Source of the DNA: Lantana camara
Taxonomy: Eukaryota; Streptophyta; Magnoliopsida; Lamiales; Verbenaceae
Assembly (NCBI GenBank): GCA_037501455.1
Contig: CM074858.1
Coordinates: 80,450,501-80,514,500, forward strand
DNA: 64,000 nt
Direction: 5' to 3'
Notes under the pieces: generated by a model
What the model was told of the DNA's origin: nothing
The model's input: only the letters and a program-made list of their open reading frames with translations
The model's database searches: none
Translations under genes and position numbers: made by a program
Shown: positions 1-64,000 of the stretch, in pieces
How positions within the stretch are numbered: position 1 is the first letter of the stretch
How the letters are laid out: the number at the start of each line of letters is the position of its first letter

Positions 1-491
1 TTACCCGAGATTATAACTTGCATGTATGTGCGCTTATAATTATTTATACCCCTCGCTCAGTCCGTGTTGGACTGACACCTCAACTTTTCAGTTGTTTTGC
101 AGGGCGTGCTAGGCGGGAATTAGAGTCTAGAGTGTCTTTAATTCGGGTCTAGCACACTTCATTTCACATTTTGTTCACGTATAGCTAATTGGGAGATTTT
201 GTATCATGCCTTGTTACCTATTTTTGGAGATGATATTGTATTGATAGTGTAATTGTTGGTACCTATTAGTAAATAAATAAATATGGTACCTATAAGTATT
301 GAATGAATCATTGCTTCCGCTTTATTGCTCTGAATTGTTTGGTTTGGGGTTTAGTCCCGCCTAGCCTTGTGTAGTTTTTTTTTATTGTCTCCCGTTCGCT
401 ATAGCTTTGGTTCATGTATGGATTGACCATTTCATACGTGGATTGGGGCTATAGTGCGGGGGATGTGGTGTCTAGCGTTCCGAGTGCTACA
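1..491 (+). mobile_element. LTR A: 3' portion of a long Ty3/gypsy-type LTR (truncated by the window edge)
   Basis: This is the end of a plus-strand LTR. It finishes in CTACA at 491 after the terminal box GTGCGGGGGATGTGGTG (454-470), which is shared with the other long LTRs in the window. Reverse-strand LTR B sequence follows directly, so A is inserted in B. The expected 5-bp target duplication on this side is CTTCT (492-496); its partner lies outside the window. A splice-acceptor-like TTGTTTTGCAG ends at 102, in the same relative place as in LTRs D, F, E and I. No protein-coding region is seen. Confidence 0.75.
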
Positions 492-809
492 CTTCTTCAT
501 CCTCCGGGTGGTGGACGGGCTTGCAAGACCTGGCCACCTCATACATAGTGGCTAGTGAGATACATGAATCCTCAAAGGCTTGGTTCCCCTTCCTTGCTAA
601 AACTCCTGACGAGGTCGGTTTCGCCATAGACATAGATGGAACTAGTACATGGAATCACCGTCGGCCCTTGCCTCCCCAGATAGCCACATGCACCAAGTCC
701 CTGGGCCCGTGGGTTCATAATCATGCTCTCGCCAAAATCATTCAAGTCATGAGAAACATAGTACATTACAAATCCCTGAGAAATAATTTACTCGATGACT
801 CCATTTGAA

Positions 810-813
<4 letters not shown>

Positions 814-858
<45 letters not shown>
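814..858. repeat. (AT)n microsatellite
   Basis: An uninterrupted run of about 22 AT dinucleotides within LTR B. Confidence 0.95.
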
Positions 859-863
<5 letters not shown>

Positions 864-935
864 TAGGTTTTTATCCAAAACTTGTCACATAAGGCTATAA
901 GGTTCGATACGTAACTAAAACAAAAACACCCTCAC

Positions 936-1010
936 CTGGAATACCACGAGACAAGAAATATGAGTAATACAGGTGCCTATTCAATTTGGAAGTCTCCGCC
1001 CTGAAACGAA
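936..1010 (-). other. Candidate exon 2 of LTR B (75 nt)
   Basis: On the minus strand it is bounded by a pyrimidine-rich acceptor (TTCTCTTGTACAG, AG at 1011-1012) and a donor CCAG/GTGAGG (GT at 934-935). The LTR H homologue (13021-13096) keeps both boundaries. Splicing is inferred, not shown. Confidence 0.4.
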
Positions 1011-1724
1011 CTGTACAAGAGAAGGAACAATGTGTACTAATGAGAATTGACTCAATATGAAACCACATAGACGCACGACAATCCTCATTAAGTGGTATCA
1101 CATGTTTTGAAATGATACGATAGATAATAAATCCTAAAGTTTCCTAGAGTGGTACATAAATGATTCAATCATTCAATTCATAATACATTACAGGACATGT
1201 TAACAATGCATAAGAATCAATTAGAAGTGGAAAGAAGTTTTTTAACACGTAGAGAATGCAATTAAGAATCATAGGGTATCAAATAACCACATAATTCTCA
1301 CTTAATCAAGTATACAAGTCATATAATTCACATACGGGGATCAAGGAAGTGAAAGGAATGTAAGAAGAGAGATTTAGGCAAAGTTTAGCAAAAGTTGATA
1401 GTTTTTGGAAACGAACAAGCTGTAGAAAATTGGAGATATCTCGAGTTCTAGAAGTTGGAATTGAATTTTGTTTATTGTTTATGAAACTAGACAAATAGGT
1501 CTTTCCAAGGATATATGCTACGAATCATGGTTCAAAGCGAGGTGAAAATGGCGTAAGCCCGAAGTTGGATGAATGCAGATTTTCGGTGAAGTGGCGACAC
1601 CAAAATGGATTGATTCTAATTGGAGAATGTTCTAGACTTTAAGAGGATTCTTAAATTTAGGCTAATCGGAGTATGGTTGAGGGGTAAATGGATCAAAACA
1701 AACTCAGACAGAAAATAGGAGAGG

Positions 1725-1833
1725 ATCCACGGCCGTGGATTTTTCCTTCATAAAAATCCACGCCCGTGGGAAGGCCTTCGGGTCTCTGGACACGAATCCA
1801 TGGTCGTGGGTCAAAATCCACGCCTGTGGATCC
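1725..1833. repeat. Four spaced palindromes, arm ATCCAC (LTR B)
   Basis: Copies start at 1725, 1756, 1796 and 1816. The first is a perfect 16-bp palindrome (ATCCAC-GGCC-GTGGAT). The others keep the 6+4+6 layout with centres GCCC, GGTC and GCCT and slightly altered arms. Other LTRs in this window have the same design with different arms. Confidence 0.85.
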
Positions 1834-2773
1834 TTCTACGGCAGCAAAACATGACAGCAACTAAGCTCAAGCAAGAAGGCATCAAAAGGGTAAGCAAACT
1901 CACTCCAAATCCATCAAAATTCAAGGTATAAACTCATATATACATGCTTTATCATTAGCCTAGCAAAATAGCATGAAATACATAAGAAACCAATCCACCA
2001 TTTTTACATCTATACACACATATACATACACACATACTTGCTCCAAGAATTCAAACAATTAGGCATAAAACTCATGGATTCAAATATTAGACTATCAAAC
2101 ATATACAAATTCATGCTTCAAACTCAAAGAAATTCAAACCCTATCTTATTTGATATATACACAAAACCCATATAATACCTTGGAAGAAAGAAGGATGAAA
2201 GAAGGAAGAAGATGGATGCTTGAAGCTTGAAGCTTGAGCTTAAGGGAGAAGAGTAGAGCTTGAAATCCTTGTCTTCCTTGTTCTTGCTTGGATCAAATTT
2301 GGGGAAGAAGAGGAGAAGGGGTTTGGAGCTTTGGGTGTTGAGAGGAAAAGAGAAGAAGAAAAATAATGGGAGCAAGGGGTGTGTATATCGTGTGATTAAC
2401 GGAGAGAGATGGGAGAATTTGCACTTTGGTTCTCCAAGAATTTAAGTGCTCCATTAGGACCCCTAGGTTTGATAAGTTGGCAATTGGGTTTAAATCTAAA
2501 GTTCGATTGACTCCAAGGATTTCATATAATTTCAAATAAGTGCATAAGTGAAATAAAACATTTAATTGGCAAGTAAGCATGTTATAAACGAATTTAAATA
2601 GCATAGTCAATTAAATCATCTAAGTCATATAAGTCACATAATAGCAATTAGTTCACGAAATTATTAAGTTACACAGTCACTTAGCAATTAAAACATAATT
2701 AAAATCACATAACCCTCAGTCTAAACCCACTCGTGATGTCATACCTTACTTGTCAAGAAAATCGGGGGTTACA

Positions 2774-3181
2774 AAATAAAACATAAAATAAAAGAAAATC
2801 ATACCTTAAATTGAGGGGGTGGGGGTGGGGTGGTTCGAACCTGGGGGGTAAGACAGAATGGTGTAAGCAAAAATGAGAGGCCAACACACTTATTTATAGT
2901 TATGGAGAGGGACCTTTGTGCAAATCATATTTATTCTAGGGACTTAGAATGGTGTATTTCTTGTAAATTCCATAAATAGGTTTGCTCTTAGTAAAATTGT
3001 TAGGAGAAGGCTATTTTGGTAATTTTGCCTTAATCCTGCATATTCTAGGGTCTGAAAAAGTGCCCAAGAGCTAGAAAATAAAATTAGCTTCAAAAAGATT
3101 ATTCATGGGTCGAAATCGGACGTACGGTTTAAAAGTTATAAACGTCGGAAGAACGGATTTCCTTAATTTCATAAAATGATT
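2774..3181 (-). mobile_element. LTR G, first part: family-C-like LTR split by a MULE
   Basis: Sequence between LTR B and the MULE. It has the layout of the family C LTR promoter region on the minus strand: a TATAAATA box (2891-2898), a short leader and a donor-like TTTAAG/GTATGA near 2801. The stretch CGTACGGTTTAAAAGTTA (3121-3138) matches the solo LTR C' at about 60240. It most likely belongs to the same LTR as 8291-8480. The LTR start is outside the window. Confidence 0.55.
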
Positions 3182-3618
3182 GGGAAAATTGCAATTTTGG
3201 TATACCAAGTACCCTATTTAAGCATTTTTACGCCATTTCATTTTCCGATGAAAAAACAAACCCTCAACTCAAAAAATTGGCAAAACAATGCCAAATTTGA
3301 CCCGAAATGCTCATATCCACCGGAAAAAAAGCGGGTTCAGGCAACACCCGCCACGTGGTTATTTTAGTGCCATGTGTTCAAAAATGCTTTGCTTTCCAGA
3401 AAGGTTTTTCTTGCTTTCCAGAAAGGTTTTTTTTGTCATCGATTGTTATCTTTGTGCTGACTTTGATATAAAAGGTGTAAGCTTTTTGTTGTTTGTATTA
3501 TTCCATTTCGTTATGTGGTTTATGGTTCCCCATCTTGAATTCTTTTACATTGTGTCCCCACTGAATTGTTTAACATTGTCGTTGTGCTTATTTGTGAGAT
3601 ACTTTCGGTGTACTTTTA

Positions 3619-3620
<2 letters not shown>

Positions 3621-3699
<79 letters not shown>
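3621..3699. repeat. (TTA)n microsatellite
   Basis: A long TTA/ATT run of about 26 units, just upstream of the first recognisable transposase exon. It appears to lie in an intron or 5' untranslated region. Its translation to poly-isoleucine is an artefact. Confidence 0.95.
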
Positions 3700-3701
<2 letters not shown>

Positions 3702-3719
3702 TTATTTTTGGAAATTTTA

Positions 3720-5512
3720 GATCCAGATTCAACAAGTATCACTTTATCTATTTACCATGGAGGTAATTTTGAGAACAACCTGTATGTGGGTGGTAACATT
3801 AGAAAAGTGGATTATGTGAATGTTGAAAAATTAAATTTGTTGAGCGTCGATGAGTTCATTCAGGATCTATTTGTTGAGAGGAGTATGAAAAAATTTTACA
3901 CAGCTCTGAGCCAAGGGTTTAAACTGATATTGCATGATGATGAGCTGAAGATTTATGGTAGGAAATACCTAAAAAAGTCTAGAGAGTATCATCTGATTAT
4001 TGGATCTTTGACTAATTGAAATGGTGAGCTAAATGTTGCTGAAGTTGAGAAAGTAAGTAAGGTAGACATACAAGAAGAAATTGCTGCAATTGAAAAAGAT
4101 ATTATCGAAGAAGAAACAATGGCTGAAATTGCAACTGATTCTATACAAAATAATGAAGAAAATAGGGTTGATAATGACAGTGGAGTTCGTGAATAAAGAG
4201 AAACAAGTGTAGAATTCTTTGCAAGGGTGGATAACTCTCAAGAATGGATTGATGAATATTGTCGTAGGTACCCAGGTCCTGCAAAACAAGCTTAGGATAA
4301 TAATCAATCTGCACCCTATGTTGATAATCATTATGACAATGATGCTTCTTTTGATGGTTTGTATGTAGAATCTGATTGCAGTGGTATGGATGATGATGCT
4401 TTATTTGATGAAATTATTGGGAAATCAGTAGAACCAAAATTTACTGTGGAGGGAGAACAAATAAATGGAAATAACTATGTTCAGTGGCTTAAATTTGATG
4501 AGGTGGTATCTGATTCTGCTTTTTCAGATGATGTTGAGTGGGTTCTTCCTGAAAAGATGACATCTTCATCTGATGATGATATCCTATTTGAAGATAATGT
4601 TAGTGAAAGTGCAGAAGTGGGTGACACTGACCAAAGTGATAGTGGTGAGGAGTCTGAGGGTTCAACTGAACAAAGTGATGATGATATTGTGGGAAGTCAG
4701 GATGATGGACTAGATCAGCATAGGGTCTCTGATAAGGAAGGTGAAGTTAACTCTTTTCTTCCATTTAATGATAAGAATATATTTGACCTTGTATTTGATT
4801 TGGGGCAGACTTTTGCCATTAAGGAGATATTCAAAAAAAGTGTGACTTCTTATGCAGTTAAAATAAGAAGATCACTTCCTTCTGGAAGGTCTGATAACAA
4901 AAGGGTTTATTATAGATATGCTGCTAGAAGGTGTCCATTTAAAATGAATGCAATTAAGGTGACAGACACAATAGATGAAAATGAAGCTGCATTCGTTTTA
5001 AGAGAAGTCTGCCGAACTCATACTTGTAATGAAGGCTACCATGTAAAGAATGTGAAAACAAGATGGTTAGCAGAGAAGTTTATATCTTTGTTCAAAAGTA
5101 ATCCCAAGAGATCTGTGAAAGGGTTTAAAGTAGATGTGGAGAATGGACTTGACATCAATATTTCACATGACCAAGCATACAGGGCTAAAGTAATGGCACA
5201 AGAGATGATACAGGGCGATCCTGACCTACAATATATAAAGTTGTGGGATTATGCAGAGGAATTAAGGAAAACAAACCCAGGGTCAACTGTAATTTTGGGA
5301 ACTGATGACAGTGGAGGGCAATTGAGATTTTCCAGATTCTATTACTGTTTCAGTGCCATGAAGGTTGGATTCCAGTATTGCAGACCATTAATCGGAGTGG
5401 ATGGCTACCACCTAAAAGGGGCTCATGGTGGTATTTTGTTGACAACAGTTGGTGTGGACCCTGAAAATAGCAATTATCCAATTGTTATTGCAGTAGTTTC
5501 CACAGAAAACAA
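3720..5512 (+). pseudogene. mudrA-like MULE transposase, N-terminal and DNA-binding part (broken)
   Basis: A single frame begins after an acceptor-like TTTTAG at 3714-3719, with a MULE-type N-terminal domain (ITLSIYHGGNF, YVGG, LSVDEFI). After an acidic linker comes the MuDR DNA-binding region (FAIKEIFKKSV, RRCPFK, CRTHTCNEGYH). It ends in the start of the catalytic domain, LIGVDGYHLKGAHGG, where the Asp in GVDG is the usual first catalytic residue. Three in-frame stops break the linker: TGA 4017, TAA 4194 and TAG 4293. At about 5513 the reading jumps from STENK straight to NNSCESFNN, so the middle of the DDE domain, with the second Asp and the Glu, is deleted. No initiator ATG is clear. The product cannot be an active transposase. 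Confidence 0.85.
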
Positions 5513-6388
5513 AGTGTGGCATGGTACTCAACAACTCATGTGAGTCGTTCAACAACACCATTCTTGAGGCAAGAGATAAACCCATAATCACCATGCTAGA
5601 ATGGATTAGGGAGCATATGATGAAGACCTTTCAAAAAAACAGGGAAAATGCTGAGACATGGGAAGGTATATACATACTATATATATATATATATATATAT
5701 ATTCTTTTATGCTGATACTTGGGAAGGTATACTCTTATTTTGCAAAAGTTAGTTTCTTCATGATATTTTTTAATCCATTTTTGCAAATATTGTCTTCAGG
5801 ACTAGTTTGTCCCACAATTGCCAAAATCCTAAAGAGACATGACGAGAAGGTTGGTGGATGCAGGCCAATTAAGGCATCTAGAAGTCACTTTCAAATTCAA
5901 TGCAATGATGGAACTCAGTATGCAGTGGACTTAGATGCAAGGACATGCAGTTGTAGGAAGTGGCAACTGACAGGGATTCCTTGCAAACATGGATTGAGTG
6001 CCATCTACAATGAAAAGCTTGACGAACTTGATTATGTTGCTGAATGCTACCACGTTAGCACTTACAAGAGTGCATATGCTGGGATCATAATGCCTATTAG
6101 CAGTTAGGAAATATAGGGTAAGACACTATTCATACCACCTCTTCCACCAAACATTGGAAGAAGAAAAGCTGGCAGGCCTGTTAAACTAAGGAGAAGGGGT
6201 AAAGATGAAGCAGAAAGGAAAGGGAGGTCAAATAGGGGAAGATCAGTGATTAGGAAACTCAGGAGATTCCAAAAAACAATCCACTGTTAACACTGTGGAC
6301 AGCCGGGACACAATGCTTTGTTCTGTCCTGATTTGCCTCAATGTGCTAAGGAAAAAGTGAACAAGCTGAAAAAAAAAAAGGGCTTTTG
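5513..6388 (+). pseudogene. MULE transposase, post-deletion part with SWIM finger and zinc knuckle (broken)
   Basis: Resumes as LNNSCESFNNTILEARDKP, the conserved segment that follows the catalytic core in MULE transposases. An (AT)-rich intron (about 5667-5799) separates it from an exon with a SWIM zinc finger (CSCRKW...GIPCKHG, pattern CxCxnCxH, near 5946-5994) and the usual YKSAYAGIIMPI motif. In-frame stops follow at 6105, 6114 and 6288. The last lies inside a CCHC zinc knuckle (C-x-HCGQPGHNALFC). The exon reads into TGA at 6386-6388 before the next donor. SWIM fingers also occur in FAR1/FHY3 proteins, but the order of domains fits mudrA. Confidence 0.85.
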
Positions 6389-6477
6389 AGGTATGTGTTA
6401 ATTTACTATTTTTTCATTTTGTTTCAGTTCTTATTATATTATTTATATGCACATATCTTTTGTCTTGTTACATTTAG

Positions 6478-7064
6478 GAGGTTAGAGAAACATCACATGC
6501 AACACAAGAGCCTGAAGTTAATGATACAATGGTACATGAGACAACTAATGAACCTACTGTTACTGAGGTATAATTTTAAATTTTTTTTGGGCTCAGCTAT
6601 TATTCACAATTACAATAAACTCTCCTAAAATTCAATTATTTCAGGTGATGCAAGACATGCTCCCACCACTTCATCATGGTATATTGCAAGAAGGACCTGT
6701 AAGTCAACCACTGAATGAGGACATGCCAAACTACACAATTGAAGATGACCCCACAATTCCAGGACCATCAATGTTTGATCAATTGCTGATGGGGAATTCA
6801 AATATGCAGAATCCAATACAAAAAAATACTTTGAGTATGGATCAGATTGCAAATATTGGTAAGACTTATATTGCTACCAGAAGGCAGAAAACATTGGGTG
6901 TGAGGAGACTTAAAATGAGAGTGCCTCCTACAATGGTGGTTGATGAAGTCCAAATGTCCCAACAAAGTGCCATTGGTCCAATGCCTGATAAAACAATATT
7001 CTTGCATGGTGGGAAAAAGTACCTGGATTTGTCTACCAAGAAGAAATCGGGAGGGGCTTCTTAG
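6478..7064 (+). pseudogene. MULE transposase, C-terminal exons
   Basis: Two exons with consensus borders. Exon 6478-6567 is 30 codons, with an acceptor at 6476-6477 and donor GT at 6568-6569. Exon 6645-7064 follows acceptor TTTCAG and encodes 139 residues to a TAG stop, in phase with the previous exon. The encoded tail is low-complexity and acidic at first, then basic near the end (TRRQKTLGVRRLKMR, GGKKYLDLSTKKK). Such C-terminal tails are common in plant mudrA proteins. The upstream stops mean it is not expressed as a full protein. Confidence 0.6.
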
Positions 7065-7610
7065 GTTCTTCTTGTGCATAGTTTCAAAAGAATGGTTATT
7101 TTGTGAATGGAAGTCAAAGTTTAAAACAATGATAAAACTGATCATTGATTCCTATTACAACTTTTGTTTTGTAAGGGTTGGCAAACTGTAATATGTATTT
7201 TTCCACTTATTCTCTGATGCAGCTTTTGTTTTGTAAGGTTGGCAAACTATAATGTGTATTTTTCCACGAACTGATAGCTTGGATGTTTTTTGGTTCCTTA
7301 ATCATATCTTACTTCCTGATGTCAAGTCTTTTTTTTTTTTTTTTTTTTGTTGATTGAAGCAATCAATTGGTAATTTGCATTGTATGACCATAGATTCTAG
7401 TACAATACAACCTTATGTTTTCATGATTAATAGGCATCTTTTTTACTTTGTTCATTAAGAGATGACTGCTAAGTAGGTACAGAAAATCAACAAAACGTTG
7501 TCATATAAAATAGCTCTGTTAAAAACTCAATACATTCCTACTACACACAAACAAAAGGATAATTAGAAGCTTACAAGATAATACATACATAAAAATTTAT
7601 GAACTATGTC
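7065..7610. other. MULE spacer between the two convergent genes
   Basis: About 550 bp without a supported gene. It contains two diverged direct copies of a segment around GTAAGGTTGGCAAACT (near 7170-7200 and 7230-7260) and a T run at 7329-7348. It presumably holds the 3' untranslated regions of both MULE genes. Confidence 0.5.
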
Positions 7611-8166
7611 TTAGAACACCAAAAAGAGTAGCAACAACAGAGAGCCACAGAACAGGGACACACACAACCACATTCTTAGCCTACTCAAATTCTGCTCCTT
7701 AATTGCAATTTCAGAGTGGAGAAATTGATTCTCGTTATGCAGAGACTGATTTTCTAACAACTTCTGCTCCATGAATTCAATCTCAATCTCAAGGACCTAG
7801 ATTTTCTTCAATTTTATCTCCATGACCTCCAATTTAGCGTCCAGTCGATTAATTTTCCTCAACAAACCAGGTATAATAACTTTAGATCTATCGCACATCT
7901 CCCCATCCACCCATTGAAAATATTTGCATTTCTGCAAAAAGATGAAACAAACAAATTGAAAAGCTATTGATATTTTAAAGATTAATATTGAGAAATAAGC
8001 ACATTACCATTTCCAAACACCCAAAGAAACGTCTTCCAGGATTATTGGGCTTCCATGAAGTGCGCAACACAACACTTCTTCCACCGTGACAAACCATTTG
8101 CGGTTGATTTGCAAAATTAGATGGGTTATTGAAATTGGAAGTGGACGATGAACCTGTAAACTCCAT
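7611..8166 (-). pseudogene. GRF-type zinc-finger protein carried in the MULE (damaged)
   Basis: Two exons on the minus strand. Exon 1 (8008-8166, 53 codons) encodes the GRF finger: VCHGGRSVVLRTSWKPNNPG then RRFFGC. Exon 2 (7611-7931, 107 codons with stop) continues KCKYFQWVDGEMC, then a Leu/Glu-rich coiled-coil, and ends in a hydrophobic segment (CGSLLLLLFLVF) that looks like a membrane anchor. Donor GT (8006-8007) and acceptor AG (7932-7933) are both phase 0, which supports the model. Two lesions are visible: the second Cys of the usual CxC start is Gly, and an in-frame TAG (7797-7799) cuts the coiled-coil. GRF fingers bind nucleic acid in known proteins; the role of this small plant type is not known to me. 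Confidence 0.75.
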
Positions 8167-8290
8167 GGATGAACAAATTTAGTTGCTTAAAGAAATTATG
8201 ACTTGCTCAAGGATTTTCTGCTGAGAAATGGATGGTGCGAGTGAAACTAGGTTTAGAAAAATTGGGGATAAATGAAAACAATTTCAATTA

Positions 8291-8480
8291 TGTATTAATT
8301 TATTTATAAAAGTCCTGAAATAATTACAGTGCAAGTGCGGGGAATGCGACAAATGAATGCACATTGTTCACATAAGAATGCGATGCATGAACATTTGTAA
8401 AGATGAACCAAGGTATATAAACACATTCTTGTTATCCTTGATTTATTGTTTCGAGCTAGGTCCTGATACAGGATGTTACA
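8291..8480 (-). mobile_element. LTR G, terminal part (left border approximate)
   Basis: On the minus strand this is the 5' start of the LTR (TGTAACATCC at 8480). The stretch around 8350-8400 is similar to the same part of solo LTR C' (about 60780-60830), supporting a distant family C relationship and continuity with 2774-3181 across the MULE. It is followed by ATATA (8481-8485), a possible target duplication whose partner is outside the window. Confidence 0.5.
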
Positions 8481-9404
8481 ATATAAGTCATAAATGATGT
8501 CTTAGGATCAATATACATGCTTCATTTCAAAAATTATCATAAGAAAGCAAGCTAGAATCATCAAATTGCTCCAAACCCTTCAATATTCATCACATAAGCC
8601 ATAAAATGGTCAAATCATGATGAAATCTTGCAAAGTTAAAGTTAAAATGATCACAAAGTCATGGATATAACAAATATCAACTTACCTCTTTGATTGGGAG
8701 AGAATTGATGGTGAGTTGGGCTCAAAATCACAAGAAAATGAATAGTGCTTCTCTTTATTCTGTCTTCTTCACTTGTTCAGACTTGGAGGCTATTTTTCTC
8801 TTTCTTTTTGGTGTGAACTCGAAATGAGCTGATAGGGAGGGGTAGAGAAGAGAGTAAGTGGATGGTGGGGCTAAGAATTGGTCAAAAAGGTGCACATATG
8901 AAATAGTTATGGTCAAGGAAGGTTCAAACGGGCTTAGAAAAATACAAGGCTAGGTTCTTAATCTCCTAAATCTTGTTTCGAGTCCAACGCCTCTTTCGGA
9001 ATTCGAATCCGAAAATTCCCGAGTCCAAGATACGCTGCCCGGAACCCAAGGTACGCCAAATGCTCTTTAGCCCCCTTTTCGGTCCCGTTAAACAAAAACG
9101 AGCCAAAATCAAACTAAATAAATTCAAAATCACATAACGAGCATACAATCATATTCATAACTCATGTATTTCATACATATCAAATTTTTACAAAAAGCGG
9201 AATTAAATTCGGGCACATATATCTCAAGTTCAAAATCGCAAATCGTTCAAAACTCAAGTTCAAAGCTAAGGTCTAAATCAAATAATTTCATATATCATCA
9301 AACCATCAATAATAACAAATAAGTGCATAATTAAAAAAATTAAATTACGCACGTATCACACCTGTAACAACATACCTATAAGTCCAAACGATCGAGATGT
9401 TACA
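8481..9404 (-). mobile_element. 3' LTR of element E (fragment)
   Basis: Directly abuts the polypurine tract of element E. On the minus strand it starts TGTAACATCTCGATCG at 9404 and runs to the LTR G insertion. It has the U3 block GGAATTCGAATCCG (8998-9011) shared with LTRs D and F, and a strong donor-like AAGAG/GTAAGT (GT at 8684-8685). No coding region. The rest of this LTR copy lies beyond LTR G, outside the window. Confidence 0.7.
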
Positions 9405-9420
9405 AACTCCCCTTCTTCAA
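9405..9420 (-). promoter_or_regulatory. Polypurine tract of element E
   Basis: On the minus strand GAAGAAGGGGAG sits just before the 3' LTR, where the plus-strand DNA primer of LTR retrotransposons is normally made. Confidence 0.7.
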
Positions 9421-9426
9421 GAGGAC

Positions 9427-9947
9427 CTATCCTGAGGTCTGAAGTGAGGTCTTGAACAGCTCCGGGTACAACTGTTTCATCTCTTCCTCGGTCTCCCAAG
9501 TGGCTTCTTCGGACTTCTGATCACGCCACAAGACCTTTACTAAAGGAATCTGCCTGTTTCTCAGCTCTTGCATCTTTCGATCCAAGATCTTAACCGGGTG
9601 CTTCTTAATTATCAAATCCAGCCCAAGTTGTACCTCTTCAATAGGAAGAATAGAAGACTCATCGGGATAAAATTTCCTTATTTGTGAGACATGGAAAACA
9701 TTATGAATCCTGTCAAACTCGGTGGTAGGTCAAGTCGGTAGGCTACTTCCCCAACTCGTTCAAGAATTTCGAAGGGGCCTAAGTAGCACGAGTTAAGCTT
9801 CCCACCCTTACCAATCCGAGCAAACCCCTTTGTAGGAGATGCCCTTAAGAAGACCTTATCTCCGACTTCGAACTCTAGGGGTCGTCTTCTCTTATCCGCA
9901 TAACTTTTCTGTCGGTCCTGAGCCACCTTCAACCTTTGTTGAATCAC
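9427..9947 (-). pseudogene. Element E integrase C-terminus and chromodomain
   Basis: 9678-9947 encodes the integrase C-terminal domain (KSYADKRRRPLEFEVGDKVF, GPFEILERVGEVAYRLDLP). A frameshift near 9700 leads into 9427-9615, which carries the chromodomain (KILDRKMQELRNRQIPLVKV, EEATWETEEEMKQLYPELF). In chromoviruses this domain is thought to steer integration towards chromatin marks. It ends with a stop at 9427. Confidence 0.85.
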
Positions 9948-10780
9948 TTCACTTTCGCAATGGTGTCTTGGATCTCCACTGGTTTCTTAGCTCTATCAAG
10001 CTTACCATCCTTGGTCCACCTCCATTCATCAATGTCCCAAAAGAGAGGTGACCGACACTTTTTCCCATATAGTGCTTCATAAGGAGCCATACCAATTGAT
10101 GATTGAAACCTGTTATTGTAGGCGAACTGGACCAAGTCCAAATGCTCATCCCACATGTCTTGATGATCCAAGGCACAAGCATGAAGCATGTCCTCGAGAT
10201 ACTTTATTAACCTTTTGGAATGTCCATCCATTTGTGGGTGAGATGTGGTGCTGAAATGGAGCTTCGTACCTATACACTTCTGTAACTCCTGCCAAAAACT
10301 CGCTGTAAACTGAGGATCTCTATCTGAAATGATGTTAACCTGTGTACCATGTAACCTCACAATCTCCTTGCTATATAACTTGGCTAACTTAGGCACTTTT
10401 TTGGACATTCGGACTTTGAGAAAATGGGTCGGCTTCTAGAACCGATCAACTATTTCCCAAATCCCATCGAAGCCTTCTTTGGTCCTTGGCAAGCCGGACA
10501 CGAAGTCTATTGTCACTTACTCCCACTTCCATTCGGGAATTGGAAGTTGTTGGAGAGTTTCTCCTGGCTTTTGGTGCTCAGCCTTCACCACTTGGCACGT
10601 TAGACATCTTCTCACAAAGTTTTCTACGTCTCTCTTTATGCCATTCCACAGTACAATGTTCTTAAATCCTTGTACATCTTCGTAGTACCGGGATGTACCG
10701 TGTAAGCCGACCTATGTGCCTCGTCAATGATCAACTGCTTAAGTTCTTCTGGAACACAAACCCTAGTCTTGAACTGAAAC
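9948..10780 (-). pseudogene. Element E integrase, zinc-binding and catalytic core
   Basis: Zinc-binding HHCC region (AYTVHPGTTKMY, CLTCQ) then the catalytic core. The first Asp (TIDFVSGLP) and second Asp (IISDRDPQF) are present. The usual catalytic Glu is Lys here (GHSKRLIKYLEDML instead of a GQSE motif), so strand transfer would be lost. In-frame stops also occur before 10408. The N-terminal end is interrupted by solo LTR H, which cuts between FDDSGL (beyond 14322) and VLFQFKTRVCVP. Confidence 0.85.
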
Positions 10781-12176
10781 AGAACTGTAACGCCCCAACT
10801 TTTCAGTATTTTAAAATGACATATGTGTTTACTAATTTGCCCAATTTAATTGGTTTTTAGTGTTTTCTATAATTAAATTTCATTGTTTAATTGTTAAATA
10901 AGTGATTAATTGAAATATATGTAATATTTGAATTTGAATTTATGTGAATAACTTGTGTGCTCCTTAATTGCGCGTTTACATTATTTACTTTCTTAATTAA
11001 TCATTTTTCCTAATTACTAATTGTAACTTTTATTAATTTCCCATTATACGCATTTCGTATATATTTAAATAAATATTTTAAATGGATTCTTAATTTTATT
11101 TGAATTTTGGAAATATATGAAATCTTGGTCGATTTGCATTTAGGTGACAAGCTGTGCGCCGTTACTATATGAAATGAATCCAAAATTTTGTGGAAATTTA
11201 ATATGTTGTAGATATGCGTGTCATGAATGTGTACATATGCTTGTTCTACATTTTCGGATTCGTTTGAGTGCATTTTAAATTTATTTGGTATGATTGGAAC
11301 CAAACCGGGGGCTAACGAGCATAGCGCACCCTTGGTTCCGTATGTGATATCTTGAGCTAAGGAAATCGGAATCGAGTTCCGTCAACTCCTTTGAACTCGT
11401 AACGAAAATTCGGGTTCAATAAACTTAACCTCATATTTTTCTAAGATCATTTGGACCCTCGAAATTTAACCGAAACTTGCGACGGGAGTCAAAACAGCCA
11501 CAACATATCAAATGAGCCATAACTTCCTCATATCTTGACCAAATTAACCATCGTTTGAACCTATGTGACCTTAGTTAACCCTAATATCCTCCCATACCAC
11601 TCCCATACCGAGCCATCCCTCACACAAAGCAAAAACTCAGCCAAAAAGCCCTGTACTCCAGAAAATCCCGTAGCCATTGTCAACCTTGAGATTCAAAGCT
11701 CAAATCTCTTCCTTCTTCCATCCAATCTTCAAGGTGAGTTTAGGATCATGTTATACATTCAATATGGGTCATTTTAAGCTATGTATCCCCAAATTTGATC
11801 ATGTATTGAGGAGGTTTTGAAATTATGAAGGAATAGTTAGGTTATATGCCAATATGTTGATCTCATGCCATCCTTGGTTGTTTTGATTGATTCCAAGCTT
11901 GAATATGATTGTCTTGACACCTTCTTTGCATTTATGGTGATGTATTAAGTAGTAGTTGAAGTATTCATGAGCTACCATTAATGGATATTTGAAGCTTTTG
12001 CATGAAATGATCTTCTACAACTTCATCTCACGTTTGATCACTTTGGGAGCGTGTTTAAGTGTTACTTTGGGGTTGTTTTAGTGTATATTTGATATCATAT
12101 AAAAGCTGGACATGTTGGTTAAGATTTGGCATGGTTTCGGCTCTGTTTTCGTGTTTTTTGGTTGCTGGTGCAGGGT

Positions 12177-12304
12177 GGTAGCGGCCGCGGCCGATTTTAG
12201 TGCAAAAATGGTAGTGGCTGTGACCTGTGTGTGTGCTTTTTACTTTGCTCTCACAGGTAGCGGCCGCGACCGAATTTAGTTCATTTTTGGTAGCGTCCGC
12301 GACC
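12177..12304. repeat. Four spaced palindromes, arm GGTAGC/GCGACC (LTR H)
   Basis: Copies at 12177, 12210, 12256 and 12289. Each is 16 bp of the form GGTAGC-GGCC-GCGACC with small changes. They lie about 450-570 bp after the first donor-like site, as in LTRs B, D and F. Confidence 0.85.
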
Positions 12305-13020
12305 CCATTTTGGCTAACTTTCAAGATTTGACAAAATTGGAGGAAAAATTCGAAATTCAAACTCTTAATACATGATTTCCTTGGCTCGTTTCCGGCATGT
12401 ACACTTCATTAACATGTCATATAATATGTTAATTTGTGTGTTATGAAATTTTATAATTTTTCATGAATTATTTTCCGAGTTATGGCTCAATAAGCCTTTA
12501 ACGCCCCAATGTGTGCATGCATGGAATGTTGCTTTTAAAGATGAACCCTAATTGCTTCTTAATTCTTATTTTATGACTTGTATGATATGTATACATGCTA
12601 TATGATGTGTTATGCTCGTTATTTGGAATTCTTAGCTTGATCTAGCTTAAAATATGAAGGATATGAACTTAAATGAATTTAAATGGTACATGTATGCTTT
12701 GATGTTTCATGTTTTGACCCTAAGTGACATCTTACTTCTTTTTAATAACTTATATGAATTGTATACATGGTATACTATGTATTATGTGTATCACTTGAAT
12801 TCCTTGAATTAATTTGGTAGGATTTATGAAAGATATGAAACATATGGATATGAAACAACCATATATTGAACGTTTTGAATGAATTACTTAATTATATGAC
12901 CTCATCACATGATTCATGCTTCTTATGCATTTCATATCATATGCATAGCATGTCGTGCGTCTATGTGGTTTCATATTGAGTCAATTCTCACAAGTACACT
13001 TTGTTCCTTCTCCTGTACAG

Positions 13021-13096
13021 TTCGTTTCCAGGGTGGAGACTTCCGATTGGAATAGGCACCCGCATTAATTATGCTTTATGTCTCGTGGTCTTCCAG
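13021..13096 (+). other. Candidate exon 2 of LTR H (76 nt)
   Basis: Acceptor TTCTCCTGTACAG (AG 13019-13020) and donor TTCCAG/GTGAGG (GT 13097-13098). Boundaries match LTR B. Inferred only. Confidence 0.4.
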
Positions 13097-14428
13097 GTGA
13101 GGGTGTTTTCGTTCTAGATAAGTATTGAATCCTACAACCTTATGTGATAAGTTTTGGCCAAAATCTTAAGATATATTTATATATGGTTTTCAAATGAATT
13201 TATCGAGTAAATATTTTCACAAGGATTATGAAATATGCTATGCTTCTTATGAATCAAATGTTTTGGCGAGATTATGCATGTATGTTATGTTCACGGGCCC
13301 AGGAATTTAGTACATGTGGCTATCCGGGGAGGCATGGGCCGACGGTGATCCCATGTGCTGATTCCATTTATGTTAACGGCGAAACGGATCTCGTTAGGAG
13401 TTTTGACGAGAAAATGCTAGTCGGGCAATGAGGACTCATGAACCTCATTGCCATTATGTATGAGGTGGTCGGGTCTTGCAAGCCCGTCCACCACCGGAGG
13501 AAGAAGGTTGGAACTTATTTTATGACTATGATTATGTTATGATTGTTATGCACCGTGTGGGAAGGCCGGGATACGGATTGTCCAAACGACTATGTATTAT
13601 GTTATGTTATATGATCTGTATGTATTATAATATATTGCATGATCACATATTTCAAGTATTAATGATATTTGTCGTACACGGTCGGAGTTTGGTTGGAGAT
13701 GATGCACGCTCACTCGCCGAGCCTTTTATTTATGTATGAATTTTGAACTAATGAATTTAATATGATTAGTCGTAAAGTCCGAGTATCACTCAGCTATTCT
13801 CTTGCCCCTTTTGGGAATTAACTCTAAATAAAACTTCGCTCGGGATTTATGACCTGCATGTGCATGTTTTTATACATATGTATCCCTCCTGCTCACTCAG
13901 TCTTCTAGAGACTGACCCTCTCCCTCCCTAATCTTTTAGTGCGTAGGTTTGGCTTTGGAGCTTCGAGCTAGGCGGTTTTGTGTTGAGTCTTTGTGTCGGT
14001 CAGGTTAATCTAGAAGAGTCTCTGCACTCGCATATGTATTTGAATTGTATATGATTCGACCTTGTAAGATTATGAATATTGAATCTGTATGTATTAGTTA
14101 TCGAACTACCCTTGCCAAGGCATGTGTTTGACTTTTAATTTTCCACTGCATTATGTTTGGTTGGTTGGTTTAATTGCACAGTCTATGTTCCGCCTAGCTT
14201 AGGAGGTTTGTTTTGTTTATCTCCCGTTTGCTATGGTTTGATACGGGTACGGACTTCCTATTGCGTTACTCGTGTTGAGCCATAGTGCGGGGGATGTGGT
14301 GCCTCACGTGCGGGGTACTACAAGACCAGAATCATCAAACCTAAACTTAGTTTCCCGATAAATCCTAGCTTTCATGACCAATCTCTGAATTTCCAGATCA
14401 TTAGCTTGAGCTTCAATCAGTCTTTGCT

Positions 14429-15073
14429 TCAATTCCCGTTGAACAGAGATATTCGACAACGAGCTTCTGAAACCAAAACCACTGAACTCTGCTTGCTCGA
14501 ACCCACTTCTAAACTCGAAGCACTAGCCTTTTGGCTCAAAGCATCTACAACCACATTAGCTTTACCCGGGTGGTACTGAATCTTGCAATCATAATCCTCA
14601 AGAAACTCCACCCAATGTCTCTGCCTCACGTTTAAATCCTTCTGTTTGAACAAATACTTGAGGCTTTAGTGGTCGGTAAACACATCAAAAGTAGCTCCGT
14701 AGAGGTAATGGCACCACTTCAACAAAGGAAACACAACCACAACAAGCTCCAAATCATGAGTGGGATAGTTCTTCTCGTGATCTTTTAACTTTCTAGAGAC
14801 GTAGGCTGCCACCTTGCCATTCTGTATCAACACACAACCGAGCCCTTCCTTCGAAGCATCGATGTAAAATGAGGAGCCTTCAGAACCCCCGGGTAGGGTT
14901 AGAACAGGTGTTGTTGTCAATCTTTCCTTAAGAGTTTGAAAACTCTTCCCACACGCCTCATCCCACTCGAACTTAGCCTCTTTCTTTGTTAACCGAGTCA
15001 ACGGGGAGGCAATCCTCGAGAAATCTTTCACAAAGCGCCTGTAGTACCCTACCAATTTGAGAAAACTCCTCAC
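14429..15073 (-). pseudogene. Element E RNase H region
   Basis: 14666-15073 encodes the end of RT and RNase H ([53 protein letters not shown]). A stop at 14666 is followed in the same frame by 14429-14653, with the tether leading to integrase ([32 protein letters not shown]). The catalytic Asp/Glu/Asp motifs of RNase H remain visible. Confidence 0.85.
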
Positions 15074-15780
15074 TTCTGAGGCATTCTTTGGCTATTTCGA
15101 AAGCAGAACTGATTCAATCTTCATCGGATCCACTTCTACACCTTTCCGTGAGATGAAGTGACCCAAAAAGGAAACCAGATCTATCCAGAACTCGCACTAT
15201 GCTCTTTGATTGTTGTCAATACCGTTCTCAAATGCTGCGCGTACTCTTCCACGAACCTCAAATACACCAGAATATCATCTATAAAGATGACCACAAATTT
15301 ATCGAGGTATGGCCGAAATATTCGGTGCATAATATCCATTAATGCAGCTAGGGCATTAGTAAGGCCAAAAGGCTTACCCATAAACTCAAAATGCCCATAA
15401 CGAGTATTGAAACCCATCTTAGGTATGTCTTCCTCCCGGATACGCAACTGATAATACCCTTACCTCAGATCCAGCTTGGAATAGACACACGAACCCTGAA
15501 GAAGATCAAACAGCTCTTCAATACGAGAAAGTGGGTATTTGTTCTTAACCGTTAATCGGTTTAGCTCACGGTAGTCAATACACATCCGTAACGTCCCATC
15601 TTTCTTCTTTACAAACAAGACGAGAGCACCCCACGGAGAAGTGCTCGGGCGAATGTAACCACATTCTTAGAGCTCATCAAGTTGCATCTTCAGCTCTTTC
15701 AACTCTGTTGGAGCCATCCTATAGGGAGACTTCACATAAGCTTCCGCTACAGGATAGAGATCTATTACAAACTCAATATC
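15074..15780 (-). pseudogene. Element E reverse transcriptase
   Basis: RT motifs are spread over broken frames: [64 protein letters not shown], and the active-site FIDDILV (a common FxDD variant). Stops occur in place of Gln codons, for example just after KLDLR near 15462, and there is a frameshift near 15180. Confidence 0.85.
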
Positions 15781-15781
15781 C

Positions 15782-16404
15782 CTATCCGGTGGTAGAGATC
15801 CCAAACTCTCCAAGAAAACATCGAGAAATTCCTTCACAATCTTTGTCTCCTCGAGCTTGGCCTTTCGGTTTATTCAAAAGATAAGCCACATAGCCCATCG
15901 TACCGTCCCGGAAAAACCTATTAGCTTCCATGAAGGAAATAAATGGGCAGGTCTTCAACCTTTGACCCGAAAATACTGTAGAACCCAAAGTAACCTTCTT
16001 CTCAAAATAATCCATCTCGCTCTGTGCCGAAATAACCAATCCATTCCCAAAATCATCTCGTACTTCTTTATAGGCATCTCAGTCAAGTCCGCCGAGTACT
16101 CTTGGCCCTCAATTCTCACCGAGCACGCTCGTAACACTCGGTTCATCACCAAACTCCCCCCAAGAGGAGAACTTATCACAAAAGAGTCATCAGGGCAAGC
16201 AACAGGCAAGAAAAGAGTAGGAATAAGCCGGGAAGCAATAAAAGAATGTGTTGCTCCCGGATCAAACGATGCATGCAACAGAATGCCATGAATGCTAATG
16301 GAACCTTCTACAATAGCAGTAGCATTGACCTCGGCATCCTCTTCCTCTCCTTCCAAATCATAAGCCCTAGCTTGAATAGGAGATCTAGGAGGCATAACAT
16401 TCAA
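15782..16404 (-). pseudogene. Element E aspartic protease
   Basis: The active-site motif FDPGATHSF and the C-terminal ILGMDWL motif identify a retroviral-type aspartic protease. A Pro replaces the usual Ser/Thr after the catalytic Asp, as in the other elements here. A frameshift near 16010 moves the C-terminal part to another frame (MDYFEKKVTLG, YLLNKPK). Confidence 0.85.
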
Positions 16405-17540
16405 GGGCTTGGGGTCCTTCTTGTTCGGACAAGCATTAACCTTATGACCGGGCTCTCCACATGTGTAACACCTCCTTAATTTCTTCCGACACGTCTCCTC
16501 GGTTTGGTTGGGACCTTTGCAGTAGGAACATTGTATCGGCGGCGGTAGAGTGGGTACAGTCGGTACGGGAGGTCAGGCTTTCTTATAGGAAGCATTAGAA
16601 CCTTGGGGCTTTAAGACCGGAGGCCTACCTTGTGGTGCGGGCCTCTTACCCAAGTTAGATCCCAATCTTGAACCCTGCACCGAAGAATAAGCCGGGGGCC
16701 TCAACCTTAACCTCTGAGCTTCAACTTTTATGGCTTTCCTCGTGGCCTTGTCCCAAGTGTCCACAGTAACAGCTTACAGGGCATACTGAATCTCGTTTCT
16801 CAATCCATGAACAAAGTTTCGGGCTTTCATAGTATCAGCATTGGTGATATGGGGAGCATACGGAGCGAGTCTCTCAAATTCCAAGATATAGTCCTCAACA
16901 GACCTATTCACCTGAGTGTCCACAGTAACAGCTTACAGGGCATACTGAATCTCGTTTCTCAATCCATGAACAAAGTTTCGGGCTTTCATAGTATCAGCAT
17001 TGGTGATATGGGGAGCACACGGAGCGAGTCTCTCAAATTCCAAGATATAGTCCTCAACAGACCTATTCACCTGCTTTAGCTCCGAGAATTCCTGGAGACT
17101 TCTTTCTCTAGCACTCGGGGGAATGTACTTATTTTGAAATTCCCTTGTAAAGCTTTCCTAGTTGAACTCCTCACCAACCCTCTCCAATTGGGCTCTCATA
17201 GCTTTCAGTCAATTTGATGCAGGGCCTTGTACAAAACTGGTGGTACAAACAACTTTCTCATAAGAAGATACAGGGCATATCTCCCATATTCCTAAAATTT
17301 CTGACAACCATTCCTCAGCTTTGATATCGTCACCCCCGTACCACTTCGGTGGGTTATTGTTCTGGAACTCCCTGAAGGCCGGTGTAACCTGTCTTTCTTG
17401 TGCATCCCCCTAAGGGTTATTTCTTTGATTCTATTGAAGTTGGTTCAGAAGAGTTTGAACAATATTTTCGACGTTCAATGTTGGTGGTAGTGGTGCTTGC
17501 GGAGGGGGTTGATTAAGATCCGGTTTCTTCTCTCGGTATC
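16405..17540 (-). pseudogene. Element E gag with two zinc knuckles
   Basis: Coding is read piecewise. The C-terminal end (16440-16540) holds two zinc knuckles: CSYCKGPNQTEETC, in which Asn replaces the usual His, and an intact CYTCGEPGHKVNAC. Upstream (16573-16764) is a basic Pro/Arg-rich segment. The central capsid-like part contains a 159-bp in-frame tandem duplication (16756-17073). The N-terminus is degraded and no single start codon is clear. Confidence 0.7.
16756..17073. repeat. 159-bp tandem duplication inside gag of element E
   Basis: 16756-16914 and 16915-17073 are direct copies that differ, by eye, at one base (ATAC versus CACAC in the GGAGCA context near 16858/17017). The unit equals 53 codons, so the reading frame is kept. 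Confidence 0.95.
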
Positions 17541-17559
17541 TTCTTCATAAAGGTATTCT

Positions 17560-17740
17560 GAAAACCACAAAGTCAAGAAATATCGATGTAAATGAATGTA
17601 AATAGTCACATAGTCCGAAGCCACAAAGTCAAGAAATATCGATGTGAATAATTAATACGAATTTAAACAACTAAGTCACATAAAAGTGTAAATGAATGCA
17701 AATAGTCACATAGTCCGAAGCCGAAAGACCAAGATAGATT
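17560..17740. repeat. Interleaved short direct repeats in the element E leader
   Basis: CCACAAAGTCAAGAAATATC occurs twice (about 17564 and 17622). ATAGTCACATAGTCCGAAGC also occurs twice (about 17602 and 17701). The region lies between gag and the primer binding site and has no coding frame. Confidence 0.85.
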
Positions 17741-17775
17741 CAACAGGACTTTAGAGCTCTGGTTTTACAACCAGA

Positions 17776-17787
17776 GCTTTGATACCA
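17776..17787 (-). promoter_or_regulatory. Primer binding site of element E (initiator Met-tRNA type)
   Basis: On the minus strand TGGTATCAAAGC follows the 5' LTR end by eight bases. It differs at one base from the TGGTATCAGAGC complement of plant initiator Met-tRNA. Confidence 0.85.
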
Positions 17788-17795
17788 CTTTATGA

Positions 17796-17804
17796 TGTAG
17801 CACC
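17796..17804 (-). mobile_element. 5' LTR of element E, terminal nine bases
   Basis: TGTAGCACC, the end of the minus-strand 5' LTR next to the primer site. The LTR continues at 55859 on the other side of solo LTR D. The last five bases, GCACC, are one copy of the D target duplication. Confidence 0.85.
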
Positions 17805-19199
17805 TGTAGCGCCCGGAGCGGCGAGCCAACACATCCCCCGCACCTAGACCCGAACCCACATATGAAATAGAAATCCATACGTGAGCCCAAGCCTAAGCGA
17901 ACAGGAACCTACACGCACACTCTAAGCCAGGTGGAGCTAAGACCAGACCAGAGTGCGCAAAAACCAAAGAAAGCGGAAGCATACAATAAAAACAAGAAGA
18001 TAAATCCACAAAAATGGGTTCAACTATCTCTAGAAGCCTATCCCAAAAAAAATTTTAATCAAGAATTCAATCATAATTCATTAACAAATGCAAAACATAT
18101 ACATAATACAACTATCAAAATTCGAATCATATATACAAAAGGTGACCGAATGTAAATGAAAATGCAACTCGATCTAGGAAGCTATAACTTGACCGACTCA
18201 CGACTCCGCCTAGCACAACCCGAAACCTGCAAACTGAAAAGTTGAAAGGAGAGGGTCAGTCCTCTGATTGAGTGGGGGAGGGGGGGCTAACGCACACCCA
18301 CACACGTATATATATAGAGCAAAACACAAAATAAATAAAAGACTATGAACCAGGATAGGGTTTTGCATACTAAAGTCATTTTCGAATCAAACTTAAACTT
18401 ATACTTAGAAACATAACAAACTTAACATATTCATAATATAACATAAGGAAAAGCTCCCATCCCGTTTCATAATCAACATAACTTAACTGATTCTTATACC
18501 AGGCGAGCACGGGTCTTACTCTAACTCCTCAATTCTTAATTTAAATACAAAACGGAAAACATAATCACAAACAATCCTTCCCCATCACGATGTAGTTTGG
18601 GGAACAAGCCCTCACTACACATTACCATTACCAAAAACACACGGGGTAGCTAATCCACGTTGTGCCTTCCCCGGTTATCCACCGAGGGCTCAAAGCATCA
18701 CGCCTCCTCAACCTCCACGAGTCGCACGTGAGTACTTCAAATGAGAACGTGTATGGGGTCATAACCGGTGACCCTATGGTCGTCCCGGGTCTCCCTTACC
18801 CACGTCTCGGGGGAGGGGGGGCTAAAGCACTCCATTACAAACACAATACCATAACTCGTCACATACCAAACTTATCATATTAAAACTTACGTACCTTATC
18901 GGAGCATACCTTACCTTGCAACTTAGCATATGCTATAGACGTACCTCTCCATGTCATCCTAATCCGTAGCAAGCTTCAATACACACGGTTTGGAGCATAG
19001 CCTCGTTGTAAAACATTTCAAGCTCACATATGCTTGTACATATATTTCAAAACATTTAATCTTATAACAAGATCATAAACGTATCTTACAAGCACATATC
19101 TAATATATAAATATAATAGTATAGTCACATGCGGGCTTGAAAACGAGCACATAGGGTTGTAGGTCGTATTAACTAAAAAGAAACAAACCTAAACCTCAC

Positions 19200-19279
19200 C
19201 TTTTTACCAAAAGTGCTCACGGACGAGCGTTGACAACCAAGAAGCTAAGTGGTGGAACGGACACCTCCCGAACTCAAAT
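19200..19279 (-). other. Candidate exon 2 of LTR D (80 nt)
   Basis: Acceptor TGTTTGTTTGTCTCAG (AG 19280-19281) and donor AAAG/GTGAGG (GT 19198-19199) on the minus strand. Same order and spacing as in the other LTRs. Confidence 0.4.
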
Positions 19280-19951
19280 CTGAGACAAACAAACACATAC
19301 TCAAGACTTAGACTTGATCATGAACCAATTAGACGTACGACGAATGCGTATGAATGCAAATGATGCGTAAAGAAGGCAAGGATATCTCATATGATGCTAC
19401 TATGAATCATATTAAGTCATAATGCGCATATCTCACGTAAAGCAAATTCATAAATTTCATGCAACACTCATGATACATAATATAATATATTAGAAATACA
19501 TACATTTCATAAAAAGGGAAAAGAAAGATCATGCAAGGCAAATAAGCGAGGTATGAAGTCATACCGACACGTTGAAGTGTATAAGATACATATAAGGTCA
19601 TATATTGTATGTACGAATATCGAATTCACACCATAAATTCATAATACAACATATAACACGTTAATATTGCATGCATACAAGAAAAGAAACAAGAAAACAT
19701 CAAACGAATCAAGGAAACATCATATTAATTCATGCATGCACGTTAGGGGATACACATCACATAATGGATCACGTATTGCATACGAAGCATCGAAAATTAC
19801 GTAATTAATTCATAACATCACATGTAACAAATAATATAGCAAGTTATCCACTCATACAAGGTAAGAAAGAAGCAAGAAGAACACGAAAAACACTAACGAA
19901 GCGAAAAATAAAACGTAACAGCAGCAGCAACTCGAGGAAGCCCTCAAATGG

Positions 19952-20093
19952 GGTCGCGACCACATGCCCAAAGGTGGTCGCGGGTGCGACCACCACCACC
20001 TCCAGCCTGAGCAGCAGTTTCAACTTGAAACTTGGGGGAAAACTGGTCGCGGCCGCGACCCAAAACATCCTAGTTTTGGTCGCGGGTGCGACC
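19952..20093. repeat. Four spaced palindromes, arm GGTCGC/GCGACC (LTR D)
   Basis: Copies at 19952 (centre deleted), 19976, 20045 (perfect 16-bp palindrome with centre GGCC) and 20078. Centres of the second and fourth are GGGT. Confidence 0.85.
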
Positions 20094-20164
20094 ACGGGTG
20101 ATCAGCACCAGAAAATGCGAAAACAAGGCTATTCCTTCTCTCCAAAGCTCCTAACACCAGCAGC

Positions 20165-20169
20165 AGGTC
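20165..20169. repeat. Target site duplication AGGTC, left copy
   Basis: AGGTC immediately before LTR1. The identical five bases follow LTR4 at 54712-54716. No such pair flanks the individual units in between. Confidence 0.9.
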
Positions 20170-21007
20170 TGTAGCGCCTCCTAACACTACAACTCCTGCA
20201 CCGTACTACCCTCGAGCGGATGTGAGACCTAGCACTCGAGAAATACTACGGCGAACGGTATAGACGGTACTTAAATAGAGCGTACGGTAAAATGCAGCGG
20301 AAGATAAAATAATTTAAAATTTGCAACAAGCAACATAATAACACACAGAATAGTGCATGATATTGTAAGGGGGTAATATGGTAGTATCGTGTATGGAGTT
20401 ATAAGAGTAATTTATTAGCAATATATACATGATCAGGATTAAATGCTCTTAATCTAAACCTGATCTAATAAATATGACACCTATAGCTTCAAGATACCTC
20501 TAGGTGTCGTTGTCCTCGCTCCCTAAAATCATGTGTTTGAAACAGGCGAGGAATTATTCAAAGTGACTGAGTGAAGGAAGATTAGATTTAGATATATATG
20601 ATTATATATATAAATATATATTTATATAAAATGATAGCAATCAGATATAGCAAATATGACACGGTTCGTAAGTTTAAAACCGGGATAGGGGTATTTGGAG
20701 TTTAGTTTATAATTGATGAACCGTTTGATAAAAGATTTGTACCGCCTACAAGTAAGGTGTCTCCCTCCAATCTCCTTAAAATATTTGTAAAATAGTACCG
20801 GGCTGATCAAGGCACCAGTACTTTAATAAAACTAAATATGATAATAACTCCGCAACACCGTAGTGTCAGTAGGGGAGCAAACCCTACCGACGATATGTAA
20901 TATGTGGGAGGAAGCTATCTCTCCCAGGGAGGTTATTCTCCCTTGTAAGTCTCTTGGCATGGAGTAACTAACCTCCAGCTAAACCACTACCAAGAGTTGG
21001 TGGCGGT

Positions 21008-21062
21008 CTGTGGCACCAACAATACTCTCGGCCCGATGCCTTCCGAGTATTGCTCGACACAG
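21008..21062 (-). other. Two-stem hairpin in LTR1
   Basis: Outer stem CTGTG/CACAG and inner stem CAATACTC/GAGTATTG, extended by CGG/CCG, are separated by an internal loop. The diverged LTR C' keeps the fold with paired changes. It lies between candidate exon 2 and the late acceptor. Confidence 0.55.
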
Positions 21063-21326
21063 CTGCACGCCGGGCCCATTTTGATAAATGATAATGATTG
21101 ACTTGCTTAGTCGGGAATCAGTTCTTAGTATTAATAGGACCGAAATATATAATGTCCGTATAAGATCCTGATTCCGACTTATTGGTATTTTCCTCATAAA
21201 GAGGAATATGTATTATATTAATATGTATAGATAGGAAATCAAATAATAGATAGGTAGATTTGGAAATCATTTTATAATTGGATATAGATATATACATGAT
21301 TCCAGTTGAAATGTTTTAACCCTCAC

Positions 21327-21383
21327 CTAGTATCGAAATTCAAACAGATTGGAACGGATCCCACTGTTCAGTGCAATTGTCGC
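21327..21383 (-). other. Candidate exon 2 of LTR1 (57 nt)
   Basis: Acceptor AATTATTTTCAG (AG 21384-21385) and donor ACTAG/GTGAGG (GT 21325-21326). LTR2, LTR3, LTR4 (30392-30448, 39473-39529, 52537-52593) and the diverged C' (58706-58762) all keep 57 nt. Confidence 0.45.
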
Positions 21384-22356
21384 CTGAAAATAATTACTAC
21401 TGACTTAGAACTAGGTTCTTATTATTCTAATCAAACAATCATATAAGGTTTAGGAAATATAACATATTATAAAATTCTTATAACATTTAGAAATTATTTC
21501 CCGGTAAAATTTAATTTTAATTGTTTAAGGAAAAATAATTAATTAATTATGTTTCAAAAATTCTTTAACCACTTAAATATTTATAAATCATGTTGTGACC
21601 TTAATTAGGGTATTAGGAATTAAATTTAGAATTTAATTCAACAATGTAGGTTAATTTTGAAATTATTTTATAATTTTATTAATTTTTGAATTAATTTGGA
21701 AAAATCTTTCCTTTAAAATTCCAAATTCCTAATTTATAATTAATTTTAAATTAATTTCTAAATTATTAATTAAATGTTGACCAAAAAGTCAAAATTACTA
21801 TTAAAAACATTTACTACTCAATTTCTTATGAATTAAACACTTTATAACACAAAATTAAACACACACATACACACACTATCACACGAGCACATGAATTTGG
21901 TTCAAGAACATTATGAAGGTGTTCTTAAGCTTATGAAGATGTTCATACTAGTTCATGATCACATTCAATAAAGTTTTGAATTCATAACATATAATTAAAT
22001 TCAAATGTAACACTTTAATTATGAATTTAAATCTAAATAAATTATTCTAAGCATAAATTTAATCAAACAAGAACATAATTATTTAAATACATACTCATGC
22101 TACATTATATCATAATTCATGCAATTAATTAAATAAAATTCCATAATGTAGGCACATTACACATAAAACTAACAATTATGCATATATATTATAAAAATAA
22201 ATTCCTAAAGCATAATTTTATTATTCCTAAAAACATAACATAAAGCATGAAATAAATAAAGAAAATTGTACCTTAGAGAGAAGAGAGGGTTTGGCCGTGA
22301 CTTTTGGGAGCAAATGTGATGATTTTTGTGTGAATTTTATGTTATGCTTCTAAGGG

Positions 22357-22364
22357 TATTTATA
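22357..22364 (-). promoter_or_regulatory. TATA box of LTR1
   Basis: TATAAATA on the minus strand, about 85 bp upstream of the donor-like site. It is preserved in LTR2 (31448-31455), LTR3 (40529-40536), LTR4 (53592-53599) and C' (59783-59790). It would start transcription towards the internal region's gag end. Confidence 0.65.
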
Positions 22365-23469
22365 GGTATGTCTTGGGGGCTTATGTTGAAATTTTGAAGA
22401 GTTAATTAGATGAATCATGTAGTGAGTAAGCTAGGTTCATTTATTAAAGGGGGTTAAGTGTATACTTAGGTGTAGATTTAAGATATAATTAATTTATTTA
22501 GTAATCATGACCAAATAAAAATAATTCTAAAATAGGATGAAAATGGTAATAAATTGGTAGAAGAACGTCTAGGGATAAGTTTGAAATGATAGAACTTGCA
22601 AAAGAAAGAGAATGGAAAGAGCTTTCTAATGGTTATAAACACTTAACGTTTGCACGTCTACATTTAAAGTAGTAGTCGTTCGGGAATTTTGAAAAATACG
22701 ATATAATTCATAAACGAAGCTAGAATGTGAATTGATTCCCGAGAAAATGTCCATGATTCTTGAAATAACTCAAGGATCATTTTGACTGTAATATTGTATA
22801 CCAAATGTTGGACGGTTTGAAAATTAGTTTTTACGGTAGAAATAGTACTTTGGGAAAAATAAAGAAAAATTTATAAATCGAGTTAGGGTTTGAACTAGAG
22901 TTTGAAAAGGTCCTAAAATTCATAAAATAATTCAAGGATTGTAATGGTTATAATATTGCATAGGAAAACGTTGAAATTCAGAAATTTCTAATTTAGGGCA
23001 AAATTAGGGTTTTTCGGCCGGTTTTGATTTCTACTGAAGCTACGTTAAGAATTAGGGTTTGGAAATCATACCAAAATTCATAAAATTTTGCAAGGATTCT
23101 ATCGAGCCCAATATTGAATAGGTAAAAGTGTTTCGAAAATTCCTACAATTAAAGATGAATAGTATCTAGGGACCTAAATGGAATTTTCAACAACAATTTT
23201 AAAAATGTATTTCGGAACGATGAAAGCTATGATATAAGTTTGAAAAATATAGAAATCAACTTTCTAAGGTTTTTCAAGGTTTAGGGTTCGGTGGATGAAT
23301 AGTGATGTGATTCTCTCAAGAAGGCACAAATCATAAATCAGAACATAAATGCACATAATTCACATAAAATGGAATGTGTAATGGACTAAGGCTATAAACG
23401 CTTTCCTCTTAACCCTTTACTTACCCGTGCTATCCTAATCAAAAAAAAAAAAAAATCCGGGCTGTTACA

Positions 23470-23487
23470 ATCTTCCCCCCTTAAAGA
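23470..23487 (-). promoter_or_regulatory. Polypurine tract, unit 1
   Basis: CTTTAAGGGGGGAAGAT on the minus strand directly before the downstream LTR. Equivalent tracts are at 32561-32578 and 41643-41660. Confidence 0.8.
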
Positions 23488-23497
23488 GAATCTGTCC

Positions 23498-25063
23498 TCA
23501 GATTCTATTCTTGTTTCGGAACAACTCTGGGTAATATTTCTGCATCTTTTCCTCAGTTTCCCAGGTTTGTTCTTTTGTTCTATGTCCTTTCCATAACACT
23601 TTAACAAGGGGGATTTTCCAATTCCTTAGTTCTTGGAATTTCCTATCCAAGATTTTGGTTGGTCTTACTGTATAAGTTAAGTCGGGCTTTAGAGGAACTT
23701 CTATTGGCAAGATGTGGGATTCATTCGCAAAATATTTACGGAGCTGAGACACAAGGAATACGTTATGTATTCCAGTGAGGTTTGCTGGTAAATCTAGGCG
23801 ATAGGCTGTCGGTCCAACACGTTCTATGATTTCAAAAGGTCTTATGTATTTGGGATTCAGTTTTCCACCTTTCCCAATACGTGTGAAACCTTTTCTTGGT
23901 GATGCCTTTAAAAACACTTTATCGCCTACTGTAAATTCTATGTCCTTTCTCCGGGTATCGGCATAACTCTTTTGTTTATCTTGAGCTGCTTTCATTCTTT
24001 GACGGATAATTTCAATCTTTTCTGTAGATTCCGCTATCCACTTTCTAATGGTTTTCCTGGTATCTCCTCTTTCAGTTGCTTTAGTATCTTCCATATCCCA
24101 GTATAACGGAGACCTACATTTCCTTCCATATAAGGCTTCATAAGGTGCTGCTTGGATTGATGCCTGATAACTATTGTTATACGCAAATGCCACAAGAGGT
24201 AAACATTCTTTCCAGTCCTCTTGAAAATCCATGGCACAAGCTCGCAACATATCCTCTAGATATTTGATCGTCTTTTCTGATTGACCATCGGTCTGAGGAT
24301 GTGCGGCTGAACTAAAATGCAGCTTAGTCCCCATTATTTCTTGAAGACTTTGCCATAATTGTGAAGTGAATTTCGGATCTCTATCGGAGACTATACTAAT
24401 GGGTACACCATGTAACCTTATAATCTCTTTCTGATACAACTTTGCTAGAGAACCGACCTTGTCAGTAGTCTTGACCGGTAAGAAATGTGCAGACTTAGTC
24501 AACCGATCAATAATAACCCATATACTATCATATCCTCCTTTAACTTTTGGTAAGCCCGTGATAAAATCCATGGTGATTTGTTCCCATTTCCAAGTAGGAA
24601 CTGGAAGCGGCTGTAACTTTCCTCCGGGTTTCTGGTGGTCCACTTTGACTTGCTGGCACGTCAAGCATCTTTTGACATAGCTAGCAACATCTCATTTCAT
24701 TCCATTCCACCAGAAATGTTTCTTGAGATCATGATACATTTTTGTTCCTCCTGGATGTATCGTATATCGAGTCTTATGTGCCTCATCCAGTATTTCTTTT
24801 CGAGTTGTAGGAGGTACACAGACTCGACCTTTATAGCTCAAGATCCCATGGTCATCTGTGGTGAATTTGGTCTCAATATCCTTTTCCTTGGAATTGAGAC
24901 ACTTCTTAATCCATTCATCCTGTGCTTGGGCTTCCCTTAGTCTTTCTTTTAATGGTGAGGATATCACTATATTGGCCAGTCGGGATTTCGAGATGACAGT
25001 TATGGGTTTGCTTTTTCCGTCTAATACTGATAGACTGGATTTTCGACTCAAAGCATCTGCCAC
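23498..25063 (-). pseudogene. Unit 1 integrase with C-terminal chromodomain
   Basis: Zinc-binding segment (YTIHPGGTKMYHDLKKHFWW, CLTCQQVK), catalytic core with Asp (TMDFITGLP), Asp (IVSDRDPKF) and Glu (GQSEKTIKYLEDML), then the integrase C-terminal domain (KDIEFTVGDKVFLKASP, GPTAYRLDLP). The chromodomain follows (KILDRKFQELRN, KEQTWETEEKMQKYYPELF), ending at TGA 23498-23500. The frame runs on from RT. TGA at 24692-24694 replaces an Arg codon before DVASYVKRC. All three catalytic residues are kept. Compared with the other units it has lost one Glu codon in the IEEVPLKP segment. Confidence 0.9.
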
Positions 25064-25087
25064 TACGTTGGCTTTTCCTGGATGGTA

Positions 25088-26251
25088 CTATATTTTACAG
25101 TCGTAGTCTTCCAGACATTCCACCCATCTTCTCTGCCTCATATTCAACTCCTTTTGAGTGAATAAATATCTCAAACTTTTATGATCGGTAAAGACTTCAA
25201 AAGTTACCCCGTACAGATAATGCCTCCATTTAGCTAAAGCGAATACAATCGCAGCTAATTCTAAATCATGTGTGGGGTAATTCTCTTCATAAGGTTTAAG
25301 TTTCCTTGAGGCATAGGCTATAACCTTACCATTTTGCATTAGGACACACCCTAATCCTTCTTTGGATGCATGCGTATAAACTATATAACCTTCTTTTCCT
25401 TCAGGTAAGGCTAATACTGGGGCAGACGTTAATCTTTGCTTCAGTTCTTGAAAACTCCGTTCACACCTTTCTGTCCATTCAAATTTTCCTTGTTTCTTGG
25501 TTAACTGAGTAAGAGGCGCTGCTACCTTGGAGAAATCTTTTACAAACCTCCTGTAATATCCGGCAAGCCCTAGAAAACTTCTCACTTCTGATGGGTTCTT
25601 TGGTGCCTGCCAATTTATTACGGTTTCAACCTTTGAAGGGTCTACTTCTATTCCAGAACCGGATATTATATGTCCAAGGAAGGACACTCTTTCCAACCAA
25701 AATTCACACTTGCTGAACTTCGCGTATAACTTATGATCCTTTAAAGCTCTTAACACTTTACTAAGGTGTTCAGCATGTTCTTCTGGGGTTCTTGAGAATA
25801 CCAGAATGTCGTCAATAAAGATGACCACGAACTGGTCCAAATATGGTCGGAATGTTCGATGCTTTAAATCCATGAATGCAGTTGGGGCATTGGTTAATCT
25901 AAAAGGCATTACTACGAATTCAAAGTGGCCGTAGCGGATGTTAAAAGCAGCCTTTGGAATATCCTCTTTTTTAATCCTTAGCTGATAATACCCCTGCCTT
26001 AAATCTAACTTGGAGTACACTCGTGATCCTTGAAGAATATCGAACAGTTCTTCAATATGGGGAAGAGGGTATTTGTTCTTGATAGTCATACGATTGAGTT
26101 CTCGATAATCGATATACAATCGCAATGATCCGTCTTTCTTTTTGACAAATAACACAGGCGCTCCCCATGGGGATGTGCTAGGACGGATGTATCCTGAAGC
26201 TAATAACTCATCAAATTGTTTTCTCAACTCTTGGAGCTCGGCTGGAGCCAT
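25088..26251 (-). pseudogene. Unit 1 reverse transcriptase and RNase H
   Basis: A continuous 387-residue frame. RT motifs include [30 protein letters not shown], the active site FIDDILVFS, and the connection [14 protein letters not shown]. In RNase H the first catalytic Asp is His ([10 protein letters not shown] instead of YTDAS, as kept in units 2 and 3), while LELAAIVFA and FTDHKSL remain. It is bounded by TAA (26255-26257) in place of a Tyr codon and by TAG (25088-25090) in DCKI-stop-YHPGK, where a Gln codon is expected. The TAG is shared by all three units. Confidence 0.92.
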
Positions 26252-26254
26252 TCG

Positions 26255-27130
26255 TTAAGGTGTTTTAGAGAATGGCTCAGCTCCAGGGACTAAGTCAATT
26301 ACGAATTCTAATTCCCTGTCGGGAGGTAATGAATTCAGATGCTCAGGAAAGACATCAGTGAATTCTTTTACTACCTCTACTTCCTCAATTTTCAGCTGAT
26401 CTTTGGGCCTATTTAACAGATAGGTAATGAATCCAGTAGCTCTATTACTCACTAACTTCTTAGCTTCGGCAGCTGTAACCAATGGCATCGAATCATATTT
26501 TCCTTTTGACCCAGAGTTATCACCTCTCCCTAAGGTGACTTCTTTCTTGAAGCAATCCAACTTAGCATGGTACTTGCTAAGCCAATCCATTCCCAGAATA
26601 ATTCCATATCTTGACATCGGTAATTCTATAAGATCTATCGGGTAGTATTGGGTACCAATCCTTATAGGACAGCATTTATATCCTCTATCCGTAGTAAAAT
26701 AAGCTCCCAAAGGAGAACTTATTTCGAGCATATAAGGCAACGATTCAAGTGGAAAATTGAAATGCACACATAATTCAGATGCAATAAATGAATGCGTGGC
26801 GCCAGGGTCATATAAAGCAATAACTGACGTGTTTAGGATGTGTACCGTACCATCAACAACTTTGGTGGGATCGGGATCCTCACTGCCCTCTATAGCATAA
26901 GCACGTCCTTTAACCACTGGTCTTCCAGGAGTCTTAGCTGGAACCTTTCCTTTATTCCACTGTTTTGGTCCCTTTGGGCATTCTGGATACTGATGATCAG
27001 GGCTTCCACACCATGTACAGACTCCAGCTTTCTTACGACAATCCTTCGCAGTATGTCCACGCTTCTGATAATATTCACAGACAATCTCTTCTTGAGGTTT
27101 TGGGAATGTCCGTTGAGGTCGGGACCATGA
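26255..27130 (-). pseudogene. Unit 1 zinc knuckles and aspartic protease
   Basis: After the gag stop the same frame continues with a first knuckle (CEYYQKRGHTAKDC, second Cys replaced by Tyr) and a second (CTWCGSPDHQYPEC). The protease (26255-26917) has YDPGATHSFIASEL and [15 protein letters not shown], then a linker ([20 protein letters not shown]) leading to RT. It ends at TAA in KTP-stop-RMAPAEL; units 2 and 3 have TAT (Tyr) there. Confidence 0.9.
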
Positions 27131-27901
27131 TTACATCGGTTTCTTTCCTGGATTTGGCTTTGCTGGTCCAGTAGGTCGTTTAGATCCCTGAGTTGGCTTG
27201 TAGAAGGATCCAGGACGGCTATTAGCTATACGAACCTCTTTATGTGTAGCCTCTGTTTTCATAGCCGTTTTCACAGCCTTAGCATAGATTTCCAACTCGA
27301 ACGGAGCCAAAGCCCACCTAAGATCCGACTTAAGTCCCTTAATGAATCGTTGAGTTTTTCGACGTTCATCATGGAGGATGTGTGGGGCATATTGAATCAA
27401 CCTGATAAACTTAGTTTCGTAGTCAGCTACCGACATGTTGCCTTGTACTAATTCCATGAATTCTGCCTCTCGAGCATCCCTAACTATCTGAGGGATGTAT
27501 TTCTGTTGAAACACCCTAACAAAGTCTACCCACCTATAATTAACTTGATCTTCTGCCCAAACACGCTTGAGATAATTCCACCAACTTAATGTTGTTCCTT
27601 CTAACAAAAAAACTGCAAACTGGATTCTTCCTGGTTCTTCTGGAGAAATACCCATGGCTTCGAAAATCTTTTCGATACTAGCTATCCAACTTTCAGCTTT
27701 TCCATCACTGGGTTCTCCAAAGAACTTTGGCGGGTTCATTCGTAGAAATTTCTCCAGAGTCTTTTCGTTATTCCCCTTTGTTCCATTAGCACAAGTTTGC
27801 ACTATCTCCTTCAAAGCATCTACTAATTCAGAGTTTCCTCCTGCCGAGGATGCACCTTCTTGACGGAGGGTGTTGTCTTGGGTAGCTCGTCGAGGAGACA
27901 T
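27131..27901 (-). CDS. Unit 1 gag (capsid part), 256 residues
   Basis: Starts MSPRRATQDNTLRQEG and contains the plant retrotransposon gag (capsid-like) domain: FLRMNPPKFFGEPSDGKAES, WIASIEKIFEAMGI, FAVFLLEGTTLSWWNYLK, FVRVFQQKYIP, MSVADYETKFIRLIQYAPHI and FIKGLKSDLRWALAPFE. It ends in a basic tail with TAA at 27131-27133. The same TAA occurs in units 2 and 3, upstream of the zinc knuckles, so it is either an old shared nonsense mutation or, less likely, a read-through site. The capsid forms the particle in which reverse transcription takes place. Confidence 0.85.
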   Translation of the reverse strand: MSPRRATQDNTLRQEGASSAGGNSELVDALKEIVQTCANGTKGNNEKTLEKFLRMNPPKFFGEPSDGKAESWIASIEKIFEAMGISPEEPGRIQFAVFLLEGTTLSWWNYLKRVWAEDQVNYRWVDFVRVFQQKYIPQIVRDAREAEFMELVQGNMSVADYETKFIRLIQYAPHILHDERRKTQRFIKGLKSDLRWALAPFELEIYAKAVKTAMKTEATHKEVRIANSRPGSFYKPTQGSKRPTGPAKPNPGKKPM

Positions 27902-27916
27902 ATTGATTTGCAGTTG

Positions 27917-28131
27917 CTTTATAAAGAATATAATGCATGATGGTTAAGAATGTGTTGCATATAATCACATAAATACATGTTTCAAATAATATCAAGCAGT
28001 AGATATCATATCACACAGATTTAGTAAAGTAAAGCACAAAATTAAACAGAACAACAATTAAAAGAGAGCATAAAAGTAAAACACAAACATAATAACAAGT
28101 AAAGGTGTAGGAAAATAAAATACTCACTCAC
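27917..28131 (-). other. Non-coding spacer between ORF1 and gag, candidate intron
   Basis: The stretch 27902-28454 has no convincing gene. Within it, a donor-like GGACC/GTGAGT (GT 28130-28131) and an acceptor-like TTCTTTATAAAG (AG 27917-27918), 13 nt before the gag ATG, could remove 215 nt. Both sites are present in unit 3, and the donor also in unit 2. Not shown to be spliced. Confidence 0.25.
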
Positions 28132-28454
28132 GGTCCTGCTGGTATCTTGAAGCAATTCTAACTCATAATGCAATAAGTATGAAAGTAGTAAATGTGGAAC
28201 AAGAATGTAACTGCAAAAGTGGGTTATATATATGCATCAAGTTTGAGAGCTATAGCTACAACTACGAAAAGCAAAATGGGGTGGACCTGATCTACGTCAA
28301 GTTACACCCTACAATGCTCTCAACTCACTCATCTCCGTTAGGCTAGCTGCGTCAACTGCTATGTCAAAAGGGGAAGGTCCTCTACTGACTGATCTGTACA
28401 ACCTCCCACTGATACTACTCCTATATATAAACCAAGCTCCAGAATAATCTCTTC

Positions 28455-29126
28455 CTAATCATGCTGATCACTATCGACAACCTCACCTCGAATAGGACTC
28501 CAGCCATCACCCTGCTGCTCCTCCTCTGAACCCTGCTTATCCTCCTCAGGATCCTGCTCAGCCTCTGCATCACCTTCGGGCTCCTCCTCCTTAGGCTCTG
28601 CTGCTGTAATCTCCTGAACAGCCTGTACACCAGATAGATGATAGGCACCGGCCAGGCGGCTCCGAATACAAGAACGGTAACGCTGATATAAAGTCCGAGC
28701 GGCATTCCTGGAAAGAGTCATAGTAGGTAGATCCTACTGTAAAGTCGCTACCTGTGCCACAAGATCGGCGTTCTCCTGCTCTAGCGTGGATGTCTGCTGC
28801 TGAGCAAAATTCCTACTCACAGCATTCTGTAGGGCTAAATCAAGATGCCTAGTAGACTCCAGCTCATACTCACGAGCCATCTGAGCCTCCATATAATACG
28901 CATCTCGCTCTGACTCAAGCATATGCACTAAACGGTTCGGATAAGCATGCCCAACTCTACCTGCTCTACCTCCCCGAACTACATGTCTCGCCCTCTGCCA
29001 AGTGTAATAACGTATAGGGTTCTCACGACGAGATACCGCTATAGTATGTGGGGCCTCGTACTCCTTAAGCCAGATATGATGTGGGTTCCCGTGTTCCTGA
29101 TTCTGCATTGCTATATAAAGAAACAC
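28455..29126 (-). pseudogene. Unit 1 ORF1: extra acidic reading frame upstream of gag
   Basis: About 223 codons between the primer site and gag. The product is not a gag, pol or env protein that I recognise. The N-terminal third is basic and aromatic (HHIWLKEYEAPHTIAVSRRE, YYTWQRARHVVRGG). The middle looks like a coiled-coil (LALQNAVSRNFAQQQTSTLE). The C-terminus is strongly acidic (EPKEEEP, EQDPEEDKQGSEEEQQ). In this unit TAG at 28734-28736 replaces a Gln codon in ATLQ-stop-DL; unit 3 reads through there. Some Tat/Ogre elements have an extra ORF in this place, but an extra ORF is not a usual trait of chromoviruses. A likely start is the second Met (MQNQEHGN). Confidence 0.65.
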
Positions 29127-29209
29127 TTAGAGTGAATTCTAAAGTTCAAGTACAAAATGAGCATTCTCCCAGCATTTATAGGTTAAGTCTCTTCTTAACC
29201 AAACCTGAT

Positions 29210-29221
29210 GCTCAGATACCA
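29210..29221 (-). promoter_or_regulatory. Primer binding site, unit 1
   Basis: TGGTATCTGAGC on the minus strand, eight bases after the LTR2 end. One mismatch to the initiator Met-tRNA complement. Confidence 0.85.
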
Positions 29222-29229
29222 CCTTAAGC

Positions 29230-32200
29230 TGTAGCGCCCCCTAACACTACAACTCCCGCACCGTACTACCCTCGAGCCTATGTGAGACCTAGAACTCGAG
29301 AAATACTACGACGAACGGTATAGACGGTACTTAAATAGAGCGTAGGGTAAAATGCAGCGGAAGATAAAAGAATTTAAAATTTGAAACAAGCAACATAATA
29401 ACACACAGAATAGTGCATGATATTATAAGGGAGTAATATAGTAGTATCGTGTATGGAGTTAATGTATAAGAGCAATTTATTAGCAATATATACATGATCA
29501 GGATTAAATGCTCTTAATCTAAACCCGATCTAATAAATATGACACCTATAGCTTCAAGATACCTCTAGGTGTCGTTGTCCTCGCTCCCTGAAATCATGTG
29601 TTTGAAACAGGCGAGGAATTAGTCAAAGTGACTAAGTGAAGGAAGATTAGATGTAGATATATATGATTATATATATAAATATATAGTTATATAAAATGAT
29701 AGCAATCGGATATAGCAAATATGATACGGTTCATAAGTTTAAAACCGGGATAGTGGTATTTGGAGTTTAGTTTATAATTGATGAACCGTTTGATAAAAGA
29801 TTTGTACTGCCTGCAAGTAAGTCGTCTCCCTCCAATCTCCTTAAAATATTTGTAAAATAGTACCGGGCTAATCAAGGCACCAGTACTTTAATAAAACTAA
29901 ATATGATAATAACTCCGCAACACCGTAGTGTCAGTAGGGGAGCAAACCCTACCGACGATATGTAATATGTGGGAGGAAGCTATCTCTCCCAGGGAGGTTA
30001 TTCTCCCTTGTAAGTCTCTTGGCGTGGAGTAACTAACCTCCAGCTAAACCACTACCAAGAGTTGGTGGCGGTCTGTGGCACCAACAATACTCTCGGCCCG
30101 ATGCCTTCCGAGTATTGCTCGACACAGCTGCACGCCGGGCCCATTTTGATAAATGATAATGATTGACTTGCTTAGTCGGGAATCAGTTCTTAGTATTAAT
30201 AGGACCGAAATATATAATGTCCGTATAAGATCCTGATTCCGACTTATTGGTATTTTCCTCATAAAGAGGAATATGTATTATATTAATATGTATAGATAGG
30301 AAATCAAATAATAGATAGGTAGATTTGGAAATCATTTTATAATTGGATATAGATATATACATGATTCCAGTTGAAATGTTTTAACCCTCACCTAGTATCG
30401 AAATTCAAACAGATTGGAACGGATCCCACTGTTCAGTGCAATTGTCGCCTGAAAATAATTACTACTGACTTAGAACTAGGTTCTTATTATTCTAATCAAA
30501 CAATCACATAAGGTTTAGGAAATATAACATATTATAAAATTCTTATAACATTTAGAAATTGTTTCCCGGCAAAATTTAATTTTAATTGTTTAAGGAAAAT
30601 TAATTAATTAATTATGTTTCAAAAATTCTTTAACCACTTAAATATTTATAAATCATGTTGTGACCTTAATTAGGGTATTAGGAATTAAATTTAGAATTTA
30701 ATTCAACAATGTAGATTAATTTTGAAATTATTTTATAATTTTATTAATTTTTGAATTAATTTGGAAAAATCTTTCCTTTAAAATTCCAAATTCCTAATTT
30801 ATAATTAATTTTAAATTAATTTCTAAATTATTAATTAAATGTTGACCAAAAAGTCAAAATTACTATTAAAAACATTTACTACTCAATTTCTTATGAATTA
30901 AACACTTTATAACACAAAATTAAACACACACATACACACACTATCACACGAGCACATGAATTTGGTTCAAGAACATTATGAAGGTGTTCTTAAGCTTATG
31001 AAGATGTTCATACTAGTTCATGATCACATTCAATAAAGTTTTGAATTCATAACATATAATTAAATTCAAATGTAACACTTTAATTATGAATTTAAATCTA
31101 AATAAATTATTCTAAGCATAAATTTAATCAAACAAGAACATAATTATTTAAATACATACTCATGCTACATTATATCATAATTCATGCAATTAATTAAATA
31201 AAATTCCATAATGTAGGCACATTACACATAAAACTAACAATTATGCATATATATTATAAAAATAAATTCCTAAAGCATAATTTTATTATTCCTAAGCATG
31301 CTACTAATATTATAATATTAAAAAAATAACATAAAGCATGAAATAAATAAAGAAAATTTCACCTTAGAGAGAAGAGAGGGTTTGGCCGTGACTTTTGGGA
31401 GCAAATGTGATGATTTTTGTGTGAATTTTATGTTATGCTTCTAAGGGTATTTATAGGTATGTCTTGGGGGCTTATGTTGAAATTTTGAAGAGTTAATTAG
31501 ATGAATCATGTAGTGAGTAAGCTAGGTTCATTTATTAAGGGGGGTTAAGTGTATACTTAGGTGTAGATTTAAGATATAATTAATTTATTTAGTAATCATG
31601 ACCAAATAAAAATAATTCTAAAATAGGATGAAAATGGTAATAAATTGGTAGAAGAACGTCTAGGGTTTAGTTTGAAATGATAGAACTTGCAAAAGAAAGA
31701 GAATGGAAAGAGCTTTCTAATGGTTATAAACACTTAACGTTTGAACGTCTACATTTAAAGTAGTAGTCGTTCGGGAATTTTGAAAAATACGATATAATTC
31801 ATAAACGAAGCTAGAATGTGAATTGATTCCCAAGAAAATGTCCATGATTCTTGAAATAATTCAAGGATCATTTTGACTGTAATATTGTATAACAAATGTT
31901 GGACGGTTTGAAAATTAGTTTTTACGGTAGAAATAGTACTTTGGGAAAAATAAAGAAAAATTTATAAAGCGAGTTAGGGTTTGAACTAGAGTTTGAAAAG
32001 GTCCTAAAATTCATAAAATAATTCAAGGATTGTAATGGTTATAATATTGCATAGGAAAACGTTGAAATTCAGAAATTTCTAATTTAGGGCAAAATTAGGG
32101 TTTTTCGGCCGGTTTTGATTTCTATTGAAGCTACGTTAAGAATTAGGGTTTGGAAATCATACCAAAATTCATAAAATTTTGCAAGGATTCTATCGAGCCC

Positions 32201-32560
32201 AATATTGAATAGGTAAAAGTGTTTCGAAAATTCCTACAATTAAAGATGAATAGTATCTAGGGACCTAAATGGAATTTTCAACAACAATTTTAAAAATGTA
32301 TTTCGGAACGATGAAAGCTATGAAATAAGTTTGAAAAATATAGAAATCAGCTTTCTAAGGTTTTTCAAGGTTTAGGGTTCGGTGGATGAATAGTGATGTG
32401 ATTCTCTCAAGAAGGCACAAATCATAAATCAGAACATAAATGCACATAATTCACATAAAATGGAATGTGTAATGGACTAAGGCTATAAACGCTTTCCTCT
32501 TAACCCTTTACTTACCCGTGCTATCCTGATCAAAAAAAAAAAAAAGTCCGGGTTGTTACA
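29230..32560 (-). mobile_element. Family C LTR2 (shared by units 1 and 2)
   Basis: 3331 bp, TGTAGCGCCCCC at 29230 to TGTTACA at 32560. It serves as 5' LTR of unit 1 and 3' LTR of unit 2. Shares small variants with LTR3 that LTR1 and LTR4 lack, for example CAATCGGATATAG (29704) against CAATCAGATATAG, and TGTAGATTAAT against TGTAGGTTAAT. Carries a hairpin (30073-30127), candidate exon 2 (30392-30448) and a TATA box (31448-31455). Confidence 0.93.
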
Positions 32561-32588
32561 ATCTTCCCCCCTTAAAGAGAATCTGTCC

Positions 32589-34157
32589 TCAGATTCTATT
32601 CTTGTTTCGGAACAACTCTGGGTAATATTTCTGCATCTTTTCCTCAGTTTCCTAGGTTTGTTCTTCTGTTCTATGTCCTTTCCATAACACTTTAACAAGG
32701 GGGATTTTCCGATTCCTTAGTTCTTGGAATTTCCTATCCAAGATTTTGGTTGGTCTTACTGTATAAGTTAAGTCGGGCTTTAGAGGAACTTCTTCTATTG
32801 GCAAGATGTGGGATTCATTCACAAAATATTTACGGAGCTGAGACACATGGAATACGTTATGTATTCCAGTGAGGTTTGCTGGTAAATCTAGGCGATAGGC
32901 TGTCGGTCCAACACGTTCTATGATTTCGAAAGGTCTTATGTATTTGGGATTCAGTTTTCCACCTTTCCCAATACGTGTGAAACCTTTTCTTGGTGATGCC
33001 TTTAAAAACACTTTATCGCCTACTGTAAATTCTATGTCCTTTCTCCGGGTATCGGCATAACTCTTTTGTCTATCTTGAGCTGCTTTCATTCTTTGACGGA
33101 TAATTTCAATCTTTTCTGTAGATTCCACTATCCACTTTCTAATGGTTTTCCTGGTATCTCCTCTTTCAGTTGCTTTAGTATCTTCCATATCCCAGTATAA
33201 CGGAGACCTACATTTCCTTCCATATAAGGCTTCATAAGGTGCTGCTTGGATTGATGCCTGATAACTATTGTTATACGCAAATGCCACAAGAGGTAAACAT
33301 TCTTTCCAGTCCTCTTGAAAATCCATGGCACAAGCTCGCAACATATCCTCTAGATATTTGATCGTCCTTTCTGATTGACCATCGGTCTGAGGATGTGCGG
33401 CTGAACTAAAATGCAGCTTAGTCCCCATTATTTCTTGAAGACTTTGCCATAATTGTGAAGTGAATTTCGGATCTCTATCGGAGACTATACTAATGGGTAC
33501 ACCATGTAACCTTATAATCTCTTTCTGATACAACTTTGCTAGAGAACTGACCTTGTCAGTAGTCTTGACCGGTAAGAAATGTGCAGACTTAGTCAACCGA
33601 TCAATAATAACCCATATACTATCATATCCTCCTTTAACTTTTGGTAAGCCCGTGATAAAGTCCATGGTGATTTGTTCCCATTTCCAAGTAGGAACTGGTA
33701 GCGACTGTAACTTTCCTCCGGGTTTCTGGTGGTCCACTTTGACTTGCTGGCACGTCAAGCATCTTTTGACATAGCTAGCAACATCTCGTTTCATTCCATT
33801 CCACCAGAAATGTTTCTTGAGATCATGATAAATTTTTGTTCCTCCTGGATGTATCGTATATCGAGTCTTATGTGCCTCATCCAGTATTTCTTTTCGAGTT
33901 GTAAGAGGTACTCAGACTCGACCTTTATAGCTCAAGATCCCATGGTCATCTGTTGTGAATTTGGTCTCAATATCCTTTTCCTTGGAATTGAGACACTTCT
34001 TAATCCATTCATCCTGTGCTTGGGCTTCCCTTAGTCTTTCTTTTAATGGTGAGGATATCACTATATTGGCCAGTCGGGATTTCGAGATGACAGTTATGGG
34101 TTTGCTTTTTCCGTCTAATACTGATAGACTGGATTTTCGACTCAAAGCATCTGCCAC
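32589..34157 (-). pseudogene. Unit 2 integrase with chromodomain
   Basis: Same architecture as unit 1. Core residues are present (TMDFITGLP, IVSDRDPKF, GQSERTIKYLEDML). Stops: TGA at 33912-33914 in GRV-stop-VPL (shared with unit 3, Cys in unit 1) and TAG at 32652-32654 in place of the Trp in the EQTWETEE part of the chromodomain. Unit 2 keeps the Arg codon in WNGMKRDVASY that is a stop in unit 1. Confidence 0.9.
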
Positions 34158-34181
34158 TACGTTGGCTTTTCCTGGATGGTA

Positions 34182-35345
34182 CTATATTTTACAGTCGTAG
34201 TCTTCCAGAAATTCCATCCATCTTCTCTACCTCATATTCAACTCCTTTTGAGTGAATAAATATCTCAAACTTTTATGATCGGTAAAGACTTCAAAAGTTA
34301 CCCCGTATAGATAATGCCTCCATTTAGCTAAAGCGAATACAATCGCAGCTAATTCTAAATCATGTGTGGGGTAATTCTCTTCATAAGGTTTAAGTTTCCT
34401 TGAGGCATAGGCTATAACCTTACCATTTTGCATTAGGACACACCCTAATCCTTCTTTGGATGCATCCGTATAAACTATATAACCTTCTTTTCCTTCAGGT
34501 AAGGCTAATACTGGGGCAGACGTTAATCTTTGCTTCAGTTCTTGAAAACTCCGTTCACACCTTTCTGTCCATTCAAATTTTCCTTGTTTCTTGGTTAATT
34601 GAGTAAGAGGCGCTGCTACCTTGGAGAAATCTTTTACAAACCTCCTGTAATATCCGGCAAGCCCTAGAAAACTTCTCACTTCTGATGGGTTCTTTGGTGC
34701 CTGCCAATTTATTACGGTTTCAACCTTTGAAGGGTCTACTTCTATTCCAGAACCGGATATTATATGTCCAAGGAAGGACACTCTTTCCAACCAAAATTCA
34801 CACTTGCTGAACTTCGCGTATAACTTATGATCCTTTAAAGCTCTTAACACTTTACTAAGGTGTTCAGCATGTTCTTCTGGGGTTCTTGAGAATACCAGAA
34901 TGTCGTCAATAAAGATGACCACGAACTGGTCCAAATATGGTCGGAATGTTCGATGCTTTAAATCCATGAATGCAGTTGGGGCATTGGTTAATCTAAAAGG
35001 CATTACTACGAATTCAAAGTGGCCGTAGCGGGTGTTAAAAGCAGCCTTTGGAATATCCTCTTTTTTAATCCTTAGCTGATAATACCCCTGCCTTAAATCT
35101 AACTTGGAGTACACTCGTGATCCTTGAAGAATATCGAACAGTTCTTCAATATGGGGAAGAGGGTATTTGTTCTTGATAGTCATACGATTGAGTTCTCAAC
35201 AATCGATATACAATCGCAATGATCCGTCTTTCTTTTTGACAAATAACACAGGCGCTCCCCATGGGGATGTGCTAGGACGGATGTATCCTGAAGCTAATAA
35301 CTCATCAAATTGTTTTCTCAACTCTTGGAGCTCGGCTGGAGCCAT
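34182..35345 (-). pseudogene. Unit 2 reverse transcriptase and RNase H
   Basis: RT with FIDDILVFS and RNase H with [10 protein letters not shown] intact. TGA at 35195-35197 falls in YIDC-stop-ELNR, where unit 1 has YIDYRELNR, and removes the fingers domain. TAG at 34227-34229 replaces Gln in NMR-stop-RRW. The TAG at 34182-34184 is the one shared by all units. Confidence 0.9.
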
Positions 35346-35423
35346 TCGATAAGGTGTTTTAGAGAATGGCTCAGCTCCAGGGACTAAGTCAATTACGAAT
35401 TCTAATTCCCTGTCGGGAGGTAA

Positions 35424-36224
35424 TTAATTCAGATGCTCAGGAAAGACATCAGTGAATTCTTTTACTACCTCTACTTCCTCAATTTTCAGGTGATCTTTGG
35501 GCCTGTTTAACAGATAGGCAATGAATCCAGTAGCTCCATTACTCACTAACTTCTTAGCTTCGGCAGCTGTAACCAATGGTATCGAATCATATTTTCCTTT
35601 TGACCCAGAGTTATCACCTCTCCCTAAGGTGACTTCTTTCTTGAAGCAATCCAACTTAGCATGGTACTTGCTAAGCCAATCCATTCCAAGAATAATTCCA
35701 TATCTTGACATTGGTAATTCTATAAGATCTATCGGGTAGTATTGGGTACCAATCCTTATAGGACAGCGTTTATATCCTCTATCCGTAGTAAAATAAGCTC
35801 CCAAAGGAGAACTTATTTCGAGCATATAAGGCAACGATTCAAGTGGAAAATTGAAATGCACACATAATTCAGATGCAATAAATGAATGCGTGGCGCCAGG
35901 GTCATATAAAGCAATAACTGACGTGTTTAGGATGTGTACCGTACCATCAACAACTTTGGTGGGATCGGGATCCTCACTGCCCTCTATAGCATAAGTACGT
36001 CCTTTAACCACTGGTCTTCCAGGAGTCTTAGCTGGAACCTTTCCTTTATTCCACTGTTTTGGTCCCTTTGGGCATTCTGGATACTGATGATCAGGGCTTC
36101 CACACCATGTACAGACTCCAGCTTTCTTACGACAATCCTTCGCAGTATGTCCACACTTCTGATAATATTCACAGACAATCTCTTCTTGAGGTTTTGGGAA
36201 TGTCCGTTGAGGTCGGGACCATGA
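35424..36224 (-). pseudogene. Unit 2 zinc knuckles and aspartic protease
   Basis: Protease motifs DPGATHSF and GIILGMDWL are present. The protease-RT linker is cut by TAA (35424-35426) replacing Ser in FPEHLN-stop-LPPDRE. The first knuckle reads CEYYQKCGHTAKDC. Confidence 0.88.
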
Positions 36225-36995
36225 TTACGTCGGTTTCTTTCCTGGATTTGGCTTTGCTGGTCCAGCAGGTCGTTTAGATCCCTGAGTTGGCTTGTAGAAG
36301 GATCCAGGACGGCTATTAGCTATACGAACCTCTTTATGTGTAGCCTCTGTTTTCATAGCCGTTTTCACAGCCTTAGCATAGATTTCCAACTCGAATGGAG
36401 CCAAAGCCCACCTAAGATCCGACTTAAGTCCCTTAATGAATCGTTGAGTTTTTCGACGTTCATCATGGAGGATGTGTGGGGCATATTGAATCAACCTGAT
36501 AAACTTAGTTTCGTAGTCAGCTACCGACATGTTGCCTTGTACTAATTCCATGAATTCTGCCTCTCGAGCATCCCTAACTATCTGAGGGATGTATTTGTTT
36601 TGAAACACCCTAACAAAGTCTACCCACCTATAATTAACTTGATCTTCTGCCCAAACACGCTTGAGATAATTCCACCAACTTAATGCTGTTCCTTCTAACA
36701 AAAAAACTGCAAACTGGATTCTTCCTGGTTCTTCTGGAGAAATACCCATGGCTTCGAAAATCTTTTCGATACTAGCTATCCAACTTTCAGCTTTTCCATC
36801 ACTGGGTTCTCCAAAGAACTTTGGCGGGTTCATTCGTAGAAATTTCTCCAGAGTCTTTTCGTTATTCCCCTTTGTTCCATTAGCACAAGTTTGCACTATC
36901 TCCTTCAAAGCATCTACTAATTCAGAGTTTCCTCCTGCCGAGGATGCACCTTCTTGACGGAGGGTGTTGTCTTGGGTAGCTCGTCGAGGAGACAT
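36225..36995 (-). CDS. Unit 2 gag (capsid part)
   Basis: Starts at the same MSPRRATQ as unit 1. The open frame extends 27 codons further upstream only because the leader differs here, so the shared ATG (36995) is preferred. 256 residues, with Ala for Thr in LLEGTALSWW and Asn for Gln in FQNKYIP. Ends at the TAA shared by the three units (36225-36227). Confidence 0.85.
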   Translation of the reverse strand: MSPRRATQDNTLRQEGASSAGGNSELVDALKEIVQTCANGTKGNNEKTLEKFLRMNPPKFFGEPSDGKAESWIASIEKIFEAMGISPEEPGRIQFAVFLLEGTALSWWNYLKRVWAEDQVNYRWVDFVRVFQNKYIPQIVRDAREAEFMELVQGNMSVADYETKFIRLIQYAPHILHDERRKTQRFIKGLKSDLRWALAPFELEIYAKAVKTAMKTEATHKEVRIANSRPGSFYKPTQGSKRPAGPAKPNPGKKPT

Positions 36996-37535
36996 ATAGA
37001 TTTGCAGTTGCTTTATAAAGAATATAATGCATGTGTTGCATATAATCACATAAATACATGTTTCAAATAATATCAAGCAGTAGATATCATATCACACAGA
37101 TTTAGTAAAGTAAAGCACAAAATTAAACAGAACAACAATTAAAAGAGAGCATAAAAGTAAAACACAAACATAATAACAAGTAAAGGTGTAGGAAAATAAA
37201 ATACTCACTCACGGTCCTGCTGGTATCTTGAAGCAATTCTAACTCATAATGCAATAAGTATGAAAGCACTAAATGTGGAACAAGAATGTAACTGCAAAAG
37301 TGGGTTATATATATGCATCAAGTTTGAGAGCTATAGCTACAACTACGAAAAGCAAAATGGGGTGGACCTGATCTACGTCAAGTTACACCCTACAAAGCTC
37401 TCAACTCACTCATCTCCGTTAGGCTAGCTGCGTCAACTGCTATGTCAAAAGGGGAAGGTCCTCTACTGACTGATCTGTACAACCTCCCACTGATACTACT
37501 CCTATATATAAACCAAGCTCCAGAATAATCTCTTC

Positions 37536-38207
37536 CTAATCATGCTGATCACTATCGACAACCTCACCTCGAATAGGACTCCAGCCATCACCCTACTGCT
37601 CCTCCTCTGAACCCTGCTTATCCTCCTCAGGATCCTGCTCAGCCTCTGCATCACCTCCGGGCTCCTCCTCCTTAGGCTCTGCTGCTGTAATCTCCTGAAC
37701 AGCCTGTACACCAGATAGATGATAGGCACCGGCCAGGTGGCTCCGAATACAAGAACGGTAACGCTGATATAAAGTCCGAGCGGCATTCCTGGAAAGAGTC
37801 ATAGTCGTTAGATCCTACTGTAAAGTCGCTACCTGTGCCACAAGATCGGCGTTCTCCTGCTCTAGCGTGGATGTCTGCTGCTGAGCAAAATTCCTACTCA
37901 CAGCATTCTGTAGGGCTAAATTAAGATGCCTAGTAGACTCCAGCTGATACTCACGAGCCATCTGAGCCTCCATATAATACGCATCTCGCTCTGACTCAAG
38001 CATATACACTAAACGGTTCGGATAAGCATGCCCAACTCTACCTGCTCTACCTCCCCGAACTACATGTCTCGCCCTCTGCCAAGTGTAATAACGTATAGGG
38101 TTCTCACGACGAGATACCGCTATAGTATGTGGGGCCTCGTACTCCTTAAGCCAGATATGATGTGGGTTCCCGTGTTCCTGATTCTCCATTGCTATATAAA
38201 GAAACAC
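37536..38207 (-). pseudogene. Unit 2 ORF1 (acidic upstream frame)
   Basis: Same protein as unit 1 with two stops: the TAG at 37815-37817 shared with unit 1, and a private TAG at 37593-37595 replacing Gln in GSEEEQ-stop. Both changes are C-to-T type. The leader between this ORF and gag (36996-37535) has no other gene. Confidence 0.65.
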
Positions 38208-38290
38208 TTAGAGTGAATTCTAAAGTTCAAGTACAAAATGAGCATTCTCCCAGCATTTATAGGTTAAGTCTCTTCTTAACCAAACCTGAT

Positions 38291-38302
38291 GCTCAGATAC
38301 CA
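38291..38302 (-). promoter_or_regulatory. Primer binding site, unit 2
   Basis: TGGTATCTGAGC on the minus strand, eight bases from LTR3. Confidence 0.85.
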
Positions 38303-38310
38303 CCTTAAGT

Positions 38311-41300
38311 TGTAGCGTCCCCTAACACTACAACTCCCGCACCGTACTACCCTCGAGCCTATGTGAGACCTAGAACTCGAGAAATACTACGGCGAACGGT
38401 ATAGACGGTACTTAAATAGAGCGTAGGGTAAAATGCAGCGGAAGATAAAAGAATTTAAAATTTGAAACAAGCAACATAATAATACACAGAATAGTGCATG
38501 ATATTATAAGGGAGTAATATAGTAGTATCGTGTATGGAGTTAATGTATAAGAGCAATTTATTAGCAATATATACATGATCAGGATTAAATGCTCTTAATC
38601 TAAACCCGATCTAATAAATATGACACCTATAGCTTCAAGATACCTCTAGGTGTCGTTGTCCTCGCTCCCTGAAATCATGTGTTTGAAACAGGCGAGGAAT
38701 TAGTCAAAGTGACTAAGTAAAGGAAGATTAGATTTAGATATATATGATTATATATATAAATATATAGTTATATAAAATGATAGCAATCGGATATAGCAAA
38801 TATGATACGGTTCGTAAGTTTAAAACCGGGATAGTGGTATTTGGAGTTTAGTTTATAATTGATGAACCGTTTGATAAAAGATTTGTACTGCCTGCAAGTA
38901 AGTCGTCTCCCTCCAATCTCCTTAAAATATTTGTAAAATAGTACCGGGCTGATCAAGGCACCAGTACTTTAATAAAACTAAATATGATAATAACTCCGCA
39001 ACACCGTAGTGTCAGTAGGGGAGCAAACCCTACCAACGATATGTAATATGTGGGAGGAAGCTATCTCTCCCAGGGAGGTTATTCTCCCTTGTAAGTCTCT
39101 TGGCGTGGAGTAACTAACCTCCAGCTAAACCACTACCAAGAGTTGGTGGCGGTCTGTGGCACCAACAATACTCTCGGCCCGATGCCTTCCGAGTATTGCT
39201 CGACACAGCTGCACGCCGGGCCCATTTTGATAAATGATAATGATTGACTTGCTTAGTCGGGAATCAGTTCTTAGTATTAATAGGACCGAAATATATAATG
39301 TCTGTATAAGATCCTGATTCCGACTTATTGGTATTTTCCTCATAAAGAGGAATATGTATTATATTAATATGTATAGATAGGAAATCAAATAATAGATAGG
39401 TAGATTTGGAAATCATTTTATAATTGGATATAGATATATACATGATTCCAGTTGAAATGTTTTAACCCTCACCTAGTATCGAAATTCAAACAGATTGGAA
39501 CGGATCCCACTGTTCAGTGCAATTGTCGCCTGAAAATAATTACTACTGACTTAGAACTAGGTTCTTATTATTCTAATCAAACAATCACATAAGGTTTAGG
39601 AAATATAACATATTATAAAATTCTTATAACATTTAGAAATTGTTTCCCGGCAAAATTTAATTTTAATTGTTTAAGGAAAATTAATTAATTAATTATGTTT
39701 CAAAAATTCTTTAACCACTTAAATATTTATAAATCATGTTGTGACCTTAATTAGGGTATTAGGAATTAAATTTAGAATTTAATTCAACAATGTAGATTAA
39801 TTTTGAAATTATTTTATAATTTTATTAATTTTTGAATTAATTTGGAAAAATCTTTCCTTTAAAATTCCAAATTCCTAATTTATAATTAATTTTAAATTAA
39901 TTTCTAAATTATTAATTAAATGTTGACCAAAAAGTGAAAATTACTATTAAAAACATTTACTACTCAATTTCTTATGAATTAAACACTTTATAACACAAAA
40001 TTAAACACACACATACACACACTATCACACGAGCACATGAATTTGGTTCAAGAACATTATGAAGGTGTTCTTAAGCTTATGAAGATGTTCATACTAGTTC
40101 ATGATCACATTCAATAAAGTTTTGAATTCATAACATATAATTAAATTCAAATGTAACACTTTAATTATGAATTTAAATCTAAATAAATTATTCTAAGCAT
40201 AAATTTAATCAAACAAGAACATAATTATTTAAATACATACTCATGCTACATTATATCATAATTCATGCAATTAATTAAATAAAATTCCATAATGTAGGCA
40301 CATTACACATAAAACTAACAATTATGCATATATATTATAAAAATAAATTCCTAAAGCATAATTTTATTATTCCTAAGCATGCTACTAATATTATAATATT
40401 AAAAAAATAACATAAAGCATGAAATAAATAAAGAAAATTGCACCTTAGAGAGAAGAGAGGGTTTGGCCGTGACTTTTCGGAGCAAATGTGATGATTTTTG
40501 TGTGAATTTTATGTTATGCTTCTAAGGGTATTTATAGGTATGTCTTGGGGGCTTATGTTGAAATTTTGAAGAGTTAATTAGATGAATCATGTAGTGAGTA
40601 AGCTAGGTTCATTTATTAAGGGGGGTTAAGTGTATACTTAGGTGTAGATTTAAGATATAATTAATTTATTTAGTAATCATGACCAAATAAAAATAATTCT
40701 AAAATAGGATGAAAATGGTAATAAATTGGTAGAAGAACGTCTAGGGTTTAGTTTGAAATGATAGAACTTGCAAAAGAAAGAGAATGGAAAGAGCTTTCTA
40801 ATGGTTATAAACACTTAACGTTTGAACGTCTACATTTAAAGTAGTAGTCGTTCGGGAATTTTGAAAAATACGATATAATTCATAAACGAAGCTAGAATGT
40901 GAATTGATTCCCAAGAAAATGTCCATGATTCTTGAAATAACTCAAGGATCATTTTGACTGTAATATTGTATACCAAATGTTGGACGGTTTGAAAATTAGT
41001 TTTTACTGTAGAAATAGTACTTTGGGAAAAATAAAGACAAATTTATAAAGCGAGTTAGGGTTTGAACTAGAGTTTGAAAAGGTCCTAAAATTCATAAAAT
41101 AATTCAAGGATTGTAATGGTTATAATATTGCATAGGAAAACGTTGAAATTCAGAAATTTCTAATTTAGGGCAAACTTAGGGTTTTTCGGCCGGTTTTGAT
41201 TTCTATTGAAGCTACGTTAAGAATTAGGGTTTGGAAATCATACCAAAATTCATAAAATTTTGCAAGGATTCTATCGAGCCCAATATTAAATAGGTAAAAG

Positions 41301-41642
41301 TGTTTCGAAAATTCCTACAATTAAAGATGAATAGTATCTAGGGACCTAAATGGAATTTTCAACAACAATTTTAAAAATGTATTTCGGAACGATGAAAGCT
41401 ATGAAATAAGTTTGAAAAATATAGAAATCAGCTTTCTAAGGTTTTTCAAGGTTTAGGGTTCGGTGGATGAATAGTGATGTGATTCTCTCAAGAAGGCACA
41501 AATCATAAATCAGAACATAAATGCACATAATTCACATAAAATGGAATGTGTAATGGACTAAGGCTATAAACGCTTTCCTCTTAACCCTTTACTTACCCGT
41601 GCTATCCTGATCAAAAAAAAAAAAAAAATCCGGGCTGTTACA
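38311..41642 (-). mobile_element. Family C LTR3 (shared by units 2 and 3)
   Basis: 3332 bp, TGTAGCGTCCCC at 38311 to TGTTACA at 41642. Closest by eye to LTR2 (same CAATCGGATATAG and TGTAGATTAAT variants). Carries a hairpin (39154-39208), candidate exon 2 (39473-39529) and a TATA box (40529-40536). Confidence 0.93.
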
Positions 41643-41670
41643 ATCTTCCCCCCTTAAAGAGAATCTGTCC

Positions 41671-43239
41671 TCAGATTCTATTCTTGTTTCGGAACAACTC
41701 TGGGTAATATTTCTGCATCTTTTCCTCAGTTTCCCAGGTTTGTTCTTCTGTTCTATGTCCTTTCCATAACACTTTAACAAGGGGGATTTTCCGATTCCTT
41801 AGTTCTTGGAATTTCCTATCCAAGATTTTGGTTGGTCTTACTGTATAAGTTAAGTCGGGCTTTAGAGGAACTTCTTCTATTGGCAAGATGTGGGATTCAT
41901 TCACAAAATATTTACGGAGCTGAGACACATGGAATACGTTATGTATTCCAGTGAGGTTTGCTGGTAAATCTAGGCGATAGGCTGTCGGTCCAACACGTTC
42001 TATGATTTCGAAAGGTCTTATGTATTTGGGATTCAGTTTTCCACCTTTCCCAATACGTGTGAAACCTTTTCTTGGTGATGCCTTTAAAAACACTTTATCA
42101 CCTACTGTAAATTCTATGTCCTTTCTCCGGGTATCGGCATAACTCTTTTGTCTATCTTGAGCTGCTTTCATTCTTTGACGGATAATTTCAATCTTTTCTG
42201 TAGATTCCGCTATCCACTTTCTAATGGTTTTCCTGGTATCTCCTCTTTCAGTTGCTTTAGTATCTTCCATATCCCAGTATAACGGAGACCTACATTTCCT
42301 TCTATATAAGGCTTCATAAGGTGCTGCTTGGATTGATGCCTAATAACTATTGTTATACGCAAATGCCACAAGAGGTAAACATTCTTTCCAGTCCTCTTGA
42401 AAATCCATGGCACAAGCTCGCAACATATCCTCTAGATATTTGATCGTCCTTTCTGATTGACCATCGGTCTGAGGATGTGCGGCTGAACTAAAATGCAGCT
42501 TAGTCCCCATTATTTCTTGAAGACTTTGCCATAATTGTGAAGTGAATTTCGGATCTCTATCGGAGACTATACTAATGGGTACACCATGTAACCTTATAAT
42601 CTCTTTCTGATACAACTTTGCTAGAGAACTGACCTTGTCAGTAGTCTTGACCGGTAAGAAATGTGCAGACTTAGTCAACCGATCAATAATAACCCATATA
42701 CTATCATATCCTCCTTTAACTTTTGGTAAGCCCGTGATAAAGTCCATGGTGATTTGTTCCCATTTCCAAGTAGGAACTGGTAGCGGCTGTAACTTTCCTC
42801 AAGGTTTCTGGTGGTCCACTTTGACCTGCTGGCACGTCAAGCATCTTTTGACATAGCTAGCAACATCTCGTTTCATTCCATTCCACCAGAAATGTTTCTT
42901 GAGATCATGATACATTTTTGTTCCTCCTGGATGTATCGTATATCGAGTCTTATGTGCCTCATCCAGTATTTCTTTTCGAGTTGTAAGAGGTACTCAGACT
43001 CGACCTTTATAGCTCAAGATCCCATGGTCATCTGTTGTGAATTTGGTCTCAATATCCTTTTCCTTGGAATTGAGACACTTCTTAATCCATTCATCCTGTG
43101 CTTGGGCTTCCCTTAGTCTTTCTTTTAATGGTGAGGATATCACTATATTGGCCAGTCGGGATTTCGAGATGACAGTTATGGGTTTGCTTTTTTCGTCTAA
43201 TACTGATAGACTGGATTTTCGACTCAAAGCATCTGCCAC
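41671..43239 (-). pseudogene. Unit 3 integrase with chromodomain
   Basis: Catalytic residues and chromodomain are intact (EEQTWETEEKMQKYYPELF). Stops: TGA at 42994-42996 (shared with unit 2), TGA at 42799-42801 in HQKP-stop-GKL, and TAG at 42340-42342 in AYNNSY-stop-ASIQ. Confidence 0.9.
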
Positions 43240-43263
43240 TACGTTGGCTTTTCCTGGATGGTA

Positions 43264-44878
43264 CTATATTTTACAGTCGTAGTCTTCCAGAAATTCCATC
43301 CATCTTCTCTGCCTCATATTCAACTCCTTTTGAGTGAATAAATATCTCAAACTTTTATGATCGGCAAAGACTTCAAAAGTTACCCCGTACAGATAATGCC
43401 TCCATTTAGCTAAAGCGAATACAATCGCAGCTAATTCTAAATCATGTGTGGGGTAATTCTCTTCATAAGGTTTAAGTTTCCTTGAGGCATAGGCTATAAC
43501 CTTACCATTTTGCATTAGGACACACCCTAATCCTTCTTTGGATGCATCCGTATAAACTATATAACCTTCTTTTCCTTTAGGTAAGGCTAATACTGGGGCA
43601 GACGTTAATCTTTGCTTCAGTTCTTGAAAACTCCGTTCACACCTTTCTGTCCATTCAAATTTTCCTTGTTTCTTGGTTAATTGAGTAAGAGGCGCTGCTA
43701 CCTTGGAGAAATCTTTTACAAACCTCCTGTAATATCCGGCAAGCCCTAGAAAACTTCTCACTTCTGATGGGTTCTTTGGTGCCTGCCAATTTATTACGGT
43801 TTCAACCTTTGAAGGGTCTACTTCTATTCCAGAACCGGATATTATATGTCGAAGGAAGGACACTCTTTCCAACCAAAATTCACACTTGCTGAACTTTACG
43901 TATAACTTATGATCCTTTAAAGCTCTTAACACTTTACTAAGGTGTTCAACATGTTCTTCTGGGGTTCTTGAGAATACCAGAATGTCGTCAATAAAGATGA
44001 CCACGAACTTGTCCAAATATGGTCGGAATGTTCGATGCTTTAAATCCATGAATGCAGCTGGGGCATTGGTTAATCCAAAAGGCATTACTACGAATTCAAA
44101 GTGGCCGTAGCGTGTATTAAAAGCAGCCTTTGGAATATCCTCTTTTTTAATCCTTAGCTGATAATACCCCTGCCTTAAATCTAACTTGGAGTACACTCGT
44201 GATCCTTGAAGAATATCGAACAGTTCTTCAATATGGGGAAGAGGGTATTTGTTCTTGATAGTCATACGATTGAGTTCTCGATAATCGATATACAATCGCA
44301 ATGATCTGTCTTTCTTTTTGACAAATAACACAGGCGCTCCCCATGGGGATGTGCTTGGACGGATGTATCCTGAAGCTAATAACTCATCAAATTGTTTTCT
44401 CAACTCTTGGAGCTCGGCTGGAGCCATTCGATAAGGTGTTTTAGAGAATGGCTCAGCTCCAGGGACTAAGTCAATTACGAATTCTAATTCCCTGTCGGGA
44501 GGTAATGAATTCAGATGCTCAGGAAAGACATCAGTGAATTCTTTTACTACCTCTACTTCCTCAATTTTCAGGTGATCTTTGGGCCTGTTTAACAGATAGG
44601 CAATGAATCCAGTAGCTCCATTACTCACTAACTTCTTAGCTTCAGCAGCTGTAACCAATGGCATCGAATCATATTTTCCTTTTGACCCAGAGCTATCACC
44701 TCTCCCTAAGGTGACTTCTTTCTTGAAGCAATCCAACTTAGCATGGTACTTGCTAAGCCAATCCATTCCCAGAATAATTCCATATCTTGACATCGGTAAT
44801 TCTATAAGATCTGTCGGGTAGTATTGGGTACCAATCCTTATAGGACAGCGTTTACATCCTCTATCCGTAGTAAAATAA
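43264..44878 (-). pseudogene. Unit 3 protease C-terminus, reverse transcriptase and RNase H (longest intact pol frame)
   Basis: An uninterrupted 509-residue stretch from [13 protein letters not shown] through RT ([21 protein letters not shown]) and RNase H ([17 protein letters not shown] with Ala for the usual Thr) to the TAG shared by all units (43264-43266). The Tyr and Ser codons that are stops in units 1 and 2 are intact here. The protease active site is on the far side of solo LTR I (48844-49063). Confidence 0.92.
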
Positions 44879-45395
44879 TGTGACGCCCCGTTTTCTCGAA
44901 GGGCGTTCTTACGACATCAACAAGTAAGTCTCTACACTTATGTGTGTTTAATTTAAGAGTTCTTGAATTATGTGATTTAATGTAAATCCAATTTAATATG
45001 TGTTCATTCAAATTATTCTAAGATTAATTGTCAACTTGATTAATTATATGCATATTTAACCCTAACTGTCTAATTTGATTTAATTCAAATTTATTCCATG
45101 AAATAATTGTCAAGTTGATTTTAAATCCATCATGTTGCTTAACTTGTTTAATTTCGGTTTACTTGAATTCCTTGAGATTAATTGTCAATCATGTGTTTAC
45201 AAAGTGCCGTTAAATTATACGAAAAGTTTCAAAAATTAAATTGAATTAAACTCTAATTGGTAAATCTCTATTCCACTTTTATTTGTAAAATTAATTCGGA
45301 GCTTGAATGTTTATTCGTAACTTTACTAATTTTATTTACGATTATTTGTACTATTTGTACGCGCTATTACTTGCTACGCGATAAGGATACCCGGT

Positions 45396-45404
45396 TATAT
45401 ATAG
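45396..45404 (+). promoter_or_regulatory. TATA box of LTR I
   Basis: TATATATAG about 40 bp before a pyrimidine (CT) tract, a layout typical of plant LTR promoters. Confidence 0.6.
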
Positions 45405-45439
45405 CTTGTGCACAAGACACATTTCTCCCATTCCCTTTT

Positions 45440-45473
45440 TCTCTCTCTCTCTCTCCTCTCCCACTCTCTCTTT
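45440..45473. repeat. CT-rich microsatellite in the LTR I leader
   Basis: Mostly CT dinucleotides with a few interruptions, just downstream of the TATA box. Confidence 0.85.
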
Positions 45474-45589
45474 CCCGCGGGTACCATGCGCGGCTTCGGT
45501 TACGAGCCCATAACTCGATCGTTTCTCGACGAAATTCAACAAACGAATAGTCCATTTCGCTTATCTCGACGAGACCGACGTAAGAGTAC

Positions 45590-46370
45590 CAATTTCACGG
45601 CCTAACGGCGAACGGTGGCGGAGTTATGGCCGGATTTCAGTAGCAGCGGCGGAGCTGTCAGACCGCCGCCACTTCGCCGGCGTTTCGTGGCGGTTTCCGC
45701 CCATCCCCTTGTTACACGCGCCACATGCCCAGATAGAGGACTTCCTGGCGCAGCGGTTGACGTTGGAGGTGCGGCAATCGGAGCAGAGACGGCACCGCAC
45801 GCGCCGCCCAAAGCTCGCGGCGGCGGCGCGAGTTACTGTAGCAGCGGCGGCAGAAACTTCGGCGGCCAACGGGGGCCTTTTCCGGCCATCTTTTGGTCTC
45901 GGGATCTTCACGAAAGTTGTTCGGAACGACGAGAACTAGTGACCTGTGATCAGGCGACTCCAGATTCGGTGGTTTGGCGGCGGATCGGTGGCGGTAAAGT
46001 GGCGGTGCAACGGCGGCACTAGCTCCGAGGATTTTTCCGGAAAGCTACCTTAGGGCTTTCGAAGAGCTCGTCATGGGTAAGACAACACCTCTTTCGTATC
46101 GCATTTTGGTTCACCGGTTAGGAAGTAATTTGAGTTTGAAGATTTAGGGTTTTCGTGCTCTTAGATTTCAGATCTACGACAATCGGCTTGCAATTTCCAG
46201 AAATTGATCGAGGATTCGGAACGGGCACGGAGACTTCATTCAGGACTGATTTTTCGGGATTTTTCCGGTGACTTTTGACGGCGGTCCGGTGGCGGCCCGG
46301 CGACTTTCCGGCGGCTCCGGTGGCGGCACTCCGGCGACTTTCGAACAGAATGTTCGTCTCGTTGTGGTGA
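45590..46370 (+). other. GC-rich leader island of LTR I
   Basis: A block rich in GGCGG and CCGGCG motifs inside an otherwise AT-rich LTR. It includes two copies each of CCGGTGGCGGC and CCGGCGACTTTC near 46285-46346. A 135-codon frame (45615-46022) is Arg/Ala/Gly/Pro-rich with no recognisable domain and is probably a by-product of composition. It may be leader RNA rather than protein coding. Confidence 0.5.
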
Positions 46371-47473
46371 GTTCAACGCCACTTTCCGTTCGTTAATCGG
46401 ACACTCGATCTATTTATTATGAATTATTTTGCATAATTGTGATTATTTGAATTAATTGTTTTAAGTGCAAATAAATTGGTTATTGTTGGTTTGTTGATCG
46501 AGATGTCTTCCAATCATATTCGAAAACATGTATTGAATGGATTGTGACATGCATGAATGTTTCGATTTACAATTTGAATCCCGATGTGATGAATTTGTGC
46601 TATGTGTTTAGATATGAAGGGGTGTTAGTGTAATATCTAGAAACTAATATTTTATGTGACTAAATGAACTTGAAAGGTATTTTAGAAGAACGAAAATGTT
46701 GTGATTCTCTATATGAATTTGAGACGTTCTCAATGTTATGTTTATTGTAAATTGTGTTTCAAATGTAAATTTAGATACATGAAAGATGCTTGAACAACTT
46801 GAGACTTGATGCATGATAGGAGTTAGAATTGTAATATCTTGATTTACTCTTACTACTTGAAAATGGTATATTATGAATTACGATAAATTGATAATTGTAA
46901 TGCTTGTAAGTAATTAATTCCTAGTTGAATAATTGTATAAACACTTTAAATGAACAATTATGCTTAGTAATCAACTTAGGGGATGTAAGTGTAATATTTA
47001 TGAAACTATGTATGTGACTTGAGCTTGTGTACCAAACATGTTGTGAAGTTGTAAAGTATGATCTCAAGTGAATTAAATGCACTCTTTATTTGTATCAAGC
47101 ATGCCATCTACGTACAACGACTTTGTATGTTTATATGATCAAGTTGCTCTTACTTATGCACTTTATAACTCGACATGAACTTGATGCTTAATTCTAATAT
47201 TATAATTGAACCCTGTGACATTGGATGATTTAATATGCATTTCGTGAATACATTGACTTCCTAAATTGATCTTGCATCTTTGGATATGGAATTGCATGAT
47301 GGTTGCTTGTAAATATGACCTTGTTGAGCATTGATATGCCTTGAATGACCACGACACCTTATCCAAGCACAACATGAACACTTATGCATAACCACGATCA
47401 TGTTGAGCAATGCCGTGCGTCTTGTTTGGTTCATATAGAGTCTAAGTCTGGGCTTCTGTATGTCTTGTCACAG

Positions 47474-47546
47474 AGTTTGGTGGTGCCGGTGGGCCCGAGG
47501 TTTAGAGTGTTTGGCCCTTCACACTCTCAGACTCTACTTTCACGAG
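47474..47546 (+). other. Candidate exon 2 of LTR I (73 nt)
   Basis: Acceptor TATGTCTTGTCACAG (AG 47472-47473) and donor ACGAG/GTGAGG (GT 47547-47548). Confidence 0.4.
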
Positions 47547-48843
47547 GTGAGGTTTAGGATTTTGTATAGTTACGCGACCTATGGCCTTAATATGCTGATT
47601 TCAACCCTTGCATGCGAGTATATCTATTATACATACGTATGTGTTGGATATGATATGTTTATGACCTTCTGAATCAACTCTGTTTGGAAAAGTAAATATG
47701 AAAGCATATATAAGCTGTTTTGAAAAGTACTTTACATTATGTTCTGTAGCGAGATTGCCATGAAAGATTGGTGTATGTGATCCGTCGTGATCTGTTATGT
47801 TGTGATCCGTTGTGATCTGTGTGTGGATCGATCCTGGTGAGTTGCGGAATGGGTACCCCCGGGACGGTTAGGGCCGTCGGGGCATTTATCCATTGCGTAG
47901 TTCCATTTGAGATATCATTGTGCGACCTTAGGGTGATGAGGGAGGCGTGGTATCTTGAGCCTTCGGCTAAGTCCGGGGAGGACTCTTGTGGGTTCGCAAC
48001 CCCTTGAGGGTGAGTCTATTTTAGACGGTTTATTCTCGATGGTATGGGGACAGTACATCTCCTCCATCATTGGTGTAGAGGTTGGATTGATTTTGATTTA
48101 TGTTATGAGGAGTTGAGGTTGGAAGCTCGTACTCGCCGAGCCGTTGATTATGTTATGTTTTGGAATTATGAATCGGGATAGAGTCTTTCTGGAAAATGGT
48201 TTCTAAACTTATATCTATATCTTATTCGGGTTCTTTCAAAACGTTTTGGTATGTAACACCTATCCCCGGTTCATGAGTCCATCCTTTTTATTCTGTGCTA
48301 TGCTCCTTATATATATATTGTGGGTGTGCGTTAGCCCCCTCACTCGGTCAAGTTGACAGACCCCTCATTTACACTTTTAGTTGCAGGATTGTTGGCGTTT
48401 GCTAGGCGGAAGTGAGTCCTTTGAGTTGCACTTTGTCGGTCTAGTCTTTCTATTTGCATTGTCTTTTCATACACTTTACTTATGCTTTGACTTGTAGAGT
48501 TGAGATTATACTTTACTATTCGGTAGCCCTGCGTGGCACTCTCTTTCGGCCCTTATGGCACTTGATGATTATTACTTTATGTTGATTTTCGGGACTAGGG
48601 ATCTATGCTAGTTGAACCCGTCACCTGCTTTGTATGTTTTGTTTTAAATGCTTCCGCTATCTATTGATGTTGGTTTTAATTGCTTCCGCGCTCTGAGTTT
48701 TGGTCAAGTTAGATCCGCCTAGCCTAGTGTGTGAGTTGGTCTCCCGTTCGCTCTGATTCGGATTCGGGCATGGACTTTCATTTCATGCTTCGGGTCTGGG
48801 TCATAGTGCGGGGGATGTGGCATCCTCCGTTTGGGGTGTTACA

Positions 48844-49276
48844 AATAAGCTCCCAAAGTAGAACTTATTTCGAGCATATAAGGCAACGATTCAAGTGGAA
48901 AATTGAAATGCACACATAATTCAGATGCAATAAATGAATGCGTGGTGCCAGGGTCATATAAAGCAATAACTGACGTGTTTAGGATGTGTACCGTACCATC
49001 AACAACTTTGGTGGGATCGGGATCCTCACTACCCTCTACAGCATAAGCACGTCCTTTAACCACTGGTCTTCCAGGAGTCTTAGCTGGAACCTTTCCTTTA
49101 TTCCACTGTTTTGGTCCCTTTGGGCATTCTGGATACTGATGATCAGGGCTTCCACACCATGTACAGACTCCAGCTTTCTTACGATAATCCTTCTCAGTAT
49201 GTCCACGCTTCTGACAATATGCACAGATAATCTCTTCTTGAGGTTTTGGGAATGTCCGTTGAGGTCGGGACCATGA
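48844..49276 (-). pseudogene. Unit 3 zinc knuckles and protease N-terminus
   Basis: Protease YDPGTTHSF (Thr for Ala) with the upstream knuckles CAYCQKRGHTEKDY (last Cys lost) and CTWCGSPDHQYPEC. It is cut at 48844 by solo LTR I, and the C-terminal half continues at 44878. Confidence 0.88.
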
Positions 49277-50046
49277 TTACATCGGTTTTTTTCCTGGATT
49301 TGGCTTTGCTGGTCCAGCAGGTCGTTTAGATCCCTGAGTTGGCTTGTAGAAGGTTCCAGGACAGCTATTAGCTATACGAACCTCTTTATGTGTAGCCTCT
49401 TTTTCATAGCCGTTTTCACAGCCTTAGCATAGATTTCCAACTCGAATGGAGCCAAAGCCCACCTAAGATCCGACTTAAGTCCCTTAATGAATCGTTGAGT
49501 CTTTCGACGTTCATCATGGAGTATGTGTGGGGCATATTGAATCAACTTGATAAACTTAGCTTCGTACTCAGCTACCGACATGTTGCCTTGTACTAATTCC
49601 ATGAATTCTGCCTCTCGAGCATCCCTAACTATCTGAGGGATGTATTTGTTTTGAAACACCCTAACAAAGTCTACCCACCTATAATTAACTTGATCTTCTG
49701 CCCAAACACGCTTGAGATAATTCCACCAACTTAATGCTGTTCCTTCTAACATAAAAACTGCAAAATGGATTCTTTCTGGTTCATCTGGAGAAATACCCAT
49801 GGCTTCGAAAATCTTTTCGATACTAGCTATCCAACTTTCAGCTTTTCCATCACTGGGTTCTCCAAAGAACTTTGGCGGGTTCATTCATAGAAATTTCTCC
49901 AGAGTCTTTTCGTTATTCCCCTTTGTTCCATTAGCACAAGTTTGCACTATCTCCTTCAAAGCATCTACTACTTCAGAGTTTCCTCCTGCCGAGGATGCAC
50001 CTTCTTGACGAAGGGTGTTGTCTTGGGTAGCTCGTCGAGGAGACAT
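49277..50046 (-). pseudogene. Unit 3 gag (broken)
   Basis: Starts at the shared MSPRRATQ ATG (50046). TGA at 49885-49887 replaces Arg in EKFL-stop-MNPPKFF. A one-base deletion near 49401 shifts the frame after AVKTAMK. The TAA shared with the other units lies at 49277-49279 in the shifted frame. Confidence 0.88.
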
Positions 50047-50599
50047 ATTGATTTGCAGTTGCTTTATAAAGAATATAATGCATGATGGTTAAGAATGTGT
50101 TGCATATAATCACATAAATACATGTTTCAAATAATATCAAGCAGTAGATATCATATCACACAGATTTAGTAAAGTAAAGCACAAAATTAAACAGAACAGC
50201 AATTAAAAGAGTGCAGAAAAGTAAAACACAAACATAATAACAAGTAAAGGTGTAGGAAAATAAAATACTCACTCACGGTCCTGCTGGTATCTTGAAGCAA
50301 TTCTAACTCATAATGCAATAAGTATGAAAGCAGTAAATGTGGAACAATAATGTAACTGCAAAAGTGGGTTATATATATGCATCAAGTTTGAGAGCTATAG
50401 CTACAACTACGAAAAGCAAAATGGGGTGGACCTGATCTACGTCAAGTTACACCCTACAAAGCTCTCAACTCACTCATCTCTGTTAGGCTAGCTGCGTCAA
50501 CTGCTATGTCAAAAGGGGAAGGTCCTCTACTGACTGATCTGTACAACCTCCCACTGATACTACTCCTATATATAAACCAAGCTCCAGAATAATCTCTTC

Positions 50600-51271
50600 C
50601 TAATCATGCTGATCACTATCGACAACCTCACCTCGAATAGGACTCCAGCCATCACCCTGCTGCTCCTCCTCTGAACCCTGCTCATCCTCCTCAGGATCCT
50701 ACTCAGCCTCTGCATCACCTCCGGGCTCCTCCTCCTTAGGCTCTGCTGCTGTAATCTCCTCAACAGCCTGTACACCAGACAGATGATAGGCACCGGCCAG
50801 GCGGCTCCGAATACAAGAACGGTAACGCTGATATAAAGTCCGAGCGGCATTCCTGGAAAGAGTCATAGTAGTTAGATCCTGCTGTAAAGTCGCTACCTGT
50901 GCCACAAGATCGGCGTTCTCCTGCTCTAGCGTGGATGTCTGCTGCTGAGCAAAATTCCTACTCACAGCATTCTGTAGGGCTAAATCAAGATGCCTAGTAG
51001 ACTCCAGCTCATACTCACGAGCCATCTGAGCCTCCATATAATACGCATCTCGCTCTGACTCAAGCATATGCACTAAACGGTTCGGATAAGCATGCCCAAC
51101 TCTACCTGCTCTACCTCCCCGAACTACATGTCTCGCCCTCTGCCAAGTGTAATAACGTATAGGGTTCTCACGACGAGATACCGCTATAGTATGTGGGGCC
51201 TCGTACTCCTTAAGCCAGATATGATGTGGGTTCCCGTGTTCCTGATTCTCCATTGCTATATAAAGAAACAC
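50600..51271 (-). pseudogene. Unit 3 ORF1 (best preserved copy)
   Basis: Reads 190 codons from MFLYIAMENQ through the coiled-coil and the ATLQQDL position, where units 1 and 2 have a stop, to TAG at 50699-50701 (AEAE-stop, Gln in the others). The last about 32 codons (DPEEDEQGSEEE...) remain in frame after that stop. Combining the units shows that each stop is private or shared by two, so the ancestral frame was open over about 223 codons. Confidence 0.7.
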
Positions 51272-51354
51272 TTAGAGTGAATTCTAAAGTTCAAGTACAA
51301 AATGAGCATTCTCCCAGCATTTATAGGTTAAGTCTCTTCTTAACCAAACCTGAT

Positions 51355-51366
51355 GCTCAGATACCA
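51355..51366 (-). promoter_or_regulatory. Primer binding site, unit 3
   Basis: TGGTATCTGAGC on the minus strand, eight bases from LTR4. Confidence 0.85.
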
Positions 51367-51374
51367 CCTTAAGC

Positions 51375-54300
51375 TGTAGCGCCCCCTAACACTACAACTC
51401 CCGCACCGTACTACCCTCTAGCCTATGTGAGACCTAGAACTCGAGAAATACTACGGCAAACGGTATAGACGGTACTTAAATAAAGCGTAGGGTAAAATGC
51501 AGCGGAAGATAAAAGAATTTAAAATTTGCAACAAGCAACATAATAACACACAGAATAGTGCATGATATTATAAGGGAGTAATATGGTAGTATCGTGTATG
51601 GAGTTAATGTGTAAGAGCAATTTATTAGCAATATATACATGATCAGGATTAAATGCTCTTAATCTAAACCCGATCTAATAAATATGACACCTATAGCTTC
51701 AAGATACCTCTAGGTGTCGTTGTCCTCGCTCCCTGAAATCATGTGTTTGAAACAGGCGAGGAATTAGTCAAAGTGACTAAGTGAAGGAAGATTAGATTTA
51801 GATATATATGATTATATATATAAATATATAGTTATATAAAATGATAGCAATCAGATATAGCAAATATGATACGGTTCGTAAGTTTAAAACCGGGATAGTG
51901 GTATTTGGAGTTTAGTTTATAATTGATGAACCGTTTGATAAAAGATTTGTACTGCCTGCAAGTAAGTCGTCTCCCTGCAATCTCCTTAAAATATTTGTAA
52001 AATAGTACCGGGCTGATCAAGGCACCAGTACTTTAATAAAACTAAATATGATAATAACTCCGCAACACCGTAGTGTCAGTAGGGGAGCAAACCCTACCGA
52101 CGATATGTAATATGTGGGAGGAAGCTATCTCTCCCAGGGAGGTTATTCTCCCTTGTAAGTCTCTTGGCGTGGAGTAACTAACCTCCAGCTAAACCACTAC
52201 CAAGAGTTGGTGGCTGTCTGTGGCACCAACAATACTCTCGGCCCGATGCCTTCCGAGTATTGCTCGACACAGCTGCACGCCGGGCCCATTTTGATAAATG
52301 ATAATGATTGACTTGCTTAGTCGGGAAACAGTTCTTAGTATTAATAGGACCGAAATATATAATGTCCGTATAAGATCCTGATTCCGACTTATTGGTATTT
52401 TCCTCATAAAGAGGAATATGTATTATATTAATATGTATAGATAGGAAATCAAATAATAGATAGGTAGATTTGGAAATCATTTTATAATTGGATATAGATA
52501 TATACATGATTCCAGTTGAAATGTTTTAACCCTCACCTAGTATCGAAATTCAAACAGATTGGAACGGATCTCACTGTTCAGTGCAATTGTCGCCTGAAAA
52601 TAATTACTACTGACTTAGAACTAGGTTCTTATTATTCTAATCAAACAATCACATAAGGTTTAGGAATATAACATATTATAAAATTCTTATAACATTTAGA
52701 AATTATTTCCCGGCAAAATTTAATTTTAATTGTTTAAGGAAAATTAATTAATTAATTATGTTCCAAAAATTCTTTAACCACTTAAATATTTATAAATCAT
52801 GTTGTGACCTTAATTAGGGTATTAGGAATTGAATTTAGAATTTAATTCAACATTGTAGGTTAATTTTGAAATTATTTTATAATTTTATTAATTTTTGAAT
52901 TAATTTGGAAAAATATTTCCTTTAAAATTCCAAATTCCTAATTTATAATTAATTTTAAATTAATTTCGAAATTATTAATTAAATGTTGACCGAAAAGTCA
53001 AAATTACTATTAAAAACATTTGCTATTCAATTTCTTATGAATTAAACATTTTATAACACAAAATTAAACACACATATACACACACTATCACACGAGCACA
53101 TGAATTTGGTTCAAGAACATTATGAAGGTGTTCTTAAGCTTATGAAGATGTTCATACTAGTTCTTGATCACATTCAATAAAGTTTTGAATTCGTAACATA
53201 TAATTAAATTCAAATGTAACACTTTAATTATGAATTTAAATCTAAATAAATTATTCTAAGCATAAATTTAATCAAACAAGAACATAATTATTTAAATACA
53301 TACTCATGCTACATTATATCATAATTCATGCAATTAATTAAATAAAATTCCATAATGTAGGCACATTACACATAAAACTAACAATTATGCATATATATTA
53401 TAAAAATAAATTCCTAAAGCATAATTTTATTATTCCTAAGCATGCTACTAATATTATAATATTAAAAACATAACATAAAGCATGAAATAAATAAAGAAAA
53501 TTGCACCTTAGAGAGAAGAGAGGGTTTGGCCGTGACTTTTGGGAGCAAATGTGATGATTTTTGTGTGAATTTTATGTTATGCTTCTAAAGGTATTTATAG
53601 GTATGTCTTGGGGGCTTATGTTGAAATTTTGAAGAGTTAATTAGATGAATCATGTAGTGAGTAAGCTAGGTTCATTTATTAAGGGGGGTTAAGTGTATAC
53701 TTAGGTGTAGATTTAAGATATAATTAATTTATTTAGTAATCATGACCAAATAAAAATAATTCTAAAATAGGATGAAAATGGTAATAAATTGGTAGAAGAA
53801 CGTCTAGGGTTTTGTTTGAAATGATAGAACTTGCAAAAGAAAGAGAATGGAAAGAGCTTTCTAATGGTTATAAACACTTAACGTTTGAACGTCTACATTT
53901 AAAGTAGTAGTCGTTCGGGAATTTTGAAAAATACGATATAATTCATAAACGAAGCTAGAATGTGAATTGATTCCCGAGAAAATGTCCATGATTCTTGAAA
54001 TAATTCAAGGATCATTTTGACTGTAATATTGTATAACAAATGTTGGACGGTTTGAAAATTAGTTTTTACGGTAGAAATAGTACTTTGGGAAAAATAAAGA
54101 AAAATTTATAAATCGAATTAGGGTTTGAACTAGAGTTTGAAAAGGTCCTAAAATTGATAAAATAATTCAAGGATTGTAATGGTTATAATATTGCATAGGA
54201 AAACGTTGAAATTCAGAAATTTCTAATTTAGGGCAAAATTAGGGTTTTTCGGCCGGTTTTGATTTCTACTGAAGCTACGTTAAGAATTAGGGTTTGGAAA

Positions 54301-54711
54301 TCATACCAAAATTCATAAAATTTTGTAAGGATTCTATCGAGCCCAATATTGAATAGGTAAAAGTGTTTCGAAAATTCCTACAATTAAAGATGAATAGTAT
54401 ATAGGGACCGAAATGAAATTTTCAACAACAATTTTAAAAATGTATTTCGGAACGATGAAAGCTATGATATAAGTTTGAAAAATATAGAAATCAGCTTTCT
54501 AAGATTTTTCAAGGTTTAGGTAAAGGTTTAGGGTTCGGTGGATGAATAGTGATGTGATTCTCTCAAGAAGGCACAAATCATAAATCAGAACATAAATGCA
54601 CATAATTCACATAAAATGGAATGTGTAATGGACTAAGGCTATAAACGCTTTCCTCTTAACCCTTTACTTACCCGTGCTATCCTGAACAAAAAAAAAATCC
54701 GGGCTGTTACA
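51375..54711 (-). mobile_element. Family C LTR4 (rightmost)
   Basis: 3337 bp, TGTAGCGCCCCC at 51375 to TGTTACA at 54711, followed by AGGTC (54712-54716). Has a private short duplication (AAGGTTTAGG repeated near 54512-54530), a shorter A run near the end, and several other private changes. Carries a hairpin (52218-52272), candidate exon 2 (52537-52593) and a TATA box (53592-53599). Confidence 0.93.
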
Positions 54712-54716
54712 AGGTC
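54712..54716. repeat. Target site duplication AGGTC, right copy
   Basis: Partner of 20165-20169. Confidence 0.9.
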
Positions 54717-55853
54717 CAAGAAACAAAAGACAAGGAAAAAGACAACAAAATATAGCATAAAGCAGTAGCAATTCACACAACAACAACAGCTAACACGCAA
54801 CAGCACAAAGGGAAGCAACAAGGTGGAGTTGATCTGCTTCTTCAAGCTTTAATGGAGGTTCAACAAAGGTGGTTTGAATTATAGCTAATTTCCATGAAAT
54901 ACATGATAATAAATAATGCAAACAAGTGTTTTAGATCACAAATAACTCATCAATTCAAGAAATGATCCAAGGAAAGCATAAATTCACCAAGAAATTCCAT
55001 ATAACCTAACTATTGATAACTTAGCCCCAAAACTTGATCAAACATGGATAAAGAAGAGCAAATCATGACTTAAAAGAAAGGCAAAGAGATGGAGGTTTGA
55101 ATTCTGAACTTACCTTTCGAATTTGGCGAAGAACGAAGGTCGAACGAGCCCAATACCCGACTTTGAATAGTAGCAGCCCCTTTTCTCTTTTCTTCTTCCC
55201 CCTTCTTCGTTTCTACTTCTTTTCCTTCTTTTCTTGGGGCTGTACCGAGTTAAATGAGAGAGAGGATGAAAAAGTGTTAAAAGAGGATCAAATGGGTTTA
55301 AAAATGGGTCGATTCGGTTAAGAAACGGGTCAGATATTGGAAAAATGGGCTGGGGTGGCGAAGCTACGCGTGCTGATCGGTTCGGACTAAATACGGGGGT
55401 CCAAACGGGGATAGAAAAATACAAATCCAAGTTTCTTAGTTTTCTTTCTTTGTTACGAGTCTGACGTCACTTCCGGAATTCGAATCCGAATTCCCGAGCT
55501 CAAGATATGGACTCCGGAATCCGAGGCACGCTAAAACTCATTAGGCCCTCAAAATCCCAAAAATAAAGAAGTGGTCTCCGACCAATTCGAACAATTAAAA
55601 CAAATAAAATAAACACGTAAAAAAGTTCATGAAACATATAATTCAAGTATATCACATATTCACGAAGTTCGGAAATTAAATTCAAGTATTAGAAATTAAA
55701 CACGGAGGTTAAAACGTAAAATCTAAACATTTATGGCACATAGGTCACCTAAACATATAAATGAAGATATAAATTAAGTCAAAAGAAGAAATAAACGTCA
55801 GAAAACACACTCGTGACGTCATACCTGGCTTGTCGAAGAAACGGGGTGTCACA
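54717..55853 (-). mobile_element. Solo LTR D, right part (its 5' start on the minus strand)
   Basis: Continues LTR D after the family C array and ends (minus-strand start) TGTGACACCCCGTTTC at 55853. GCACC follows at 55854-55858. Contains the U3 block GGAATTCGAATCCG (55476-55489) shared with E and F, and a donor-like GAAAG/GTAAGT (GT 55112-55113). No genes. Confidence 0.9.
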
Positions 55854-55858
55854 GCACC

Positions 55859-56266
55859 TCAACCGAGGGGCACCACATCCTCCGCACTAGAGTCCAACAT
55901 GTGTACCGGAATGGAGAGTCCACACACGCATCAAGCAATAGTGAACGGGAGACAAACAAAACACACACCCTAGCTAGGCGGTCTAGACCCTCATTCCAAG
56001 TGCATAATAAAAGAAGAGTAGAGCGGAAGCGATTAAGCAGTTCATAACAAAATCTCAAGATCATATATATACCAAAATAAGTTCAAGCTAGCATACTAGA
56101 TCCATATACAAATATACAAATATACAATGCCCATCCGGGGCCAAAAGATCAAGAGCGAAAGTTTAACAAATGTCAAGATACATATCCTCAAAAGTCATAA
56201 GTACGTAAAGAAGTAGTAAACCACTACAATGCAAAATGAAGATTCGAGCTACGCCACAAGTAAGAC
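55859..56266 (-). mobile_element. 5' LTR of element E, middle piece
   Basis: Rejoins the TGTAGCACC stub at 17796-17804 and holds the terminal box in variant form (GTGCGGAGGATGTGGTG on the minus strand, 55871-55887). Ends at AAGAC (56262-56266), where LTR F is inserted. Confidence 0.8.
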
Positions 56267-57524
56267 TGTAGCGCCCGGAACGGTGGACCACCACATCCCC
56301 CGCACCTAAACCCAAACCACATATGAAATGGACCTCCATATATGAGCCCAAGCCTAAGCGAACGGGAACCTACACTCACACACTTGGCTAAGCGGGGCTA
56401 AAGACCGATAGAGGGCGCAAAGCAGTAAAACATATAAGCGGAAGTAATAAACAGGATCCAAAAGAGTTCAACGATAAACATATAGTAACATATATACCAT
56501 GGCCTCTCGGCCCAAAAATAAATACAAGTATTCAAGAAATCTCCAAATAATACATATCAATACATAAACATGATCCAAGAGTATCCAAAAGCTGTAAATA
56601 TGTATTCAGACTCGACCTAGACCGCTAAGTACGAATTGACGATGCACTTCCCCGCCTACCTCGAGCAACCTGCAACTAAAGGGAGGAAAAGAGAGGGCTC
56701 AGTCAGCAACTTTACTGAGTGAGGGGGCACACGCGCACCCACACACGTGTAAGTATAAACAGAGCATATATCAAAGGGATGGTCATGAATCCAGGCTAGG
56801 GTTTTGCATACCAAATCGTTTGTAAAAAATAACGTAATATACAAAAAAAGTGTCATATCTAGATCCATAATCCACCAATAAAAACATAAACAAATGTCCG
56901 GCGAGTATGAATTTCCACTAACTCCTCAAAACATAGCACAAAAATAGAATTCAACAATACAAATCCAACCCCACATCCTTGGTGTTTCAGGAATCAAACC
57001 CTCTCCACCTACAATATAAAAACATACGGGGTAGCTAACCCACAATATGCCTTCCCCGGTTATTCACCGAGGGCTAAAGATAACACGTCTTCCCAACCTC
57101 CAAGAGTCGCATGTGAATATCTCAAAGGGAACCATGCACAGGCAAAACCCGACGGCCCTTGCCGCCCTAGGTATTCCTTACCCATAATTCCCGGGGCCCA
57201 ACATACCGAATCGAACCATATTTCCATCTTTCAGGGCATCCTCGCTCATACCATAACATAAACGTATAAAATGATTTAAAAGAGAAGCTTACATATGCTC
57301 TTACATTTATCGATTTCATAAGATTCAAGTGTTTCCATAAAATCAAAATCCTAGCTTAAACATACGTATTTAAATATATATAAGATATATATATTCGTAT
57401 ACGGGGTGAGAAAACATCATATAATAGGCCTTAGGTTGATAACTAATACAAAAGCTCCTAAACCTCACCTTAACAAAAGTAGAGACGAAGAGCCGGGGTA
57501 AAACAGGCAAAGAACCACCTAAAC
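56267..57524 (-). mobile_element. Solo LTR F, left part
   Basis: Starts TGTAGCGCCCGGAACGG on the plus strand, close to the LTR D terminus. It is interrupted by C' and resumes at 60901-62550, for about 2.9 kb in total. AAGAC duplications at 56262-56266 and 62551-62555. Late acceptor TTAGTTGCAG (AG 56670-56671) and terminal box (56289-56305). A candidate exon 2 (57469-57524 joined to 60901-60929, 85 nt before insertion) is split by C'. Confidence 0.9.
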
Positions 57525-58379
57525 TGTAGCGCCTCCCCTATCACTACAACTCCCGCACCACAATACTCCCTAAGTGGAACACTCAGGAAATACTAGGGCG
57601 GACGGTATAAATGGTACTTAAGTCGGGTGCAAGTTATGAAGCAGCGAAAGATAGTGAAACTTGAAACTTTGTAAATAAACGGGGATGATAATGTGCCAGA
57701 AAAGAAATGACTTATTATTATTGATTAAAGTAGCTCACATAAAAAGGGGTATAATATAGTAACATGCTAAGGGAAAACACAAGGGCAGCTTATTCTTATT
57801 ATCTACATGCTCAGGACTAAGTGCCCTTAGAATAGTCCTGACCTACTATACACGACACCTTACCGCTTCAAGATACCTCTAGGTGTCGTTCCATTGCTAC
57901 CTGAATTCATGCATTTCAAAATGGGTGAGGAGTTAGTCAAAGTGACTAAGTGAAGGGATATTAATTTATAGATATAGATATATATAGGACCAAGAAGATC
58001 TTAGTCTAAAATAATAGCAATAGGATATAGCAAATATAATACGGTTCATAAGTTTGAAATAGGGATAGGGGTATAAAAGGATTATTCACAAAGTATGAAC
58101 TGCTTAATAAAAGAGTTTGTATTGCCCGCAAGCTAGGCCTCTCCAACCGTACTCCGTCAATAATTTGTAAAATAGTACCGGGCTGATCAAGGCTCCGATA
58201 CTTTATTAAAACAAAGTATGATAATACCTCCACTACTCCTTGGTGTCAATAGGGGAGCAAATCCTAGAGACGATATATGTAATAATCGGGAAATACATTC
58301 CCTGGGAGGTTGTCTCCCTTATCTCTTGGCGTGGAGTAACTAACCTCCAGTTAAACCACTACCAAGAGTTGGCGGTGGT

Positions 58380-58435
58380 CCGTGTCACCAACAATACCCT
58401 CGGCCCGATACCTTCCGGGTAATTGCTCGACACGG
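58380..58435 (-). other. Two-stem hairpin in LTR C'
   Basis: Outer stem CCGTG/CACGG and inner stem CAATACCC/GGGTAATTG. Compared with LTR1, both stems changed on both sides and still pair. Confidence 0.55.
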
Positions 58436-58705
58436 CTGCAGTCGGGGCCCATAATAATAAGAGATGAATATTTTACTTGCTTAGTCGGGAATCAGTTCTT
58501 AGTAAGAATAGGACTGAAGTATATAATGTCTAGATAAGATCCTGATTCCGACTTAAAAATGTTTTTCCTCATAAAGAGGGATATTATAATATGATATTAT
58601 GCATATAGGATAATAAATCATAAATAATAGGTAGGCTTGAAAATAGTTTTTATATAGATACATAGATATAGACATGATTCCAGTTGAAAATATTTTAACC
58701 CTCAC

Positions 58706-58762
58706 CTACTGCTGAAACTTAAGTGGAATTGTGGGGATTCCACTCTTCGATTCTACCGTCGC
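58706..58762 (-). other. Candidate exon 2 of LTR C' (57 nt)
   Basis: Acceptor ATTACTTTCAG (AG 58763-58764) and donor AGTAG/GTGAGG (GT 58704-58705). Same length as in LTR1-4 despite sequence divergence. Confidence 0.45.
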
Positions 58763-60900
58763 CTGAAAGTAATAACTACTACTGACTTAGAACTAAGTTC
58801 TTATTATGCCAATCAAATAATCACATTAAGTACATAATATTCTAATCAAATAACCACATAAGGTACGTATTATGTAGCACGTTAGAGAATTTTTGGTAAA
58901 TCCTAATTTTAACCGTTTAATGGAATTTAATTAATTAATCACGTTTTATGAAGTCTTTAACTAATCAAATATTTATTAATCACCTTATAATCCTAATTTG
59001 AATATTAGAAATGTAATTTAAGGTTTAATTTGACAATGTAGGTTAGGTTTTGAAATTATTTTACAATTTACCCATTTTTTGAACAATTCGGATAAAATCT
59101 TTCTTTTAAAATTCCAAAACCTATTTTATAATTAGTTTTGAATAATTTTCGAAATTATATGAATATATGTTGACCAAAAAGTCAAAATTACTATTGAAAA
59201 CATCTACTATTCAAATTCTTATGAATTAAACACTTTATAACATAAAATTGAACTTACACACACACATACTATCACACGTGCACGTAAAATTGATCAAGAA
59301 CATTATGAATGTGTTCTTAGACTTATGAATGTGTTCATATTATCTCACGATCAAATTTAATAAGTTCTAAGTCCATAACACATAATTAAACTTACAATGT
59401 AGCAGTTTATGTAACTTTAATCATAAAATTAATTCTAAATAAATTATTCTAGGCATGAATTTAGTCAAACAAGATCATAATTATTTAAACACAAACTCAT
59501 ACTATATCATATCATAATTCATGCATTTAATTAAATAAAATTTCATAATGTAGACACCTTTTATTTAAAACTAACAATTATGCATATATTTAATAAAATA
59601 AAATTCATAGAGCATAATTTAAATAAACCTAGGCATGCTATGACAATATTATACTAAAAACATAATATAAAGGATGAAATAATAAAAGAAAAACACGCCT
59701 TATGTAGAGAGAGAGGGTGAGCTCATGACTAGTGAGAGAGAGAGTGATGATTTTGTGTGAATTTTGTGCATGCTTCTTAGGGTATTTATAGGTATGGTTT
59801 AAGGGCTTATGTTGTAGTTTCCTATTCTTTAGGGTAGTGACTAAGGGCTTTAGGGTAGCTAGGTGTATTATCTAGGGTACCTAGGTGTATAGACAAGTGT
59901 ACAGGTGATGTAGGAGCTTATGTATACATATATTAGGTAATAAATTCATCACAATAAAATAAATCTAAAATAGGGTAAAATTAATGATAACATCGTAGAA
60001 GAATCTCTAAATTTTAGTTTGAAATGAGAAAATTTTCAAAAGAAAGAGAATCAAAAGAGCTTTCCGATGATAAACACTTAACGTTTAAACATCTAACTTT
60101 AAAGTAGTAGGCGTTCGGAATTTCGAAAAATATAAATACTTAAAACAGTGGTAGGACGTGAATTAATTTCCAAGAAAGTTCTCATGATTCTTAAAATTAT
60201 TTAAGGATTATTTTGAGTATAATATTGGATATCAAACGCCGTACGGTTTAAAAGTTAGTTTTTACGGCGGGAATAGTACTTTAGGAAAAATAGGAAAAAT
60301 TTATAAAACGAGATAGGATTTAAACTAGAGTTTGGAAAATATCTTAAAATTCATACAATAATTAAAGGATCATTTTGGTTATAATATTGGATAGGGAAAG
60401 TGTTGGAATTCGAAAATACTTTCAATTAGGGTCAAACTAGGGTTTCATGATCGGTTTTGGTTGCTACGGGAGTTACAACGAGAATTAGGATTCGGGAATG
60501 ATACCATAATTCATAAAATTTTTCAAGGATTCATTCGAACCCAATATTGGATAGGTAAAAATATCCCGTTAAATTTCTACATTTAGGAATGAATAGTTAC
60601 TAGGGACCTAAATGGGATTTTTTATAAACAATTTTCAAAGTAGGTTTTAGAATATCAAAAGCTACGATATGAATCTAAGAAGTGTGAAATCGAGCTTTCT
60701 AAGGTTTCATGAGGAATACATGAAGGTTTAGGCTCGATGAATAAATAGTGATATGAGTCTCAGAATAAGATATTGGCAACAATCGAGGCATAAAAGCACA
60801 TAGTTCTTATAAAATGCAATGCATAATGGTTTGAGTCTTTCTTCTAACCCTTTATTTACCTATTTCTTCTTGGCCCCGAAATCCGGGATGTTACATAAAC

Positions 60901-62550
60901 CTCGGGTTGGACAACGTTCGAAAACGGCTCTGAAACAAAAGGAGACAAAACCCGAGACTTAAACTCAAATATGAACCATAAAGACGCCCGACAATGCTTA
61001 TGAATGTAATAAATGCAAGTGGAGTGCAAACACATATCATCTTAGACATATAAGTTCATAACTCGAAGCATTTATATCAAACTAAGCCATAAATTTAATA
61101 CAATGCATAAAACACATAATATACCACGTAAATAATACATATAAGTCATAAACGAGGCCAAGAAACGAGGAAACAAAGCAACAAAACGAAGATAAAACAT
61201 ATACACATACAAGGGGTAAGGGGTGACGCGTGTCACTCTTTTCAAGAGCAAAAGGAGTGACTCCCGTCAAGGGAGGTAGTAGCGAACACTCAAGGGGGTG
61301 ACGGGGGTCAAAAAACTGAGTTATAAAGGGGTGACCCCCGTTGAAGGGGTTAACACCTGAATCCTGCAAAAAAAAAAAAAGCGTAGCAATACATGACTGT
61401 CCCCTGCAACTCACAACAACAACAACGCAGAAACAAAGGCAAGCAACAACCAACCATGAAGTCCCATAAAAATGAGTAAAGATCAGGCTGTAAACATCCA
61501 ACAACAACCAGCAAGAAAGAATGGAAGCAAAAGGTTGCATATTCAAGTATTCAAAGCTTAAAACATTAATGCCAACATTTAACCTCATCACCTACCAACA
61601 AAATGAGGTCCATATAATCATAAATGAAGCTCAAGTGGTTTAGATTCAAGCATAAATCAAGAAAAACACCAAAGATGCCATAGGATTCAAATATGAGCAT
61701 AATCCCTAACTATTAATATCATATATCATATCTCCAACAAAACCGACTCAAATTGAGAAATTATTGGATTAAAATGATCAAATAAGGAAGGAGAAATCAA
61801 ATATACACTTACTTCTTGAAGATGGTGGAGGAAAATGGAGAAATGAGCTCAAACCTCTCCTTGGGTGAATAGTGACGAGATGGAAATGGTTTTTCTCCAT
61901 GCTGAAATTCTCCTCTTTTTTCCTTAGTGAACCGAGATGCAGGAGTATTGGAAGCAAGTGTATTGAGGTGGTGGATGGTGAGACCAAGTTTCATGAAAAA
62001 AGGTTGAAAATTGAAGGACTTATGTACAATTTACTCTAAGGTGGTCGTATAGGCGCGAGGTGAGTTTCCGGTCAAATTTCGGAGTATCAAATGGTCTTAA
62101 AAAAATATAAGGCTTGTTTCGTTATCCCCGACTCGTCGAAACAAGTCCAACGGAAGCGACAGAATTCGAATCTAAATTCCCGAGTTTGAGTTACAGAAAC
62201 CAGAACCCAAGGTATGCTAAAACGTTTTAGTCTCCTTTAGGTTCCAAACTAAACAAACAACTCAAAAGCTCAACAAATAAACTCGAAAACATAAAACGAG
62301 CACATTCACATGTTTATAACACATATAAGTCATGCGTATCAAATAAGCACAAAAATTGGAATTGAAAACGATAAAAAACGGAGCAATTACCAACAAAAAG
62401 AACATAAACGTTCAAATATGAATTCAATAATTAAATGAATAAGGATTAAACATTTGTAATAAACATATATTAAACATGTAATGCGCAAATAAGGAATTTA
62501 AAATGCACACATACGTCATACTTGTATGGCCAAAAAGTGTGGGTGTCACA
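60901..62550 (-). mobile_element. Solo LTR F, right part
   Basis: Continues LTR F and ends (minus-strand start) TGTGACACCCACAC at 62550. Contains four palindromes (61223-61344), an A run (61369-61380), a donor-like CAAGAA/GTAAGT (GT 61811-61812) and a diverged U3 block AGAATTCGAATCTAAATTCC (62160-62179). The acceptor of candidate exon 2 is CTTTTGTTTCAG (AG 60930-60931). A longer minus-strand frame (61082-61591) has no recognisable domain and is not called a gene. Confidence 0.9.
61223..61344. repeat. Four spaced palindromes, arm GTGAC/GTCAC (LTR F)
   Basis: Copies at 61223 (centre GCGT), 61257 (TCCC), 61298 (GGGG) and 61331 (CCCC, degraded right arm). Layout is 5+4+5. Confidence 0.8.
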
Positions 62551-63430
62551 AAGACACTATGATAGACTTGTCGCTTAGCTCACTCTCCAACTGTACCTGC
62601 AACTCAAGGAAAAAGGGGGAAAAAAAGAAAACAACAGTGAGGGTCAGTCCTAACGACTGGTGAAGGGCTAACTCATGCACCCATAATACGTATAGATCAA
62701 AGCACTTAACAAAACCAAGAGATCCATGAACTGAGAAGTGTTTTTGTACGCTAAAACATATCCCCTGATAATAGATATATGTACTTAAAAGTAGTTGAAG
62801 GCCAAAGGCCAAAATAACCAATTTTAAGTAATTATAAATGCATTCTCGTTTCATAGATCATACAAAGCTACAAAACTCGGTGAGTACAAGTTATTTCCCC
62901 AAACTTCCATATTCAAATTCATAAACCATCCTTTCTCCGGGTGATAAAAATTTTGACGGCCCTATATATCAACAAATACACACGAGACAAGGCTTAATTA
63001 TGACCTTGAAACCTTCAACGGTTGCCTCTGCCGGCTCAAGAGAAAAACCCTTCCTCAAACCTCCCAAGGTTGGGTGAAACTCTCAAATGGAAAGTGTCGA
63101 TGGGAGCACTCGGCGACCACACGACCGTCCCGAGATACCATACCAGTCTCCGAGGCCCAAAGTAAAAAGCAAAGTTCACATATACCACAAAGCTCATCTT
63201 TTAAAGCCTAAAGCTCGCTCACACACACACACTCACTTCAAAGTTTTTCAAATCAAATGCAAAATAGCTTGTATACATATACAAATCAATTTAAAAGTCT
63301 TATAACAAACGGGACAAGCCCTCAAAGTACATATCTTACACGTATCTATCATATAATATACGTATTTCACATGCGAGGCTTCAAAACATATAGCGTTGTA
63401 GGTCATTTAACTAAAAGAACAAAACTTCAC

Positions 63431-63508
63431 CTTGAATACGTGTAGTGTTGACAAAAGAGTTTGAATTGAACGCCTAAGGAGCAAGCTCGTCGTCAACGGG
63501 AAGGTCCT
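63431..63508 (-). other. Candidate exon 2 of LTR E (78 nt)
   Basis: Acceptor TTGTTTGTTTTGCACAG (AG 63509-63510) and donor TTCAAG/GTGAAG (GT 63429-63430). Confidence 0.4.
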
Positions 63509-63798
63509 CTGTGCAAAACAAACAACAAAGGATAATCTTAGACTCAAAATGAACCAAATAGATGCTCGAAAAATGCATATGAATGCGAATGATAAGTATG
63601 AAATGCAACAACGTGACAAGTAGGCCATAAGTAATCATATCTTACACGTTTCATATAAAAATGATCTATAAATTTAATACAACACCCATAACACATATTA
63701 CAACATGTTCATAGCACATATAAGTCATATACGGAGTAAGGAATCAACGAAACAAAACAAATAAATGGACAAATAACACAAATACCCACAAGAGATGG

Positions 63799-63996
63799 GC
63801 TAACGGTTGTTAACCCCTACTACTCTTCTTGGCCCTAACGGTTGTTAGCCAGGTCAGAGGCTCAGACCTCGACTAATGGTCATTACCCCTGAAAACAAAT
63901 AAGGGGACTAACCCCCGTTAAGAGGGTCAGACACCCAAGCCAAGGAACTAACGCCCATTAGCTTACATAACAACGGAATTCCCTAATGGGCGTTAG
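63799..63996. repeat. Six spaced palindromes, arm CTAAC/GTTAG (LTR E)
   Basis: Copies at about 63799, 63835, 63873, 63908, 63948 and 63983, with centres GGTT, GGTT, GGTC, CCCC, GCCC and GGGC. The array may continue beyond the window. Confidence 0.85.
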
Positions 63997-64000
63997 GGCT

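Follow-up and report, generated by a model that had tools for sequence, protein, structure and literature searches.

Nested Ty3/gypsy elements with long LTRs

The window, i.e., the whole 64,000-nucleotide stretch analysed here, is plant-like DNA with nested Ty3/gypsy elements bearing a chromodomain integrase, which we presume to belong to the Tekay clade. The order gag-pro-RT-RH-INT is found in the C and E elements, and several further copies are solo LTRs without an internal part. In the C integrase ORF, the one examined, the chromodomain (PF00385) occupies residues 344-391, at the C-terminal end of the integrase. Among RT relatives, the best 120 listed show 58-73% identity. The window also contains a MuDR-like transposase ORF (4296-5543; PF03108, 23.4 bits, slightly below the cut-off of 25), and Rfam searches at the gathering cut-offs gave no matches. 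In the C copy that was read (29108-27901, minus strand), an extra 5' ORF with an in-frame stop lies between the primer-binding site (PBS) and gag, and a T-rich intron-like stretch precedes gag.

The order of nesting was deduced from the target-site duplications (TSDs) in the sequence (Table 1). LTR E, which reads as the 5' LTR of an element whose gag lies at about 17.4 kb and is followed by the PBS tggtatcaaagc, hosts both D and I; the pol of the same element carries the solo LTR H. Within D lies a tandem C array (20170-54711) comprised of four LTRs and three internal parts, with one TSD (GACCT) around the whole, and the solo LTR F sits inside one of these internal parts. A further solo LTR, C', splits the candidate exon 2 of I.

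Table 1. Coordinates of the LTRs in the window and of the splice-like sites assigned to them (a slash stands at the exon-intron junction)
Feature	Positions	Strand	TATA and exon-1 donor	Exon 2	Exon-3 acceptor	Palindrome-like cluster
LTR A, 3' end only	1-491	+			TTTTGCAG/GGCGTGCTAGGCGG, first exon base 102	
LTR B		-	candidate AAG/GTATTA, first intron base 2178	936-1010 (75 nt)		1830-1726
LTR H, solo, TSD agaac/agacc	10786-14322	+	donor 11734	13021-13096 (76 nt)	first exon base 13947	12178-12303
LTR D, 3' part, TSD GGTGC	17805-20163	-		19279-19200 (80 nt)	18226	20095-19949
LTR D, 5' part	54712-55853	-	AAG/GTAAGT, first intron base 55113			
LTR C1	20170-23469	-	weak donor 22271	21383-21327	TTTTAG/G, ~20522	
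LTR C2	29230-32560	-	TATA 31457; weak donor 31362	30448-30392	29587	
LTR C3	38311-41642	-	weak donor 40443	39529-39473	38668	
LTR C4	51375-54711	-	weak donor 53506	52593-52537	51732	
LTR F, solo, TSD AATAA	44879-48843	+	TATA 45396; ambiguous candidate donor 46077	47474-47546	48387	
LTR I, 3' part, TSD GTCTT	56267-57524	-		ends 57469	56669	
LTR I, 5' part	60901-62550	-	donor 61812	starts 60929		61311-61223
LTR C', solo, TSD TAAAC	57525-60895	-	TATA; GC donor 59698	58762-58706	57900	
LTR E, start beyond window	62551-64000	-		63508-63431	62596	63996-63835

Ordered splice-like sites on the LTR sense strand

The first-pass annotation had described, in eight of these LTRs (C1-C4 taken together), an early donor, a short candidate exon and a late acceptor in the same order, an observation that is partly confirmed here. 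The candidate exon 2 is confirmed in position: all eight sites are exact and lie on the element sense strand, with CAG closing every acceptor and a GTGARG donor following the exon (GTGAGG in seven, GTGAAG in E); three of the exon-2 acceptors (D, F and H) score below the 8.5 cut-off. The window contains the word AGGTGAGG 13 times, 1.36 being expected, and none of 100 shuffles reached 13; ten of these occurrences are exon-2 donors in the LTR sense, including the four near-identical C copies, and the other three are a single site repeated in three C internal copies. Across six alignments the exon-2 donor windows fall in conservation percentiles 80-98 and the other three sites in 18-93, indicating that the splice-like sites are retained without being ultraconserved.

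The late acceptor likewise bears out the annotation, being seen in D, I, F, E, H, C2, C', A, C3, C4 and, as TTTTAG, in C1. It stands 358-458 nt from the LTR end in D, I, F, E, H, C2 and C' (below the 8.5 cut-off in H, C2 and C') and 390 nt from it in A. Upstream of its pyrimidine tract D, E, H, I and A have the word CTGAC, and other branch-point-like words occur at this acceptor in F (TTGACAG), C2 (GACTAAT), C' (GACTAAC) and C1 (GAATAAT). The early donor, for which GTAAGT and GTGAGT were given as examples, has that form only in D, I and H; that of E falls outside the window, and the remaining LTRs show divergent versions, namely GTATTA in B, an ambiguous GTAAGA in F, weak GTGAAA, GTGCAA or GTACAA sites in C1-C4 and a GC donor in C'. 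A TATA box is seen in C, C' and F, and none near the exon-1 donor in D, I or H. In F the TATA is followed by a GC-rich, CGG-rich stretch (45400-46080), and the exon 1 of this LTR is a candidate only.

Upstream of exon 2, five LTR families display clusters of three to five palindrome-like, family-specific sites of 14-16 nt spaced by 20-69 nt, which lie in intron 1 wherever the intron-1 donor is visible. Each of the clusters in D, H, B, I and E was matched by none of 20 shuffles; no such cluster was detected in F (10 of 20 shuffles match), C2 or C'. They resemble sites at which a dimeric protein would bind and which diverge quickly.

The predicted exons also differ from the introns in their content of ATG, counted against permuted trinucleotides in the 100 nt that lead up to the assigned donor (D, I, F, H, C2, C' and the outside contigs L001 and L003 described below) and in exon 2 of the eight LTRs. 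Exons 1 and 2 together hold 6 ATGs against 75 permuted trinucleotides and the introns 402 against 1111 (odds ratio 0.22, p=3.6 × 10–5). Two ATGs occur in exon 2 of H and none in the other seven, the ATG-free state being unremarkable in C2 and C', where fractions of 0.82 and 0.74 of intron windows of like GC are also ATG-free. For the six LTRs scored, exon 2 has a higher GC content than 79-91% of the intron windows. We rejected a coding exon 2: its lengths modulo 3 are mixed and stops occur in the frames, pointing to a segment without a shared reading frame.

Exon 3 has 58 ATGs in 2850 nt, a ratio of 1.09 that amounts to no depletion, yet lies below that of the introns (p=9 × 10–4), and it fits a gag leader badly. 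The plant far-upstream poly(A) element is a TGTA-type motif. TGTA is found 80-107 nt into exon 3 in nine of the ten LTRs examined (enrichment p=0.05) and TTGTA reaches a higher density there than in the introns (p=0.02); AATAAA is not enriched in exon 3 (p=0.7). In view of these ATGs and TGTA motifs, RNAs might terminate in exon 3, or gag mRNAs might skip it.

Chance expectation, kinship and outside contigs

To gauge chance, block-wise dinucleotide shuffles (500) were searched for the best four-site chain per LTR, using windows chosen after the layout was known and approximate splice matrices. The best-scoring chains include 20 of the 24 assigned sites. They were matched by 0 of 500 shuffles in D, 27 in I, 58 in H, 81 in F, 185 in C2 and 170 in C', and the score summed over the six LTRs was equalled by one of 500. 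Taking a single LTR from each group, the sum was equalled by 4, 16 or 42 of 500 according to which one represented the group. Among four controls, drawn from three element internals and a MuDR region, the counts were 55, 55, 14 and 13 of 100, the last two being comparable to H and F. The antisense chain scores lower than the sense one in H, F, D and I, and higher in C2 and C'. Hence, the proposition that shuffled LTRs would not yield such ordered sites as often holds for the set as a whole and fails for the C family alone. For C and C' we rejected the splice score by itself as proof, given that shuffles equal it and the antisense scores higher.

The LTRs are also akin to each other: C1-C4 differ mutually by 0.60-1.91%, C' and C share about 75% identity, and B and H are 76% identical across 595 nt. 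In an alignment of D, I, F and E, the exon-2 acceptor, the exon-2 donor and the late acceptor occupy identical columns (in the D-F pairwise alignment alone the late acceptor is offset by 2), and only 11 of the 69 AGs and 14 of the 120 GTs of D are kept in all four. In the seven-LTR alignment, exon 2 of H is displaced by 74-76 columns. The exon-1 donor column is common to D, I and H and differs in F and C. These identities and common columns imply that the eight LTRs are not independent; they form about three groups, viz., D/I/F/E (with A), H/B and C/C'.

Sequence profiles extend this kinship. A profile built from the late acceptors of D, I, F and E matches A (E=1 × 10–7) and H (E=5 × 10–4) at the expected place, and that of the block upstream of exon 2 matches H and B (E about 1 × 10–6). 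The exon-2 donor profile matched B (E=0.003), its best match in H and C2 being the exon-1 donor instead. Against C and C' there was no weighty match at the expected sites, save one weak match (E=0.006) once H was added, nor was there one against the outside loci. The profiles link H, B and A to the D/I/F/E group at the expected places, the link to C not being convincing. The sites, their order, their strand and their retention across related LTR families are established.

Beyond the window, an RT-alignment scan of genome contigs recovered 30 loci from bacterial assemblies, several of these loci being plant-like. Eight (L001-L007 and L024) were mapped by tblastn, LTR parts being read in L001, L003, L004 and L024, and L002 being scored for its 3' piece only. 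L001, L002, L003, L004, L005 and L024 are plant-like retroelement contigs in assemblies of Mycobacterium, Streptomyces, Geminicoccus and others, and are apparently contaminants, as judged from their RT identity of 61-68%. In the LTR part scanned, the strongest donor of L001 is CAG/GTAAGT at 5345, about 140 nt past a TATA-like box, and that of L003 (counted with L004 as one family) is AAG/GTAAGG at 6224, about 160 nt past such a box; an exon-1 donor in a similar position is also established for these two outside plant contigs. The piece of L002 that was scanned has its strongest donor (11.3 bits, at 3303) beside the integrase end, and a strong donor alone hence proves little. Late acceptors were chosen by eye in L004, where CCCTCCCAG/G at 1167 precedes the LTR end and PBS by 285 nt, and in L024 (CTGAC...GGTATAG/G at 957), both under the 8-bit cut-off; the top-scoring acceptor of L004 is at 888, and the resulting exon 2 would contain several ATGs. 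Exon 2 is uncertain in these contigs. Scans of IMG/VR with the C RT, an RT alignment and an LTR-end motif found no plant element. The sole LTR-end motif match there (L031) was set aside, being by eye a phage-like contig with tRNA-like genes.

A putative spliced leader and its alternatives

The idea, raised in the first-pass annotation, of a multi-exon non-coding unit in the LTR is the one best suited to the order of the sites, their common alignment columns, the scarcity of ATG, an exon 2 that does not code and the donors in outside plant contigs, the C family by itself doing no better than shuffles. We propose, with a probability of roughly 0.65, that these 2.9-4.0 kb LTRs contain a spliced transcription unit, from whose leader the host spliceosome would remove two introns, the unspliced RNA serving as the genome template. 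Transcription would begin within the LTR and a short, ATG-poor exon 1 would terminate at its donor; intron 1 (~0.9-1.4 kb) would be spliced out, the ATG-poor, non-coding exon 2 of 57-85 nt would come next, and intron 2 (~0.8-1.0 kb) would be spliced out in turn, with exon 3 starting 358-458 nt before the LTR end and continuing into the PBS and gag. The spliceosome is predicted to use the sites listed in Table 1, and splicing would shorten and clean the gag leader and may aid export. The genomic template is likely to be the unspliced RNA, because reverse transcription carries the RNA 5' end into new LTRs and both introns are present in each of the nine complete LTRs (H, F, D, I, C1-C4 and C').

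A possible alternative, of which we are less than persuaded and which is compatible with splicing, is that every LTR forms a non-coding RNA gene of its own, with a promoter, three exons separated by two introns, and a poly(A) site within exon 3. It differs on the RNA end and role: R would span both introns and the solo LTRs would also make RNA. The placement of TGTA, the TTGTA density and the undepleted ATGs of exon 3 are consistent with it, as is the layout kept by the solo LTRs H, F, D, I and C'. However, the poly(A) signs are weak, the ATG depletion in exons 1 and 2 points to translation downstream, and solo LTRs would preserve the layout for some time regardless.

Retrovirus-like alternative splicing, in which donor 1 or 2 would be joined to an acceptor just before gag or the extra 5' ORF, bypassing the PBS to yield a subgenomic gag mRNA with the unspliced RNA as the genome, is unlikely, though compatible with a spliced leader. 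Acceptor-like sites just before the gag ATG (~17557, minus strand, in the E element; 1454 in L024), the T-rich intron-like stretch ahead of gag in C (28131-27917, minus strand) and the ATG-poor exons 1 and 2 point to it, but the sites were found by eye or with approximate matrices in single elements, and the C acceptor is weak. It is similarly improbable that the sites arose by chance in T-rich sequence and spread by common descent (D, I, F and E share ancestry), in conserved blocks serving promoter, packaging or integration with an incidental splice-like look: the C2 and C' shuffles and the most conserved LTR windows, which include the LTR 3' end and others distant from the splice sites, agree with this, but the donors, acceptors and order occur jointly, exons and introns contrast in ATG and GC, AGGTGAGG is in excess, and the donor is like-placed in two outside contigs.

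If true, the spliced-leader reading would offer an explanation for the unusual LTR length and add a further expression strategy for plant LTR elements, which are generally said to be intron-less; abundant LTRs would also bring ready donors and acceptors able to exonise into host genes. As a tentative and rather doubtful extension, long Tekay LTRs across flowering plants might be selection-kept three-exon units (promoter, two introns, terminator) used in the manner of complex retroviruses, with spliced RNAs placing a short, ATG-poor leader ahead of gag or a supplementary ORF, the genome being the unspliced RNA, and solo LTRs forming ready-made spliced RNA genes scattered in plant genomes.

In retroviruses of the HTLV/foamy type, a splice donor lies in the R region of the LTR, downstream of the start site. 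The proposed unit resembles them in having a donor so placed; in them the acceptor is far downstream, whereas here full introns and acceptors lie within the same LTR. The accessible part of a 2025 review gives plant LTR elements as generally without introns, with exceptions including Ogre and EVADE. Among the titles and abstract openings listed, from a search whose scope left out most subscription papers and bioRxiv, none dealt with introns inside plant LTRs. The additional 5' ORF of Tekay elements in sunflower, maize, sorghum and rice concerns presumably the same clade, and the C copy has an ORF between PBS and gag; however, it relates to a protein rather than an LTR leader, and neither 'intron' nor 'splic' occurs in the accessible text of PMC11728184. 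The Ty1/copia elements EVADE and BARE1 with short-gag splicing are likewise plant LTR elements with alternative splicing for gag expression, which here is predicted from sequence; but the EVADE splice takes out the protease domain (according to the available part of PMC12786077), whereas both introns proposed here lie within the LTR upstream of gag. Ogre (Ty3/gypsy, Tat; pea, Medicago) is comparable as a plant LTR retrotransposon with a spliced intron, with only a subset of its transcripts being spliced. Its intron, however, is internal, between the gag-pro and RT-RH-INT ORFs (as given in the accessible part of PMC6317226); an intron in the internal coding region is a trait of Ogre and EVADE, and both introns proposed here lie inside the LTR.
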